Source: Micromonospora peucetia
GTDB taxonomy: Bacteria; Actinomycetota; Actinomycetes; Mycobacteriales; Micromonosporaceae
Direction: 5' to 3'
Assembly: GCF_900091625.1 (NCBI RefSeq)
Contig: NZ_FMIC01000002.1
Location: forward strand, 3,968,001 to 4,032,000
Length of the DNA stretch: 64,000 nucleotides
In this document: positions 1-64,000 of the stretch, in pieces
Position numbering within the stretch: position 1 is the stretch's first letter
Layout of the letters: each line of letters opens with the position of its first letter
The notes under the pieces: generated by a model
The model's database searches: none
Seen by the model: only the letters and a program-made list of their open reading frames with translations
Told to the model about the DNA's origin: nothing
Position numbers and translations under genes: made by a program

Positions 1-2
1 CC

Positions 3-536
3 GCCGCCGCCGGGGTGGCCGCCTGCGGCGGGGTTCCCGGCCGGCTGGAGCTGGTGAGCGCCCCCGGCCCGGTCCGGGGCGTGGTCGACTACGCACACAA
101 GGCGGACGCGATCGTCGCCGCGCTGGCCGCGCTGCGCGAGTTCGGCGCCGGCCGGTTGATCTGCGTGATCGGTGCCGGAGGCGACCGGGACCGGGGCAAG
201 CGGCCGGTGATGGGCGCCGCCGCGGCGGAGGGAGCCGACGTGGTGCTGGTGACCGACGACAACCCGCGCACCGAGGACCCGGCGGCGATCCGCGCCGAGG
301 TGCTCACCGGTGCCCGGCGCGCCGGCACGACGGCCCGGATCGAGGAGGTGGCCGACCGGCGGACGGCGATCGACGCGGCGGTCCGGCTGGCCGGGCCGGG
401 CGACGTGGTCGCGGTGCTCGGCAAGGGCCATGAGCGCGGGCAGGAGATCGGTGGCGAGGTGCTCCCGTTCGACGACCGCACCGAGCTGGCCGACGCGCTG
501 CGCGCGCGCTTCGCCGACCCGGCGGGTCAGCGGTGA
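3..536 (+). CDS. murE: UDP-MurNAc-L-Ala-D-Glu:meso-DAP ligase MurE, C-terminal part
   Basis: Cytoplasmic Mur ligase that adds the third residue of the peptidoglycan stem peptide. Only the last ~178 codons are in the window; the gene enters from the left edge with its first complete codon at base 3. The part seen covers the end of the central ATPase domain and the C-terminal Rossmann-like domain. It carries VVDYAHKADAI, GAGGDRDRGKRP and the DNPRTEDP motif; DNPR is the meso-diaminopimelate recognition signature, so a DAP rather than a lysine ligase. The K in YAHKADA replaces the more usual TP or NP. The stop overlaps the murF GTG start (GTGA), so the two are translationally coupled. Confidence 0.95.
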   Translation, partial: AAAGVAACGGVPGRLELVSAPGPVRGVVDYAHKADAIVAALAALREFGAGRLICVIGAGGDRDRGKRPVMGAAAAEGADVVLVTDDNPRTEDPAAIRAEVLTGARRAGTTARIEEVADRRTAIDAAVRLAGPGDVVAVLGKGHERGQEIGGEVLPFDDRTELADALRARFADPAGQR

Positions 537-1957
537 TCGCGCTCAGCCTGGCCGAGGTCGCCTCGGCGGTCGACGGTCGGCTGGCCGGCGCGGACCCGCA
601 GGTCCGGGTCACCGGGCCGGTCGAGTTCGACTCGCGCAAGGTGGGTCCGGGCGCGCTCTTCGTCGCCTTCCCGGGCGAGAAGGTGGACGGGCACGACTAC
701 GCCGCCGGGGCGGTGCGGGCCGGCGCCGTGGCGGTGCTCGGCACCCGGGAGGTGCCCGGCGTGCCGATGGTGCTGGTCGACGACGCGCTGGCCGCGCTGG
801 GCCGGCTGGCCCGCGCGGTGGTCGACCGGCTGCCCGGGCTCACCGTCATCGGGTTGACCGGCTCGTCGGGCAAGACCACCACCAAGGACCTGATCGCCCA
901 GCTCACCGCGCGGCTCGGCCCGACCGTCGCCCCGCCCGGGTCGTTCAACAACGAGCTGGGGCACCCGTACACGGCGTTGCAGGCCGGGCCGGAGACCCGC
1001 TACCTGGTGATGGAGAAGGGCGCCCGCGGGGTGGGACACGTGCGCTACCTCTGCGACGTGGTGCCGCCCCGGATCTCCGTGGTGCTCAACGTCGGGGTGG
1101 CGCACATCGGCGAGTTCGGCTCGGTGGAGACCATCGCGCTGGCCAAGGGCGAGTTGGTCGAGGCGCTGCCCGCCGACGGCCTGGCCGTGCTGAACGCCGA
1201 CGACCCGCTGGTCGACGCGATGGCCGCCCGTACGGTCGCCCGGGTGATCCGCTACGGCGAGGCGGCGCACGCCGACGTGCGGGCCGAGGACGTGACGCTG
1301 GACGACCGGGGGCGGCCCGCGTACACCCTGGTCACCCCGGAGGGGACCGCGCCGGTGCGGCTCGGGTTGACCGGCCGGCACCAGGTGTCCAACTCGCTCG
1401 CCGCCGCCGCGGTGGCCCGCGAGCTGGGCATGCCGCTGGCCGAGACGGCCACCGCGCTGGGTGCGCTGGGCCTGGTCTCCACCCGCCGGATGGACGTCTT
1501 CGAGCGCGCCGACGGGATCACCGTGATCGACGACTCGTACAACGCCAACCCCGCCTCGATGGCCGTCGCGCTGCGCGCGCTGGCCGGCATCGGGCGGGAG
1601 CGGCGCACCGTCGCGGTGCTCGGCTACATGGCTGAGCTGGGCCCGTTCGAACGCGACGGGCACGCCGAGGTCGGCCGGCTAACGGCCGAACTGGGCGTCG
1701 ACCGGCTGCTCGTGGTGGGCGAGCCGGCCGCGCCGATCCACGAAGGCGCGACATCGGTAGGTGACTGGGGAGGAGAGTCGGTGCTGCTCACCGATCAGGC
1801 GGCGGCCGTCGAGGTGCTGCGGAGCGAGTTACGGCCGGGAGACGTCGTCCTGGTGAAGGGCTCCCGGTACCGCACCTGGGAGGTGGCCGACGCGCTGCGC
1901 GCGGACGCCGCCGGCAAGGGTGCCAACGGGACGGCGACGGAGGGCGGCGCCGCATGA
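533..1957 (+). CDS. murF: UDP-MurNAc-tripeptide D-Ala-D-Ala ligase MurF
   Basis: Adds D-Ala-D-Ala to UDP-MurNAc-tripeptide, the last cytoplasmic Mur-ligase step. The protein is 474 aa, normal for the family. The N-terminal substrate domain has [16 protein letters not shown] (from about residue 33), the P-loop is GSSGKTTT at 110-117, and the central domain has [25 protein letters not shown] marks the C-terminal nucleotide and substrate region. The GTG start overlaps the murE stop by 4 nt and the stop overlaps the mraY start by 4 nt, so murE-murF-mraY is a tight operon. Confidence 0.97.
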
Positions 1958-3078
1958 GGGCGGTCATCGTCGCCATCGGGGTGGCCTTCCTGGTGTCGCT
2001 GCTCGGCACCCCGATCGCGATCAAGGTCTTCACCAGTCTCAAGGCCGGGCAGCCGATCCGATCCCTCGGGCTCGCCAGCAACCAGGGCAAGAAGGGCACG
2101 CCGACGATGGGCGGCGTGGTGTTCATCCTCGCCACGGTCATCGCGTACGTGGCCGGTCACCTGGCCCTGACCACCCTGCCGGACGCGCAGATCGCCCAGG
2201 TCGAGCCGACGATCACCGCGCTGGTGCTGCTGGGGCTGATGGTCTTCTCCGGCGCCGTCGGTTTCATCGACGACTTCCTCAAGGTGCGCAAGCGGCACAG
2301 CGGGGGGCTCAACAAGCGCGGCAAGCTGTTCGGCCAGATCCTGGTCGGCGCGGTCTTCGGCGTGGTGGCGCTCTATTTCCCGAGCACCATGACCGACGCC
2401 TCGGGGGCGGCGACCAACACCGAGACGGTGGGCAGCACCACGCTCAGCTTCATCCGGGACATCCCGGCGCTCGACATCACCAAGATCGGCGCGGTGGTCC
2501 TCTTCATCTTCGTGGTGATGGCCGCGACCAACGGCGTCAACCTCACCGACGGCCTCGACGGCCTGGCCACCGGCGCCTCGGTGATGGTCCTGGCGGCGTA
2601 CGCGCTGATCGCGTTCTGGCAGTACCGGCACTGGTGCGCCGACCCGAACTACACCCAGGACTACTGCTACGCCGTCCGGGACCCGCTGGAGATCGCGCTG
2701 ATCGCCGGTGCGGCGGCCGGGGCCTGCGTCGGCTTCCTGTGGTGGAACACCTCGCCGGCACGGATCTTCATGGGCGACACCGGCGCGCTGGGCCTCGGCG
2801 GCCTGATCGCCGGCATGGCGATGTCCACCCGGACGATCCTGCTGCTGCCCATCATCGGCGGCCTCTTCGTGATCATCACGATGTCCCTGGTGATCCAGGT
2901 CATCTCGTTCCGTACCACCGGCAAGCGGGTGTTCCGGATGTCGCCGCTGCATCACCACTTCGAGCTCGCCGGCTGGAGCGAGGTCAACATCGTGGTCCGC
3001 TTCTGGATCATCGCCGGCATCGGCGTGGCCATCGCGCTCGGCCTGTTCTACAGCGAGTTCCTGGCCAACATGACCTGA
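1954..3078 (+). CDS. mraY: Phospho-MurNAc-pentapeptide transferase MraY
   Basis: Polytopic membrane enzyme that moves phospho-MurNAc-pentapeptide from UDP to undecaprenyl phosphate, forming lipid I. It is 374 aa with about 10 membrane segments. Family motifs visible are [27 protein letters not shown] (Mg-binding Asp pair), [10 protein letters not shown] and SPLHHHFEL. The start is the ATG of an ATGA overlap with murF. In most actinomycetes murD follows directly; here the stop is followed 18 nt later by a strong hairpin and then ftsW. Confidence 0.97.
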
Positions 3079-3096
3079 GCCGGCCGGCAGGCCCTG

Positions 3097-3133
3097 CCGC
3101 GGGGCCCGGGCGCGCGTCGCCCGGGCCCCGCGG
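3097..3133 (+). terminator. Strong 16-bp hairpin after mraY
   Basis: A perfect 16-bp inverted repeat (arms 3097-3112 and 3118-3133, left arm CCGCGGGGCCCGGGCG) with a 5-nt loop begins 18 nt after the mraY stop. There is no T-tract, which is common for actinobacterial terminators. It probably ends or attenuates the murE-murF-mraY transcript. It lies where murD would normally be. Confidence 0.7.
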
Positions 3134-3253
3134 CGCGTCCGGAGGCGGTACGGCCCACGCGTTCCGCCGCAGGCCCGACACGCCGACCGGCCGGTTGCGC
3201 CGGTGGCGGCACCGGGAAACCGCCATGATGTCGGGGTGGGGGAGGGACGAGGC

Positions 3254-4798
3254 ATGGAGGTCACGACAGAGGGGACGCCCGGGCGGTCACCGGGGGGCAG
3301 GCGTACCCGCGACGCGCCGGCGGCGACGCGGGGGCCAGACGACCCCGGTCCCCGGGCGTCTCGCGGGGTGGACGCCGCAGGCGGGCTGGCCGCGTTGCGC
3401 GGGCTGCTGGACCGGCCGCTGGCCTCCTACTACCTGCTGCTGTCGAGCGCCGGCCTGCTGCTGCTGATCGGCCTCACCATGGTCTTCTCGGCAACCAGCG
3501 TCCGGGACTACGCGGCCAACGGCAACGCCTCGACCTCCGTGGTGAAGCAGGCGATGTTCGCCGTGATCGGCATCGTCGTGTTCTGGGTCTGCCAGCGGCT
3601 GCCGGCGACGACCTACCGCTCCCTGGGCCGGCCGTTGCTCTTCACCGCCGTCGGCCTGCTGCTGGTGCTCAACCTGCTGCTCGTGTACGCCCGGCTGACC
3701 AAGCAGGAGTCGGCCCAGATCGGCCCGATCGAGGCCCGGCTGCTCTGGCTCTTCGTCGGCGGCATCCAGGTGCAACCCTCCGAGTTCGCGAAGTTCGCCC
3801 TGGTGCTCTGGGGAGCCCACGTGATCGCCCGCAAGGGCGCGGCGCTGGGCTGGTGGCGCGAGCTGGCCACCCCGCTCTTCCCCGTGGTCGGCCTGCTCTT
3901 CGTGCTGGTCGGCTACAACGACCTGGGCACCATGCTCTGCCTGCTGGCCCTGGTGGTGGGGCTGCTCTGGGCGGCCGGGGTGCGCAAGCGGGTCTTCGCC
4001 GCACTCTCCGCGGTGGGCCTGCTCGGCATCGGCCTGCTGGTCGCGGTGGCCTCGCTCGGCGCCGGCTCGGGCGAGACGGGCGCGAAGAACTACCGGCTGG
4101 CCCGGCTGACCGCCTTCATCAGCCCACCGCCGCCGGACCAGTGCAAACTGGAGGACTGCTACCAGATCGCCCAGGCCCGGTACGCGATCGAGAACGGCGG
4201 GTGGTTCGGCGTCGGCCTCGGCAAGAGCATCGCCAAGTGGGAGTGGCTGCCAGCGGCGGAGAACGACTTCATCTTCGCGGTGGTCGCCGAGGAACTGGGC
4301 GTCGTCGGGTGTGTGGTGGTGGTGGCGCTCTTCGCCGTGCTGGCGTACACCGGCCTGCGGATCGCCCGCCGGGTCGAGGACCCGTTCCGCCGGCTCGCCG
4401 CCGCGGCGGCGACCACCTGGCTGGTCGGCCAGGCGGTGATCAACATCGGTGGGGTGGTCGGCCTGCTGCCGCTGACCGGTGTGCCGCTGCCGTTCATCTC
4501 CGACGGCGGAAGCGCCCTGGTCGTCACCCTCGCCGCGATCGGGATGCTCGCCTCCTTCGCCCGCGCCGAACCCGACGCGGCCAGAGCGCTGCATGCCCGT
4601 CCGCCGGCCCGATGGGTCCGACTACTCTGGGCCCCGTTGCCGCCGCTTCCGGGGCGACGCCGCCGTCCGGCGGCGCCTCCGGCTGCCCGAGGGTCCGTAC
4701 CCCGGTCGCGGGAGCGGCGGCCGGACGACCAGGCCGCACCGCGCGGCGTCCGGCTGGCCCGGACTCGCCGCGGGTCGGCTGACGAGAGGAGACGTTGA
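3254..4798 (+). CDS. ftsW: SEDS-family septal glycosyltransferase FtsW
   Basis: Peptidoglycan polymerase of the divisome. I chose the ATG at 3254 because GGAGGG (3241-3246) lies 7 nt upstream; the frame stays open 17 codons further up to a GTG at 3203 with no such site. The product is 514 aa: a ~50-residue charged cytoplasmic tail, about 10 membrane segments from TYYLLLSSAGLLLL-like sequence onward, AENDFIFAVVAEELG in the large extracellular loop region, PLPFISDGGSALV near the end (SEDS signature), then an Arg/Pro-rich cytoplasmic tail. The stop TGA overlaps the murG ATG by one base (TGATG). The gene follows mraY directly with no murD. Confidence 0.94.
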   Translation: MEVTTEGTPGRSPGGRRTRDAPAATRGPDDPGPRASRGVDAAGGLAALRGLLDRPLASYYLLLSSAGLLLLIGLTMVFSATSVRDYAANGNASTSVVKQAMFAVIGIVVFWVCQRLPATTYRSLGRPLLFTAVGLLLVLNLLLVYARLTKQESAQIGPIEARLLWLFVGGIQVQPSEFAKFALVLWGAHVIARKGAALGWWRELATPLFPVVGLLFVLVGYNDLGTMLCLLALVVGLLWAAGVRKRVFAALSAVGLLGIGLLVAVASLGAGSGETGAKNYRLARLTAFISPPPPDQCKLEDCYQIAQARYAIENGGWFGVGLGKSIAKWEWLPAAENDFIFAVVAEELGVVGCVVVVALFAVLAYTGLRIARRVEDPFRRLAAAAATTWLVGQAVINIGGVVGLLPLTGVPLPFISDGGSALVVTLAAIGMLASFARAEPDAARALHARPPARWVRLLWAPLPPLPGRRRRPAAPPAARGSVPRSRERRPDDQAAPRGVRLARTRRGSADERRR

Positions 4799-5904
4799 TG
4801 GGTCCGCTGCGTTCGGTGGTGCTCGCGGGAGGTGGCACCGGGGGACACATCTACCCGTTGCTCGCCTTCGCCGACTGCCTGCGCCGACACGACCCCGGCG
4901 TCCGGATCACCTGCCTGGGCACACCGAGGGGCCTGGAGAACGAGTTGATCCCGCCGCAGGGCTACGACCTGCGTCAGATCCCGGCCTACCAGCTGCCCCG
5001 GTCGGTGAACATGAACCTGGTCAGGACGCCCGGCCGGATGTGGACCGCGGCCCGCGCCGCGGGCAAGGTCATCGACGAGGTGCGGGCCGACGTGGTGGTC
5101 GGCTTCGGCGGGTACGTCTCCGTGCCGGCCTACCTCGCCGCCTGGCGCCGCGAGCTGCCGATCGTGATCCACGAGGTGAACGTGCCGCCGGGGGTGGCCA
5201 ACCGGCTGGGGATGAGGTTCACCAAACACGTGGCGGTCGGCTTCCCGCACCAGCCCGTCCAGGCCGAGGCACTGCGCGACGCCCGGGTGGTCGGCGTGCC
5301 GCTGCGCCGGGGCATCGCCGGGCTGGACCGGGTCGCCATGCGCAACCGGGCGCGGGCCCACTTCGGGCTCCGTCCCGACCTGCCGGTGCTCTTCGTCGCC
5401 GGTGGCTCGCAGGGCGCCCGCTCGATCAACCTCGCCGTCGCCGGGGCGGCCAAGGAGCTGGCCCGCAACGGGGTGCAGGTGCTGCACGTGATCGGCGCCC
5501 GCAACGAGCCGGTGCCGGTCCCCACGGACCTGCCGGTCCCGTACGTGACGCTGCCGTACCTGTCCGAGATGGAGGCCGGCTACGCCGCGGCGGACCTGAT
5601 GCTCGGCCGGGGCGGGGCGATGACCTGCGCGGAGGTGGCGGCGATCGGACTGCCCACCATCTACGTGCCGTACCCGCACAGCAACCAGGAGCAGAAGCGC
5701 AACGCGCTGCCCGTGGTGGAGGCCGGCGGCGGGCTGCTCGTCGACGACGCCGAGCTGACCCCGGACTGGGTCGAGCGGACCGTCATCCCGCTGATCCGCG
5801 ACCCGCACCGGCTGCACACGATGGGTGCCGCCGCAGCCGGGTACGGGCGCCGCGACGGCGACGAGGCGCTGCTCAACTTCGTCTACGAGGCGGTGGCCCG
5901 GTGA
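4798..5904 (+). CDS. murG: UDP-GlcNAc:lipid I N-acetylglucosaminyltransferase MurG
   Basis: Peripheral membrane GT-B enzyme that converts lipid I to lipid II. The product is 368 aa. The glycine-rich loop GGGTGGHIYPLL (residues 11-22) is at the N-terminus, and the C-terminal UDP-GlcNAc site has GGSQGARSIN, GRGGAMTCAE and YPHSNQEQKRNA. An in-frame TTG at 4795 is only 2 nt from the AGGAGA ribosome site, so the ATG at 4798 (5 nt spacing) is preferred. The start overlaps the ftsW stop. The last bases, GTGAGC, begin a dispersed repeat and a possible mini-ORF. Confidence 0.96.
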   Translation: MGPLRSVVLAGGGTGGHIYPLLAFADCLRRHDPGVRITCLGTPRGLENELIPPQGYDLRQIPAYQLPRSVNMNLVRTPGRMWTAARAAGKVIDEVRADVVVGFGGYVSVPAYLAAWRRELPIVIHEVNVPPGVANRLGMRFTKHVAVGFPHQPVQAEALRDARVVGVPLRRGIAGLDRVAMRNRARAHFGLRPDLPVLFVAGGSQGARSINLAVAGAAKELARNGVQVLHVIGARNEPVPVPTDLPVPYVTLPYLSEMEAGYAAADLMLGRGGAMTCAEVAAIGLPTIYVPYPHSNQEQKRNALPVVEAGGGLLVDDAELTPDWVERTVIPLIRDPHRLHTMGAAAAGYGRRDGDEALLNFVYEAVAR

Positions 5905-5993
5905 GCGCGAGGAGTGAGCTTGCGAGCCCCGCAGTCGCGAACGACGGTGGCCCGGTGACCGGGCGCACCGCGACGGGAAGGTACTCGGCATGA
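5901..5993 (+). CDS. Bridging mini-ORF between murG and murC (30 codons)
   Basis: The GTG at 5901 overlaps the murG stop (GTGA). The frame stays open for 30 codons, beginning [14 protein letters not shown], and its TGA (5991-5993) overlaps the murC ATG (ATGA). No known domain. The first half is a dispersed 33-nt repeat also found at the hisC-hisB junction. It may pass terminating ribosomes from murG to murC. Whether it is translated is unknown. Confidence 0.35.
   Translation: MSARSELASPAVANDGGPVTGRTATGRYSA
5903..5935 (+). repeat. 33-nt dispersed repeat, copy 1
   Basis: The 33 bases starting GAGCGCGAGGAG and ending CCCCGCAGT are identical to 24268-24300, 18 kb away at the hisC-hisB junction. 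Both copies sit exactly on a gene end and run into the gap before the next start. Confidence 0.85.
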
Positions 5994-7543
5994 ACACCGC
6001 ACAGTTCACCCCGGCCGGCACGCTCACCGCCGAGGACCTCGGCACGATCCACCTGATCGGGGTCGGCGGGGTCGGCATGAGCGGGCTGGCCCGGCTCTTC
6101 CTCACCCGGGGCATCCGGGTCTCCGGCAGTGAGCTGCGGGAGTGGCCCTCCCTGGCCGGAATGCGCGCCCTCGGCGGCACCATCCACATGAGCCACGAGG
6201 CGTCCAACCTCGACGGCGTCGACACCGTCGTCTATTCCTCGGCGATCCCGCAGGACCATCTGGAGATGGTGGAGGCGCGCCGGCGGGGCCTGCGCGTGCT
6301 GCACCGCTCCGAGGCCCTGGCCGCCGCGATGACTGGCCGCCGGACGGTGGCGGTCGCCGGCACCCACGGCAAGACCACCACCACGTCGATGGTCACCATG
6401 GTGCTCCAGCAGGCCGGGCAGGATCCGTCCTTCGTGATCGGCGGGGAGATCTCGGAGGTGGGCTCGGGCGCCCACCACGGCACCGGCGAGTACTTCGTGG
6501 TCGAGGCGGACGAGAGCGACCGTTCCTTCCTGATCTACCGTCCGTACGTGTCGATCATCACCAACGTCGAGGCCGACCACCTGAACACCTATGGCGACCT
6601 CGCCACGCTGGAGGCGGCCTTCGCCGAGTTCGCCCGGCTCACCGACCCGGACGGATTCATCATCACCTGTGCCGACGACCCGGGCGGGCGACGGCTGGCC
6701 GAGACGCTGCGCGCGGAGGGGCGTCGGGTGCACACCTACGGCGAGGCGGCCGACGCCGACCTGCGGCTGACCGACATCGCCTCGTCGGCCCGGGGCGTGC
6801 GTTACCTGGCGGGCATCGACGGGCGGTCGCTCGGCGAGTTCCGGCTGCCGGTGCCGGGGCGGCACATGGGGCTCAACAGCGCCTCGGCCGTGCTGGCCGA
6901 GTACCTTCTGGGCCTGCCGCTGGAGGCGGCGGAGGGCGCGCTCGCGGCGTTCCCCGGCGTGCGGCGGCGCTTCGAGCGCAAGGGCGTCGCGGACGACGTG
7001 CTGGTCTACGACGAGTACGCCTACCACCCGACCTCGATGACGCTGGCTTTGCAGACGCTGCGCGAGGTGGCCGGGGACGGCCGACTGATCGTGGTCTTCC
7101 AGCCCTACCGGCTCTACCGCACCCGCGACCTTCAGGCGGAGATCGCCGAGGCACTGGCCATCGCCGACGAGCTGGTGCTGCTGGAGGTCTTCGGCCCGGG
7201 CGAACTGCGCGAGCCGGGGGAGGGTTCGGCGGCGCTGGTCGAGGCGGTGTCGCTGCCGGCGGAGCGGAAGGTCTTCGTGGACTCGTGGGAGGCCGCGCCG
7301 GTGGAGGTGGCCCGGCGGGCCCGCCCCGGCGACGTCGTGGTGACCATGGGCGCCCCGCCGATCTCGCTGATGGGCGACCAGTTGCTGGACGTGCTGTCGA
7401 CGCGTACCGCCGATCCGGCGACGCCGGCGGGCACGACGCCCGGCGGTGACGCGGGCGGTGCGACGACCATCGGCGGCACCGTCCCCGGCGTCGGCGGTGC
7501 GGGCGGCGCGGTCCCGGACGGCGCGGCGCCCGCGGCCGGATGA
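5990..7543 (+). CDS. murC: UDP-N-acetylmuramate--L-alanine ligase MurC
   Basis: Adds L-Ala to UDP-MurNAc, the first stem-peptide residue. The product is 517 aa. The N-terminal UDP site is HLIGVGGVGMSGLAR (about residues 17-31), the P-loop is GTHGKTTTTSM, and the central domain has VVEADESDRSF and NVEADHLN. FQPYRLYRTRDL and EYAYHPT mark the C-terminal domain. The last ~45 residues are a Gly/Ala/Pro-rich tail absent from most MurC proteins. The ATG overlaps the mini-ORF stop, and the gene's TGA overlaps the ftsQ start. Confidence 0.96.
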   Translation: MNTAQFTPAGTLTAEDLGTIHLIGVGGVGMSGLARLFLTRGIRVSGSELREWPSLAGMRALGGTIHMSHEASNLDGVDTVVYSSAIPQDHLEMVEARRRGLRVLHRSEALAAAMTGRRTVAVAGTHGKTTTTSMVTMVLQQAGQDPSFVIGGEISEVGSGAHHGTGEYFVVEADESDRSFLIYRPYVSIITNVEADHLNTYGDLATLEAAFAEFARLTDPDGFIITCADDPGGRRLAETLRAEGRRVHTYGEAADADLRLTDIASSARGVRYLAGIDGRSLGEFRLPVPGRHMGLNSASAVLAEYLLGLPLEAAEGALAAFPGVRRRFERKGVADDVLVYDEYAYHPTSMTLALQTLREVAGDGRLIVVFQPYRLYRTRDLQAEIAEALAIADELVLLEVFGPGELREPGEGSAALVEAVSLPAERKVFVDSWEAAPVEVARRARPGDVVVTMGAPPISLMGDQLLDVLSTRTADPATPAGTTPGGDAGGATTIGGTVPGVGGAGGAVPDGAAPAAG

Positions 7544-8355
7544 GTCCCGGTCCGGCGCGGGGGCGCACCACCGGCGCGGACGGCGGCGGCCGGCGCGGGC
7601 CGGTGCGCCGGTGGCAGCTGGTCCGGGCCGGCAGCGACGCCGTTCCGGCTTCGACCCGCCGGTTCATGGCCCGGGCCCGGCAGCGTCGGATGCGCGCGGC
7701 GCTGCCGTGGGCGGTCGCGGCGGGTGCGCTCGGCGTGGCCGGGCTGATCGCCTGGACCATGCTCGGCACCGGCCTGTTCGGGGTGCGTGAGGTCCGCGTC
7801 GAGGGCGCCGAACTGGTCACCGCGGTGCAGGTCCGCGACGCGGCTGCGGTGCCCGACGACGCCCCGCTGGCCCGGGTGGACCTGGCCGCCACCGCGCGCC
7901 GGGTCGGCGGGCTGCCGGCGGTCCAGCGGGCGGTGGTGACCCGGGACTGGCCGGACACGCTGGTGGTGCGGGTGACCGAGCGCACCGGCGTGGCGGCGGT
8001 GCCGCGCGGGGAGCAGTTCGTGGTGATCGACCGCGCGGGCGTGGTCTTCCGGACCGTGCCACGGCCCCCCGACGGCCTGCCGGTGGTCCGTCTCGCCGAG
8101 CCGGGACCGGGCGACGGGTCGACCCGGGCGGCGCTGGAGGTGCTCGGCGCGCTCACCCCGCCGCTGCGCGCCGAACTGGTGGACGTGACCGTCGAGGGGC
8201 TGGCCCGGATCACGCTGCGGCTGCGCGGCGGCCGGGTGGTGGTCTGGGGGGACGCGACCCGGGGCGCGGACAAGGCCCGGGTGGCCAGCGCCCTGCTCGG
8301 CCGCAAGGCCGACACCATCGACGTCAGTGCGCCGGATGTGGTGACCCTGCGGTGA
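7540..8355 (+). CDS. ftsQ: Cell division protein FtsQ (POTRA domain)
   Basis: Single-pass divisome scaffold that links FtsZ-ring proteins to the septal synthase complex. It is 271 aa: a basic ~60-residue cytoplasmic N-terminus, one membrane helix around residues 62-84 (LPWAVAAGALGVAGLIAW), then a POTRA domain starting FGVREVRVEGAELV and the FtsQ domain with DWPDTLVVRVTER. The start is an ATGA overlap with murC. A hairpin and a separate ftsZ promoter follow the stop. Confidence 0.93.
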   Translation: MSPGPARGRTTGADGGGRRGPVRRWQLVRAGSDAVPASTRRFMARARQRRMRAALPWAVAAGALGVAGLIAWTMLGTGLFGVREVRVEGAELVTAVQVRDAAAVPDDAPLARVDLAATARRVGGLPAVQRAVVTRDWPDTLVVRVTERTGVAAVPRGEQFVVIDRAGVVFRTVPRPPDGLPVVRLAEPGPGDGSTRAALEVLGALTPPLRAELVDVTVEGLARITLRLRGGRVVVWGDATRGADKARVASALLGRKADTIDVSAPDVVTLR

Positions 8356-8384
8356 CCGGGGGCTCGGCCCGTGACGTGACCCGC

Positions 8385-8413
8385 CCCGCTCCGGCGGCGA
8401 CACGCCGAGCGGG
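8385..8413 (+). terminator. Hairpin after ftsQ
   Basis: CCCGCT (8385-8390), one bulged C, then CGGCG pairs with CGCCG-AGCGGG (8403-8413) around a 6-nt loop, giving 11 bp. It begins 29 nt after the ftsQ stop and ahead of the ftsZ promoter, so it may separate the mur/ftsQ transcript from ftsZ. Confidence 0.55.
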
Positions 8414-8465
8414 TCCTTGGCTCATCGCGTGAGGGCGCTTACGTTGCCCCGAAGGGGATCAGTGG

Positions 8466-8494
8466 TTGACATAACTGTAAGCCTCTAGTAGAGG
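8466..8494 (+). promoter_or_regulatory. ftsZ promoter with CCTCTA-G-TAGAGG palindrome
   Basis: TTGACA at 8466-8471 is a perfect -35 box; with 17-bp spacing the -10 is TAGAGG (8489-8494). The -10 is the right arm of a palindrome, CCTCTA (8482-8487) / TAGAGG. A CCTC...GAGGGT-type dyad just upstream of ftsZ is, as I recall, common in actinobacteria, so a regulator site is plausible. The 5' leader would be about 100 nt. Confidence 0.6.
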
Positions 8495-8601
8495 GTGAGG
8501 GTTCTACCCTGATCCTCGCTGGTGACAGCTTTCGTCGGCTGCTGGTCTGGCCAGGCCTTACCCGGTCGGCCCATGCCAATCTCGAAGGGAAAGGACCGGA
8601 G

Positions 8602-9717
8602 ATGACACCTCCGCACAACTACCTGGCGGTCATCAAGGTCGTCGGCATCGGTGGCGGCGGCGTCAACGCCGTCAACCGGATGATCGAGGTTGGGCTCAAG
8701 GGCGTCGAGTTCATCGCGATCAACACCGACGCGCAGGCGCTGCTCATGAGCGACGCCGACGTGAAGCTCGACGTCGGCCGTGAGCTGACCCGTGGGCTCG
8801 GCGCCGGCGCCAACCCCGACGTCGGCAAGAACGCCGCCGAGGACCACCGCGACGAGATCGAGGAGGTGCTCAAGGGCGCCGACATGGTCTTCGTGACCTG
8901 CGGCGAGGGCGGCGGCACCGGCACCGGCGGGGCGCCCGTGGTGGCGAACATCGCCCGCAAGCTTGGCGCGCTGACCATCGGCGTGGTCACCCGGCCGTTC
9001 TCGTTCGAGGGCAAGCGCCGCCAGGTGCAGGCGGAATCCGGAATAGACGAACTGCGCAACCAGTGCGACACGCTGATCGTCATCCCCAACGACCGGCTGC
9101 TGGCGCTGGGCGACCGCAACATCAGCATGATGGACGCGTTCCGCACCGCCGACCAGGTGCTGCTCTCCGGTGTCCAGGGCATCACCGACCTGATCACCAC
9201 GCCGGGTCTGATCAACCTGGACTTCGCCGACGTCAAGAGCGTGATGAGCGGTGCGGGCAGCGCGCTCATGGGCATCGGCAGCGCGCGCGGCGAGAACCGT
9301 GCCGTCGAGGCGGCCGAGGCGGCCATCTCCAGCCCGCTGCTGGAGCAGAGCATGGACGGCGCGCGCGGCGTGCTGCTCTCCATCGCCGGCGGGTCGGACC
9401 TGGGCCTGTTCGAGATCAACGACGCGGCCCAGCTGGTCACCGACGCGGCCCACCCGGACGCCAACATCATCTTCGGCGCCGTCATCGACGACGCCCTCGG
9501 CGACGAGGTGCGGGTCACCGTCATCGCGGCGGGCTTCGACGGGGGCACGCCGGCGTACAAGGCTGCCGAGCAGCCCCGTAAGAGCAACCAGAACCAGCCG
9601 TCGCAGTCGAGCACCCCGGTCGCGCCGCCGGCCACCATGCCGGCCCCGCAGCAGTCGCCCCGCCGGGTCCTCTTCGACGACGTCGACGTGCCCGACTTCC
9701 TCAAGAACGGTTCCTGA
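8602..9717 (+). CDS. ftsZ: Cell division tubulin homologue FtsZ
   Basis: GTPase that polymerises into the Z-ring. It is 371 aa, typical for actinobacteria. It shows the N-terminal nucleotide fold ([15 protein letters not shown]), the tubulin signature [11 protein letters not shown] (about residues 109-119), the synergy-loop region [11 protein letters not shown], a Q/P-rich linker and a conserved C-terminal peptide [10 protein letters not shown] that binds SepF. AGGA (8592-8595) lies 6 nt before the ATG. It has its own promoter upstream. yggS follows after 9 nt; the pgeF/yfiH gene found here in Streptomyces is absent. Confidence 0.98.
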
Positions 9718-9726
9718 GCCGCGCCG

Positions 9727-10473
9727 ATGAACGACAGCCCAGCCACGGTGCGCCCGGACCGGCGCGCCGAGATCGCGGCCGGCCTGGCCGGCGTACGGTC
9801 CCGGGTCGCGGACGCCTGTGCCGCCGCGGGACGGGACGACTCCGAGGTCACCATGATCGCGGTGACCAAGACCTACCCGGCCGGGGACGTGGTGGCCCTG
9901 GCCGGGCTCGGCGTCGTCGACATGGGGGAGAACCGCGACCAGGAGGCGTCCGTCAAGGCGGCCGAGGTGGCCGCGGCCGGGGTGACTCCCCGGTGGCACT
10001 TCATCGGGCAGTTGCAGCGCAACAAGGCCCGGTCGGTGGTCCGCTACGCCGACGTCGTGCACTCGGTCGACAGTGTCCGGCTGGCCCGGGCGTTGGACGC
10101 GGCGTCGGCGGCGACGCGGGACCGGCCGCTGGAGGCGCTCATCCAGGTGAGCATCGACTCCGACGCGGCCCGGGGCGGTGCACTGCCGGGCTCGGCCGAC
10201 CCGGGTGCCGGGCTCGACGCGGTGGCCGAGGCGGTGGCCGGTGCGGAGGCCCTGCGGCTGACCGGCCTGATGGCGGTGGCGCCGTTGGGCTGGGAGCCGG
10301 AGCGGGCGTTCGCCCGGCTGGCCGAGGTGGTCGCCGCGTTCCGCGCGGTCCATCCGGGAGCCACCGCGCTCTCCGCCGGGATGAGCGGCGACCTGGAAAT
10401 CGCGATCCGGTACGGCGCGACACATGTCCGCGTCGGCAGCGCGTTGCTCGGAATGCGTCCCACGCTGCGGTAG
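9727..10473 (+). CDS. yggS: YggS-family pyridoxal phosphate homeostasis protein
   Basis: A 248-aa single-domain PLP-binding TIM-barrel protein (YggS/YlmE/PROSC family) involved in vitamin B6 homeostasis. The PLP lysine lies in MIAVTKTYPAGDV (about residue 49); other motifs are GENRDQE, WHFIGQLQRNKAR and LSAGMSGDLEIAI. It is usually found between ftsZ and sepF in Gram-positives, as here. The ATG lies 9 nt after ftsZ, so it is probably cotranscribed. A promoter-like AT-rich stretch follows the stop. Confidence 0.92.
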   Translation: MNDSPATVRPDRRAEIAAGLAGVRSRVADACAAAGRDDSEVTMIAVTKTYPAGDVVALAGLGVVDMGENRDQEASVKAAEVAAAGVTPRWHFIGQLQRNKARSVVRYADVVHSVDSVRLARALDAASAATRDRPLEALIQVSIDSDAARGGALPGSADPGAGLDAVAEAVAGAEALRLTGLMAVAPLGWEPERAFARLAEVVAAFRAVHPGATALSAGMSGDLEIAIRYGATHVRVGSALLGMRPTLR

Positions 10474-10494
10474 CCTGACTGCGAGAAGCAAATT

Positions 10495-10507
10495 ACAACT
10501 GTGTTGT
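10495..10507. promoter_or_regulatory. ACAAC-TGT-GTTGT palindrome upstream of sepF
   Basis: A 5-bp inverted repeat with a 3-nt centre lies in an unusually AT-rich 25-bp patch between yggS and sepF, about 160 nt before the sepF start. It looks like an operator for an unidentified regulator, or part of a sepF promoter. No clear -35/-10 pair can be assigned. The rest of the 191-bp gap shows nothing I can name. Confidence 0.35.
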
Positions 10508-10664
10508 TTGAGGGAGCGGCGTCCCGTTGTCGGGGGTCGTGGCGCGCGACGCGAATCGCGTGCCAGGGGATTGCCGTTCCACTCCGGTGGGCAGAAGTTG
10601 TCCACTCGCGACAAGCGACACGGCACGGGGGCGCGTGCCGCACGGCGGACGGGAAGGGCGCGGG

Positions 10665-11360
10665 ATGGGTGCACTGCGCAAGGCGGGGGTCTGGCTCGGT
10701 CTGGTCGAAGAGGACGACGAGCGGGCCTACGACGACGGTGGCTACGACAAGGGTGGCTACCGCGATTCGCGTTACCGGCAGAGCCGGTACTCGGAGGAGT
10801 TCGCCGACGAGGACGAGGACGACTCCGAGGAGCCGCCGGCGCCCCGGTCCCGGCTCGGTGACCGCGGCCGGCTCTCCGAGCGTGCCGCCGCCCGGACGGC
10901 CGACGCCGAGCGGGGCGACACCGAGCGCCCGGAGCGGGTCGAGCGGTCGAGTGTCCGCTCCATCACCCGGCCGTCCGCCGGTGACACCTCGGGCGCGCTG
11001 AGCTACCACACCCGCGACAACCTGGCCCTGGCGCCGCAGGCGCAGCCCAGGGAGCGTGCGGTGCTCGCCGAGGAGGAGCAGCGCTACCAGATCACCACGC
11101 TGCACCCCACCACCTACCGCGAGGCACGCACCATCGGTGAGCACTTCCGCGACGGCGTGCCGGTGATCATCAACCTCACCGAGATGGACGAGGCGGACGC
11201 GCGCCGACTTGTCGACTTCGCCGCCGGCCTCGCGTTCGGGCTGCGGGGTACGATCGAGCGCGTGACCAATCGGGTGTTCCTGCTCTCACCGGCCAACGTC
11301 CAGGTCACCGCGGAGGACAAGGCCAAGATCGCCGAGGGCGGCTTCTTCAGCCTGAGCTAG
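10665..11360 (+). CDS. sepF: Cell division protein SepF
   Basis: FtsZ-binding membrane anchor of the Z-ring. I chose the ATG at 10665 because GGAAGG (10652-10657) lies 7 nt upstream and the protein then starts [14 protein letters not shown], the amphipathic membrane-binding helix of SepF; the frame is open 46 codons further but that extension lacks family features. It is 231 aa: helix, a Tyr/Gly/Asp-rich disordered linker (about residues 20-120), then the SepF core with [33 protein letters not shown] and the C-terminal GFFSLS. yggT and divIVA follow. Confidence 0.95.
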
Positions 11361-11390
11361 CCCCGCCCGACCCGAGGGACGTCGCCTGCC

Positions 11391-11696
11391 GTGTTGTCGA
11401 TCGTGCTGCAAGTGCTGTATCTGGTGCTCTACTTCTTCCTGCTCTTCCTGTTGGCCCGTTTCGTCCTGAGCGCCGTTCTCCAGTACGGCCGCCGCTGGCA
11501 GCCGGGGCGCGGGGCGGCGGTCGGGCTGGAAATCGTGTGGAGCGTCACTGATCCCCCTCTCAACGCGTTGAGGCGTGTGATCCCTCCGTTGCGAATTGGT
11601 ACCGTGAGCATCGACCTGGCCTCACTTGTGCTCCTGGTTATCCTGTTCGTGCTGATGGAGTTCGTGTTGAGGCGGTCGATCATCGGCACCGTCTGA
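11391..11696 (+). CDS. YggT-family membrane protein
   Basis: A 101-aa protein with two hydrophobic segments (about residues 3-28 and 74-94) around the family motif [18 protein letters not shown]. YggT proteins regularly accompany sepF and divIVA in Gram-positive bacteria, but their biochemical role is not settled. The GTG start follows GAGGGAC. The stop overlaps an in-frame upstream ATG of divIVA (TGATG at 11694). Confidence 0.9.
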
Positions 11697-11740
11697 TGAC
11701 CGACGCGCTTTCGCGGCCGCAACTGACCCGAGGAGTTTCG

Positions 11741-12544
11741 ATGCCGCTGACCCCGGCCGACGTCCACAACGTCGCCTTCAAAAAGCCGCCGATCGGCAAG
11801 CGGGGGTACGACGAGGAGGAGGTCGACGCTTTCCTGGACGAGGTCGAGCGTGAGCTTGCCCGTCTCATCGAGGAGAACAACGAGCTGCGTGCCCAGGTGG
11901 AGCGTGGCGGCCGTGGTGGCGCCCCCGCCGGCCCCGGCGGCGACGTCCGTCTCGCGGCGGAGCTCAACGACGTCAAGGCCCAGCTCGACCGGGTGCAGCG
12001 CGACAAGGCGGCGGCCGAGCAGGCGGCCCGTGCGATGCAGGCCGAGCTGGAGCAGGTCCGTTCCGCCGGTGGCCCGGCGGTTGGCGCCGACGGCGAGCAG
12101 CAGGCGCTGCGGGTGCTGATGATGGCCCAGCGGACGGCCGACGACCACGTGTCGGACGCTCGTCGCGAGGCCGACCAGTTGCTCACCGAGGCCCGTTCCA
12201 AGGCCGAGGAGGTCACCCGCGAGGCCCGCGCCAAGGCCGACGCCCTGGAGCGCGACGCCCGCCAGCGGCACCAGGAGGCCATGGGCGGCCTGGACGCCAA
12301 GCGCACCGCCCTGCAGAAGCACATCGAGGAGCTCAAGCAGTTCGAGCGCGAATACCGCACCCGGCTCAAGGCCTACCTGGAGAGCCAGCTGCGTGACCTC
12401 GACGGCCGCGGCCAGGGCCTGGATGTCGAGATGACCCGTGGTGGTGAGGGCACCCGGGCCGTCGGCGGCAACGGGCTGGCCACCGCCGGTCTCGCCGGCT
12501 CCTACAGCGCCACTCGCTCCGGAGCCCTCGAAACCGGTCGCTGA
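11741..12544 (+). CDS. divIVA: Polar growth / division protein DivIVA (Wag31)
   Basis: Coiled-coil protein that marks negatively curved membrane and organises polar growth in actinobacteria. I chose the ATG at 11741 because it gives the canonical start [20 protein letters not shown] and has GAGGAG just upstream. A second in-frame ATG at 11696, overlapping the yggT stop, would add 15 residues and put a tail on the membrane-inserting N-terminus. The product is 267 aa: lipid-binding domain (1-60), a glycine-rich break near residue 75, a long coiled coil rich in Glu/Arg/Ala (85-215), and a Gly/Ser tail. A terminator hairpin follows. Confidence 0.96.
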
Positions 12545-12549
12545 TCCAC

Positions 12550-12587
12550 AGGTCGGCGGCCGTCGTCCCCATGACGGTCGCCGACCT
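12550..12587 (+). terminator. Interrupted hairpin after divIVA
   Basis: AGGTCGGC (12550-12557) pairs with GCCGACCT (12580-12587), and the inner CCGTC pairs with GACGG, leaving an 8-nt loop. The 13-bp stem begins 5 nt after the divIVA stop and probably ends the transcript. A TAGCCT -10-like box (12587-12592) for the next gene starts at its end. Confidence 0.65.
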
Positions 12588-12620
12588 AGCCTCATCAGCA
12601 CGACGCGGTGGGGGTGAGCC

Positions 12621-13238
12621 GTGATAGTCGCCAGTCTCCTGCTCATCCTCGCTGCGGTGGTGCTGCTGGTGCTCGGCCTGGCCGGTGGCTCCAGCGTTTT
12701 CCTGACCATCTCCATCGCGGCCAGCCTGTTGGCCGCCGTCGCGCTGGTCGCGGGCGCCCGCCAGGCGGCTGCGGACCGGGCGGCGGATCCGGACAGGCCG
12801 GGGTGGCGATTCCGTCAGGCGACCCGTCCGGCCGGGCCGGCCTCCACCGGCGGACCGCCGGCGGAGCCGGAGATCCCCGTCCAGCACGTTCCTTCCACGG
12901 TCGACGTCGACGGCACCGGGTGGCGGCAACCACCCGGGCCGCCGGTGACCGACGGCGACGTACCGGCCGCCACACCAGGGGCCGGCCCGGCCGTGTCGTA
13001 CGACAGCGCGCCGCCCGTGCAGGACGTCACGCCGATCGAGGCCGCCCGGGTGGCCCGCCTCGACGCCGAGGTGCGGGTGGTCGACGGGCGGCCCCACTAC
13101 CACCTGGCCGACTGCGGCTATCTCACCGCGCGGGAGCACGAGCCGCTGCCGGTGGCCGAGGCCGTCGAACTCGGCTTCACCCCGTGCGCCCGCTGTGCGC
13201 CCGACACCGCGCTGCTCGGCGACGCCGGTCAGATCTGA
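12621..13238 (+). CDS. Membrane protein with C-terminal His/Cys metal-binding-like motif
   Basis: I do not recognise a named family. The 205-aa protein has two closely spaced membrane helices (about residues 2-21 and 24-45), a Pro/Gly-rich linker, and a compact C-terminal domain with YHLADCGYL and later PCARCAP. The H-x3-C...C-x2-C spacing suggests a small zinc site. The GTG start follows GGGGGTGA. A TAGCCT box about 30 nt upstream is a candidate promoter. It begins a group with the DUF167 and antiporter genes. Confidence 0.75.
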   Translation: MIVASLLLILAAVVLLVLGLAGGSSVFLTISIAASLLAAVALVAGARQAAADRAADPDRPGWRFRQATRPAGPASTGGPPAEPEIPVQHVPSTVDVDGTGWRQPPGPPVTDGDVPAATPGAGPAVSYDSAPPVQDVTPIEAARVARLDAEVRVVDGRPHYHLADCGYLTAREHEPLPVAEAVELGFTPCARCAPDTALLGDAGQI

Positions 13239-13256
13239 GCGGCGGGACGGGTTCCC

Positions 13257-13556
13257 ATGAACGACACGCTGACCGTCGCGGTCCGGGTGAAGCCCGGCTC
13301 GGCGCGGGCCCGCGTCGGCGGCTGCTTCGACGGGCCACACGGGCCCGCCCTCGTGATCGCGGTGAACGCCCCGGCCGTGGACGGGCGGGCCACCGAGGCG
13401 GCCCGGCGGGCGCTGGCCGGCGCGCTGGGCGTACGGCCGGCCGTGGTCTCGCTGCGGGCCGGCGCGGCCAGCCGCGACAAGCTCTTCCTGGTCGAGGGCC
13501 CCGCCTCGGAGTTGACCGAGGCGCTGCGCCGGCTGCGCGACGGGGCCGCCGGGTGA
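13257..13556 (+). CDS. DUF167 (YggU) family protein
   Basis: A 99-aa single-domain protein. VAVRVKPGSARARVGG at the start and SRDKLFLVEG near the end match the DUF167/YggU family, a small alpha/beta fold of unknown function. The usual DGKANxAL-like segment appears as DGRATEAARRAL. The stop is part of GTGA, which starts a 9-codon bridge to the antiporter gene. Confidence 0.88.
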   Translation: MNDTLTVAVRVKPGSARARVGGCFDGPHGPALVIAVNAPAVDGRATEAARRALAGALGVRPAVVSLRAGAASRDKLFLVEGPASELTEALRRLRDGAAG

Positions 13557-13582
13557 CGGACGCCGAGGCCGGAAGGCGGTGA
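13553..13582 (+). CDS. Bridging mini-ORF (9 codons), DUF167 to antiporter
   Basis: The GTG overlaps the DUF167 stop. Nine codons (MTDAEAGRR) lead to a TGA that overlaps the antiporter GTG start (GTGA). It could be chance or a ribosome hand-over. It is not one of the dispersed repeat copies. Confidence 0.2.
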   Translation: MTDAEAGRR

Positions 13583-15078
13583 CGCCGGGGCTGGATCTCG
13601 CGCTCCTGCTCGGTGCGGGTGTCCTGCTGGTCGCGGTCGGCGCGGTCCGTTTCTCCACCCGGCTCGGTGTGCCGAGCCTCCTGGTCTACCTGGCCCTCGG
13701 GGTGGCGATCGGGGAGGCGGGGCTGGGCATCCGCTTCGACGACGCCGAGCTGACCCGGACCCTGGGCTTCTGCGCGCTCATCGTGATCATCGCTGAGGGC
13801 GGGCTGACTGCCCGGTGGAGCACCCTGCGCCCGGTACTCGGGCTGGCCGCGCTGCTCTCCACCGTCGGCGTGGTGGTCAGCATCCTGGTCGTCGGTCTCC
13901 TCGTACACCTGTTGCTGGGGTTGGACTGGCGGCTGGCCCTGCTCTATGGCGCGGTGCTCGCCTCCACCGACGCGGCGGCGGTCTTCGCCACGCTGCGCCG
14001 GCTGCGGCTGCCGCCCCGACTGGTGGCCACCCTGGAGGCGGAGTCGGGGATGAACGACGCCCCGGTCGTGCTGCTGGTGGTGCTGCTGTCCCGGGAGGGG
14101 ATCACCCATCCGTGGTGGTACGAGATCTCCCTGGTGAGCTACGAGCTGGGCGTCGGCGCGGCGGTCGGCTTCGCGGCCGGCGTCGGCGGCCGGTGGGCAC
14201 TACGCCGGGCCGCGTTGCCGTCGGCGGGGCTCTACCCGATCGCGGCGGTCGGGCTGACCGTGTTCGCCTACGCCGCCGGTGCGGTGCTGCACGCCTCGGG
14301 CTTCCTCGCCGTCTACGTGGCGGGGGTGGTCCTCGGCAACGCCCGGCTGCCGCACCGGCAGGCGATCCTCGGCTTCGCCGACGGCCTGGCCTGGCTGGCC
14401 CAGATCGGGCTCTTCGTGCTGCTCGGGTTGCTCGTCTCGCCGGGTCGGCTGGGTGCGGCGGTGTTGCCGGCCGTGGTCGCCGGGCTGGCGCTGGTGCTGC
14501 TGGCCCGGCCGCTGTCGGTGGCGGCGTCCGCGCTGCCGTTCCGGTTCGACCTGCGCGAGCAGGCGTTCCTGTCCTGGGCGGGGCTGCGCGGGGCGGTGCC
14601 GATCGTGCTCGCCACCATCCCGCTGTCGGAGCGGGTGCCCGGCGCCGACCGGCTCTTCGACTCGGTCTTCGTGCTGGTGGTGATCTTCACGCTGTTGCAG
14701 ACCGGGACCCTCGGTCCGGTGGCCCGCCGGCTACGGGTGACCGCGCCGGCCGAGGCGACCGAGATCCGGGTGGAGACGGCGCCGTTGGAGCGGATGGGCG
14801 CGGACCTGCTCCAGTTGGAGGTGCCGCCCGATTCCCGGCTGGCCGGGGTGCACGTCGACGAGTTGCGGCTGCCGTCGGGCGCCTCGGTGACGTTGGTGCT
14901 GCGCGACGGGACGGGTGTGGTGCCCGGCCCGGACTTCCGGCTCAAGACCGGCGACAGCCTGTTGATCGTGGCCACCGCCGGGGTGCGTGACGAGACGGAG
15001 CGGCGGCTGCGGGCCGTCAGTCGCCGGGGCCGGCTGGCCCGCTGGTTTGGCGAGTACGGCCAGGGTCCCGCCGGGTGA
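13579..15078 (+). CDS. CPA1-type K+(Na+)/H+ antiporter with TrkA-C domain
   Basis: A 499-aa integral membrane antiporter of the NhaP2/CvrA type. About 12 membrane segments occupy residues 5-400, with ASTDAAAVFATLRR and AESGMNDAPVVLLV in the transport core (conserved Asp residues) and SWAGLRGAVPIVLA near the end. The cytoplasmic C-terminal ~90 residues (LLQLEVPPDSRLAGVHVDELRLP) form a TrkA-C-like ligand-binding domain, as in potassium/proton antiporters. The GTG start is tied to the preceding mini-ORF. Exact ion specificity cannot be read from sequence. Confidence 0.9.
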   Translation: MTPGLDLALLLGAGVLLVAVGAVRFSTRLGVPSLLVYLALGVAIGEAGLGIRFDDAELTRTLGFCALIVIIAEGGLTARWSTLRPVLGLAALLSTVGVVVSILVVGLLVHLLLGLDWRLALLYGAVLASTDAAAVFATLRRLRLPPRLVATLEAESGMNDAPVVLLVVLLSREGITHPWWYEISLVSYELGVGAAVGFAAGVGGRWALRRAALPSAGLYPIAAVGLTVFAYAAGAVLHASGFLAVYVAGVVLGNARLPHRQAILGFADGLAWLAQIGLFVLLGLLVSPGRLGAAVLPAVVAGLALVLLARPLSVAASALPFRFDLREQAFLSWAGLRGAVPIVLATIPLSERVPGADRLFDSVFVLVVIFTLLQTGTLGPVARRLRVTAPAEATEIRVETAPLERMGADLLQLEVPPDSRLAGVHVDELRLPSGASVTLVLRDGTGVVPGPDFRLKTGDSLLIVATAGVRDETERRLRAVSRRGRLARWFGEYGQGPAG

Positions 15079-15148
15079 TCTGCTAGCGTTCCTTTTGCCC
15101 CGGTTAGGGATGACTCGGGGGCGAACGTCGGTGCGTCGGTGCGGCACG

Positions 15149-15177
15149 TTGTCGTGCGCCTGTACGTTCCGTATTCT
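15149..15177 (+). promoter_or_regulatory. Promoter of the TraR/DksA-like gene
   Basis: TTGTCG (15149-15154), 17-bp spacer, TATTCT (15172-15177) is one of the best -35/-10 pairs in the window. Transcription would start near 15184, giving a ~117-nt leader that contains a terminator-like hairpin. Confidence 0.6.
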
Positions 15178-15193
15178 TGCGAATCTCCGGAGT

Positions 15194-15222
15194 GCGCGGC
15201 CCCGTCGCCGCGCGCCTCTTTT
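15194..15222 (+). terminator. Hairpin with T-tract in the leader of the TraR/DksA-like gene
   Basis: GCGCGGC (15194-15200) pairs with GCCGCGC (15207-15213) around CCCGTC, and is followed by GCCTCTTTT. It is the only hairpin plus T-run terminator I see in the window. It lies after the antiporter gene but also downstream of the TTGTCG/TATTCT promoter, so it could attenuate the next gene. Confidence 0.6.
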
Positions 15223-15300
15223 GTACCTGGGGGCGCCGATGTCGGCGGCCCCTGTCCAGGTGCCGCGGACCACCGCGGTTCCGTGGCCGAGGGAGCGACG

Positions 15301-15720
15301 ATGGCGAAGCCAGCCGACACCAGGACCGCCGGCCGGAAGCCGGTGGCGAAGGCCACCCGCAGCGCGGCGGAGACCGAGAAGATCCGGGCGGCCCTGGCGG
15401 CGCGGCGTGACGAGTTGCGCGCCGAGTACGATCAGACGCTGAGCGAGATCACCGAGCTGCAGCGCGACCGGCTGACCGACTCGGCCGGGGACGACCAGGC
15501 CGACACCGGGACCAAGACGTTCGAGCGTGAGCAGGAGATCTCACTCGCCAACAGCATCCTGGAACGGATCACGCAGGTCGAGCGGGCGTTGGAACGACTC
15601 GACGAGGGTGGCTACGGCTGGTGCGAGCGGTGCGGCAACCCCATCCCGGTGGAGCGGCTCGCCGCCTTCCCGTCGGCCACGCTCTGCGTGACGTGCAAGC
15701 AGCTGGAGGAGCGGCGCTGA
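15301..15720 (+). CDS. TraR/DksA-family zinc-finger protein
   Basis: A 139-aa protein of the DksA/TraR superfamily, whose members bind the RNA polymerase secondary channel or act as zinc-finger regulators. The ATG at 15301 has GAGGGAG (15289-15295) 5 nt upstream; an open frame further up is non-coding leader. It has a Lys/Ala-rich start, a long coiled coil (about residues 22-105) with an acidic stretch SAGDDQADTG, and a C4 zinc finger, C108-x2-C111 and C129-x2-C132. lspA and rluD follow, as in other actinomycetes. Confidence 0.88.
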   Translation: MAKPADTRTAGRKPVAKATRSAAETEKIRAALAARRDELRAEYDQTLSEITELQRDRLTDSAGDDQADTGTKTFEREQEISLANSILERITQVERALERLDEGGYGWCERCGNPIPVERLAAFPSATLCVTCKQLEERR

Positions 15721-15753
15721 GGCCCGCTCCCCGGCGGCCATGGGAGGCGGCGC

Positions 15754-16419
15754 GTGAGCGCCGCCGCGAGCGTCGATGGGGAGCAGATGTCCGAAGCACC
15801 GCCCGCCGGGCCCGGCAGCGCTGAGCCGGGTGCCGGCAGCGTCGAGCCGAGGGCCGGCACGTCCCACCGCCGGGCCGTCGCCATCCTGTTCGGCATTGCG
15901 CTGACCGCGCTCGTGGCCGACCTGGTCACCAAGCACCTCGCCCTGAGCGCCCTGGAGGACCGGGAGCCGGTCAGGCTGCTCGGCGGCGCGGTCTACCTCA
16001 GCCTGATCCGCAACAGCGGCGCGGCGTGGGGCCTCGGTTCCGACTACACCTGGATGTTCACGCCGATCATCCTCGGGGTGGTCGGCTGGATCCTCTGGAT
16101 GACGCTGCGCCTGCGCTCGCTGCCCTGGGCGATCTCGCTGGGCCTGGTGCTGGGTGGTGCGCTGGGCAACTTCGCCGACCGGATCTTTCGCGCCCCGGGC
16201 TGGTTCGTCGGGCACGTGGTGGACATGATCAGTGTCTTCGCCCCGTACGGCCGGGTGTTCCCGGTGTTCAACCTGGCCGACAGCGCCCTGGTCTGTGGCG
16301 TGTTGCTCGCCCTCCTGCTGGAACTGACCGGCCGGCAGCGCGACGGCAGCCGGATCGGCAAGGACGAGACCACCGACGAGGCGGCGCGAGTCGACGCCGG
16401 GCAGCGGGGGCGGGCATGA
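15754..16419 (+). CDS. lspA: Lipoprotein signal peptidase LspA
   Basis: Membrane aspartyl protease that removes signal peptides from diacylglyceryl-modified prolipoproteins. The GTG at 15754 has GGGAGG 6 nt upstream; an alternative ATG at 15787 also has a site (GGGGAG). From the GTG it is 221 aa with four membrane segments. The catalytic aspartates are D142 (GNFADRIF) and D176 (FNLADSALV), and RNSGAAWG is also conserved. The stop overlaps the rluD start (ATGA). lgt, the preceding enzyme of the pathway, is at 53978. Confidence 0.95.
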
Positions 16420-17360
16420 CCGCCGCCTTCGCCGCCGGCGGCGACCACCGTTCCCTGCCCGTGCCCGACGGCCTCGACGGCACCCGCCTCGACCAGGCCG
16501 TGTCCCGGCTGTTCGGGCTCTCCCGCACCGCCGCCGCGGCCCTGGTCGACGCCGGAGACGCGCTGGTCGACGGGGTGGTCCGGGCCAACTCCTACAAGGT
16601 CAAGGCCGGCACCTGGCTGGAGGTGACCCTGCCCGCGCCGACCGCCCCGCCCACCGTGGTGCCGCAGGCGGTCCCCGGGCTGCGGGTGGTGTACGCCGAC
16701 GACGACATCGTGGTGGTGGACAAGCCGGTCGGCGTCGCGGCCCACCCGAGCCCCGGCTGGACCGGCCCGACGGTGATCGGCGCGCTGGCCGCCATCGGGC
16801 ACCGCATCTCGACCAGCGGCGCCGCCGAGCGGCAGGGCGTGGTGCACCGGCTCGACGTGGGCACCACGGGCATCATGGTGGTGGCCAAGAGCGAGCAGGC
16901 GTACACCGCGCTGAAGCGGGCGTTCAAGTACCGCGAGGTGGAGAAGCGCTACCACGCGGTGGTGCAGGGGCACCTCGACCCGCTGCGCGGCACCGTGGAC
17001 GCCCCGATCGACCGGCACCCCACCCACGACTACCGCTGGGCGGTGGTCTCCGGCGGCAAGCCGAGCATCACCCACTACGACACCGTGGAGGCGTTCCCGT
17101 CGGCGAGCCTGGTCGACGTCCGGCTGGAGACCGGGCGCACCCACCAGATCCGGGTGCACTTCTCCACGCTGCGCCACCCGTGCGTGGGCGACCTCACCTA
17201 CGGCGCCGACCCGACCCTGTCGGCCCGGCTCGGCCTGACCAGACAGTGGCTGCACGCCCGGTCGTTGAGCTTCCTGCACCCCCGTACGGGGGACGAGGTG
17301 CACTTCGTCAGCGACTACCCTGACGACCTGGACCGCGCGCTCGAGATCCTGCGCGACTGA
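16416..17360 (+). CDS. rluD: RluD-family 23S rRNA pseudouridine synthase
   Basis: A 314-aa RNA-modifying enzyme. The N-terminal S4 RNA-binding domain (about residues 22-75, [16 protein letters not shown]) is followed by the catalytic domain with [13 protein letters not shown]147 of HRLD is the expected nucleophile. [11 protein letters not shown] is the second signature. The lspA-rluD pair is standard in Gram-positive bacteria and here overlaps by 4 nt. The exact uridine target is inferred from family only. Confidence 0.94.
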
Positions 17361-17402
17361 GCGTCGTCCCGTCCGAGACGATCCGACGAGAGGGCCCCGC
17401 CC

Positions 17403-18419
17403 GTGCGCGCCGGCGACCTGCTGCGGCAGTTGGAGCAGCGACTGCTGCCCCGGCTGACAGGTGGGGTGGCCCGGCTCGGCGCGGGTCGGGCCCGGGTGCT
17501 CATCTCGGCCGCCCTGGTCTGCTGCGCCGTCGTGCTGCTCACCGCCGTGTGGGCCGGCGATGACCGGCCGTCCGGTGACCGGACGGTCGGCGAGGTGACC
17601 CGGGTCGGGGTGGCCGAGGGGGAGTCGATCCCCGGCTACGTCCGCGCCGCCGCAGCCGACCTGGCCGCGTTGCCGACCACTCCGGGATCCGGTGACGGCA
17701 CGTACGCCCTTGTCTCCCTCTCCTCCTACCTGACCCCGCAGCGGGTGGCGGCGGTCCTCGGCGACGTGCCGGTGGCCACCGTCTTCGGTCGGGTGCCACT
17801 GGCCGACCGGCAGACCGAGATCGTCCGCATTCCCGCGCAGCGGCTGCCCGACGACCTGGTCGCGCAGCTGGCCGACCTCGCCGCGCGCAAGGACCGGGAG
17901 GCCGCCGACCAACGGGCCCGGGCCGCCACGCTGACCGGCGGCGGGCCCCAGGAGCACGAGCTGCGCCAGGTGTACGCCAGCGGCGCCGAGGTGGCGGCGG
18001 CGGAGGCGGTCGCGTACCGCTCCGGCTGTGCCTGCGTCTACGCGGCGGTGGTGCGCGCCGGGCCGGTGGCGCTGCGGGGCGTGGCAGCCCGTGCCGGTGT
18101 GCGCGCGGTCGACCCGGCGCCCGAGGTCAGCCGCCTCGACCGGACGGTCTTCACGCCGCCGCTGCCCGAGCAGCGGGAGGTCGTCCGCCCGCCGGCCGAC
18201 GGCGGCCTCTCCCCGGCAACGACCCCGCAGGGCCGCGACCCGGGATCGCCCGGCGCGTCGGCGCCGCCCCCGGCGGTGGGCGAAACGTCGGAACCCGCAC
18301 CGGGCGTGACGGATCCGTCACCGGATCCGGCCGGGCCGGCGTCCGGCGGGACGCCGCTGGCGGCCCCGGCGACCTTGGTGGACGCTGGCGACGGCCGCAA
18401 ACCGGGGCCCGTGCCGTGA
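17403..18419 (+). CDS. Membrane-anchored protein of unknown function
   Basis: I do not recognise it. The 338-aa product has a ~30-residue basic N-terminus, one membrane helix (VLISAALVCCAVVLLTAVW, about 34-52), a mainly alpha/beta extracytoplasmic region up to residue ~240 with two cysteines in GCACVYAA, and a ~90-residue Pro/Gly/Ala tail that looks disordered. The GTG start follows GAGAGGG. The tail resembles other low-complexity tails in the window (MurC, Lgt, Nudix). It lies between rluD and the ParA-like gene. Confidence 0.7.
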   Translation: MRAGDLLRQLEQRLLPRLTGGVARLGAGRARVLISAALVCCAVVLLTAVWAGDDRPSGDRTVGEVTRVGVAEGESIPGYVRAAAADLAALPTTPGSGDGTYALVSLSSYLTPQRVAAVLGDVPVATVFGRVPLADRQTEIVRIPAQRLPDDLVAQLADLAARKDREAADQRARAATLTGGGPQEHELRQVYASGAEVAAAEAVAYRSGCACVYAAVVRAGPVALRGVAARAGVRAVDPAPEVSRLDRTVFTPPLPEQREVVRPPADGGLSPATTPQGRDPGSPGASAPPPAVGETSEPAPGVTDPSPDPAGPASGGTPLAAPATLVDAGDGRKPGPVP

Positions 18420-18475
18420 GGAAAGGAAGAACCAGAGGTGCGTAGAGGGGTGTGGTCCGAATAGGGTTTCGTTCG

Positions 18476-18481
18476 TAGCCT
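18476..18481 (+). promoter_or_regulatory. -10-like TAGCCT upstream of the ParA-like gene
   Basis: TAGCCT lies in a relatively AT-rich gap, ending 36 nt before the GTG start at 18518, so transcription would start near 18488 and give a ~30-nt leader carrying GGGAGG. The -35 is weak. Confidence 0.4.
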
Positions 18482-18517
18482 GTCAGGCGGGCATCGATGG
18501 CGCTGGGAGGGCGAGCC

Positions 18518-20104
18518 GTGGAGGGCAGCGAGACCGGCTGGGGGCGGCCGGCCGAACCAGCACCGCGGTGGCGGGCGCTGCTCGACCGGGCCCGGCACGG
18601 CGGCCGCACGGCTGAGCAGGCCGAAGCCGACCGGCACGCCGATCCGCCGCCGCTCCCGCCGGAGCCGCTGCCCCGCCGTTCGTCGGGCAACGGCTACGCC
18701 GGGCGGGTGCCGGCCATCGGGCGGGCCCCCGATCCGCCGTACGTGCCGGAGCCCGGCCCGCCGTCCTACGGCCAGGATTTCGGCCACCCGGTCGACGCGG
18801 GCTACCGCGCTGAGGCCAGCTACCGGGTCGAGCCGGCCTACCGGGTGGACCCGAACGAGCCCGCCTACCGGGTGGACCCGGTCGAGCCGTCCTACCGTTC
18901 GGAACCGGTCGAGCCGTCCTACCGTTCGGAGCCGGTTGAGCCGTCCTACCGTTCGGACCCGGTTGAGCCGTCCTATCGGGCGGAGCCGGGGTATCCGGCC
19001 GAGGCGGCGTACCGGGTGCCGGCCCAGCCTCCGCCGCCCCGCGTCGAGTCCGAGCCGCGCCACGGCCCGGGGCCGGTCGAGTCGCGTTACGCGCTGCTGG
19101 ACAACGGCTTCCGGTCCGGTCCGCCCCCGGTCGAGTCCCGGTACGCGGTGCTCGACAACGGCTACCGCTCCCAGCGCGCCCACCAGGCGCCGCCCGCACC
19201 GCCCCCACCGGCCGCGCAGCCTCCACCGGCCGCGCCGGTGATTCCCGAGCGGGGCTACCCGGCCCGCGTCGAGTGGCGCCCCCGCGACACGGAGAGCGAG
19301 TTGGAGCGCGCCGCCGGAGTGCTCCGCCGCGACCTGGGCACCCCCCGGGTGCTCGCGTTCGCCAACCCGAAGGGTGGCGTGCACAAGACCACCGCCACGG
19401 TGCTGGCCGCGGCGACCGTCGGCAGCGTACGCGGGCGTGGCGTGCTGGCCTGGGACGACAACGAACTGCGCGGCACGCTCGGGCTGCGCGCCGGCAGCGC
19501 CCGGCACGCCCGGACGATCCGGCACCTGGTCAGCGATCTCGCGCACGTCGAGATCAAGGAGGGCCCCGAGCTGCTGGAGCACCTGGACGACTACCTGCGG
19601 CACGCCTCCGACGGCTCGTACGACGTGCTGGCCGGCGAGGAGAGCCCGCGGTTCGCCCAGCGGCTCGACCAGTTCACCGTCCGGCGGGTGCTGGACCTGC
19701 TGCGGCGTACCCACGACGTGGTCTGCGTGGACACCGGCAACAACGTGGAGAGTGCCAACTGGCGCACCGTCATGCAGGCGGCCGACCAGCTCGTGGTGAC
19801 CACCGTGCCGCGCGAGGACGCCGCGTTCAGCGCCGACTGGATGCTGGACCTGCTGCACGAGGTGGGCATGGGGGAGTTGGCCGACAACGCGATCACCCTG
19901 ATCTCCTGCCCCACGCCCGGCCGCTCGTCGTTGCAGGACGACCTGGAGCGGCACTTCGCCACCCGCACCCGGGCTGTCGCCGTGGTGCCGTACGACCCGG
20001 CGCTGGAGACCGGCTCCTCGATCGAGTACCCCCAGCTCCAGCAGGAGACCCGGCAGGCGTGGCTGAAGGCCGCCGCGGTGATGCTGGAGCCGTTCGCCCG
20101 GTGA
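18518..20104 (+). CDS. ParA/MinD-like ATPase with long repetitive N-terminus
   Basis: I place the start at GTG 18518 (GGGAGG 7 nt upstream) rather than ATG 18497. The product is 528 aa. Residues 1-265 are disordered and rich in Pro, Tyr, Arg and Glu, with four 9-residue repeats of the type VEPSYRSEP. Residues 275-528 are a ParA/MinD-type P-loop domain. The deviant Walker A is KGGVHKTT (285-292): KGG is kept but the Gly before the second Lys is His289. VVCVDTGNN matches the switch/Walker B region. Similar ATPases with Pro-rich N-termini accompany actinobacterial type VII secretion and cell-pole systems, but no ESX genes are nearby, so the role is open. Confidence 0.85.
   Translation: MEGSETGWGRPAEPAPRWRALLDRARHGGRTAEQAEADRHADPPPLPPEPLPRRSSGNGYAGRVPAIGRAPDPPYVPEPGPPSYGQDFGHPVDAGYRAEASYRVEPAYRVDPNEPAYRVDPVEPSYRSEPVEPSYRSEPVEPSYRSDPVEPSYRAEPGYPAEAAYRVPAQPPPPRVESEPRHGPGPVESRYALLDNGFRSGPPPVESRYAVLDNGYRSQRAHQAPPAPPPPAAQPPPAAPVIPERGYPARVEWRPRDTESELERAAGVLRRDLGTPRVLAFANPKGGVHKTTATVLAAATVGSVRGRGVLAWDDNELRGTLGLRAGSARHARTIRHLVSDLAHVEIKEGPELLEHLDDYLRHASDGSYDVLAGEESPRFAQRLDQFTVRRVLDLLRRTHDVVCVDTGNNVESANWRTVMQAADQLVVTTVPREDAAFSADWMLDLLHEVGMGELADNAITLISCPTPGRSSLQDDLERHFATRTRAVAVVPYDPALETGSSIEYPQLQQETRQAWLKAAAVMLEPFAR
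18881..18988 (+). repeat. Four tandem 27-bp repeats inside the ParA-like gene
   Basis: Units start at 18881, 18908, 18935 and 18962. Each encodes VEPSYRSEP or a close variant (last unit SYRAEP). Units 1-3 differ at only a few bases, so copy number may vary between strains. Degenerate YRVDP units lie just upstream (from about 18820). Confidence 0.9.
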
Positions 20105-20160
20105 GCGGGTGTGCCGCCACCGGCCGCCCACGCCGCCCCCGGGCCTGAGAGGATCACCGG

Positions 20161-21090
20161 GTGAGTGCGGACACCCCCGAACCCGACCGGCCCGGCCACC
20201 GGCCCGACGAGCCGGGGGCACCGGCCGCCTGGGCGGAACCCGACCCGCCGGCCCCTGGCGCTCCCGCCGACCCGTACGCCGCCCGCGAGCCCGCCCCGCC
20301 GTACGACGCCCCGCCGTACGACACCGGGCCGTACGACGCCGCTACCGGTGCCCCGTCGTACGGCGGCGCGGGAGAGCACTTCCCCGGCGGGACCGGCCTG
20401 GAGTACGCCGCCGGCTATCCGCTCGCGCAGCCGGTGGAGCCGGACCTGCCGCGCGGGCGGGCGGTGCGACTCGCCCTGCTGGCGGTGCTCGCCGCCACAG
20501 TGCTCGGGGTGCCGCTCGGGCTGCTCTGGGCCGCGCTCGCGCCGGACACACCGGTGGTCAAGGTCGCCGACGGGGCCATCTACGCCGAGCCGCAGCCGGA
20601 GCAGCCGATCGCCGCCGACGGCTGGTTCAGCCTGCTGGGGCTGGGCTTCGGGGTGCTCGTCGCGCTCGCGCTGTGGTTCCTGCTGCGTCGGGTACGGGGG
20701 CCGGTCGGCCTGTTCGCCGCCGTGTTCGGCACGTTCGGCGCGGCGCTGGTCGCCTGGCAGGTCGGCCGGCGGATGGGGCTGGCCGGCTACGAGCGGCTGC
20801 TGGAGAGCGCCCCCGTCGGGCAGGCCTTGAGCAAACCGGCCGACCTGCGGGCCGGCGGGATCGACTGGGTGTTCGCCGTGCTGCCGCTGCCGCACGGCAA
20901 CTTGCTGCTGCCCGCGTTCGGCGCGGCCGTGACGTACACCCTGCTGGCCGGTTGGTCCCGCTGGCCGTCGCTGCGCCCGGAGCGCGAGCCGGGCCCGGTC
21001 GAGTTCAGTTGGGGGTCGGCGGGGACGCCAGCTCCGCCAGCGGCACCGGAACCGCCCGCACCTGGCGCAGCAGCGCCGCCTCACGGTTGA
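20161..21090 (+). CDS. DUF2567-like integral membrane protein
   Basis: A 309-aa protein with a ~95-residue Pro/Asp/Tyr-rich cytoplasmic start (repeats of PPYDAPPYDT), then four membrane helices (about 101-122, 157-176, 184-203, 237-260) and a Pro/Ala tail. The layout and the motif WVFAVLPLPHGNLLLPAFG fit the actinobacterial DUF2567 group, of unknown function. GAGGAT (20149-20154) lies 6 nt before the GTG, so the mRNA may be leaderless. Its last 86 nt overlap the convergent Lon-domain gene. Confidence 0.75.
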   Translation: MSADTPEPDRPGHRPDEPGAPAAWAEPDPPAPGAPADPYAAREPAPPYDAPPYDTGPYDAATGAPSYGGAGEHFPGGTGLEYAAGYPLAQPVEPDLPRGRAVRLALLAVLAATVLGVPLGLLWAALAPDTPVVKVADGAIYAEPQPEQPIAADGWFSLLGLGFGVLVALALWFLLRRVRGPVGLFAAVFGTFGAALVAWQVGRRMGLAGYERLLESAPVGQALSKPADLRAGGIDWVFAVLPLPHGNLLLPAFGAAVTYTLLAGWSRWPSLRPEREPGPVEFSWGSAGTPAPPAAPEPPAPGAAAPPHG

Positions 21091-21706
21091 GCAGGCGCAG
21101 CTCGGCGCGGAGCCGGGCGGCGGTGTCGTCGATGGCGAGCAGCCGTTGCCGGTCGGCCACGGTCAGCACGGCCGTCGCGGCCACCAGGTGCGACAGCACC
21201 GTAGGGTCCTCCGGCAGTTGCTCGGAGAGCTCCTCCTCATCGGCGCGGATCAGGCCCAGGTACTGCCGGAAGACCGAGATCACCCGGGCGGCGAGCAGGT
21301 CGGCGGCCTCGTCGGGCCCGTTCGGCTCGGGCAGCCACTCCACGTCGGCGGTGAGGTAGGGCTCGGCGTCACGGTCGACGTCGGCGATCCGGAACCTGCG
21401 CTTGCCCACCGTGACGATGTCGAAGCCCCCGTCCGGGCGCTCGGTGACCTGTCGCAGCTCGGCGGTGCAGCCCACCTCGTGCAGGGTGACGTCGCCGCCC
21501 GGCAGCGGCTGGCCGTCCGGCCCGGTCGGGGCGACCTCCCAGCCGGCCCGGATGGCCACCACGCCGAACTCGCGCGGGGCGTCCTCGGGCAGCGCGACCA
21601 GGTGCCGGACCAGGGCGCGGTAGCGCTCCTCGAATATGTGCAGCGGCAGCACCAGACCGGGAAAAAGGACCATTCCGAGCGGGAACACCGGCAGCCGCGC
21701 AGTCAC
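21005..21706 (-). CDS. Lon N-terminal (substrate-binding) domain protein
   Basis: A 233-aa stand-alone homologue of the Lon protease N-terminal domain; no ATPase or protease domain follows. LPVFPLGMVLFPGLVLPLHIFEERYR at the start (residues 5-30) is the family hallmark, and a helical C-terminal part follows. It may be an adaptor or a substrate-recognition protein. It starts with GTG at 21706 behind a TACGCT box. Its 3' end overlaps the convergent membrane-protein gene by 86 nt. It is divergent from hisD. Confidence 0.88.
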   Translation of the reverse strand: MTARLPVFPLGMVLFPGLVLPLHIFEERYRALVRHLVALPEDAPREFGVVAIRAGWEVAPTGPDGQPLPGGDVTLHEVGCTAELRQVTERPDGGFDIVTVGKRRFRIADVDRDAEPYLTADVEWLPEPNGPDEAADLLAARVISVFRQYLGLIRADEEELSEQLPEDPTVLSHLVAATAVLTVADRQRLLAIDDTAARLRAELRLLNREAALLRQVRAVPVPLAELASPPTPN

Positions 21707-21712
21707 GCGTCG

Positions 21713-21718
21713 AGCGTA
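21713..21718 (-). promoter_or_regulatory. -10 box TACGCT, leaderless start of the Lon-domain gene
   Basis: On the minus strand TACGCT ends 6 nt before the GTG (21706), which puts the transcription start at or next to the start codon. Confidence 0.55.
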
Positions 21719-21799
21719 GCCCGATCCCGGCGCGGCGGCGTGTCCCGGCTCACCGTCCCGGCGTACGGGCGGTGCCGGCCGTCGTCCGTACCGGCGGCC

Positions 21800-21805
21800 T
21801 AGACT
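21800..21805 (+). promoter_or_regulatory. -10 box TAGACT, leaderless start of hisD
   Basis: TAGACT ends 7 nt before the hisD GTG (21813), so transcription should begin at the start codon. No clear -35. The divergent gene's box is 82 bp away. Confidence 0.6.
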
Positions 21806-21812
21806 CGCAAGG

Positions 21813-24300
<2,488 letters not shown>

Positions 24301-24318
24301 GCGACCGAGAGGTGAGCA

Positions 24319-24930
24319 ATGAGTAGGACCGCCCGTGTGGAGCGGATCACCAAGGAGACGAAGGTCCTCGTCGAGATCGACCTCGACGGCACCGGCCGGG
24401 CCGAGATCAGCACCGGGGTCGGCTTCTACGACCACATGCTGCACCAGATCGCCCGGCACGGCGGCTTCGACCTGACCGTACGCACCGTGGGTGACCTGGA
24501 GATCGACGCCCACCACACGATGGAGGACACGGCGCTCGCCCTGGGCGCCGCCTTCGACCAGGCGCTGGGGGACAAGGCCGGCATCCGGCGGTACGGCTCG
24601 GCCACCGTCCCGATGGACGAGGTCCTGGTCCGGGCCGCGGTCGACCTCTCCGGTCGCCCCTACGTGGTGCACGACGAGCCGGCGCTGGCGCCGTACATCG
24701 GGCCGGTCTATCCGACCAGCATGACCCGGCACATCTGGGAGTCCTTCGGCCAGGCGGCCCGGATCACCCTGCACGTGGACGTGCTGCGGGCGGCCCGCCC
24801 CGGCGGCCACCCCGACGCCCACCACGTGGTGGAGGCACAGTTCAAGGCGGTCTCCCGCGCGCTGCGCGAGGCCACCGCGATCGACCCGCGCGCGGCGGGC
24901 GCGATCCCCAGCACGAAGGGAGCGCTATAG
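24319..24930 (+). CDS. hisB: Imidazoleglycerol-phosphate dehydratase HisB
   Basis: Mn-dependent dehydratase, sixth step of histidine synthesis. The 203-aa monofunctional form is normal outside enterics. Metal-binding His/Glu motifs are GFYDHMLHQIARHGGFDL, DAHHTMEDTALALG and HHVVEAQFKA. The ATG follows a GAGAGG site 36 nt after hisC. The stop TAG is directly followed by the next ATG. Confidence 0.97.
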   Translation: MSRTARVERITKETKVLVEIDLDGTGRAEISTGVGFYDHMLHQIARHGGFDLTVRTVGDLEIDAHHTMEDTALALGAAFDQALGDKAGIRRYGSATVPMDEVLVRAAVDLSGRPYVVHDEPALAPYIGPVYPTSMTRHIWESFGQAARITLHVDVLRAARPGGHPDAHHVVEAQFKAVSRALREATAIDPRAAGAIPSTKGAL

Positions 24931-25104
24931 ATGGGCGGGGTGCTGCCGTCGTTGCTGCTGATCCTGGCCGGCGTGCTGGTCGGCGGGGCGTGGTCGCTGC
25001 ACAAGCAGGGCGCACCACGCGGCGCGGTGGTCGTCACCGCGCTGCTCGCCGTCCTGGCCACGGTCGCCGCCGTGCTCTGGCTGCTGCCGGGGGAGGGCGC
25101 GTGA
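24931..25104 (+). CDS. Small membrane protein in the his operon (57 aa)
   Basis: The ATG immediately follows the hisB stop. The 57 residues form two hydrophobic helices (LPSLLLILAGVLVGGAW and AVVVTALLAVLATVAAVLWLL) joined by a short basic loop HKQGAPRGA, so it is probably a hairpin membrane protein. Small ORFs occur here in other actinomycete his clusters. Function unknown. Its stop is part of GTGA, opening a 22-codon bridge to hisH. Confidence 0.7.
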   Translation: MGGVLPSLLLILAGVLVGGAWSLHKQGAPRGAVVVTALLAVLATVAAVLWLLPGEGA

Positions 25105-25169
25105 GTGGGCGGCTCGTGGGCCGTCGCGCGCGACGGTGTCGCGGCGCCGACGGGAGGGTGACGGCATGA
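25101..25169 (+). CDS. Bridging mini-ORF before hisH (22 codons)
   Basis: The GTG overlaps the upstream stop, and the TGA (25167-25169) overlaps the hisH ATG. The peptide starts MSGRLVGRRARR and is Arg-rich. It has the same geometry as 5901 and 23132 but no clear sequence match. Confidence 0.25.
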   Translation: MSGRLVGRRARRCRGADGRVTA

Positions 25170-25798
25170 GCCGGGTGGTGGTCCTCGACTACGGGTCGGG
25201 CAACCTGCGTTCGGCCGAGCGGGCCCTGGTCCGGGTCGGCGCGGACGTCACGGTGACCGACGACCTGACCGCCGCCGCCGAGGCGGACGGGCTGGTGGTG
25301 CCGGGCGTGGGCGCCTTCGCCGCCTGCATGGCCGGGATCGAGGCGCTCGGCGCCGGCCCGGTGATCGCCGAGCGCGTCGCCGCCGGCCGTCCCGTGCTGG
25401 GCATCTGCGTGGGCATGCAGGTGCTCTTCGAGCACGGCGACGAGCACGGGGTGGTGACCAAGGGCCTCGGGCTGCTCCCCGGCGGGGTGACCAGGCTGGC
25501 CGCCGCCCGGCTGCCGCACATGGGCTGGAACACGGTCGCGGCGCCGGCGGGGTCGGTGCTCTTCGCCGGCCTGCCCGCCGACAGCCGGTTCTACTTCGTG
25601 CACTCGTACGGGGTGGGGGATCCGGTCGCGCTGGCGGACGCCGGCGCCACGGTCACCACCGCCCACCACGGGACGGACTTCGTGGCGGCCGTGGAGCGGG
25701 GTCCGCTGCGCGCCGCGCAGTTCCACCCGGAGAAGTCCGCCGACACCGGTGCCGCGCTGCTGCGCAACTGGCTCGCCACGCTCTCCACCGGTGACTGA
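25166..25798 (+). CDS. hisH: Imidazole glycerol phosphate synthase glutaminase subunit HisH
   Basis: Class I glutamine amidotransferase that passes ammonia to HisF. It is 210 aa from the ATG at 25166 ([16 protein letters not shown]). The triad is visible: Cys in [11 protein letters not shown] (about residue 82) and His/Glu in [11 protein letters not shown]. hisF is not adjacent but 3.5 kb downstream, beyond the ohr insert. The end overlaps another small open frame leading to the next gene. Confidence 0.96.
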
Positions 25799-25853
25799 GC
25801 GCCGGCCCGGCCCGCGCCGGCCCGCCTCCGGCCGTCGGCGGGGCACGCCGTGA
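25791..25853 (+). CDS. Bridging mini-ORF after hisH (20 codons)
   Basis: The GTG at 25791 lies just before the hisH stop. The frame runs 20 Arg/Pro-rich codons from [10 protein letters not shown] to a TGA overlapping the next gene's GTG (GTGA). Coding is unproven. Confidence 0.2.
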
Positions 25854-26173
25854 GCAAGGAGCGGGCCCGCCGCCGGGCGGCCCGGGAGGCGGAGGCGGCC
25901 CGGGAACGGGGCGTGCGCGAGCGGCAGGCGGCCCGGCGGGCGCGGCGGCGGGCACTGGTCCGTCGGCTGACGCCGTCGCTGCGCCGTCGACGGACGGGTC
26001 GGTTGTCCCGGCACAGCCGTGGCGAACGGGCCGCCATCGTGCTGCTGACCCTGGTGGCGATGATCCTGATCTGGTCGTTCGTCGGCGATCTGGCGTTGCG
26101 GATCGCGCTGGTCGTGCTGTTGCTGCTCGTACTGCCGGCGATCGTGGTGATCGCCCTGGACCGTCGTACCTGA
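25850..26173 (+). CDS. Small Arg-rich membrane protein between hisH and priA
   Basis: A 107-aa protein. Residues 1-62 are extremely basic (runs such as [17 protein letters not shown], likely helical and cytoplasmic), followed by two membrane helices ([18 protein letters not shown] and [21 protein letters not shown]). I do not recognise a family. The spacing and strand place it in the his operon; hisA starts 17 nt later behind GAGGAG. Confidence 0.7.
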
Positions 26174-26190
26174 TTTCGAGGAGAAACTCT

Positions 26191-26916
26191 GTGAGCCTCA
26201 CCCTGTTACCCGCCGTGGATGTCGCCGACGGTCAGGCCGTCCGACTTGTCCAGGGCGCCGCCGGCAGCGAGACGACGTACGGCGACCCGTTGGAGGCCGC
26301 GCTGGCCTTCCAGCGCGACGGCGCCGAGTGGATCCACCTGGTCGACCTCGACGCCGCCTTCGGCCGTGGCTCCAACGCGCACCTGTTGGCCGAGGTGGTG
26401 CGGCAGCTCGACGTGAAGGTGGAGCTGTCCGGCGGCATCCGCGACGACGAGTCGTTGCACGCCGCCCTCGGCACCGGGGCCGCCCGGGTGAACATCGGCA
26501 CCGCAGCCCTGGAGGATCCGGTCTGGTGCGACCGGGTGTGCGGGGAGCACGGCGACCGGGTGGCGATCGGGCTGGACGTGCGGGGCCGTACCCTCTCCGC
26601 CCGGGGCTGGACGCGCGACGGCGGTGACCTCTTCGAGGTGCTGGAGCGGCTGGACAAGGCCGGTGCGACGCGTTACGTGGTTACCGACATCACCAAGGAC
26701 GGCACCATGCGCGGGCCGAACCTGGACCTGCTGCGCGAGGTCTGTGCCCGTACCGACGCCCCGGTGATCGCCTCCGGCGGCGTCTCCACCCTGGACGACC
26801 TGCGGGCGCTGGCCGCCCTGGAACCGATCGGGGTGGAGGGCGTGATCGCCGGCAAGGCGCTGTACGCGGGCGCCTTCACCGTGGCGCAGGCGCTGGAAAC
26901 CCTGGCGTCGGCGTGA
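26191..26916 (+). CDS. priA: Phosphoribosyl isomerase PriA (HisA/TrpF dual function)
   Basis: TIM-barrel isomerase of histidine synthesis (ProFAR to PRFAR). In actinobacteria without trpF this enzyme also isomerises phosphoribosylanthranilate. It is 241 aa. Asp10 ([10 protein letters not shown]) and the Asp in [12 protein letters not shown] are the general acid/base pair. Arg18 in AVRLVQG and the RGWTRDGG loop are PriA-type features linked to dual specificity. No trpF is seen among the trp genes of this window, which supports the dual role. The start GTG has GAGGAG upstream; the stop overlaps ridA. Confidence 0.93.
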
Positions 26917-27302
26917 CCGTCACGCGGCTCGGCTCGGGCGGCCCGTGGGAGTCACTGTACGGCTACTGCCGGGTCGTGCGGGCCGGTGACCTGGCCCTGA
27001 CGGCCGGCTGCACCTCCACGGTGGACGGCGTGGTCACCCACGTCGGGGACGCGGCGGCGCAGACCGCGCAGGCCCTGCGGATCGGGTTGGACGCGCTCGC
27101 CGAGGTGGGCGCGGAGCCCGGGGACGTGGTGCGGACCCGGATGTACGTGACCGACCGGACGTACGCCGACGAGGTGGGCCGGGCCCACAACGCGGTCTTC
27201 GGCGCGGTCCGCCCGGTGGCCACCATGGTCGTGGTGGCCGGCCTGCTCGACCCCGACCACCTGGTCGAGGTCGAGCTGGAGGCGTACCTCGGCGACCGCT
27301 GA
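26913..27302 (+). CDS. RidA/YjgF-family protein
   Basis: A 129-aa member of the Rid superfamily; RidA proteins hydrolyse reactive enamine/imine intermediates made by PLP enzymes. Motifs are [26 protein letters not shown] and [25 protein letters not shown]. The catalytic Arg of classical RidA sits in the RTRMYVT segment. It starts in a GTGA overlap with priA, so it is cotranslated with the his genes and may protect them from reactive intermediates. Confidence 0.85.
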
Positions 27303-27340
27303 ACCCGCGGCGGAGGTGGCGAGAGGCACCGCGCACCCAG

Positions 27341-27374
27341 ATTAGTTGTGCACAACCTAATTGCGCGTTATGGT
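27341..27374 (+). promoter_or_regulatory. ohrR operator/promoter
   Basis: The perfect 12-bp palindrome GTTGTGCACAAC (27345-27356) sits inside a longer dyad ATTAG...CTAAT (27341-27361). TTGTGC (27346-27351) serves as -35 and, 17 bp on, TATGGT (27369-27374) as -10, ending 6 nt before the ohrR GTG. The operator thus overlaps the -35 and the mRNA would be leaderless. This fits an autorepressed OhrR promoter. Confidence 0.8.
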
Positions 27375-27380
27375 TTCGCG

Positions 27381-27824
27381 GTGACCGATGACCTGGTGCT
27401 GCGCCGGCAGGTGTGCTTCGCGCTCTACGCCGCGTCGCGTGCCCTCACCGACGTCTACCGTCCCGTCCTCGACGAGTTCGGCCTGACCTACCCGCAGTAC
27501 CTGGTGCTGCTGGTGCTCTGGGAGCGCGACGACGATCCCACGGTCTCCGAGCTCGGTGCCGCCCTGCGGTTGGACTCCGGCACGCTCTCCCCGCTGCTCA
27601 AGCGGCTGGAGGGGGCGGGCCTGGTCGTCCGGACCCGGTCGGCGCGCGACGAGCGGCGGGTGGAGGTGGGCCTTACCGGTGACGGGCGGGCCCTGCGGCA
27701 CCGGATGGGCGAGGTGCCGCTGCGGGTCGCCCGCGCCACGGGCCTCACCGAGGCGGAGCTGGTCGCCCTGCGCGACACCCTCACCCGGGTCACCGAGACG
27801 ATCCACCGACAGAAGGAGCAGTGA
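27381..27824 (+). CDS. ohrR: OhrR, MarR-family organic peroxide sensor repressor
   Basis: A redox-sensing repressor that releases DNA when its N-terminal cysteine is oxidised by organic hydroperoxides. From the GTG at 27381 it is 147 aa. Cys12 in LRRQVCFALYAASRAL is the sensing cysteine, and LDEFGLTYPQYLVLLVLWE and the winged helix-turn-helix SELGAALRLDSGTLSPLLKRLE match the family. Only one conserved Cys is seen, suggesting the one-Cys type. Upstream codons (from 27348) overlap the operator and are not needed. It overlaps ohr by 4 nt. Confidence 0.92.
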   Translation: MTDDLVLRRQVCFALYAASRALTDVYRPVLDEFGLTYPQYLVLLVLWERDDDPTVSELGAALRLDSGTLSPLLKRLEGAGLVVRTRSARDERRVEVGLTGDGRALRHRMGEVPLRVARATGLTEAELVALRDTLTRVTETIHRQKEQ

Positions 27825-28255
27825 CCACCATGCAGGTGCTCTACACCGCGTCCGCCCGGGCCACCGGGGACGGTCGGGACGGCCACGTCCGCACCTCCGA
27901 CGGCACCGTCGACCTGGGGCTGGCCGTGCCGAAGGAGATGGGTGGCGCCGGCGGCGCCGCCAACCCCGAGCAGCTCTTCGCGGCCGGCTACGCCGCCTGC
28001 TTCCACTCGGCGCTGCGCCTGGTCGCCCGCAAGGCCCGGGCCGACGTCTCCGGCTCGGTCGTCGAGGCCGAGGTGGGCATCGGTGCCAACGGCAGCGGCG
28101 GCTTCGGCCTGACCGTCGCCCTCGCGGTCGACCTCCCGGCCGTCGAGCGGGCCGCCGCCGAGCAGCTCGTCGCGCAGGCACACGAGGTCTGCCCCTACTC
28201 GAACGCCACCCGCGGCAACGTCGAGGTCGCCCTCACCGTGCGGGAGGCACTGTGA
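27821..28255 (+). CDS. ohr: Organic hydroperoxide resistance protein Ohr
   Basis: Thiol peroxidase of the Ohr/OsmC fold that reduces organic and lipid hydroperoxides. It is 144 aa from the GTG overlapping the ohrR stop; an in-frame ATG at 27830 would give 141 aa. The catalytic pair is Cys60 (AAGYAACFHSAL) and Cys124 (HEVCPYSNATRGN). LYTASARATGDGRDG and NPEQLF are also family features. Cotranscribed with, and likely repressed by, OhrR. Confidence 0.94.
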   Translation: MTTMQVLYTASARATGDGRDGHVRTSDGTVDLGLAVPKEMGGAGGAANPEQLFAAGYAACFHSALRLVARKARADVSGSVVEAEVGIGANGSGGFGLTVALAVDLPAVERAAAEQLVAQAHEVCPYSNATRGNVEVALTVREAL

Positions 28256-29253
28256 GCACCCGCAACCGCGAGATCCACCTGGCCTCCCGGCCCGAGGGCT
28301 GGCCGACCGCCGACAACTTCCGGCTGGTGGAGACCGAGGTGCCCACCCCGGGCCCGGGTCAGGTCGTGGTCCGCAACCGGTACATGTCGGTCGACCCGTA
28401 CATGCGGGGACGGATGAACGACGTGAAGTCGTACGTGCCGCCGTTCGCCCTCGACGCGCCGCTGGACGGCGGGGCGGTCGGTGAGGTCGTGGCCAGCGAG
28501 GCCGAGGGGGTGCAGCCCGGCGACACCGTGCTGCACGGCCTCGGCTGGCGCGAGTACGCCCTGCTCGACGCGAAGGCCGCCCGGAAGGTCGACCCCGATC
28601 TCGCCCCGCTCGGCGCCTACCTGAGCGTGCTCGGCATGACCGGCCTGACCGCGTACGCCGGGCTGCTCGAGGTCGCCGGGATGAAGCCGGGGGAACGCGT
28701 CTTCGTCTCCGCCGCCGCCGGCTCGGTGGGCAGCCTGGTCGGCCAGATCGCCAAGCTCAAGGGCGCGGCACACGTGGTCGGCAGCGCGGGCTCGGCGGCG
28801 AAGGTCGAGCGGCTGCGGGCGCTCGGCTTCGACGCCGCGTTCGACTACCACGACGGCCCGGTACGCGACTCGCTGAAGGCCGCCGCCCCCGACGGCGTCG
28901 ACGTCTACTTCGACAACGTCGGCGGCGACCACCTGGAGGCGGCGATCTCCGCGATGAACGTGCACGGCCGGGCCGCGATCTGCGGCATGATCGCGCAGTA
29001 CAACGACCCCGAGCCCCCGGCCGCGCCGCGCAACCTGGCGCTGGTCATCGGCAAGCGGCTCACCCTGCGCGGCTTCCTGGTCGGCGACCACGGCCACCTG
29101 CGCGCCGAGTTCCTGCGTGAGATGTCCGGCTGGCTGCGGGACGGGAAGATCTCGTACGACGAGACGGTCGTCGACGGTATCGAGAACGCCCCGGCGGCCC
29201 TCCTCGGCCTGCTACGCGGCGAAAACCTCGGCAAGATGCTCGTCCGGGTGTAA
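28252..29253 (+). CDS. MDR-superfamily NADP-dependent oxidoreductase (CurA/PTGR type)
   Basis: A 333-aa zinc-free medium-chain reductase related to E. coli CurA and prostaglandin/leukotriene reductases, which reduce enone double bonds. RYMSVDPYMRGRM near residue 45 is the hallmark of this subgroup. The NADP Rossmann motif is SAAAGSVGSLVGQIAK (about 160-175), and YFDNVGGDHLEAA follows. The GTGA overlap with ohr makes it the third gene of the peroxide operon; it may remove reactive enone products of lipid peroxidation (inference). Confidence 0.88.
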   Translation: MSTRNREIHLASRPEGWPTADNFRLVETEVPTPGPGQVVVRNRYMSVDPYMRGRMNDVKSYVPPFALDAPLDGGAVGEVVASEAEGVQPGDTVLHGLGWREYALLDAKAARKVDPDLAPLGAYLSVLGMTGLTAYAGLLEVAGMKPGERVFVSAAAGSVGSLVGQIAKLKGAAHVVGSAGSAAKVERLRALGFDAAFDYHDGPVRDSLKAAAPDGVDVYFDNVGGDHLEAAISAMNVHGRAAICGMIAQYNDPEPPAAPRNLALVIGKRLTLRGFLVGDHGHLRAEFLREMSGWLRDGKISYDETVVDGIENAPAALLGLLRGENLGKMLVRV

Positions 29254-29315
29254 GGAAGGGCGGCTCGACGCGGTGGCCGGCCTCACAGGCCGGTCACCGC
29301 CGTCGCCGGGAAAGA

Positions 29316-29321
29316 TAGGCT
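29316..29321 (+). promoter_or_regulatory. -10 box TAGGCT, leaderless start of hisF
   Basis: TAGGCT ends 6 nt before the hisF ATG (29328). hisF therefore seems to have its own promoter and a leaderless mRNA, consistent with its separation from the other his genes by the ohr operon. Confidence 0.6.
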
Positions 29322-29327
29322 CGCGGC

Positions 29328-30095
29328 ATGACGGTGGCGGTGCGGGTCATCCCGTGTCTTGACGTGGACGCCGGTCGGGTGGTCAAGGGGGTCAACTTCC
29401 TCGACCTGCGCGACGCCGGCGACCCGGTGGAACTGGCGGCGGCGTACGACCGGGCCGGCGCGGACGAGCTGACCTTCCTCGACGTCACCGCCTCCTCCAG
29501 CGACCGGGACACCATGCTCGACGTGGTCCGTCGTACGGCGGAGTCGGTCTTCATCCCGCTGACCGTCGGCGGTGGGGTCCGGCAGGTCGCCGACGTCGAC
29601 ACGCTGCTGCGCGCCGGCGCCGACAAGGTCGGGGTGAACACCGCCGCGATCGCCCGCCCCGAGCTGATCGCCGAGATCGCCGACCGGTTCGGCCGGCAGG
29701 TGCTGGTGCTCTCGCTCGACGTGCGGCGCGCGCCCGGAGGCGGCACGCCCAGCGGTTTCGAGGTGACCACCCACGGCGGTCGGCGTGGCACCGGCCTGGA
29801 CGCGGTCGAGTGGGCCCGTCGCGGCGCCGAGCTGGGCGCGGGGGAGATCCTGCTGAACTCGATGGATGCCGACGGCACCAAGGCCGGCTTCGATCTCGAA
29901 CTCATCGGCGCGGTACGCCGGGTGGTCGACGTGCCGGTGGTGGCCAGCGGCGGCGCGGGTGAGGTGGCGCACTTCGCACCGGCGGTCGGTGCCGGCGCGG
30001 ACGCGGTGCTCGCCGCCAGCGTCTTCCACTTCGGCGAGCTGACCGTCGCCGAGGTCAAGGACGCGCTGCGCGGGGCGGGCCACACCGTCCGCTGA
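29328..30095 (+). CDS. hisF: Imidazole glycerol phosphate synthase cyclase subunit HisF
   Basis: TIM-barrel cyclase that joins PRFAR with ammonia from HisH to make IGP and AICAR. It is 255 aa. Catalytic Asp residues are in [20 protein letters not shown] (about D12) and in [15 protein letters not shown]. Phosphate-binding loops VGGGVR and [11 protein letters not shown] are present. It sits alone behind its own promoter, 74 nt after the oxidoreductase gene. Confidence 0.97.
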
Positions 30096-30121
30096 CCTCC
30101 CGCGTCATCCCCTGCGGTCAC

Positions 30122-30583
30122 TCAGTCGGGGCGGGACCGGTTCTCGGGGGAGCGCCGGGGCGCCGGGATCGACCGCACCACGTACTCCTGGACGGCGGCG
30201 GCATGGTCGGCCTCTTCCAGGTGCCACTCCGCGCAGACCGGTGAGTGCCGCCGGGTCAGCGCTCCCTGCACGGTGTCCACCGTGGTGGCCAGCCCGGCGT
30301 TCGGCCGGGTGCGCCAGAGGTGCTCACCGTCGGCGGTGATCCGGAACCAGCCGTCGGTGACGCTGACCAGCCCGGCCCCGACGAGGCGACGGACCGCCGC
30401 CTCCACCTCGTGCCGTTCGGGGATCGCCTGGTTGAGGTGGTCGGCGGTGGAGAGCACGTCCGCGAGGCGTACGCCCTCGGGGCGGCGGCTGGACGCCGCG
30501 CGGCGGTGCCGTCCGGCACCGTTGGCGATCACCACCGAGACGAAGATCCAGGCATCTGTCCAGCGCCACCCGTTCTCCCCCAT
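30122..30583 (-). CDS. Hypothetical protein with winged-helix-like domain
   Basis: I do not recognise a family. From the ATG at 30583 it is 153 aa: WTDAWIFVSVVIANGAG at the start, then a small helical domain (VRLADVLSTADHLNQAIPERHEVEAAVRRL, VSVTDGWFRITADG) that reads like a winged helix. The frame is open further upstream, but codon content there is poor. CAGAAT lies 6 nt before the ATG, a weak leaderless -10. It is convergent with hisF, 26 nt apart. Confidence 0.6.
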   Translation of the reverse strand: MGENGWRWTDAWIFVSVVIANGAGRHRRAASSRRPEGVRLADVLSTADHLNQAIPERHEVEAAVRRLVGAGLVSVTDGWFRITADGEHLWRTRPNAGLATTVDTVQGALTRRHSPVCAEWHLEEADHAAAVQEYVVRSIPAPRRSPENRSRPD

Positions 30584-30772
30584 GCGAGGATTCTGCCGGG
30601 CGTGGCGTCCGAAGGGAACACCGGTACCCGGCCCGTATCCCCGAACAGGGGTCACGGCGAATGGCCACCCCGGTCCCCGGCAGGGGCGCGGCGAACGGGA
30701 CTCCCTCCGCACAGGAGTTGGCGCGAGTGGGGTTCCGGCCGCGTGGTCGACCGGGCGGTGCTGCGGGCGGGG

Positions 30773-31426
30773 TCAGGTCGCGGGGAACGGCTTCGCCGGC
30801 CCGGGGGCGGTGTTCTGTGCCCCAGGGACGGTGAACAGCCCCAGGAAGACCTGGGTCAGCGGGCCGATGGCCAGCGCGTAGGCGATCGTGCCGAGGCCCA
30901 CCGTCCCGCCGAGCAGCCAGCCCAGCGCCAGCACGGCGACTTCGATGACGGTGCGGACGAGCCGGAGCGAGCGGCCGGGCCGGCGGGCGACGTAGCCGGT
31001 CATCAGGCCGTCGCGGGGGCCGGGCCCGAGGCGGGCGCCGAGGTAGAGCCCGGTCGCCGCCCCGTTGGCCACGATGCCGGCGACCAGCATCCCGACCCGT
31101 AGGCCCAGTGGCCCAGCCGCCGGCAACAGCGCGAGCGTCGCGTCCACCACCAGCCCGATCACCAGGACGTTGCTGACCGTGCCGAGGCCGGGGCGCTGCC
31201 GCAGGGGAATCCAGAGCAGCAGCACCAGCACGCCCACCGCGATGGTGACGGTGCCGAAGGAGAAGCCGGTCAGCTCGGACAGGCCCTGGTGGAACACGTT
31301 CCACGGGTCCAGGCCCAACTTTGAGTCGATCATCAGGGCCATGCTCACGCCGTAGAGGAAGAGGCCCGCGTAGAGCTGGGTGAGCCGCCGCGCGGGACGA
31401 TGCCGGAGATTGCCAATCGGTGCCAC
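30773..31426 (-). CDS. yczE: YczE/YitT-type integral membrane protein
   Basis: A 217-aa protein with about six membrane helices. YAGLFLYGVSMALMIDSKLGLDPWNVFHQGLSELTGFSFG-type sequence at the N-terminus is typical of the YczE/YyaS/YitT group. I chose the GTG at 31426 because TAGCGT (31439-31434) ends 7 nt upstream; the frame continues to an ATG at 31486, but that extension crosses the regulator's operators and ribosome site. It is divergent from a MocR regulator, the arrangement of yczE-yczR in Bacillus. Substrate unknown. Confidence 0.82.
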   Translation of the reverse strand: MAPIGNLRHRPARRLTQLYAGLFLYGVSMALMIDSKLGLDPWNVFHQGLSELTGFSFGTVTIAVGVLVLLLWIPLRQRPGLGTVSNVLVIGLVVDATLALLPAAGPLGLRVGMLVAGIVANGAATGLYLGARLGPGPRDGLMTGYVARRPGRSLRLVRTVIEVAVLALGWLLGGTVGLGTIAYALAIGPLTQVFLGLFTVPGAQNTAPGPAKPFPAT

Positions 31427-31513
31427 CCATGCCACGCTAAAGGCCAATTGGCCTGGCGTAAGAGCCAATTTGGGAGGAGTGGCCATGACGAGTCAGGTTC
31501 GGGGTGTCCAATT
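31412..31513. promoter_or_regulatory. Phased GCCAATT direct repeats between yczE and yczR
   Basis: GCCAATT occurs at 31443 (inside the perfect palindrome GGCCAATTGGCC, 31442-31453) and 31464; TCCAATT occurs at 31507 inside yczR, and GCCAATC at 31412. The first two are 21 bp apart and the third 43 bp on, that is two and four helical turns. MocR/PdxR-type regulators bind such direct repeats, so these are probable YczR sites. The yczE -10 (31434-31439) abuts them. Confidence 0.75.
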
Positions 31514-32942
31514 GGCCCGGCTCCTCGGTCAGTGGCACGCGCTTCCCGGCCGCCGTCGTAGCCCCGACTACGCCGCGCTGGCCGGCGCCGTCCGTGGCCT
31601 GCTCGCCGACGGCCGGCTGCCGCTGGGCGTACGGCTGCCCGCCGAGCGGGAACTGGCCGAGGCCCTGAAGATCAGCCGGACCACGGTCACCGCCGCGTAC
31701 CGGGAGCTGCGGGAGAGTGGGCACCTGGCCAGCCGGCGGGGTGCCGGCAGCTGGACGATGCTCCCGGGCACCCACCGGGTGGCGAGCACCGGGCTCTGGA
31801 CCCCGCTGGACGACCGGGACATGATCGACCTCGGGGTGGCCGCGCTGGCCGCGCCTCCCGAGCTGCTGCCGGCCGCCCGCGCGGCGGCCGAGGACCTGCC
31901 CCGCTACCTGGGCGGCGCCGGCTACCACCCGACCGGGATCATCGAGCTGCGCGAGGCGGTGGCCTGTGCCTACACCGACCGGGGCCTGCCCACCTCGCCC
32001 GACCAGATCATGGTCACCAACGGCACCCAGCACGCCCTCGACCTGGTGCTCCGGCTGGCCCTCGCCCCCGGCGGCAACGTGCTGGTCGAGGCGCCCAGCT
32101 ACCCGAACGCGCTGGCCGCGCTGGCCGCCCGCCGGGCCCGGATCACCACTCACGGACTGGCCGTCGAGGAGCCCGGATGGGACGCCGACCTGCTGCTCGG
32201 CGGCCTCCGGCAGGCCCGGCCCAAGCTGGCATACCTGATCCCGGACTTCCAGAACCCGACCGGCCACCTGATGCCGGCGTCGCTGCGGGAACGGGTGGTG
32301 GCCACCGCGCACGCCGTCGGCACCGACCTGATCATCGACGAGTCGTTCGTGGACCTGCCGCTGGACGGGACGGTGCTGCCCCCGCCGACGGCCAGCTTCG
32401 ACCGGCACTCCCGGGTGGTCACCATCGGGGGGATGAGCAAGCCGTTCTGGGGCGGCCTGCGGATCGGCTGGGTCCGCGCCTCCGCCCCGCAGGTGCAGCG
32501 GCTGGCCGCCACCCGGGTCGGCGTCGACATGGCCAGCCCGGTCCTGGACCAGTTGGTCGCGGTCCACCTGCTCGCCGACGCCCCGGCCATCGTCACCGCG
32601 CGCCGGGCCCAGCTCACCGTCCAGCGCGACGCGCTGCTGGCGGCGCTCGCGCAGCGCCTGCCCGAGTGGCGGGTCACCGTCCCGCACGGCGGGGTGACCC
32701 TCTGGGCCGAACTCGACGGGCCGATCTCCAGCGCGCTCGCCCGGGCCGCCGAGGAGGTCGGCGTACGGCTGGCGCCCGGTCCCCGGTTCGGCCTGGACGG
32801 CACGTTGGAGCGCTTCCTGCGGCTGCCGTTCACATTGCCGGCCGCCGACCTGGCCGAGGCGGTCGGCCGGATCGCCGCGGTCCGGTACGACCTGGACCGG
32901 GGCGGCCGATCGCAGTGGCGGGAACCGACCGTCATCGCCTGA
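31485..32942 (+). CDS. yczR: MocR-family regulator (GntR helix-turn-helix + aminotransferase domain)
   Basis: A 485-aa MocR-type transcription factor. The GntR winged helix (about residues 25-90, LPLGVRLPAERELAEALKIS) is followed by a fold-type I PLP domain with TNGTQHALDLVLRLAL, LIPDFQNPTGHLMP, IIDESFVDL and the PLP lysine in TIGGMSKPFWGGLRIGW. GGAGGAG (31473-31479) precedes the ATG. Such proteins use PLP as effector without catalysis. It is divergent from yczE, and CCAATT boxes flank and overlap its start, so it probably controls both genes. Confidence 0.9.
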   Translation: MTSQVRGVQLARLLGQWHALPGRRRSPDYAALAGAVRGLLADGRLPLGVRLPAERELAEALKISRTTVTAAYRELRESGHLASRRGAGSWTMLPGTHRVASTGLWTPLDDRDMIDLGVAALAAPPELLPAARAAAEDLPRYLGGAGYHPTGIIELREAVACAYTDRGLPTSPDQIMVTNGTQHALDLVLRLALAPGGNVLVEAPSYPNALAALAARRARITTHGLAVEEPGWDADLLLGGLRQARPKLAYLIPDFQNPTGHLMPASLRERVVATAHAVGTDLIIDESFVDLPLDGTVLPPPTASFDRHSRVVTIGGMSKPFWGGLRIGWVRASAPQVQRLAATRVGVDMASPVLDQLVAVHLLADAPAIVTARRAQLTVQRDALLAALAQRLPEWRVTVPHGGVTLWAELDGPISSALARAAEEVGVRLAPGPRFGLDGTLERFLRLPFTLPAADLAEAVGRIAAVRYDLDRGGRSQWREPTVIA

Positions 32943-33013
32943 CCGGGCCGCGGCGAGGACCGAGGTGGCCCGATCGGGCGTGCGTGGGCCCCTTCGGCTG
33001 GGAAACTGCGCTG

Positions 33014-34327
33014 GTGGCGAATGTGGGCGGTGTCCGGTGGCCGCGCGGGATCAGGCCGAGCGCGCCGGGTTCCCGGACCACCCGGCTCGAACTCTTCTAC
33101 GACCTCGTCTTCGTCTTCGCCTTCCTCAGGGTCACCACGGTGGCCTCCGGCAGCCCAAACCTACGCGGACTGGTCCAGTGTCTGGTGGCGCTCGCCCTGT
33201 TGTGGTGGTGCTGGACGGGCTTCGCCGCGCTGGGCAACGTGGTCCGCACCGACCAGGGGATCGTGCCGCTGCTCGGCTTCGCGACCTCGGCGGCCGTCTT
33301 CGTGCTCGCGCTGAGCCTGCCCAAGGCGTTCGTCGACCAGCCCGGCGGGCTGCCCGGCCCGCTGGTCTTCGCCGTCTGCTACTTCCTGGTCCGCGCGACC
33401 CAGGTGGCGTTCTTCCTCTGGGCGGTACGCACCGACCCGGGGGTGCGTCGACAGATGTTCACGCTGGCCCTGCCGTTCCTGGTCGCGACGGGGCTCATCT
33501 TCACCTCCGCGTTGGTGCCGCAGTGGATCTTCGACGGCAGGGCGGAGACCGCGGTCCGGCTGGCGTTGTGGCTCGCCGCGCTCGGTGTCGAGTACGGCGC
33601 CGGCCTGGCCCAGCACCGCGCCGGGTGGACGGTGCTCTCGGCGGGGCACTGGGCGGAACGCCACGCGTTGATCATCATCGTGGCGCTCGGCGAATCGATC
33701 ATCGCGCTCGGGCTGGGGCCCAGCGCCACCGCCGGCCTGCCGCTGACCTGGCCGGTCATCTTCGCGGCGGTGCTGGGCGTCGCGGTGGTCGCGGCGATGT
33801 GGTGGGCGTACTTCGACACCCTCGCCCTCGCCATGGAGCAGGTGCTGCACCGCACCAGGGACCCGAGCGCCCGTGGCGGGCTGGCCCGGGACGTCTACAC
33901 CTACCTGCACCTGCCGCTGATCGCGGGCGTGATCCTCTTCGCTCTGGGCCTCAAGGGCCAGATCTACGAGGCCGGAAACCCGGCGACCCCGCTGTGGGGG
34001 GTGCCGCTGCCCGGATTCCACCTGCTGGCCCTCTACGGCGGGGTCGCGCTCTACCTGCTCACGTTGATCACGCTCGGGAGCCGGACGCTGGGCGCGGCCC
34101 GCTGGCCGTCGATCGTCGGGGTGGTGCTGCTCGTCGCGCTGGTCCCGGTGGCCGGACAGCTGCCGGAGTTGGCCGCCCTGGCCGTGCTGGCGGTGGCCGC
34201 CGTGCTGGTGGTCGCGGCACAGACCGTCGTCGACGCCCCCCGGCGGCGGCAGGTCCGGCAGGTGGCGCTGGAGGAGCAACTCGCCTCCGAGGCCGAGCAG
34301 ACCAGGTGGCGGGGCCACCACCTCTGA
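33014..34327 (+). CDS. Low-temperature-requirement A (LtrA) family membrane protein
   Basis: A 437-aa protein with about 11 membrane helices. RTTRLELFYDLVFVFAFLRVT near the N-terminus and HWAERHALIIIVALGESIIALG in the middle are LtrA signatures; the molecular function is not established. I start at the GTG at 33014 because GAAACT lies 6 nt upstream (weak leaderless -10) and earlier codons overlap the yczR terminal region. A hairpin and direct repeats separate it from the convergent acyl-CoA synthetase gene. Confidence 0.88.
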   Translation: MANVGGVRWPRGIRPSAPGSRTTRLELFYDLVFVFAFLRVTTVASGSPNLRGLVQCLVALALLWWCWTGFAALGNVVRTDQGIVPLLGFATSAAVFVLALSLPKAFVDQPGGLPGPLVFAVCYFLVRATQVAFFLWAVRTDPGVRRQMFTLALPFLVATGLIFTSALVPQWIFDGRAETAVRLALWLAALGVEYGAGLAQHRAGWTVLSAGHWAERHALIIIVALGESIIALGLGPSATAGLPLTWPVIFAAVLGVAVVAAMWWAYFDTLALAMEQVLHRTRDPSARGGLARDVYTYLHLPLIAGVILFALGLKGQIYEAGNPATPLWGVPLPGFHLLALYGGVALYLLTLITLGSRTLGAARWPSIVGVVLLVALVPVAGQLPELAALAVLAVAAVLVVAAQTVVDAPRRRQVRQVALEEQLASEAEQTRWRGHHL

Positions 34328-34352
34328 AGTCAGCATCTACCGGGACCGAGGC

Positions 34353-34394
34353 CAGCACCGAGGCCGGCAGCCGCCAGCACCGAGGCCGGCAGCC
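34353..34394. repeat. 20-bp direct repeat between convergent genes
   Basis: The same 20 bp (cagcaccgaggccggcagcc) occurs at 34353-34372 and 34375-34394, with part of a third copy just upstream. It lies in the 105-bp non-coding gap after ltrA. Confidence 0.8.
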
Positions 34395-34413
34395 CCGCAC
34401 CGGGGTGCGGGGC
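34392..34413. terminator. Bidirectional terminator hairpin between ltrA and fadD
   Basis: GCCCCGCAC (34392-34400) pairs perfectly with GTGCGGGGC (34405-34413) around a 4-nt loop, midway between two convergent genes. Confidence 0.6.
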
Positions 34414-34432
34414 CGCCGCCGACGCGCTGGGC

Positions 34433-36295
34433 TCAGAGCTCGGCGAGCGTGCCCGCGTACATCTTCTCGATCTCGCTGGCGAAGTTGCTCTCCACGCCGC
34501 GGCGCTTGATCTTGAGTGACGGGGTGATCTCGCCATCCTCGATGGTCAGGTCCCGTGGCAGGATGGCGACCTTCTTGATCGTCTCCCAGCGGTTGAGCTT
34601 GGCGTTGAGCTCGGCCACGTACTCCTCGACCATGGCCTTCGCCTCCGGCGAGGAGACGATCTCGGTGTAGTCGCGGCCCTCCAGCGGGGTGCCCGCGGCC
34701 CAGCCCTTGATCGCGTCCGGATCCAGCGTGACCAGCATCGTGCAGTAGTTGCGGGCCTGGCCGACCACCACCGCCTGCGAGGTGTACGGGCAGGTGGCCT
34801 TGAACATCCCCTCGATGTGTGAGGGCGCGATGTACTTGCCGCCCGAGGTCTTGACCAGGTCCTTCTTCCGGTCGGTGATCTTCAGGTAGCCGTCGGCGTC
34901 GAGGGTGCCGATGTCGCCGGTGCGGAAGAACCCGTCCTCGGTGAACGCGGCGGCGGTCTCCTCGGGCAGGTTGTGGTAGCCGCGCATCACCGGCCGGCCG
35001 CGGACCAGGATCTCGCCGTCGGTGTCGATCCGGCACTCCAGGTCGCCCAGCGCCCTGCCGACGGAGCCGATCCGCAGCCCGTTCGGCGGGTTGACGAAGT
35101 TGCCGGCGCTGGTCTCGGTGAGGCCGTAGCCCTCGGAGATCGGTAGGTTCGCCGCGGCGAAGAAGGTGGCGATCTCCGGGCTGAGCGGGGCGGCGCCCGA
35201 GACGAGCACCCGGATCCGGCCGCCGAGGCGGGCCTGGAGCTTGCTGAACACGAGCTTCTCGGCCACCGAGTACTTCAGCTTCAGCACCCCCGGGACCGGC
35301 CTGCCGGCCTGCTCCAGGGTGACCTTCTCCTTGCCGACCCGGACGCCCCAGGCGAAGATCTTCGCCTTCACGCCGCCGCCGCTCTGCGCGGTGGTCACCG
35401 CCTTGTTGTAGACCTTCTCGAACACCCGGGGTGCGCCGCACATCAGCGTCGGCCGGACCACCGAGAGCAGCTCGACCAGCTTGTCGACCCGGCCGTCGAC
35501 GTACGTCGGCAGGCCCACGTGGATCGCACCGCAGAGCAGGGTCTTGCCGAACGAGTGGGACAGCGGGAGCCAGAGATATTGCAGGTCGTTCTCGTGGAGC
35601 AGCCCCACCTCGGCCTGCGCCACGCCCTCCCAGCACCAGCCGCCGTGCAGCAGCTCGACGCCCTTCGGGCGCCCGGTCGTGCCGGAGGTGTAGATCAGCG
35701 TGGCGAGGTGGTCGGGGCCGATCCCGGCGACCAGCATCTCGATCAGGTCGGGCTCGGCAGCCAGCGCGCGGGCGCCCTGCTCCTCCAGTTCGGCGAGGGT
35801 GAGCTGGGGGACGGCGGCGGACGCGTCGGCGGCGCCGTCGAAGAGCACGACGTGGGTCAGTGCCGGCAGGTCCGCGCCGGCGATCTTGGCGGCCTGGGCC
35901 GGGTTCTCGGCGAACAGCACCCGGGAACCGGAGTCGGCGATGATGTAGGTCGCGTCGTCGGGCTCCGTGGTGGGGTAGACGGTGGTGGTCGCGCCACCGG
36001 CGCACATGATGCCGAGGTCGGCGATCACCCAGTCGAGCCGGGTGTTCGCCAGGATCGCGACCGGATCCTCCAGGCCGACGCCAAGCCCGTGCAGCCCGGC
36101 GGCGACCGCCTTGGCGCGGTGGGCCACCTGTTCCCAGCTCAGCCAGACCGGTCCGGAGCCATCGGGGCCCGGGTGGGCGAAGGCGTCGCGGTCGGGGGAC
36201 GCCGCCACGCGCTTGAGGAACATGTCGGGGATGGAGCGGTACGGTACATCGAGAGCCATCGCTGTAGCCGCCTTCGGGGGTGGAGACGTGACCAT
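34433..36295 (-). CDS. Long-chain fatty acid--CoA ligase (AMP-binding, FadD15-like)
   Basis: ANL-superfamily enzyme that activates fatty acids as acyl-adenylates and acyl-CoA. It is 620 aa from the ATG at 36295; an ATG at 36259 (MALDVPYRSIPD) is equally possible, and neither has a strong ribosome site. Motifs are LIYTSGTTGRPKGVELLHGG (P-loop A3), GYGLTETSAGNF (A5), FFRTGDIGTLDADGYLKITD (A7) and RKKDLVKTSGGKYIAPSHIE (A8/A10 region). The length and the KYSVAEKLVFSK insert fit the bacterial long-chain group. A terpene synthase gene lies 102 nt upstream on the same strand. Confidence 0.9.
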   Translation of the reverse strand: MVTSPPPKAATAMALDVPYRSIPDMFLKRVAASPDRDAFAHPGPDGSGPVWLSWEQVAHRAKAVAAGLHGLGVGLEDPVAILANTRLDWVIADLGIMCAGGATTTVYPTTEPDDATYIIADSGSRVLFAENPAQAAKIAGADLPALTHVVLFDGAADASAAVPQLTLAELEEQGARALAAEPDLIEMLVAGIGPDHLATLIYTSGTTGRPKGVELLHGGWCWEGVAQAEVGLLHENDLQYLWLPLSHSFGKTLLCGAIHVGLPTYVDGRVDKLVELLSVVRPTLMCGAPRVFEKVYNKAVTTAQSGGGVKAKIFAWGVRVGKEKVTLEQAGRPVPGVLKLKYSVAEKLVFSKLQARLGGRIRVLVSGAAPLSPEIATFFAAANLPISEGYGLTETSAGNFVNPPNGLRIGSVGRALGDLECRIDTDGEILVRGRPVMRGYHNLPEETAAAFTEDGFFRTGDIGTLDADGYLKITDRKKDLVKTSGGKYIAPSHIEGMFKATCPYTSQAVVVGQARNYCTMLVTLDPDAIKGWAAGTPLEGRDYTEIVSSPEAKAMVEEYVAELNAKLNRWETIKKVAILPRDLTIEDGEITPSLKIKRRGVESNFASEIEKMYAGTLAEL

Positions 36296-36397
36296 GGTCA
36301 CGTCGGTGTTCGTTACCGAAGGGTATTGCCTGTGCCTGGGCATCGGCTAGCCCTGTCGATCACGGCTGGGCCACGTCTCGGAAGATGGACGCCCGGC

Positions 36398-37351
36398 TCA
36401 GGCGTACCGGGCCGCCCGAAGCGACCAGTCGTAGGTGGCGCGGATCCAGTTGCGCCGTGCGGTCAGAGCCGGCCGCAGGCCGTCGTCGCCGGTAGCGAGC
36501 AGCACCGCCTCCGCCGCCAGGTACGCCGACATCGCCTCGTTGAACCGGTCGGCGGCGGCCCGCAGGGCCGATGACTGGTCGCCGTCGGCGAGGCCCGCGG
36601 CGATCACCACGACCAGGTTGTGCCCGTCCGGCTGGGCGAGGTTCTCCTTGCCGTACGAGAAGACGTCGTTGCACCAGCAGACCAGGTCGGCGGCGAGCAG
36701 GTCCAGGGTGACCAGCGCCGGCTCGGTGCGGTGGGACGCGCCTGTCAGCGCCCCGGCGGCCAGTTCGGTGAGGGTGAAACTGGGGTGGACCCCGCCGGTG
36801 TGCCGGCGCATCTGGACGTACTCGGCCAGTCCCGGCACCCGCCCGTGCTCCCGGTTGGCCGCCTCCCAGAGCAGCGCCAGCAGGTACTCCCGCACCTCGC
36901 CGACGAAGCGCAGCAGGAACACGGGACCACCGTTGGCACGGACCCGCCGGCACAGGTCACCCAGCGCCTCGCCGAGCGGCCCGGCCGCGGTGGCCGGCCC
37001 GCCGGTCGGGGTCCCCTGCCCGTCCAGCACGTCCAGCAGGGCCGCGACGGTCGGCGCCAGCCGGATCGGGGCGTCCCCGAGGCCGTCCTCGTCGCAGGCG
37101 TCGTCCATCACGAACAGCCAGGAGATCAGGTCGGCGAGCAGCCGCAGCGGATCGACCGGCCCGTCCGGGCAGGCCCGTCCGGCCAGCCCGGCGGCGTCGG
37201 CCCGGCGCAGCCGGTGCAGCCGATGCCCGCTGATGATCAGCCCGTGGCCGAGCGCCCACTCGATGCTCTCCCGCGCCACCCGGTCGGTGGCGTCGTGCTG
37301 ACGCGCGGGAAAGGGGGGTTCCCGTAGTGCCGAGACCGCAAAGGTCCGCAT
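36398..37351 (-). CDS. Class I terpene synthase
   Basis: A 317-aa bacterial terpene cyclase with all catalytic motifs: the aspartate-rich DDACDE (83-88), the NSE triad N228-D-x-x-S232-x3-E236 (NDVFSYGKE), the pyrophosphate-sensor region RRHTGG (182-187), and the C-terminal RY pair (315-316). It ionises a prenyl diphosphate and should be active. The product cannot be predicted. AGGGGG lies just before the ATG. No prenyltransferase, P450 or methyltransferase gene is next to it; the neighbours are an acyl-CoA synthetase and a TIGR03085 protein. Confidence 0.92.
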   Translation of the reverse strand: MRTFAVSALREPPFPARQHDATDRVARESIEWALGHGLIISGHRLHRLRRADAAGLAGRACPDGPVDPLRLLADLISWLFVMDDACDEDGLGDAPIRLAPTVAALLDVLDGQGTPTGGPATAAGPLGEALGDLCRRVRANGGPVFLLRFVGEVREYLLALLWEAANREHGRVPGLAEYVQMRRHTGGVHPSFTLTELAAGALTGASHRTEPALVTLDLLAADLVCWCNDVFSYGKENLAQPDGHNLVVVIAAGLADGDQSSALRAAADRFNEAMSAYLAAEAVLLATGDDGLRPALTARRNWIRATYDWSLRAARYA

Positions 37352-37363
37352 GGTGCCCCCTGT

Positions 37364-37389
37364 CGCGCCGTCCCCGACGGGACGGCGCG
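37364..37389. promoter_or_regulatory. 11-bp inverted repeat upstream of the terpene synthase
   Basis: CGCGCCGTCCC (37364-37374) and GGGACGGCGCG (37379-37389) form a perfect 11-bp repeat with a 4-nt loop; outer TGTC/GACA bases could extend it. It ends 13 nt before the terpene synthase start on the minus strand, so it is an operator or a leader hairpin. Confidence 0.45.
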
Positions 37390-37474
37390 GGACAGCGTAC
37401 GGGAGCAGGGATCGGTCACGATCATTGGGGAGAGGCTTCTCCGGGGCGTCGGGTGACCGCTTCCGTGCCGGGCA

Positions 37475-38104
37475 TCACATGCCCAGGTCGGCACCCCGGA
37501 GCCGGTCGGCCAGGTTCGTTGGCCCGTCGATCTGCACCCGGGACACCCGCTGCCGGCCGCTGAGGAAGAGGGCCAGCTCGCCGGGCGCCCCCACCACCCG
37601 TACGGGTTCGCCGCCCCGGCCGACGGAGAGCTCGCCGTAGCCGGGCGCCTGGACGAAGACGTCCGCCGGGAACCGGCGCAGCGCCAGCCGGGCCAGCCCG
37701 GCACAACGCTTCCAGAGCGCCGCGTTCAGCCCCGCCGCCAGGTCGCGCGGGAGCCAGCCCGGGCCGGCGCGGCGCACGTCCTCGTGGTGGATGAAGAACT
37801 CCAGCGTGTTGGCCAGCTCGTCGGTGACCGGGTTGCTGACCGGACTCCACACCGGCGGCCTGCGCACCTGGTCGACAAGACGCGGCCAGGGGTGCGCGGC
37901 GAGGCGCAGGCGCACCCGCTCGGCGTAGCCGCGCAGCGGCGGGAGCAGGATGCCGCCGGCGGCGTCCGGCCGGCGCTCCCGCAGCACCAGGTGGGCGGCG
38001 AGGTCGCGGGTGGTCCACCCCTCGTTGACCGTCGGGGCGTCCGGTCCCAGCGTCTGCATCAGGTCGGCGAGCGCCTCGCGCTCCGATCGGGCGTACCGCG
38101 GCAT
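37475..38104 (-). CDS. TIGR03085-family protein (DinB-like / maleylpyruvate isomerase N-terminal fold)
   Basis: A 209-aa actinobacterial protein of the TIGR03085 type, related to the DinB / maleylpyruvate-isomerase N-terminal helical bundle with a metal site. Features are RYARSEREALADLMQTLGPDAPT at the start, WTTRDLAAHLVLRERRPDAA (His ligand), and LEFFIHHEDVRRA (second His cluster). GGEPVRVVGAPGELALFLSGR is the conserved C-terminal SCP2-like strand region. It may be a mycothiol-dependent enzyme, by family analogy only. It is divergent from the ABC exporter. Confidence 0.85.
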   Translation of the reverse strand: MPRYARSEREALADLMQTLGPDAPTVNEGWTTRDLAAHLVLRERRPDAAGGILLPPLRGYAERVRLRLAAHPWPRLVDQVRRPPVWSPVSNPVTDELANTLEFFIHHEDVRRAGPGWLPRDLAAGLNAALWKRCAGLARLALRRFPADVFVQAPGYGELSVGRGGEPVRVVGAPGELALFLSGRQRVSRVQIDGPTNLADRLRGADLGM

Positions 38105-38221
38105 GGCACCGATCGTAGGCGGGTACGGCCGACTCGGCGCGTCGGGCGGCGGGGGCGGCCGTGACGGCGGACATAGCGGTCCGGGGCGGCGGGTCTGGCA
38201 CCGACCGGTAAGGATGAGGAA

Positions 38222-38227
38222 GATAAT
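38222..38227 (+). promoter_or_regulatory. -10 box GATAAT upstream of the ABC exporter
   Basis: GATAAT stands out in GC-rich sequence 23 nt before the GTG start. The -35 is unclear. A leader of about 17 nt carrying GGGGGAG would result. Confidence 0.45.
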
Positions 38228-38250
38228 TGCGGCTTACGGCGGGGGAGAGC

Positions 38251-40131
38251 GTGGCGAGCAGGACAAGTCGGGACGTGCTGGTGCGAGGACTGGCCGTCCT
38301 CGGACGGGCGATCCGGGAGGAGCCGCGGATCTTCGCGGTCGCGGTGAGCGGCAGCGTGCTCTTCGGCGCCATGACGGTGGCCAGTGCCTTCGTGGTGGGT
38401 GCCGTGGTCGGCGACGTGGTGGTGCCGGCGATCGAGCGCGGCGCGGTCGGGGTTGGTGGGCTCGCGCTGGCGGCCGTCGCGCTGTTCGGCATCAGCGTGC
38501 TGCGGGTGGCCGGCATCTTCGGCCGCCGGCTCGGCGCGGGCTACATGCAGTACCGCCTCCAGGCCGCCTACCGGCGCCGGGTCACCCGCCGCTACCTGGA
38601 ACTGCCGCTGTCCTGGCACCACCGCAACGCCACCGGCACGCTGCTGTCCAACGCCAACTCCGACGTCGAGGCCGCCTGGCATCCGATCGCCCCGCTGCCG
38701 TTCGCGGTCGGCACCCTGGTGATGCTGGTCGGCGCGGTGGCGTCGCTCTTCGCCACCGACTGGGCGCTGGCCCTGGTCGGCCTCGCGGTCTTCCCGGCGC
38801 TCTTCGCGCTCAATGTCGCCTACTCCCGCCGGATGGCACCCCGTCAGGCCCGGGCCCAGCGGCTGCGTGCCGAGGTCAGTGGCATCGCACACGAGAGCTT
38901 CGACGGCGCCCTGGTCGTCAAGACGATGGGTCGGGAGGCGCAGGAGACCGACCGGTTCGCCGCCCGGGCGGGCGAGCTGCGCGACTCGCTGGTGGCGGTG
39001 GGGCGGCTGCGTGGCGTCTTCGACCCGCTGCTGGAAACCCTGCCCAGCCTCGGCACCCTCGCCGTGCTGGTGGTCGGCGTGATCCGGTTGCGGCAGGGCG
39101 CGATCAGCGTCGCCGAGCTGATCAGCGTCGCCTTCCTCTTCACCGTGCTGGCGTTCCCCGTGCGGGCCATCGGCTGGGTGCTGGCAGAGCTGCCGCGCAG
39201 CGTCGCCGGCTGGGACCGGGTCCGCCGGGTGCTCGACGCCACCGGCGAGATGCCGTACGGCGACACGACGCTCGACGTGGCGGAGCCCCGCCCGGCCACC
39301 CTCACGTTCACCGACGTGCATTTCGGCTACGAGCCGGCCGAGGCGCACCTGCCCGGCACGGAGGTGCTCGGCGATGTCTCCTTCACCGTGCCCGCCGGCA
39401 GGATCGTCGCCCTGGTCGGGCCGACCGGCTCCGGCAAGTCGACGATCGCCGCGCTGGCCGTGCGGCTGGTCGACCCCCGGGCCGGCACGGTGTGCCTGGA
39501 CGGGGTGGACGTCCGCCGGCTCACCGCCGCCTCGCTGGCGGGCACCGCCGCGCTGGTGGCCCAGGTGCCGTTCGTCTTCGACGACACGGTGCGTGCCAAT
39601 GTCACCCTGGACCGGCCGGGCATCGGCGACGACGACGTCTGGGCCGCGCTGCGGCTGGCGGAGGCGGACGGCTTCGTCTCGGCCCTGCCCGACGGCATCG
39701 ACACGAAGGTCGGCGAGCGGGGCACCTCGCTCTCCGGCGGCCAGCGGCAGCGGCTCACCCTGGCCCGCGCCCTCGCCGGCCGGCCGCGCCTGTTGGTCCT
39801 CGACGACGCGACCAGTGCCGTCGACCCGCGGGTGGAGGCGGCCATCCTGGCCGGGCTGCGTTCCTCGGCGGGGGAGTCCGGGGCGCCGGCCGCGTCGATC
39901 CTGGTGGTCGCCTACCGGCGGGCCACCATCGCGCTGGCCGATGAGGTGGTCTACCTGGAACAGGGCCGGGTGGTCGCCCGCGGTCCGCACGCCGAGCTGC
40001 TGGCCACGGTGCCGGGCTACGCCGACCTGGTCACCGCCTACGAGCAGGCCGAGGTCGACCACACCAAGGAAAAGCCGTACGACGAGGTCGCCCCGCTGAC
40101 GTCGGGCCTGGAGATCGAGGTGGACCGGTGA
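38251..40131 (+). CDS. Type IV ABC exporter half-transporter, degenerate NBD
   Basis: A 626-aa half-transporter: six membrane helices (about residues 25-300), then a nucleotide-binding domain with Walker A VGPTGSGKST and canonical signature LSGGQRQRLTLARA. Walker B is LLVLDDATSAVD, with Asp in place of the catalytic Glu, and the switch region is VVAYRRAT, with Tyr in place of the H-loop His. This half thus carries the catalytically weak site of a heterodimer. The GTG start follows GGGGGAG; an in-frame TTG at 38227 is unlikely. It overlaps its partner by 4 nt. Confidence 0.93.
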   Translation: MASRTSRDVLVRGLAVLGRAIREEPRIFAVAVSGSVLFGAMTVASAFVVGAVVGDVVVPAIERGAVGVGGLALAAVALFGISVLRVAGIFGRRLGAGYMQYRLQAAYRRRVTRRYLELPLSWHHRNATGTLLSNANSDVEAAWHPIAPLPFAVGTLVMLVGAVASLFATDWALALVGLAVFPALFALNVAYSRRMAPRQARAQRLRAEVSGIAHESFDGALVVKTMGREAQETDRFAARAGELRDSLVAVGRLRGVFDPLLETLPSLGTLAVLVVGVIRLRQGAISVAELISVAFLFTVLAFPVRAIGWVLAELPRSVAGWDRVRRVLDATGEMPYGDTTLDVAEPRPATLTFTDVHFGYEPAEAHLPGTEVLGDVSFTVPAGRIVALVGPTGSGKSTIAALAVRLVDPRAGTVCLDGVDVRRLTAASLAGTAALVAQVPFVFDDTVRANVTLDRPGIGDDDVWAALRLAEADGFVSALPDGIDTKVGERGTSLSGGQRQRLTLARALAGRPRLLVLDDATSAVDPRVEAAILAGLRSSAGESGAPAASILVVAYRRATIALADEVVYLEQGRVVARGPHAELLATVPGYADLVTAYEQAEVDHTKEKPYDEVAPLTSGLEIEVDR

Positions 40132-41915
40132 GTACTCCCACCGAGACGGTCGAGGCGGCTGAGACGCCCGAGACGACCTGGCAGACGCTGCGCCGCGGCC
40201 TGGCGCTCTCCCCGGAGCTGCGGGTCGGTCTCGCCGGCACGCTCGGCCTGGCCCTGGTCTACATGGTCGGCCGGGCGGCCGTGCCGGTGGCGGTGCAGCA
40301 GGGCATCGACAACGGCATCGTCGGTGGCCTGGACCTGACCGTGGTCTGGACGGTGGTCGCCATCACCACCGCGGTGCTGGTGGTGACCACGTTCTGCGGA
40401 TACCTGATGATGCGCCGGCTCTTCACGGTCAGCGAGACCGCGCTGGCCAACGTGCGGATCCGGGCGTTCCGGCACGTGCACGACCTGTCCATGTTGCACC
40501 AGCAGTCGGAGCGGCGCGGTTCGCTGGTCTCCCGGGTGACCAGCGACGTCGACCAGATCACCCAGTTCCTCCAGTGGGGCGGCGTGATCCTGGTGGTCAA
40601 CCTCGGTCAGCTGGCGATCACCACGCTGGTGATGTTCGCGTACTCCTGGCAGCTGACCCTGGTGGTCTTCGCCGCCTTCCTGCCCGCCGTGTTCGTGATC
40701 CGGCTGCTCCAGCGCCGGCTCGCCGGGGCGTACGGGGTGGTCCGGCAGCGCACCGGGGCGCTGCTCGGCGCGATCGGGGAGAGCGTCGTCGGCGCGCCGG
40801 TGATCCGGGCGTACGGGATTGCCGGCCGCACGTCCCGCCGGCTCGACGAGGCGATCGACGGGCAGCGGCAGGCCCAGCAGCGGGCGATCAGGATCAGCAT
40901 CGTGGGCAGCTCGGTCGGGGAGCTGGCGGCCGGGCTGGCGTTGGCCGGCGTGGTGGTGCTCGGGGTGATGCTCGGCGCCGACCGCACCCTGAGCATCGGC
41001 GAGGTGACCGCCTTCCTCTTCCTGGTCACGCTCTTCATCCAGCCGGTGCAGATCGCCACCGAGGTGCTCAACGAGGCGCAGAACGCCATCGCGGGCTGGC
41101 GCCGGGTGCTGGACGTGCTGGACATCGAGCCCGACGTCGCCGACCCGGGCGAGCAGGGGCGTGAGCTGCCGTCGGGCCCGCTGGACATCCGGTTCGCCGG
41201 GGTGCGCTTCGCGTACCCGGGGGGTCCGCCGGTGCTGCACGACGTCAGCGTGGAGATCCCGGAGAAGAGCCGGGTGGCGGTGGTCGGGGAGACCGGCAGC
41301 GGCAAGACCACCTTCGCCAAGCTGCTCACCCGCCTGATGGACCCGACCGCCGGCCAGGTGCTGCTCTCCGGGGTGCCGCTGGACCAGGTCCGGTTCGCCT
41401 CGCTGCGGTCGCGGGTGGTGATGGTGCCGCAGGACGGCTTCCTCTTCGACGCGACGGTGGCGGAGAACGTGCGCTTCGCCCGCCCGGAGCTGACCGACGA
41501 GCAGCTCGCGGCGGCGTTCGCCGAGTTGGGGCTGGCGGACTGGCTGGACGGGCTCCCGGCGGGCCTGCACACCCCGGTGGGGGAGCGGGGCGAGGCGTTG
41601 AGCGTGGGGGAGCGGCAGCTGGTCGCGCTGGCCCGCGCGTACGTGGCCGATCCGGACCTGCTGGTGCTGGACGAGGCGACCAGCGCGGTCGACCCGGCCA
41701 CGGAGGTGCGGCTGCAACGCACCCTGGACGCGGTGACCCGGGGACGTACCACCCTCGCGATCGCGCACCGGCTCTCCACGGCGCAGTCCGCCGACGAGGT
41801 GATCGTGGTGGACCGGGGCCGGATCGTGCAGCGTGGGCCGCACGACGAGCTGGTCCGCGACCCGGAGTCGGTGTACGGCCTGCTCTACGCCTCCTGGCTG
41901 GAGCAGACCCGCTGA
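40128..41915 (+). CDS. Type IV ABC exporter half-transporter, catalytic NBD
   Basis: A 595-aa partner of the preceding gene (GTGA overlap). Six membrane helices are followed by Walker A VGETGSGKTT, Walker B LLVLDEATSAVD with the catalytic Glu, and H-loop AIAHRLST. Its signature is degenerate, LSVGERQ instead of LSGGQ. Together with the first half this gives one consensus and one degenerate ATP site, as in TM287/288 and BmrCD multidrug exporters. Substrate unknown; drugs or lipids are likely by family. Confidence 0.93.
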   Translation: MSTPTETVEAAETPETTWQTLRRGLALSPELRVGLAGTLGLALVYMVGRAAVPVAVQQGIDNGIVGGLDLTVVWTVVAITTAVLVVTTFCGYLMMRRLFTVSETALANVRIRAFRHVHDLSMLHQQSERRGSLVSRVTSDVDQITQFLQWGGVILVVNLGQLAITTLVMFAYSWQLTLVVFAAFLPAVFVIRLLQRRLAGAYGVVRQRTGALLGAIGESVVGAPVIRAYGIAGRTSRRLDEAIDGQRQAQQRAIRISIVGSSVGELAAGLALAGVVVLGVMLGADRTLSIGEVTAFLFLVTLFIQPVQIATEVLNEAQNAIAGWRRVLDVLDIEPDVADPGEQGRELPSGPLDIRFAGVRFAYPGGPPVLHDVSVEIPEKSRVAVVGETGSGKTTFAKLLTRLMDPTAGQVLLSGVPLDQVRFASLRSRVVMVPQDGFLFDATVAENVRFARPELTDEQLAAAFAELGLADWLDGLPAGLHTPVGERGEALSVGERQLVALARAYVADPDLLVLDEATSAVDPATEVRLQRTLDAVTRGRTTLAIAHRLSTAQSADEVIVVDRGRIVQRGPHDELVRDPESVYGLLYASWLEQTR

Positions 41916-41930
41916 GCCGGCCCGCCGCGC

Positions 41931-41962
41931 GGCCCTGACGACGTGCGGCCCTGACGACGTGC
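41931..41962. repeat. 16-bp tandem repeat (x2)
   Basis: GGCCCTGACGACGTGC occurs twice head-to-tail (41931-41946, 41947-41962) after the exporter stop and runs into the terminator hairpin. Confidence 0.85.
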
Positions 41963-41987
41963 GGCCCGGCCGGGTGCCGGGCCGCAC
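41959..41987. terminator. Hairpin between the exporter and rpsD
   Basis: GTGCGGCCCGG (41959-41969) pairs perfectly with CCGGGCCGCAC (41977-41987), loop 7 nt, between convergent genes. Probably a bidirectional terminator. Confidence 0.7.
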
Positions 41988-41994
41988 GCGGTGG

Positions 41995-42606
41995 TCAGCG
42001 GGAGTAGAACTCCACCACCAGCTGCTCGTCGCAGATCACCGGCACCTCGTGCCGGGTGGGCTCGCGCAGCAGCGTGGTCCGCAGCTCGGCCAGCTCCACC
42101 GACAGGTACGGCTGGCCGGGCCCCTCGGTGGCGTTGGCGCCGGCGGCGGCGAGCTGGAACGGCGCGGACGCACGGCTGCGGTCGCGGACGGCCACCACCT
42201 GCCCCGGGCGCAGCCGGTACGACGGACGGTCGACCTTGCGCCCGTCGACGGTGAAGTGGCCGTGCGCGACCAGTTGCCGGGCCTGGTAGATGCTGCGGGC
42301 CAGGCCGGCCCGGTGCACCACCGCGTCGAGCCGTCGTTCGAGGAGTGTCACCAGGCTCTCGCCGGTCTTGCCCGCGCCCCGGGCGGCCTCGTCGAAGGCA
42401 CGCCGCAGCTGGGTCTCGCTGACGTTGTACTGGTGGCGCAGGCGCTGCTTCTCCAGCAGCCGCACCTGGTAGTCCGAGGTCTTGCGGCGCTGCCGGCCGT
42501 GCACGCCGGGCGGGAAGGGGCGCCGCTCAAGGTACCGCACGCACTTGCGGGTCAGCGGGATGCCGAGGGCGCGGGAGATACGGGCCTTGGGCCTTGGTTG
42601 GTTCAC
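41995..42606 (-). CDS. rpsD: 30S ribosomal protein S4, zinc-free (C-minus) form
   Basis: A 203-aa S4. The N-terminal part (NQPRPKARISRALGIPLTRK, then PFPPGVHGR and SDYQVRLLEKQRLRHQY) has a single Cys instead of the four-Cys zinc motif, so it is the zinc-independent form. The S4 RNA-binding domain (ERRLDAVVHRAGLARSIYQARQLVAHGHFTVDG) and the end VICDEQLVVEFYSR are intact. It is not in an rpsM-rpsK-rpsD-rpoA operon but alone, divergent from a DUF2470 gene across an iron box. It may be a second, conditionally used S4. The start is GTG with GGAG 9 nt upstream. Confidence 0.93.
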   Translation of the reverse strand: MNQPRPKARISRALGIPLTRKCVRYLERRPFPPGVHGRQRRKTSDYQVRLLEKQRLRHQYNVSETQLRRAFDEAARGAGKTGESLVTLLERRLDAVVHRAGLARSIYQARQLVAHGHFTVDGRKVDRPSYRLRPGQVVAVRDRSRASAPFQLAAAGANATEGPGQPYLSVELAELRTTLLREPTRHEVPVICDEQLVVEFYSR

Positions 42607-42642
42607 GCTGGACGTCTCCGATCCGGTGCTCTACTCTCCGAG

Positions 42643-42661
42643 TTAGGTAAGGCTAACCTAT
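42643..42661. promoter_or_regulatory. IdeR/DmdR (DtxR-family) iron box
   Basis: TTAGGTAAGGCTAACCTAT matches the DtxR/IdeR consensus TTAGGTTAGGCTAACCTAA at 17 of 19 positions. It ends 13 nt before the DUF2470 start and lies 37 nt upstream of the divergent rpsD start, so it can control both. Predicted effect: repression by Fe(II)-loaded IdeR when iron is plentiful. Confidence 0.9.
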
Positions 42662-42674
42662 TAAGGAGTCGTCC

Positions 42675-43433
42675 ATGCGGCCCAGCCCGGCGGAGATCGT
42701 CCGTACCCTCGTCGCGGGCCGGCTGTCCGGCACCGCCCACGTCGCGCACCGGCCCGGCCCGCACCAGGTCCGGCACGTGACCGACCCGGACGGTCGGGTG
42801 CTGCTGTTGGTGCCGGTGGTCAGTGACCTCGCCGCCGCGTTGCGCCCCGCCGACGGCGAGTCCGAGGTCGCGCTGGTGCTGGACGTGCTCGACCTGCCCC
42901 CCGCCGCCGGCGCGCCGAGCCTCGGCCGGGCCTGGGTCTCCGGCTGGGCGGCCCGACTGGACGGGGCCGAGGAGCGCTCCGCCGCGCTGGACTTCGCGGC
43001 CGTGGAACCGGCCGGTGACCTGCTCGACGTCGGCACCAGGTTCCAGCTGCACCGCTTCGAGGTGGTCGAGGCCCGCTGGGAACGCGGCGACACCGTGCGC
43101 CGGATCGACCCCGAGGCGTACGCCGAGGCGGAGCCCGACCCGCTGCACGCGGTCGAGGCCGAACTCCTGGCAGACCTCGCCGACCACCACGCCACCGAGG
43201 TGGCCGGGTACCTGCGCCGCCAACTCGGCCTCGCCGACGACGCCCCCGACACCGCGCCCCGGGTGGTCCGGATCGACCGGTACGGCCTGCTGGTCTCCCA
43301 CGGCCGGCCCGACGCCCGCCGGCGCGTCCGGCTGGCGTTCCCGCGCCCGCTGGGCTGCCAGGCGGAGCTGACCCGGCTCCTGCACCCGCTGGTCTGCCGC
43401 CACGCCACGCCCCGGCACGCCGATCACGCCTGA
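42675..43433 (+). CDS. DUF2470 domain protein (heme-oxygenase-associated, FMN-binding-like fold)
   Basis: A 252-aa protein with the split-barrel (PNPOx-like) N-terminal half and a C-terminal DUF2470 domain (DPLHAVEAELLADLADHHATEV, about residues 155-176, conserved His pair). DUF2470 proteins are linked to heme and iron metabolism in actinomycetes and plants. The ATG follows AAGGAG. An IdeR-type iron box directly upstream indicates induction under iron limitation, so a role in iron or heme use is likely. Confidence 0.88.
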   Translation: MRPSPAEIVRTLVAGRLSGTAHVAHRPGPHQVRHVTDPDGRVLLLVPVVSDLAAALRPADGESEVALVLDVLDLPPAAGAPSLGRAWVSGWAARLDGAEERSAALDFAAVEPAGDLLDVGTRFQLHRFEVVEARWERGDTVRRIDPEAYAEAEPDPLHAVEAELLADLADHHATEVAGYLRRQLGLADDAPDTAPRVVRIDRYGLLVSHGRPDARRRVRLAFPRPLGCQAELTRLLHPLVCRHATPRHADHA

Positions 43434-43476
43434 CCGGCGGTCGCCTCTTTCCGCCCTCCCGGCCGGAGCCGGCGGC

Positions 43477-44228
43477 TCAGCCGCTGCGCCGCCGGAGGGT
43501 GGCTGCGGCGAGCACCAACGCCAGCGCCGCCGCGCCGGCGACCACCGCCACGTCCCGCCACATCGTGCCGGTCGGCTCGGCGCGGGCGCCGACCTCCTGG
43601 AGCGCCTCGACGGCGTACGACAGGGGCAGCACGTCGCTGACCGCCTGCAACCAGCCGGCCATCTCGCCCCGGGGCACGAAGAGCCCGCAGAGCAGCAACT
43701 GCGGCACCACCACGACCGGCATGAACTGCACGGCCTGGAACTCGGTGCGGGCGAAGGCGCTGCAGAGCAGCCCGAGCGCGACGGCGAGCACGGCGTTCAG
43801 CGCGGCAATCATGATCACCAGCCCGCTGTTTCCGGCCGTCTCCAAACCGAAGACCCGGTACGCGACCACGGACGCGACGACCGCCTGGACCACGGCGGCG
43901 AGCCCGAACGCGATGCCGTAGCCGAAGAGCAGGTCGAGCCGGCCCAGCGGGGTGGTGAGCAGCCGCTCCAGCGTGCCCGTGGTGCGCTCGCGCAGCATCG
44001 CGATGCTGGTCACCAGGAACATGATCACGAAGGGGAAGAAGCCGAGCATCACCAGGGCGACCCGGTCGAACGTCGACGGCTGGCCCGGCGGGGCGGGCTG
44101 GTCGACGTACATGGAGTGGACCAGGGTGAGCAGCGCCGACGGGACCACCAGCAGCAATGCCACGGTGCGCCGGTCGTGCCGCAGCTGGCGCAGGATGCGG
44201 CCGGTGGTGGCGGCCAGGATCCGGGGGT

Positions 44229-44232
<4 letters not shown>
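43477..44232 (-). CDS. ABC-2 type transporter permease
   Basis: A 251-aa permease with six membrane helices (e.g. VALLLVVPSALLTLVHSM and VMLGFFPFVIMFLVTSIAM) and the ABC-2 motif LRERTTGTLERLLTTPLGRLDLLFGY. FVPRGEMAGWLQAVSDVLPLSYAVEAL is typical of DrrB/YhhJ-like exporters. The GTG start overlaps the ATPase stop by 4 nt (GTGA on the minus strand), so the two make one transporter. Confidence 0.92.
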
Positions 44233-44966
<734 letters not shown>

Positions 44967-45007
44967 CGGTGCCTCCTTAGAGAACACTCGTCACGCGTTG
45001 AATCCCG

Positions 45008-45061
45008 ACGCTAGTGAAGTTGTCCGCCGGGGTGCAACGGTTGACTTCGTGTGCACTCGAA
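45008..45061. promoter_or_regulatory. Divergent ABC / MerR control region
   Basis: On the minus strand TTGCAC (45037-45032), 18-bp spacer, TAGCGT (45013-45008) is a promoter for the exporter genes. Next to it the dyad TTCG-TGTGCACT-CGAA (45046-45061) overlaps a plus-strand TTGACT (45041-45046). The dyad is the likely MerR-family operator. Confidence 0.6.
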
Positions 45062-45078
45062 CTGGAAGCCTGGACGGT

Positions 45079-45465
45079 GTGGACACCAGCATCCGGGAGC
45101 CGACCCTGACCGTCGGCGAGGCGGCCGAGCGGGTCGGCCTGACCACCTACACCCTGCGGTGGTACGAGCAGGAGGGCCTCGTCGCCCCGGTCGGGCGCGA
45201 CTCGGCCGGGCGCCGTCGCTACACCGAACGCGACGTCAACTCGCTGGTCCTGCTCACCCGGCTGCGCCGCACCGGGATGCCGGTGCGGGACATGCGTCGC
45301 TACGCCGAGCTGGCCCGGCAGGGCGACGGGACTCTGGGCACCCGGCGGGCGCTCTTCGAGGCGCACCGGGCCCGCGTGCTGACCCGGATGGCCGAGTTGG
45401 AGGAGGACCTGAAGGTGCTCAACCACAAGATCGACAACTACCGCCGAGCGGAGGAGGGCCGATGA
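45079..45465 (+). CDS. MerR-family transcriptional regulator
   Basis: A 128-aa regulator. The N-terminal winged helix (TVGEAAERVGLTTYTLRWYEQEGLV, about residues 9-33) is a clear MerR signature, followed by the dimerisation helix ending in DLKVLNHKIDNYRRAE. There is no metal-binding Cys set, so the effector is probably organic. The GTG at 45079 is chosen, with GGAAG upstream; GTG 45051 would add 9-10 residues inside the putative operator. Divergent from the ABC-2 exporter. Confidence 0.9.
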   Translation: MDTSIREPTLTVGEAAERVGLTTYTLRWYEQEGLVAPVGRDSAGRRRYTERDVNSLVLLTRLRRTGMPVRDMRRYAELARQGDGTLGTRRALFEAHRARVLTRMAELEEDLKVLNHKIDNYRRAEEGR

Positions 45466-45602
45466 TCCGCCGATGGGGTACCCCGAGGCGGCGATGAGGT
45501 TCGTCGGGCATTAGCCTTCGGACCGGACACCGGGTCCGCCAACGGGCATCCGGCGCGGCACCGGGCATTGCGCCCCGAACGGACGTACGGCACGATAGCG
45601 CC

Positions 45603-46907
45603 GTGGGTCACGCAGCGTCACCGGACGAGAGGTTCCTCGGCGAATGGGCCGCCCGGTTGCGGGCCGGCGCCGAGCAGCCCGTGGTCGGTATCATGCTGCG
45701 CGGCAGCCATGCCCGGCGGGCCGCCACCGCGCACAGCGACGTCGACGTCGACGTGCTGCTCGCCGGCGCCCCGTACGCCGCCCGCCAGGCCTACCTGGCC
45801 GAGCATGCGGGCCGGCTGACCCACGTCTCGGTGGCCGCCCGCGACGTTCGCTCCTGGCTGACCCGCCTCGGCGAGCCCGCCGACTGGGCGTTCGGGCTGC
45901 CGGTGACGGCGCCGGCCCGGCTGCTGTGGGCGGATCCGCACTGGCGGCCCCGGATCGACCTGCCGGTGCTCTGCCAGCCCGCCGGCGAACCGCAGCTGGA
46001 GGAGTTGATCGCGACGCTCGGTAAGGTGGCCGGCGCGCGGGACGCCGACGACCACCTCGGCGTCCGGCTGGCCGCCGCCGACCTGGGGCGGCTCTGCCCG
46101 TCCGTGCTGCGGCTGGCCAACCCCACGGTCCGGGTGACGTCCCGGCGGGCGGCCTTCACCGCCGCCCTCGACCTGCCGGTGGCGCCCCCGAACTACCGGG
46201 AGGACCTGCTGCTCTGCCTCGGGCTGCGGCCCGGCTCCGTCGGCCAGCTCTGCGCCGCCGCGACCCGCCTGGTCGCCGGCGTCCTGCCACTGATCCGCCC
46301 GTACGCCGCCGAGGTCGCGCGGACCTCCGGCGCGGACCTGGCCGACGCCCTGGTCGACGGCCGGCTGGACCGCTATGTCGACCAGCTGACCCGGCCCGCC
46401 CACCGGGCGCCGCGGCCCCGGCGGGAGCCCGCGCCCGTGCCCGCCCCGCGTGCGGGACAATGGGTCACTGTGCCCGTACCTGACGCGCCCGTGACCGGCG
46501 CCCATCCCAGTCCGCAGGAGCCCGCGGCCGACGGCGCGGCCCGTGCGTCCCGGCTCGACCCGGCCATCGCCGCCCGGCTGCGCCGTACCCCCGACGGCCT
46601 GGTGGCCGCCGTGGTCCGCCAGCACGACTCCGGCGAGGTGCTGATGGTCGCCTGGATGGACGACGAGGCGTTGCACCGCACCCTGACCACCGGCCGGGCC
46701 ACCTACTGGTCGCGCAGCCGCCGGGAGTACTGGGTCAAGGGCGCCACCTCCGGGCACCACCAGTACGTCCGCGCGGTCGCGCTGGACTGCGACGGCGACG
46801 CGCTGCTGGTCGACGTCGAACAGGTCGGCGCGGCCTGCCACACGGGGCACCGCACCTGCTTCTTCACCGAGCTGCCGGTCGGCGGGGACGGGGCGGACGG
46901 CCGGTGA
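45603..46907 (+). CDS. hisI: Nucleotidyltransferase-like protein fused to phosphoribosyl-AMP cyclohydrolase HisI
   Basis: One uninterrupted 434-aa frame. Residues 1-265 resemble a stand-alone nucleotidyltransferase: [25 protein letters not shown] has the GS...SDxD metal motif, followed by a helical domain. A Pro-rich linker (about 266-310) leads to a complete HisI domain: [44 protein letters not shown] and the zinc/Mg motif CHTGHRTC. HisI opens the ring of phosphoribosyl-AMP. Normal HisI is 110-145 aa, so this is a fusion, or two products from one frame, since an internal GTG (46470) has a -10-like box. The stop overlaps trpE. Confidence 0.85.
46456..46461 (+). promoter_or_regulatory. Internal -10-like box before the HisI part
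   Basis: GACAAT ends 8 nt before GTG 46470, which is in frame and would give a 145-aa HisI starting [10 protein letters not shown], just ahead of the domain. A leaderless internal transcript for hisI-trpE is possible. Confidence 0.45.
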
Positions 46908-48502
46908 GCGCGACCTCGCCCGGCCCCGCCGCGAACGGCGGGAGGCCCCGCACCGACGGCACGGTCAGTCCGGATCTGGCCACCTTCACCGAACTGGCCG
47001 CCCGCTGGCGGGTCGTCCCGGTCACCCGGCGGCTGCTCGCCGACGCGGAGACCCCGGTCGGCGTCTACCGCAAGCTCGCCGGCGGCCCGGGGACGTTCCT
47101 GCTGGAGTCCGCCGAGCAGGGCGTCGGCTCGGCCGGCCTGGCCTGGTCGCGGTATTCGTTCATCGGCGTACGCAGCAGCGCCACGCTGACCGAGCGGGAC
47201 GGCGCCGCGGTGTGGACGGGTCAGCCGCCGGCCGGCCTGCCCACCTCCGGGGACCCGGTCCAGGTGCTGCGCGAGACCGTCGAGGCGCTCGCCGGCCCGG
47301 CGTGGGACGCGGCAGGCGGCATGCCGCCGCTGACCGGGGGCATGGTCGGCTACCTGGGCTACGACCTGATCCGGCGGTTCGAGCGGCTGCCCGAGCTGAC
47401 CGAGGACGACCTGGGTGTGCCCGAGCTGGGCATGATGCTCGCCGCCGACCTGGTGGTGCTGGACCACTACGAGGGTTCGGCGATCCTCGTCGCCAACGCG
47501 ATCCTGCCGCCGCTGACCGAACCGGACTCCGACGCCCTGGTCACGGCCGCGTACCACCACGCGGTCGGCCGGCTCGACGCGATGACCACGGCGCTGTCCC
47601 GGCCGATCCCGCCGATGGTGTCGACCGTCGGGCGTCCCCCGGCGGGCGAGGTGCGCAGCCGCACGCCCGAGGGTGGCTATCCCAAGGCCGTCGAGGCGGC
47701 CAAGGAGGCGATCCGGGCCGGCGAGTGCTTCCAGATCGTGCTGGCCCAGCGGTTCGAACGGGAGACCCACGCCGACCCGCTGGACGTCTACCGCGTGCTG
47801 CGTACGACGAATCCCAGCCCGTACATGTACCTGCTGCGCTTCGACGGCTTCGACATCGTCGGGTCCTCGCCGGAGGCGCACCTGAAGGTGACCACCGACG
47901 CCGACGGGCGGCGGCGGGCGCTGCTGCACCCGATCGCCGGCACCCGCCCGCGCGGCGGCACCCCCGAGGCCGACGCCCGGCTCGCCGCGGAACTGCTCGC
48001 CGACCCCAAGGAGCGGGCCGAGCACGTGATGCTGGTCGACCTGGGCCGCAACGACCTGGGCCGGGTCTGCCAGCCGGGCACCGTGGAGGTGCCGGAGTTC
48101 GCCACCATCGAGCGCTACAGCCACGTCATGCACATCGTCTCGACCGTCGTCGGCACGCTGCGTGAGGACCGCACGGCCTTCGACGCGCTGGCCGCGACCT
48201 TCCCCGCCGGCACCCTCTCCGGAGCGCCCAAGGTGCGGGCCATGGAGATCATCGAGGAGCTGGAACCGGTCCGGCGCGGCCTCTACGGCGGCACCGTGGG
48301 CTACTTCGGCTTCGGCGGCGATCTGGACATGGCGATTGCCATCCGCACCGCGCTGATCCGCGACGGCAGGGCGTACGTGCAGGCCGGGGCGGGGGTGGTG
48401 GCCGACTCGGACCCGGCCGCCGAGGACGAGGAGACCCGGAACAAGGCCGCCGCCGTGCTCGCCGCCATCGCCGCCGCCGAGACCCTCCGGCCCGCCCGAT
48501 GA
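46904..48502 (+). CDS. trpE: Anthranilate synthase component I TrpE
   Basis: Converts chorismate to anthranilate, using ammonia from a TrpG not seen in this window. It is 532 aa. LLES at 66-69 is the tryptophan feedback site. Catalytic motifs are [42 protein letters not shown] and [16 protein letters not shown]. It starts in a GTGA overlap with the HisI fusion, coupling the his and trp pathways, and overlaps the next gene by 4 nt. Confidence 0.96.
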
Positions 48503-49128
48503 CCGCCGCCGAGCCGCGCGGTCAGGAACCGGGGACCACCCCGGCGACCGACGCGGGCCAGGGTGCGCGGCCCAATGCGGGTCGCCGCGAACTGACGTAC
48601 GCCGTGCTGCTCTGCGTGGCCGGCGCGGGCCTGGCGCTGTGGGCGTCGACCCGCACCTGGGCGGTCGAGCTGACCGCCCGGCCGACCCCGCTGCCGCCGG
48701 TACACGACGCCCGCACCGGCGCCGGCCTGCTGCCCTGGCTGCCGGCGCTGGCGCTGGTCGGGCTGGCCGGCGGCGGTGCCGTGCTCGCCACCCGGGGTCG
48801 GGCGCGGCGGCTGCTGGGCGGGCTGCTGTGCGGGCTCGGCGCGGCGGTGGCCGCCGGCGGCGGCTACGGCCTGGTCGCGACGTTCGACGGTGAGGTCAGC
48901 CGGCACTGGCCGGCGCTCTGCCTGCTCGGCGGGGTGCTCGCCACGGCGGGCGGGCTGCTGACGGCGTTGCGGGGCCGACGGTGGCCGGCGATGGGCGCCC
49001 GCTACGAGCGGCGGGCCGCGGGCGGCGAGGCGCCGGCCGCGCGGGACGAGGACGGCCGGGTCACCGGCCGGCACACCACCCAGGCATGGGACGCGCTGGA
49101 CCGGGGCGAGGACCCGACGGTCAGCTGA
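48499..49128 (+). CDS. Trp-biosynthesis-associated membrane protein (TIGR02234 type)
   Basis: A 209-aa protein with four membrane helices (about residues 31-50, 77-97, 104-125, 137-158) and polar ends. Members of this family sit after trpE in most actinomycetes (TIGR02234); their function is unknown. [20 protein letters not shown], following the first helix, is the conserved patch. Its start overlaps trpE (ATGA), and its last 8 nt overlap a convergent small gene. Confidence 0.88.
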
Positions 49129-49378
49129 CCGGCTGGCGCTGGCGGGCGGCGGCCCGGGCCGCCGCCAGCTCCGCCACCAGGCGGTCGAGGTCGGCCCGCT
49201 GCTCGGCCCGGGCCCGATCGGCGCAGACCGCCTCCCAGGCGTTGCCGCGCGCGGTGCGCATCCGGGCCTCGCCCACCACGGCGCGTTCCAGGGTGTGCAC
49301 CACGCCGACGGCGAGCGACGCGACGGTACGCGAGATGGTCGTCAGTCCGATGGTCGGGTTGGGCTCGACAGTGCTCAT
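49121..49378 (-). CDS. Small helical protein, unknown
   Basis: An 85-aa product from the ATG at 49378. It has an N-terminal stretch TIGLTTISRTVASLAVGVVHTLERAVVGEA that may be amphipathic, and an Ala/Arg/Glu-rich coiled-coil-like tail (DLDRLVAELAAARAAARQRQ). No family recognised. It lies antisense within the trp cluster and overlaps the convergent membrane-protein gene by 8 nt. Coding is likely but not certain. Confidence 0.55.
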   Translation of the reverse strand: MSTVEPNPTIGLTTISRTVASLAVGVVHTLERAVVGEARMRTARGNAWEAVCADRARAEQRADLDRLVAELAAARAAARQRQPVS

Positions 49379-49781
49379 GATCACCCCGCACGGAGATCGT
49401 TGTTGATGGTGGGGCAGGCGCGTCATCGAGTCTGCCCGAGGACGATGCTGGCTGGCGGACGTTTCGCCGTGGTGACCGACACGTCAACTCTGCTTCCGGG
49501 GCCGCGACCAGGGAAAGGGTCGTTCGGCCTTGAGGTAGGTCACAGCGGGGGCGGGCGTCGGCAGAGGTGCCGGGCCGGGCGGCCGGCCGTGCCACGGGAT
49601 AGGATCACGTCGATGACCTGGGTGGCGGAGACGGGGTGGCCGGATGGCGGGCGTCGATGGGCGCGGTCGCCCAGCGTGACGTCCCGTTCACCGGAGGTCG
49701 GCCATTATGCCCCAGCCCATCTCGTGAGGCACGCCATACCCCCGGCGCCTGGCGCCAGGTGGCGCCCCCTAGCATCGGCCC
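49379..49781. other. 403-bp gap upstream of trpC
   Basis: There is no established gene. It holds the promoter side of the small minus-strand gene, a possible leaderless Trp-containing ORF (49613), a cluster of GGCGCC palindromes (49744-49766) and the trpC -10 box. Base use from 49430 to 49600 shows no convincing coding frame. Confidence 0.6.
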
Positions 49782-49819
49782 ATGACACCCGGAGAGGGGA
49801 GTCCGTTGGTGACTGCTGA
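49613..49819 (+). CDS. Possible leaderless small ORF with Trp codons upstream of trpC
   Basis: TAGGAT (49600-49605) ends 7 nt before an ATG that opens 68 codons, starting [20 protein letters not shown]. Trp codons occur at positions 3, 9 and 16, a high rate. The frame runs past the GGCGCC hairpins and ends 38 nt inside trpC. It could be a regulatory leader peptide for trpC-trpB-trpA, or chance. No family match. Confidence 0.3.
49744..49775 (+). promoter_or_regulatory. trpC promoter: GGCGCC palindromes and -10 TAGCAT
   Basis: GGCGCC occurs at 49744, 49751 and 49761; CCTGGCGCCAGG (49748-49759) is a perfect 12-bp palindrome. TAGCAT (49770-49775) ends 6 nt before the trpC ATG, so the mRNA would be leaderless. 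The palindromes sit in the -35 region and could be an operator or an attenuator stem. Confidence 0.55.
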
Positions 49820-50672
49820 GCATGCGCACGCGGAGGGGGACGAGGCCGGTCCGGCGGCGTCCGTAGGCGTACTCGACGAGATCCTGGCCGGCGTACGTGA
49901 GGACGTCGCCCGGCGACAGGAGCAGGTTCCGCTGGAGCGGATCCGCGAACTGGCGGCTGCCGCGCCGCCGCCGCTGGACGCGTACGCGGCCCTGCGCAAG
50001 CCGGGCGTCGCGGTGATCGCCGAGGTGAAGCGCTCGTCGCCGTCCAAGGGGCGGCTGGCCGAGATCGCCGACCCGGCCGACCTGGCCGGCGACTACGCGG
50101 CCGGCGGGGCGCGGGCGATCAGCGTGCTCACCGAGGGGCGCTGGTTCGGCGGCTCGCTCGACGACCTGGCCGCCGTCCGCGCCGCCGTCAACATCCCGGT
50201 GCTGCGTAAGGACTTCGTGGTCTCCAGCTACCAGGTGCACGAGGCCCGCGCGCACGGTGCCGACCTGGTGCTGCTGATCGTCGCCGCCCTGGAGCAGAAC
50301 GCCCTCGTCGGCCTGCTGGAGCGCATCGAGTCGCTGGGCATGACCGCGCTGGTCGAGGTCCACGACGAGGAGGAGGCCGACCGTGCCCTGGAGGCCGGCG
50401 CCCAGGTGATCGGGGTCAACGCCCGCAACCTACGTACCCTTGAGGTCGACCGTTCGGTGTTCGAGCGGATCGCGCCCGGCCTGCCCAGCAGCGTCGTCAA
50501 GATCGCCGAGTCGGGGGTGCGCGGCCCGCACGACCTGATCCGGTACGCCTCGGCGGGCGCCGACGCGGTCCTGGTCGGCGAGGGCCTGGTCACCCAGAAG
50601 AGCCCCCGCGAGGCGGTGGCCGAGCTGGTCAACGCCGGCAACCACCCGGCCACGCCCCGCCCGGTGCGCTGA
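49782..50672 (+). CDS. trpC: Indole-3-glycerol phosphate synthase TrpC
   Basis: TIM-barrel enzyme that closes the indole ring from CdRP. It is 296 aa from the ATG behind TAGCAT. The first ~27 residues are an Ala/Glu-rich extension; homologues usually begin near [15 protein letters not shown]. Motifs are [15 protein letters not shown] (catalytic Lys), [22 protein letters not shown] (second Lys), [13 protein letters not shown] and IAESGVRG. Not fused to TrpF, in keeping with PriA taking that role. Confidence 0.96.
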
Positions 50673-50709
50673 TCCCGCGCCGGTTCGTCAGCACCGAGAG
50701 GATGTCTGC

Positions 50710-50793
50710 ATGAGCGAGCGCAGCGAGCGAATCATCGGGCTCAGTGCGGTGGTGCCTCATGGCGGCACGGAGCGAAGCGGAGTGCGGGCATGA
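50710..50793 (+). CDS. Repeat-derived mini-ORF between trpC and trpB (27 codons)
   Basis: The ATG opens 27 codons, beginning [10 protein letters not shown] and ending TERSGVRA, and the TGA overlaps the trpB ATG (ATGA). The DNA (GAGCGAGCGCAGCGAGCGAA, then a GGCTCAGT stretch) is the fullest copy here of a repeat also seen, diverged, at 23132. The place matches that of a small trp-linked ORF (trpM/trpX) in Streptomyces, but the sequence looks like a repeat. It may couple translation into trpB. Confidence 0.4.
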
Positions 50794-52028
50794 GCGCCGA
50801 CGCGCTGGCCGAGGCGGCCGGTCCGCTGCCCGACACCGCGGGCCACTTCGGCCGGTTCGGCGGCCGGTTCGTACCGGAGGCGCTGGTCGCCGCGCTGGAC
50901 GAGCTGGACGCCGCGCACCGCACGGCGATGGCCGACGAGTCGTTCCGGGCCGAGTTCGCCGCCCTGCTGCGCGACTACGCCGGGACCCCCTCGCTGCTCT
51001 ACCGGGCCGAGCGGTTCTCCGCGAAGGTGGGCGCGCGGGTGCTGCTCAAGCGGGAGGACCTCAACCACACCGGGGCGCACAAGGTGCGCAACGTGCTCGG
51101 CCAGGCCCTGCTGACCAGGCGGATGGGCAAGCGTCGGGTGATCGCGGAGACCGGCGCCGGCCAGCACGGCGTCGCCACCGCGACCGCCGCCGCCCTCTTC
51201 GACCTCGACTGCGTGGTCTACATGGGTCAGGTCGACACCGAGCGGCAGGCGCTCAACGTGGCCCGGATGCGGATGCTCGGCGCCACCGTCGTCCCCGTCA
51301 CCAACGGCTCGCGCACCCTCAAGGACGCGATGAACGAGGCGATGCGCGACTGGGTCGCCAACGTCGACGACACCCACTACCTGATCGGCACCGCCGCCGG
51401 GCCGCACCCCTTCCCGGCGATGGTCCGCGACTTCGTCCGGGGCATCGGCGACGAGGCACGCCAGCAGTGCCTCGACCTGACCGGGGCGCTGCCGGACGCC
51501 GTCACCGCCTGCGTCGGCGGCGGCTCCAACGCGCTGGGCATCTTCCACGCCTTCGTCGGCGACCCCGACGTGCGGCTGTACGGCTTCGAGGCCGGCGGCG
51601 ACGGGGTCGAGACCGGCCGGCACGCGGCCAGCATCACCGGCGGCTCCCCCGGGGTGCTGCACGGCACCCGGACGTACGTGCTCCAGGACGCCGACGGGCA
51701 GACCTGCGAGTCGCACTCGATCTCCGCCGGGCTGGACTACCCGGGCGTCGGGCCGGAGCACGCGTGGCTGCACGACAGCGGTCGCGCGACCTACCTGCCG
51801 GTCAACGACGACGAGGCGATGGCCGCGTTCGAGCTGCTCTGCCGTACCGAGGGCATCATCCCGGCGATCGAGAGCGCGCACGCGCTCGCCGGCACCCTCA
51901 AGGTCGCCCCGAAGCTCGCCGCCGAGCTGGGCCGGGAGCCCACCATCGTGGTCAACCTCTCCGGCCGAGGCGACAAGGACGTGCACACCGCCGGCGACTA
52001 CTTCGGCATCCTCGACAAGGAGCAGTGA
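50790..52028 (+). CDS. trpB: Tryptophan synthase beta subunit TrpB
   Basis: PLP enzyme that condenses indole with serine. It is 412 aa. The PLP lysine is Lys98 in [33 protein letters not shown], the phosphate loop [10 protein letters not shown] and [13 protein letters not shown] are also conserved. The ATG overlaps the mini-ORF stop. An extended start at 50744 is out of line with the family. trpA follows after 4 nt, and TrpA2B2 should form. Confidence 0.98.
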
Positions 52029-52032
52029 GAAC

Positions 52033-52836
52033 GTGAGCCGGATCGGGGTGGCCTTCGACAAGGCCCGCGCCGACGGGCGGGCCGTGCTGGTCGGCTGCAT
52101 GCCGGCCGGGTTCCCGACCGTCGAGGGCAGCATCGCCGCGATGACCGCGATGGTCGAGGCCGGTGTCGACGTCATCGAGGTGGAGATCCCGTACTCCGAC
52201 CCGGTGATGGACGGCCCGGTGATCCAGCGGGCCAGCGACATCGCCCTGGCCGGCGGCGTACGCACCAGGGACACGCTGCGCATCATCGAGGCGGTCGCGG
52301 CCACCGGGGCACCCGTGGTCACGATGACCTACTGGAACCCGGTGGAGCGGTACGGCGTCGACGCCTTCGCCCGGGACCTCGCCTCGGCCGGGGGCACCGG
52401 GCTGGTCACCCCGGACCTGATCCCCGAGGAGGCCGGCGAGTGGCTCGCCGCCTCGGACGCGTACGGGCTGGACCGCACCTTCCTGGTCTCGCCGTCCTCG
52501 ACCGACGCGCGGCTCGCGATGACCGTCGAGCACTGCCGGGGCTTCGTCTACGCCACCGCGATCATGGGTGTCACCGGGGCCCGGGCGCGTACCTCCGACG
52601 CGGCTCCGGTCCTGGTCTCCCGGGTACGGGAGGTCACCGACCTGCCGGTCGGCGTCGGGCTGGGCGTCGGCACGGGAGCGCAGGCCGGCACCGTCGCCGG
52701 CTACGCCGACGGCGTCATCGTCGGCAGCGCCCTGATCCGCTGCCTGCTCGACGCGCCGGACGAGGCGTCCGGGCTGGCCGCCCTGTGCGCGCTGAGCGCG
52801 GAACTCGCCGAAGGCGTCCGAACCCCCACCCCCTGA
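52033..52836 (+). CDS. trpA: Tryptophan synthase alpha subunit TrpA
   Basis: Cleaves indole-3-glycerol phosphate and passes indole to TrpB. It is 267 aa. Catalytic Glu is in DVIEVEIPYSDPVMDGPVIQ and the Asp in the same motif; TYWNPVERYGVD, VTPDLIPEEA, TAIMGVTGAR and GLGVGTGAQA are family motifs. The GTG start lies 4 nt after trpB; GTGAGAACGTGA at the junction contains a 3-codon bridge (52025-52036). A palindromic repeat follows the stop. Confidence 0.97.
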   Translation: MSRIGVAFDKARADGRAVLVGCMPAGFPTVEGSIAAMTAMVEAGVDVIEVEIPYSDPVMDGPVIQRASDIALAGGVRTRDTLRIIEAVAATGAPVVTMTYWNPVERYGVDAFARDLASAGGTGLVTPDLIPEEAGEWLAASDAYGLDRTFLVSPSSTDARLAMTVEHCRGFVYATAIMGVTGARARTSDAAPVLVSRVREVTDLPVGVGLGVGTGAQAGTVAGYADGVIVGSALIRCLLDAPDEASGLAALCALSAELAEGVRTPTP

Positions 52837-52895
52837 CCGCGCTGCGCTCTTCCGCGCTGCGTCCTTCCGCGCCCGCGCCTGCCCGCGCCGCGCCT

Positions 52896-52975
52896 GCCCG
52901 CGATCTTGCACTTTGTGCCCATGTTTTGCGGCGTATGCCGGCTATGTCAGGGCGGAAAGTGCAAGATCGGCGGGC
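52896..52975. repeat. 80-bp palindromic element (14-bp perfect inverted ends) after trpA
   Basis: CGATCTTGCACTTT (52901-52914) is perfectly repeated in inverse at 52956-52969; with one bulge the arms extend to GCCCG/CGGGC (52896-52900, 52971-52975). The 41-bp centre is less GC-rich than its surroundings and has partial internal symmetry. It looks like a dispersed palindromic repeat or the remnant of a non-autonomous mobile element, and may also act as a trpA terminator. Confidence 0.75.
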
Positions 52976-52980
52976 CACGG

Positions 52981-53100
52981 GGCTACGGGGCCACGGCGGG
53001 CCGGGCCGGGCTACGGGGCCACGGCGGGGCGGGCTACGGGGCCACGGCGGGCGGGCCGGGGCTGCGGCGGGCGGGGCGGGGCTGCGGCGGGCGGGGCGGG
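52981..53100. repeat. GC-rich tandem repeats between trpA and the Nudix gene
   Basis: Three copies of ggctacggggccacggcggg start at 52981, 53009 and 53032, followed by two exact tandem copies of gctgcggcgggcggggcggg (53061-53080, 53081-53100). Non-coding. Together with the palindromic element it fills the 273-bp gap. Confidence 0.85.
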
Positions 53101-53109
53101 GTGGGTGGG

Positions 53110-53877
53110 TCAGGGATGGGTTACCTGGTCGGTGGGTGGGGTGGTGCGCTGGCCCGGTGGGTGGCTGGTCGTCGGCGGGGGCTCGTCCGCGGCGGGGGAG
53201 TCCTGCGTGTCGTCACCCGGGAGGGGCGTGCCCGGGGCGGGGGAGTCCGCAGCGGGGATGCCTGCGGGCAGCAAGTTCCGTGCGGGCGCGTCCGGTGCGG
53301 GCGCGTCGCGTGCGGGCAGGACCCGTGCGGGCGAGTCCGGGGTGGTGTGGCGTAGGACGCCGGAGAGGCCCGCCAGCGCGTCGGTGAGCGCGGCCCGGGT
53401 GGTTGGCGTGAGTGCCTCGGGCAGCGCCGCGGGGTGGTGCCAGGACAGCCGGCACCCGCCCACCGGGTCGCCGATCGGCCCTTCGCCCCGGGTACGGGCC
53501 CGGAAGACGTGCACCAGGACGTCGGGCAGTGGCCCGGCGTGACTGGCCGGCGTCGCCAGCGCTGGACGGCCTGCCGGCGTGGGCCCGGCGTGACCGGCTG
53601 GCGGGTCAGGTGCTGGACGGCCGGGCGGGGCGGGTGCCGTGCTGGTGGCCGGCGACGGCCCGGTGAGGTGGTAGAGGCCGACCAGGTCGACGACCTCGAC
53701 CTCCCATCCGGTCTCGGCAAGGATGTCGCGCGCGGCGGCGTGCACGGGGCTCTCCGCCGGGCGCAGTCGCCCGCCGGGTAGGGCGTAGCGCCGCTCGCCC
53801 CGGCCCTGCCGGCACAGCAGCACCCGGCCGGCGTCGTCGGTGACGACCGCGGCGACCGCCCAGGTGAGCGCGCTCAT
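53110..53877 (-). CDS. Nudix-fold protein with low-complexity insert and tail
   Basis: From the ATG at 53877 it is 255 aa. The Nudix box runs G36-x5-E42-x7-R50-D-I-L-A54-E55-T-G-W58: compared with GX5EX7REUXEEXGU, one Glu is Asp51 and one metal-binding Glu is Ala54, so activity may be altered. A ~45-residue Pro/Ala/Gly/His insert (about 75-119) splits the fold before DVLVHVFRAR. Another ~75 low-complexity residues form the tail. Substrate unknown. TACGCT ends 8 nt before the ATG (leaderless). Confidence 0.8.
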   Translation of the reverse strand: MSALTWAVAAVVTDDAGRVLLCRQGRGERRYALPGGRLRPAESPVHAAARDILAETGWEVEVVDLVGLYHLTGPSPATSTAPAPPGRPAPDPPAGHAGPTPAGRPALATPASHAGPLPDVLVHVFRARTRGEGPIGDPVGGCRLSWHHPAALPEALTPTTRAALTDALAGLSGVLRHTTPDSPARVLPARDAPAPDAPARNLLPAGIPAADSPAPGTPLPGDDTQDSPAADEPPPTTSHPPGQRTTPPTDQVTHP

Positions 53878-53885
53878 GGACAAAG

Positions 53886-53891
53886 AGCGTA
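53886..53891 (-). promoter_or_regulatory. -10 box TACGCT, leaderless start of the Nudix gene
   Basis: A perfect TANNNT on the minus strand, 8 nt before the ATG at 53877. Confidence 0.5.
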
Positions 53892-53963
53892 CGGCGGCGC
53901 AAACCAGAAGTCACCGAGATCGGTGGACGTGGACCGGGGTGCCGCCGGAGGGGTCCACGGCGG

Positions 53964-53969
53964 TAGCGT
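53964..53969 (+). promoter_or_regulatory. -10 box TAGCGT, leaderless start of lgt
   Basis: TAGCGT ends 8 nt before the GTG at 53978, which supports that codon as the lgt start over the longer open frame from 53840. Confidence 0.55.
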
Positions 53970-53977
53970 GTGCATCC

Positions 53978-55243
53978 GTGACTCTCGCCTCGCTGACCCC
54001 CCAGGCGGCCCTGCCCAGCCCCAGCACCGCCGTCTGGCAGCTCGGACCGGTGCCGATCCGGGCGTACGCGCTGTGCATCATCGTCGGCATCGTGGTGGCC
54101 TGCTGGGTCACCGAGCGGCGGTTGCGCCAGCGCGGTGTCGCCCCCGGTGCGGTACTCGACATCGCGGTGTGGGCGGTGCCGGCCGGCATCATCGGCGCCC
54201 GCATCTACCACGTGATCACCTCTCCGGAGAAGTATTTCGGCACCGGTGGCGACCCGCTGAAGGCGTTCGCCATCTGGGAGGGCGGTCTCGGCATCTGGGG
54301 CGCGGTGGCCGGCGGGGCCGTCGGCGCGTGGTTCGCGGCCCGGCAGCTCGGCATCCCGTTCGCGGTGGTCGCCGACGCGCTGGCCCCCGGCCTGCCGCTG
54401 GCACAGGCGATCGGCCGGCTCGGCAACTGGTTCAACAACGAGCTCTACGGCGGTCGGACCAGCCTGCCCTGGGGGCTGGAGATCCACCGGATGGATCCGG
54501 ATAATCCGGGCCACGCGCTGCGCGACGACACCGGCCAGCCGATCCTCGAACCGGGGCTCTACCACCCGACGTTCGCCTACGAGCTGTTGTGGAACGTCGG
54601 CGTGGCCGCGCTGGTCTTCGCCCTCGACCGCAAGCTGCGCCTCGGCCGGGGGCGGGCGTTCGCGCTCTACGTGATGGGCTACACGGCCGGGCGGTTCTGG
54701 ATCGAGCTGATGCGCACCGACGAGGCGAACACCATCCTCGGCGTACGCCTGAACGTCTGGACCGCCGGCCTGGTCTTCCTCGGCGCCCTGGTCTACTTCG
54801 TGCGGGTGCGCGGGCCTCGGGAGTACCTCGTCCCGGTCGGCGCCGCCGCGACGCCGGGCCCGGCCGTCGACTCCGACGTCTCGCAGGTCGACCTGTCCGC
54901 GCGGGAGGCCGGCTCCCAGCCGGCCGCGCCGGAGGGCTACCGCGTGGTGAGCGAGGAGCAGTACCGGCACTGGCGGGAGACCGGCGAGACGCCGGCCGAA
55001 CCCGACGGGGAGGCCCCGTCCGGCGGGGCCGACGCGCCGTCGGACGGACCGACCGGTGCCGACGCGACCTCCGGATCCACCGGCCACGGTGCCGGGCCGG
55101 ACGCCGCCGGTGACGGTGCCACGCCCGCCGGGCCGGACGCCGCCGGTGAAGGCGCGGCGTCCACCGGGCCGGACGCGGCCGGGGAGACCCCGGCGGACCG
55201 GGCCGGGGCCGCGGGCACCCGGCCCGCCGAGCGCGACAGCTGA
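53978..55243 (+). CDS. lgt: Prolipoprotein diacylglyceryl transferase Lgt
   Basis: Membrane enzyme that attaches diacylglycerol to the lipobox cysteine of prolipoproteins. From the GTG at 53978 (TLASLTPQAALPSPS) it is 421 aa: seven membrane helices to about residue 280, the signature GRLGNWFNNELYGGRT, and HPTFAYELLWN. The last ~130 residues are an Ala/Gly/Asp/Pro-rich cytoplasmic tail with repeats of the type GPDAAGEGA, as often seen in actinobacterial Lgt. It pairs functionally with lspA at 15754. Confidence 0.95.
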   Translation: MTLASLTPQAALPSPSTAVWQLGPVPIRAYALCIIVGIVVACWVTERRLRQRGVAPGAVLDIAVWAVPAGIIGARIYHVITSPEKYFGTGGDPLKAFAIWEGGLGIWGAVAGGAVGAWFAARQLGIPFAVVADALAPGLPLAQAIGRLGNWFNNELYGGRTSLPWGLEIHRMDPDNPGHALRDDTGQPILEPGLYHPTFAYELLWNVGVAALVFALDRKLRLGRGRAFALYVMGYTAGRFWIELMRTDEANTILGVRLNVWTAGLVFLGALVYFVRVRGPREYLVPVGAAATPGPAVDSDVSQVDLSAREAGSQPAAPEGYRVVSEEQYRHWRETGETPAEPDGEAPSGGADAPSDGPTGADATSGSTGHGAGPDAAGDGATPAGPDAAGEGAASTGPDAAGETPADRAGAAGTRPAERDS

Positions 55244-55255
55244 AGAGGAGCACCC

Positions 55256-56443
55256 ATGCGTAGCGCGGTCGTGGTCGGCGCCGGAATCGGCGGCCTCGCG
55301 GTCGCCGGCGCGCTGGCCCGTTCCGGCTGGCGGGTCACCGTGCTGGAGCGGGCCGACCGGGTCCGCCCCGAGCCGACCGCCGTGGTGCTCTGGCCCAATG
55401 GCGTACGCGCGCTGCGCGCCCTGGGCCTCGGCGCCGGCCTGGAGGCGATCGCCACGCCGCTGGCCGACGGCGGCGTACGCCGCCCGGACGGGCACTGGCT
55501 GGTGCAACCCCGCCCGACGCCGGCCGACCGGATGCCGGTGGTGGTGCACCGGGAAGACCTGCACGACGCGCTGATCGCCGGCCTGGGCGACGAGGTCGAG
55601 CTGCGTACGGGGGTGACCGTGCGGACGGTCCGCGCCGGGTCGGGGGAACGCCCCTCGGTCGGCGACGGCCGGCACACCATCGAGGCCGACCTGGTCGTCG
55701 CCGCCGACGGCACCGACAGCGAGATCCGCCGGCAGCTCGCCCCGGAGTCCGGCGTGGTCAGCTCGGGTTGTGCCGCCTGGCGGGCGGTGATCCCCTGGTA
55801 CCGGGCCCCGAAGCTGCCCGCCGACCAGCCCGTCGGCGGCGAGGTGCTCGGTGCCGGCTACCGCTTCGTGTCCGCCTCGCTCGGCGAGCGCGGCTCCTCC
55901 GGTGCCTCCAGCCGGGGCGGCATCTACTGGGTGGCCACCGCTGTCGGCGCGCCCCGTCCGGAGCCGCCGGAGACCCAGCTCGCCCTGCTCCGCCGCTGGT
56001 ACGCGGGGTGGCCCGGGCCGATCGCCGACCTGCTCGACGCCACCGACCCGCCGGACCTGGTGCAGCAGGAGATCCGCGAGCTGCGACCGCTGCCGAGGTC
56101 GTACGGCTTCCCGGCCGGCCCGGGTGGGGTGGTGCTGCTCGGCGACGCCGCGCACGCCATGCCGCCGCACCTCGGCCAGGGCGCCTGCCTCGCCTTCGAG
56201 GACGCCGCCACCCTCGCCTCGCTGCTGCGCGAGTCCCGGCTGCCCGACGCGGTGGTCGCGTACGACCGGGTGCGCCGGCCCCGGGCGGCGACGGTGGTCC
56301 GGCAGACCCGCCGGATGTCGGCGGTGCTGAAGGCCCGGGGCCCGCTGGCGCTGCGCGCCCGTGACGCCGCCCTCGGCGCGCTCAGCCCCCGGCTGCTCTC
56401 GACGGCCGCCACCACGGCCGCCCAGTGGCGCCCCCCGGCCTGA
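55256..56443 (+). CDS. FAD-dependent monooxygenase (PHBH fold)
   Basis: A 395-aa group A flavoprotein monooxygenase. The dinucleotide fold is VVGAGIGGLAVAGAL (Gly at 8, 10, 13), the DG motif is LVVAADGTDSEIR, and the GD motif is VVLLGDAAHAMPPHLGQGACLAFED. Such enzymes hydroxylate aromatic or polyketide-like substrates; the substrate is unknown here. GAAGAGGAG precedes the ATG 12 nt after lgt, so it may be cotranscribed. It is convergent with the GNAT gene. Confidence 0.9.
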   Translation: MRSAVVVGAGIGGLAVAGALARSGWRVTVLERADRVRPEPTAVVLWPNGVRALRALGLGAGLEAIATPLADGGVRRPDGHWLVQPRPTPADRMPVVVHREDLHDALIAGLGDEVELRTGVTVRTVRAGSGERPSVGDGRHTIEADLVVAADGTDSEIRRQLAPESGVVSSGCAAWRAVIPWYRAPKLPADQPVGGEVLGAGYRFVSASLGERGSSGASSRGGIYWVATAVGAPRPEPPETQLALLRRWYAGWPGPIADLLDATDPPDLVQQEIRELRPLPRSYGFPAGPGGVVLLGDAAHAMPPHLGQGACLAFEDAATLASLLRESRLPDAVVAYDRVRRPRAATVVRQTRRMSAVLKARGPLALRARDAALGALSPRLLSTAATTAAQWRPPA

Positions 56444-56511
56444 TCCACACCTCGCCCACTTTGCCGCCCTGCCCTCCCTGCACCCTCACCTGACCGCCCG
56501 GGTGGAGGGCT

Positions 56512-57357
56512 TCAGGGGGTGACGGGGGCGGGTTCGGCGATGCAGGCGGTGCCGACGCGGCGGAAGCCGACCCGCAGGTAGACCCGGGCGATGTCCTCGC
56601 TGCCCGCCGCGAGGAAGACCAGGTCGGTGCCGGCGGCCAGCAGCTCGCGGGCCAGCGCGGCGGTGACCGCCGCGCCCAGGCCGCGGCGGCGGGCGGCCGG
56701 TAGGGTGGCCACCCCGGCGATCTCGGCCACGTCGCCGACCCGCATCGCCATCCCGCTGGCCAGCGCGCCCTCGGTGGGCGTCCCGGCCAGCGCCGACAGC
56801 CGCCGGCCGTCGGCGACGCGGGCCCGTTCCTCGTCCAGCGCCGCCTCGTCCAGCTCGGCCACCGCGGCGTCCCGCTGCGCGGGGCCGGCCTCGCCGCGTT
56901 CGGTGCCGGCCGTGGAGAACCCGACGGCGGCGACCGCCCGCCGCGCCGCCACGTCCGCCGCGAAGTCGGGCTCCGCCGGGTCGAGCACCCGCAGCGGTAC
57001 GTCCGTGAGGGTCGCCGGGTCGGGCAGGGCGGCCGGGTCCAGCACCATCAGCGGCGCCTCCAGCACGGACAGTCCCGCCGAACGGGCCACCGCCAGCAGG
57101 TCCGGGGTGGTCTCGTGCACCCACTCAAGGGCTTCGGGCAGGCCCAGCTCGCGCTGCCGTTCGCGTACCGCCGTGACGTCGGCCAGCGACGGCGGCGCGG
57201 TGGCATCGAGCCGGGGCCGGGCGTAGAACGGCCAGCCGGCGCCCTCCCGGGCGAACAGCACCAGGGCGCCGTGCTCCTCCGGTCGGGCCACGTCGCGGGG
57301 CACCGCGTCGTAGAAACGCTCCAACCGGTCGAACAGATCCTTGCGCGGGAAATCCAC
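56512..57357 (-). CDS. GNAT-family N-acetyltransferase
   Basis: A 281-aa protein. The C-terminal GNAT domain holds the acetyl-CoA loop VATLPAARRRGLGAAVTAALA (about residues 216-236) and the end YLRVGFRRVGTACI. The N-terminal half (WPFYARPRLD, LEWVHETTPDLLAVARSAG) resembles the degenerate GNAT half of two-domain acetyltransferases. Substrate unknown. It starts with GTG 6 nt after TAGTCT (leaderless) and is divergent from gltB. Confidence 0.82.
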   Translation of the reverse strand: MDFPRKDLFDRLERFYDAVPRDVARPEEHGALVLFAREGAGWPFYARPRLDATAPPSLADVTAVRERQRELGLPEALEWVHETTPDLLAVARSAGLSVLEAPLMVLDPAALPDPATLTDVPLRVLDPAEPDFAADVAARRAVAAVGFSTAGTERGEAGPAQRDAAVAELDEAALDEERARVADGRRLSALAGTPTEGALASGMAMRVGDVAEIAGVATLPAARRRGLGAAVTAALARELLAAGTDLVFLAAGSEDIARVYLRVGFRRVGTACIAEPAPVTP

Positions 57358-57363
57358 CGCGCG

Positions 57364-57369
57364 AGACTA
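57364..57369 (-). promoter_or_regulatory. -10 box TAGTCT, leaderless start of the GNAT gene
   Basis: On the minus strand TAGTCT ends 6 nt before the GTG (57357). Confidence 0.55.
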
Positions 57370-57426
57370 CACGTCCCAGAGTCTGGAAGGTGTGATCAAT
57401 CTGCCCTGGCCTTGCGCATCGGACCC

Positions 57427-57452
57427 TAACGTAGACTCAATAGACCCTTGAG
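57427..57452 (+). promoter_or_regulatory. gltB promoter region
   Basis: TAACGT (57427), TAGACT (57432) and the dyad CTCAA-TAGACCC-TTGAG lie in an AT-richer patch 50-75 nt before the gltB start. TAGACT is the likeliest -10. No clear GlnR-type box is seen. Confidence 0.4.
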
Positions 57453-57503
57453 GGCCGACGTCGTCCCGATCGAGATCCACCCTGAGTGACGACAGGAGGC
57501 CCG

Positions 57504-60500
57504 GTGGCCTTTCCGTACCCTCACAGCAGCCCGCAGCAGGCCCGGCACCTCGGCCCGGGAGCGCCCGCGGCCGGGCTCTACGACCCCGCGCAGGAGCACG
57601 ACGCCTGCGGCGTGGCCTTCGTGGCGGACCTGCACGGACGGCGCTCGCACGCGGTCGTGGCAAACGGCCTCGACGCGCTCTGCCGGCTGGACCACCGGGG
57701 AGCCCGGGGCGCGGAGCCGAACACCGGTGACGGCGCGGGCATCATGATCCAGATTCCGGACGCGTTCCTGCGCGCGGTGGTGGACTTCCCGCTGCCGCCC
57801 GCCGGCGAGTACGCCACCGGCCTGGTATTCCTTCCCGACGACGACGCCGCCGAGGCCCGCGCCCGCCGGGTGGTGGAGAAGTACGCCCTGGTCGAAGGGG
57901 CCGACGTGCTCGGCTGGCGGGACGTGCCGGTCGACCCGAGCGGCCTCGGCGAGACCGCCCTCGCGGCGCTGCCCCGGGTCCGGCAGCTCTTCCTCGCCGC
58001 GTGTCGGCTGACCGGCTCGCCGGCCGGGCCGGCCGGGTCGCCGCTGGGCGGCATCGAGTTGGAGCGGGTGGCGTTCTGCGTGCGCAAGCAGGCCGAGCGG
58101 GAGAGCGCCGAGCGGGGCGTGCCGGCATACTTCCCGTCGCTGTCCGCGCGGACCATGGTCTTCAAGGGGATGCTCACCCCCGACCAGCTCCCGGCGTTCT
58201 ATCCGGAGCTGACCGACGAGCGGGTGCACAGTGCGATCGCGCTGGTGCACTCCCGGTTCTCCACCAACACCTTCCCGTCCTGGCCGCTGGCGCACCCGTA
58301 CCGGCTGATCGCGCACAACGGCGAGATCAACACCATCCGGGGAAACCGCAACTGGATGCAGGCCCGCGAGGCGCTGATCCGCACCCCGAACCTTCCCGGC
58401 AACATCCGGCGGGTCTTTCCGGTCTGCACCCCGGCGGCCTCCGACTCGGCGAACTTCGACGAGGTCCTCGAACTGCTGCACCTGGCCGGGCGGAGCCTGC
58501 CGCACGCGGTGCTGATGATGATCCCCGAGGCGTGGGAGAACGACCCCGACATGGGCGCCGAGAAGCGCGCCTTCTACCGCTTCCACGCGAGCCTGATGGA
58601 GCCGTGGGACGGGCCGGCCTCGGTCGCCTTCACCGACGGCGAGGTCGTCGGCGCGGTGCTGGACCGCAACGGGCTGCGCCCGGGCCGCTGGTGGCGTACG
58701 GACGACGGGCTGGTGGTGCTCGGCAGCGAGGCGGGAGTGCTCGACCTCGACCCGGCCCGGGTGGTCGCCAAGGGTCGCCTCCAGCCGGGGAAGATGTTCC
58801 TGGTCGACACCGTCGCCGGCCGGATCGTGCACGACGAGGAGATCAAGGCGGAGTTGGCGGCCGAGCAGCCGTACGCCGACTGGCTGCACGCCGGCCTGAT
58901 CGACCTGACCGACCTGCCGCCGCGCGAGCACACCGTCTACACCCACGACTCGGTACGCCGCCGCCAGCAGACCTTCGGCTACACCGAGGAGGAGCTGAAG
59001 ATCCTGCTCGGGCCGATGGCGCGCACCGGTGCCGAGCCGCTCGGCTCGATGGGCACCGACACCCCGATCGCCCCGCTGTCCACCCGGCCCCGGCTGCTCT
59101 ACGACTACTTCCACCAGATGTTCGCGCAGGTCACGAACCCGCCGCTGGACGCCATCCGCGAGGAGCTGGTGACCAGCCTGGCGTCGACCATCGGGCCGGA
59201 GGGCAACCTGCTCGACCCGGGCCCGGCGAGCTGCCGGCAGATCGTGCTGCCGTACCCCGTGATCGACAACGACGAGCTGGCCAAGATCCTCTCCATCGAC
59301 GAGGACGGCGACCTGCCCGGCTTCAAGGCGGTCCGGGTCTCCGGGCTCTACCGGATCCGGGAGGGCGGCGCCGGGATCAAGGCCCGGCTGACCGAGATCT
59401 GCCGGCACGTCTCCGAGGCCATCGAGGACGGCGTACGCATCCTGGTGCTGTCGGACCGGGACTCCAACGCCGACCTCGCCCCCATCCCGTCGCTGCTGCT
59501 CACCGCCGCCGTGCACCAGCACCTGGTACGCGAGCAGACCCGCACCCAGGTGGCGTTGGTCGTCGAGTCCGGCGACTGCCGCGAGGTGCACCACGCGGCG
59601 GTGCTGATCGGCTACGGCGCGGCGGCGGTGAATCCCTACCTGGCGTTCGAGTCGGTGGAGGACATGATCTCCACCGGAGTGCTGAGCGCAGTGGCCCCGG
59701 CCCGGCCAGACGAGCCACCGTCGCAGTTGGCGGCGAGAGCCGTGCGCAACTACGTCAAGGCCCTCGGCAAGGGCGTCCTGAAGATCATGTCGAAGATGGG
59801 CATCTCGACGGTGTCGTCGTACTGCGGGGCGCAGGTCTTCGAGGCCGTCGGGCTGGACACGCGGCTGGTCCAGCGCTACTTCCGGGGCACCCCGAGCAAG
59901 ATCGGCGGGATCGGGCTGGACGGCATCCACGCCGAGGTCGCCGCCCGGCACGCCGTGGCCTGGCCGGCACCGGGCACCGTGGTGTCCGACCGGCTCGAGG
60001 TGGGCGGCGAGTACCAGTGGCGCCGCGAGGGCGAGCTGCACCTGTTCAACCCGGAGACGGTCTTCCTGCTCCAGCACGCCACCCGCAGCCGCCAGTACGA
60101 CGTCTTCCGGCAGTACACCGCCAAGGTCGACGAGCTGGCCGCGCGGGCCGGCTCGCTGCGCGGGCTGTTCACCCTGCGTACCGGCGTACGGCCCGCGGTG
60201 CCGGTCGAGGAGGTCGAACCAGCCACCGAGATCGTCAAGCGCTTCGCCACCGGCGCCATGTCGTACGGGTCGATCTCGGCGGAGGCGCACGAGACCCTGG
60301 CGATCGCGATGAACCGGCTCGGCGGCAAGTCCAACACCGGCGAGGGTGGCGAGGACGTCGAGCGGCTGCACGACCCGGCCCGCCGCTCCGCCGTGAAGCA
60401 GATCGCCAGCGGCCGGTTCGGCGTGACCAGCGAATACCTCGTCAACGCCGACGACCTTCAGATCAAGATGGCGCAGGGAGCCAAGCCCGGCGAGGGCGGG

Positions 60501-62214
60501 CAGCTGCCCGGCAACAAGGTCTGGCCGTGGATCGCTCGGACCCGGCACGCCACCCCGGGCGTCGGCCTGATCTCGCCGCCGCCGCACCACGACATCTACT
60601 CCATCGAGGACCTCGCGCAGCTCGTCCACGACCTGAAGTGCGTCAACCCGTCCGCACGGGTGCACGTCAAGCTGGTCAGCGAGGTCGGCGTGGGCACCGT
60701 GGCGGCGGGCGTGGCCAAGCTCAAGGCCGACGTCATCCTGATCTCCGGCCACGACGGCGGCACCGGCGCCTCCCCGCTGAACTCACTCAAGCACGCCGGC
60801 ACCCCCTGGGAGCTGGGGCTGGCCGAGGCGCAGCAGACGCTGCTGCTCAACAAGCTCCGCGACCGGGTCACCGTGCAGGTCGACGGGCAGCTCAAGACCG
60901 GCCGGGACGTGCTGGTCGCGACGCTGCTCGGCGCCGAGGAGTTCGGCTTCGCCACCGCGCCGCTGATCGTCGAGGGCTGCGTGATGATGCGCGTCTGCCA
61001 CCTGGACACCTGCCCGGTCGGCATCGCCACCCAGAACCCGGTGCTGCGGGAACGCTTCAACGGCAGGCCGGAGTTCGTGGAGAACTTCTTCCTGTTCCTC
61101 GCCGAGGAGGTCCGCGGCTACCTGGCCGAGCTGGGTTTCCGGTCGATCGAGGAGGCCATCGGGCAGACCGAGCTACTCGACGTCGCCCCGGCGCTCGCCC
61201 ACTGGAAGGCCAGTGGGCTGGACCTGACCCCCGTGCTGCACCTGCCGGAGCTGCCGGCCGGTGTCGCCCGCCGGGGCATCCGTGCCCAGGACCACGGCCT
61301 GGAGCTGGCGCTGGACAACGAGCTGATCGACCTGGCCGGGCCGGCGCTGCGCGACCGTGAGCCCGTACGGGTCGAGGTGGCGGTGCGCAACGAGCACCGT
61401 AGTGTCGGCGCGATGCTCGGCGGCGAGGTGACCCGCCGCTTCGGCGGGGCCGGCCTGCCCGCCGACACGATCGAGTTCACGCTGCGCGGCACCGCCGGAC
61501 AGTCGTTCGGCGCGTTCCTCCCGCGCGGGGTCACCCTGCGACTGCACGGCGACGCCAACGACTACGTGGGCAAGGGCCTCTCCGGCGGCCGGCTCATCGT
61601 GCGGCCGGACGCCGCCGCCCCCTTTCTCGACGGCGACGCCGCACCGGGGCAGCGGGCCGAGGACCAGACCATCGCCGGGAACACCATCCTCTACGGGGCC
61701 ACGGCGGGCGAGCTGTTCCTGCGCGGCCGGGTGGGGGAGCGGTTCGCGGTGCGTAACTCCGGAGCGGCGGCCGTCGTCGAGGGCGTCGGCGACCACGGCT
61801 GCGAGTACATGACCGGCGGGACGGTGGTGGTGCTGGGTCCGACCGGTCGCAACTTTGCCGCCGGCATGTCCGGGGGCACCGCCTTCGTGTACCGGCTGGA
61901 CCGCCGGCGGGTGAACGCGGAACTGGTCGACCTGGCGCCGTTGTCCGAGGAGGAACAGGCGGTGCTGCACGAGCTGGTGCAGCGGCACCTCGCCGAGACC
62001 GACTCGGCGGTCGCCGAGGGGCTGCTCAAGCGTTGGCCGGAGGCGGTGGCGGAGTTCACCGCAGTGGTGCCCCGGGACTACCGCCGGGTGCTGGAGATCA
62101 TGCGGGCCGCCGAAGCCGCCGGCCGCGACGTCGACGACGCGGTGATGAGCGCACTTGCCGCGAAGTCCGTTCCGACCACGCCCGCCATGCGGGTGCCGGT
62201 CCAGGAGGTGGCTC

Positions 62215-62222
<8 letters not shown>
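57504..62222 (+). CDS. gltB: Glutamate synthase (NADPH) large subunit GltB
   Basis: Makes two glutamates from glutamine and 2-oxoglutarate. I start at the GTG at 57504, 4 nt after AGGAGG; GTG 57486 would translate that site. The product is 1572 aa. A 34-residue propeptide precedes the N-terminal nucleophile Cys35 (EHDACGVAF) of the class II amidotransferase. Next come the central domain, the FMN-binding synthase domain ([41 protein letters not shown]) with 3Fe-4S cysteines in [15 protein letters not shown], and the C-terminal beta-helix ([10 protein letters not shown]). It overlaps gltD by 8 nt. Confidence 0.98.
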
Positions 62223-63723
<1,501 letters not shown>

Positions 63724-63753
63724 CCGGCGGCACCGGCCGGTCACCGGACCGCT

Positions 63754-63848
63754 GCGTGTCCGACCTGCGGCACCGGCCGGCCACTGGTCGGCGTGTCCGA
63801 CCTGTCACGCCGGCCGGTCACCGGGCCGATGCTTGCGTGTCCGACCTG
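63754..63848. repeat. Interspersed repeats after gltD
   Basis: GCGTGTCCGACCTG occurs at 63754, 63791 and 63835, each followed or preceded by variants of caccggccggtcaccgg. The 277-bp stretch from gltD to the window edge is otherwise without a supported gene. Open frames across it encode only repeated VPQVGHA-like motifs on the minus strand. Confidence 0.7.
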
Positions 63849-64000
63849 CGGCACCTGGGACGGGCTGCGGGTGGCCGACCGGCGGGCGGTGTCCGGCATC
63901 GCTGGGCTTGCGTGGTCGGTGTCGGCCTGGCGTCCGCCGTCCCCGCTGGTGGGTCGGTGTCGGCCCTGTCGAGCTGATGTCACAAACGGATCGCTCAGCC

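Follow-up and report, generated by a model that had tools for sequence, protein, structure and literature searches.

Bridging mini-ORFs between operon genes of Micromonospora and their association with MIRU-like repeats

Short gaps that follow a GTGA or ATGA stop and precede an NTGA start between operon genes of Micromonospora tend to keep one reading frame, in which a mini-ORF begins on the upstream stop and ends on the downstream start. This frame rule holds up and is seen repeatedly across the genus; judged from the sequences, it is compatible with terminating ribosomes crossing the gaps by serial reinitiation. Most probably, the bridges are mainly insertions of presumably mobile, MIRU-like repeats that would be translated, would relay ribosomes between operon genes by reinitiation, and would be retained under selection for coupling. 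Many bridges are insertions of interspersed repeats, in sense orientation, in 4-nt overlaps, as in the MIRU design; for this reason mobile DNA that leaves an existing coupling intact seems a better description of the bridges than a device evolved for coupling.

Mini-ORFs in the window and the frame of short gaps

All mini-ORFs considered here lie on the forward strand of the window, i.e. the whole 64,000-nucleotide stretch of DNA that was analysed. Open GTG...TGA frames link murG to murC (5901..5993, 30 codons), a DUF167 gene to an Na/H exchanger gene (13553..13582, 9 codons), hisD to hisC (23132..23197, 21 codons) and a small ORF to hisH (25101..25169, 22 codons); the trpB-trpA bridge (52025..52036) has only 3 codons over a 4-nt gap and therefore carries little weight. 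A variant located 3′ of hisH (25791..25853, 20 codons) starts on a GTG inside hisH, 5 nt before the hisH stop, i.e. at -8 spacing, and ends at -4 on the next gene. The preliminary description had placed these five bridges and the variant correctly, all of them being in frame without inner stop, and the one junction that it reported as failing does so: the frame opened at 20101 closes at 20148, 12 nt short of the next start at 20161. Its tally of five in-frame junctions out of six overlooked hisC-hisB (stop GTGA at 24279-24282, next start ATGA at 24319), where a 15-codon mini-ORF (24279..24326) starts at -4 and ends at -8, so that exact bridges amount to 5/7, or 6/7 if the -8 spacing is accepted. 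A 27-codon mini-ORF upstream of trpB (50710..50793) ends on the trpB ATGA; its last position was given as the end of the region described, while the mini-ORF itself went unmentioned.

Four Micromonospora genomes, sampled as 20-kb stretches amounting to 1.66 Mb rather than in full, were used to count the frame of gaps of 10-150 nt, with genes called by a home-made caller. Between a GTGA or ATGA stop and an NTGA start, the bridge frame was found in 31/44 cases (9, 31 and 4 in relative frames 0, 1 and 2, the bridge frame being 1), versus 28/67 after CTGA or TTGA stops (17, 28 and 22). The anticipated excess over one third is thus seen for GTGA (23/36, one-sided binomial p = 1.7e-4) and for ATGA (8/8, p = 1.5e-4), in rows that include many orthologues and hence are not independent. 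Reassignment of 47 starts before the count, 39 of them to -4, drained frame 2; frame 1 compared with frame 0 alone stands at 31 to 9. The raw figure for GTGA stops before reassignment, 36/88 in the bridge frame, is diluted by miscalled starts, and the bridge frame accounts for 47/85 gaps once the condition of an NTGA start is dropped. In the his region the bridge frame reached 69/74, versus 24/65 after CTGA or TTGA stops; in other Micromonosporaceae this control was itself skewed (2, 11 and 2). The bias is confined to gaps of up to 80 nt, with none at 81-150 nt (5/19 for GTGA stops with any start).

Junctions for which a homologue with -4 or -1 spacing exists comprise 42 distinct junction-and-length events, 36 of them bridged, compared with 15/84 after in silico deletion of 1-2 nt. 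In a comparison with shuffled gaps, of the kind proposed in the preliminary description, dinucleotide shuffles of the spacers (200 times, length kept) gave a mean of 27.5/42 and a maximum of 31 bridged. Stop-class controls gave 4/21 bridged after CTGA or TTGA and 2/7 after TAA or TAG, values that are low partly by construction since CTG, TAA and TAG provide no -4 start. A Shine-Dalgarno-like motif precedes 101/159 bridged starts, 286/613 unbridged starts and 127/1129 random positions. A purely chance origin, in which one frame in three resembles a bridge because stop codons are scarce at 74% GC, is hardly credible. The ease with which stop-free frames arise at this GC, evident from the shuffles, the tiny sample of the first survey and the unbiased longer gaps would all fit such an explanation, which nevertheless leaves unaccounted for the contrast between stop classes both overall and in the his region, as well as the existence of empty sites and the 9/9 bridged insertions at hisD-hisC described below.

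Repeat families at bridged junctions

Two interspersed repeat families were found at the bridges. A family-1 copy forms the first 44 nt of the murG-murC bridge (5901-5944, forward strand), and a decayed copy at hisC-hisB (24268-24313, forward strand) also spans the last hisC codons. The family-1 pattern is present in 60/61 Micromonospora genomes, with no match to the reversed pattern; its 25-nt core occurs 24 times in the genome containing the window, and units in arrays are 54-62 bp apart. Family 2, of about 60-80 bp and with 8 strict matches in the same genome, is represented in the hisD-hisC bridge (23133-23191, forward strand) and constitutes the mini-ORF upstream of trpB, where it is inserted at the start codon. 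The family-2 pattern was found in none of 25 genomes of the same order outside Micromonosporaceae. No repeats of this kind were described in the open-access literature on Micromonospora, Micromonosporaceae or Salinispora, among the matches listed.

Every profile match of family 1 (19/19, at 13 places) and family 2 (8/8, at 8 places, of which four are orthologous) is in sense orientation and flanked by co-directional genes; none of the 27 (21 places in all) falls within a gene or between genes that diverge or converge. Of adjacent gene pairs in general, 893/1389 are co-directional. The counts are not fully independent, since the profile seeds had been taken from junctions with bridges, some of them in these very regions. 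Loci with family 1 are bridged in 47/61 cases versus 39/122 frame-broken controls (42/61 versus 35/122 with -4 steps only), and those with family 2 in 20/27 versus 6/54, which leaves 14/61 and 7/27 loci unbridged, respectively. Tandem copies number 1 to 6 units per locus and form chains of 19-20-codon ORFs, in which as many as four mini-ORFs succeed one another with 4-nt overlaps.

Selection could by itself yield such a pattern if insertion were indiscriminate and no copies survived other than those keeping the frame at coupled junctions, a possibility of some substance that we regard as the less likely course of events. Insertions that break coupling in the his, mur and trp operons would be expected to be purged, and some out-of-frame copies are indeed present at hisC-hisB, where the exact frame is kept in only 3/8 fills, in one set of relatives. 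The uniform sense orientation of the 27 matches, with the reservation on seeds given above, and the trpB copy, placed at an ATGA without overlapping stop, argue against selection as the sole cause.

Conservation of the encoded peptides was considered as well. Family-1 units encode nearly constant peptides, and family-2 units, read by eye, share (V/M)SER....SAVVP..GT.RSEV.A., as would functional micropeptides under selection. Yet no excess of variation at third positions was observed (mean entropy 0.17, 0.31 and 0.25 at positions 1, 2 and 3 in 16 distinct 56-bp units), the DUF167 bridge conserves its length and not its sequence, and different-looking inserts bridge one and the same junction, so that selection on a peptide appears very unlikely. 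It is just as improbable that the repeats serve as RNA elements (hairpin, attenuator or processing site) with an incidental ORF: compared with shuffles, folding gave slightly higher stability for three family-2 copies (z of -1.3, -2.1 and -0.8) and lower stability for two family-1 copies (z of 1.2 and 1.4), no Rfam match was found in five sources, and an ORF present by accident should not hold its frame over varied insert lengths and tandem copies.

Empty and filled junctions in homologues

At hisD-hisC, the bare -4 overlap is kept in 69/80 loci. Ten rows were scored as gaps, one of which (L071) reflects a broken hisD frame, leaving nine true insertions of 22-76 nt, all nine in frame and bridged; two hisD locus sets share some of these inserts. 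Filled rows are scattered on the HisC tree, requiring 8 changes for 9 rows, of which at least 5 are forced by well-supported branches, and their clustering does not exceed that of shuffled labels. The clearest pair consists of locus L070, with GTGA, and locus L063, with GTGA-insert-GTGA between near-identical flanks. Loci L059, L063 and L064 have a common right end of the insert though close relatives are empty, and some empty sites may therefore represent losses.

The murG-murC junction in 30 Micromonospora loci, including that of the window, shows a -4 overlap in 13 and a gap in 17, of which 16 are bridged, with 0 to 4 repeat units between genomes and including a chain of four mini-ORFs. At the small ORF-hisH junction, 80 loci comprise 35 with -4 spacing, 12 with -1, 4 with small spacing, 15 without result and 14 with a gap of more than 3 nt, all 14 bridged. 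The junction 3′ of hisH is bridged in three congeners, with gaps of 19, 7 and 175 nt, the last made of three tandem units. All 18 homologous gaps found between DUF167 and exchanger genes are bridged, 16 of them being 22 nt long with diverged sequence, in a comparison where 91/110 loci gave no usable junction. The repeat upstream of trpB is missing in three congeners (gaps of 35, 38 and 38), and trpB-trpA has a gap of 4 in genomes G000 and G019 and -4 spacing in G032 and G044. The failing junction at 20101 corresponds to a CTGA stop and a 47-nt gap in 2/3 congeners, the third having no match.

The suggestion that the bridges represent a general operon-coupling device is partly supported, in that the frame rule is genus-wide and spacers without recognised repeat are also biased (bridge frame 55/104 versus 105/349 after CTGA or TTGA stops), so that a more general constraint is possible too. 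It falls short in that many bridges are sense insertions of repeats into 4-nt overlaps. An insertion origin, in turn, may not extend to most of the distinct bridged events, namely the 43/61 without recognised repeat.

A proposed ribosome relay and its relation to known elements

According to the mechanism that we propose, a short, apparently non-autonomous repeat would insert in sense at an NTGA where the stop codon overlaps the next start or, as at trpB, at a bare NTGA start, leaving NTGA at both ends. An intact unit, with a length of 2 mod 3, would thereby create a mini-ORF sharing bases of its NTG with the stop codon before it and of its TGA with the start codon after it; a Shine-Dalgarno-like motif, GAAAGG or GAGG, often lies close to the 3′ end of the unit. 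The terminating ribosome would reinitiate on the mini-ORF, stop about 9-30 codons further on and reinitiate on the next gene, so that coupling would survive the insertion. Tandem copies would form a relay of several mini-ORFs, and units of 0 mod 3 would fuse into one longer ORF.

MIRUs are characterised as short, apparently mobile elements that are inserted at start codons and contain an ORF linked by -4 coupling (Supply et al. 1997, as cited in a passage of PMC12548453). According to passages of PMC2734929, the repeats measure 40-100 bp and occupy 41 places, with a copy number that varies at 12 of these, and gaps that are long in certain species shrink to almost nothing in others. The Micromonospora repeats are likewise interspersed at many loci and roughly of the 40-100 bp class; they share the sense orientation between co-directional genes, the insertion at NTGA and the overlap of the ORF with the gene on either side, as seen in the bridged loci and the empty homologous sites, and the variable number of tandem copies. 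A class I MIRU of 77 nt, mentioned in a passage of PMC4128351, and intact Micromonospora units are both 2 mod 3. Judged from descriptions of MIRUs, the Micromonospora repeats appear to form two other sequence families, and as their observed hosts are Micromonospora and other actinobacteria, not mycobacteria, we term them MIRU-like and not MIRU. The -4 (NTGA), -1 and -8 spacings, reported as enriched in prokaryotes in a passage of PMC12548453 on translational coupling, are also those at which the Micromonospora mini-ORFs start and stop. Unlike in plain coupling, one or several mini-ORFs are interposed, with a predicted relay over gaps of about 10-230 nt.

REP and BIME elements, associated with RAYT (Y1) transposases, are short interspersed intergenic repeats, as are those of Micromonospora, which differ in the lack of a strong hairpin in family 1 and in an ORF with fixed ends. 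A Y1/RAYT transposase was rejected as the mover, Y1_Tnp occurring in just 18/61 genomes versus 60/61 for family 1, and no transposase was linked to the repeats in these 61 genomes.

It is tempting to speculate, with considerable reserve, that many actinobacterial lineages harbour their own MIRU-like family, and that these families together make up a class of mobile DNA specialised on the 4-nt stop/start overlap. In this view, selection after insertion would be joined by a choice of target that depends on NTGA and on the sense of the transcript, and tandem arrays would pass ribosomes along in several steps, the number of units or their length (0 or 2 mod 3) setting the expression ratio of adjacent operon genes. 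Unusual short gaps in annotations, and C-terminal extensions such as that of the last hisC codons here, are explained by the bridges, and the repeat arrays are candidate copy-number typing loci for Micromonospora. Junctions that are naturally empty, or filled by a single mini-ORF or a series of them, are ready-made constructs for measuring serial reinitiation. MIRUs may thus be one case of a wider actinobacterial strategy, in which mobile DNA is hidden inside translational coupling.

Bridges in the window and their neighbouring genes

All five bridges of the preliminary description, i.e. mini-ORFs that open on the upstream stop codon and close on the start codon of the next gene, were confirmed in frame: murG-murC (5901-5993, 30 codons), DUF167-Na/H exchanger (13553-13582, 9 codons), hisD-hisC (23132-23197, 21 codons), small ORF-hisH (25101-25169, 22 codons) and trpB-trpA (52025-52036, 3 codons). 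Each starts with GTG, ends with TGA and overlaps its neighbours at both ends. In the variant after hisH (25791-25853), the first codon of the mini-ORF lies 5 nt ahead of the hisH stop, giving a stop-to-start spacing of -8. A hisC-hisB mini-ORF running from 24279 to 24326, its end at -8 relative to hisB, had been overlooked, and the window tally becomes 5/7 exact, or 6/7 counting -8.

Family scans support the identities of murG, murC, DUF167, the Na/H exchanger, TrpC, TrpB, TrpA, histidinol dehydrogenase (hisD), class I/II aminotransferase (hisC), IGP dehydratase (hisB) and glutamine amidotransferase (hisH), and gave no family match for the 57-aa small ORF or the 107-aa ORF after hisH. Other repeats in the window include tandem repeats of 27-nt period (18822-19010) within a reading frame (18497-20104) that has a weak, below-cutoff ParA match beyond them, and GC-rich direct repeats (52980-53087) in the long gap after trpA.

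Empty and filled junctions

Among hisD-hisC loci of 30 Micromonospora genomes, one locus each and including the window's genome, 23 have the -4 (NTGA) overlap, one of them counted by preferring a -4 start over an unclear aligned start; six carry inserts with gaps of 58, 55, 31, 76, 64 and 67 nt, every one 1 mod 3, and in one the hisD frame is broken. An 80-locus set, which has some inserts in common with the first, gave -4 in 69 loci, another small spacing in one and gaps in ten, one of these with a broken hisD frame; bridges span all nine true inserts, whose lengths are 22, 31, 52, 55, 67 or 76 nt. A HisC tree with 79 rows requires eight changes to account for the nine filled ones, and well-supported branches force at least five of these changes. 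Two loci have near-identical flanks, with GTGA alone in L070 vs GTGA-insert-GTGA in L063. In L033 and L071 the hisD frame is interrupted by a stop codon some 530 nt upstream of hisC, either an assembly error or a pseudogene.

At murG-murC, 13/30 loci have the -4 overlap and 16 of the 17 gaps are bridged; as many as four mini-ORFs of 20 codons follow one another there. A survey of 110 DUF167-antiporter loci (91 without usable junction, one with small spacing) found 18 gaps, all bridged and 16 of them 22 nt long; the outliers are an 85-nt gap that retains the frame and a 45-nt gap with a second stop/start overlap. Gaps over 3 nt at small ORF-hisH are bridged in 14/14 cases (80 loci). Contrary to the bridge rule, only three of eight hisC-hisB fills in the 30-locus set have the exact frame; in the 80-locus set 6/7 are bridged. 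A repeat of the family described below as family 1, at 24268-24313 of the window and at 200220-200275 of the region from a congener (G044), has an altered left GTGA, so that hisC reads on as far as the TGA inside the repeat, and the last hisC codons form a C-terminal extension built from repeat DNA. Elsewhere, a 72-nt spacer (L013:18236-18309) ahead of a c-type cytochrome gene (CXXCH motifs by eye) is nearly identical across four Micromonospora genomes despite being out of bridge frame; a promoter or another control element may lie in it.

Frame and spacer length

Genes were called with a simple codon-usage caller in 464 kb around the window and in 400-kb syntenic regions of three congeners. 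For GTGA/ATGA stops followed by NTGA starts across gaps of 10-150 nt, relative frames 0, 1 (the bridge frame) and 2 were counted at 9, 31 and 4, vs 17, 28 and 22 for CTGA/TTGA controls, on approximate gene calls with 47 starts moved to open -4, -1 or -8 positions beforehand. Dropping the NTGA condition left 47/85 in bridge frame, and gaps of 81-150 nt showed no frame bias (5/19 after GTGA stops). In Micromonospora his regions the counts were 2, 69 and 3 vs 23, 24 and 18 in the control. Other Micromonosporaceae gave 0, 4 and 0 with a likewise skewed control (2, 11 and 2), and Streptosporangiales 4, 11 and 2 vs 4, 4 and 1, so that frame counts alone are weak outside Micromonospora.

Because orthologous rows repeat, distinct junction-and-length events were counted, at 19 junctions where some genome retains a -4 or -1 overlap; in 36/42 a succession of mini-ORFs overlapping start to stop bridges the gap, though shared ancestry makes the events less independent than the count suggests. 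Controls gave 4/21 after CTGA/TTGA and 2/7 after TAA/TAG, low in part because CTG, TAA and TAG yield no -4 start. Only 15/84 spacers shortened by 1-2 nt remain bridged, while equal-length shuffles keep a mean of 27.5/42 (maximum 31), which places the signal mostly in spacer length.

Two repeat families and their likeness to MIRUs

Two interspersed repeat families were found. The family-1 unit, defined by eye, is GTGAGCGCGAGGAGTGAGCTTGCGAGCCCCGCAGTCGCGAACGAAAGGNNGGCNCN followed by NTGA; it spans 56 bp, with longer subtypes, and codes for 19 residues. Its core pattern occurs in 60/61 Micromonospora genomes, and the reversed pattern had no match in the same 61. The window's genome has 24 copies of a 25-nt core, which matched 2/296 phylum-sample genomes, both of the window's genus; a stricter pattern matched 31/200 family-sample genomes (12/44 genera), weak matches among them. 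Family 2 starts with NTGAGCGAGCGNAGCGAGCGAAYCAT, ends near GAGCGAAGCGAGG and was found in 13/296 class-sample genomes (8/114 genera).

Within the four regions, all 19 family-1 (13 places) and all eight family-2 profile matches (eight places, four orthologous) have a gene of the same strand on either side, co-directional pairs making up 893/1389 adjacent pairs and both profiles having been seeded from co-directional junctions, some within these regions. Fetched family-1 loci are bridged in 47/61 cases vs 39/122 frame-broken controls (80 places minus five duplicates, nine unclear and five without core), and family-2 loci in 20/27 vs 6/54 (30 minus two unclear and one unoriented). The family-2 copy at trpB (50710-50793), absent from the three congeners, is inserted at a start codon that has no overlap with an upstream stop. 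Arrays of 56- or 59-bp units are mostly chains of separate 19-20-codon ORFs; three arrays of 60-bp units merge into a single ORF, 40 or 61 codons long, whose stop still falls on the following start codon, and others (L243, L250, L278) fail to bridge. In L278, six family-1-like units repeat in tandem every 60 bp, and the upstream stop is a TAG from which no bridge path leads on; this is a possible copy-number typing locus. Spacers with a recognised repeat are bridged in 18/20 cases vs 43/104 without one. The 43 of 61 bridged distinct events without a recognised repeat may represent copies that have decayed, members of other families, or spacers on which the same constraint has acted.

Overlapping gene pairs are reported to show an excess of -4, -1 and -8 spacings (PMC12548453), and each bridge step holds -4, sometimes -1 or -8. 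Shine-Dalgarno-like motifs precede 101/159 bridged starts, 191/357 -4 starts, 286/613 unbridged gap starts and 127/1129 random positions. Judging from sequence, ribosomes would cross by serial termination-reinitiation along the bridges. The mini-ORF peptide showed no sign of selection, and family 1 no notable RNA fold. The window's genome has one Y1_Tnp (PF01797) transposase match (L339, G000:C2:4445998-4446351).

According to a review that cites Supply et al. 1997, mycobacterial interspersed repetitive units (MIRUs) are apparently mobile elements that insert at start codons and carry an ORF with -4 coupling (PMC12548453). In one mycobacterial genome, 41 places are reported to carry repeats of 40-100 bp, and one intergenic region measures 279-358 bp in certain species vs 1-54 bp in others (PMC2734929); a class I MIRU of 77 nt is also mentioned (PMC4128351). 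The repeats found here have this design in common, in a different host group, and by this likeness of design we therefore name them MIRU-like.
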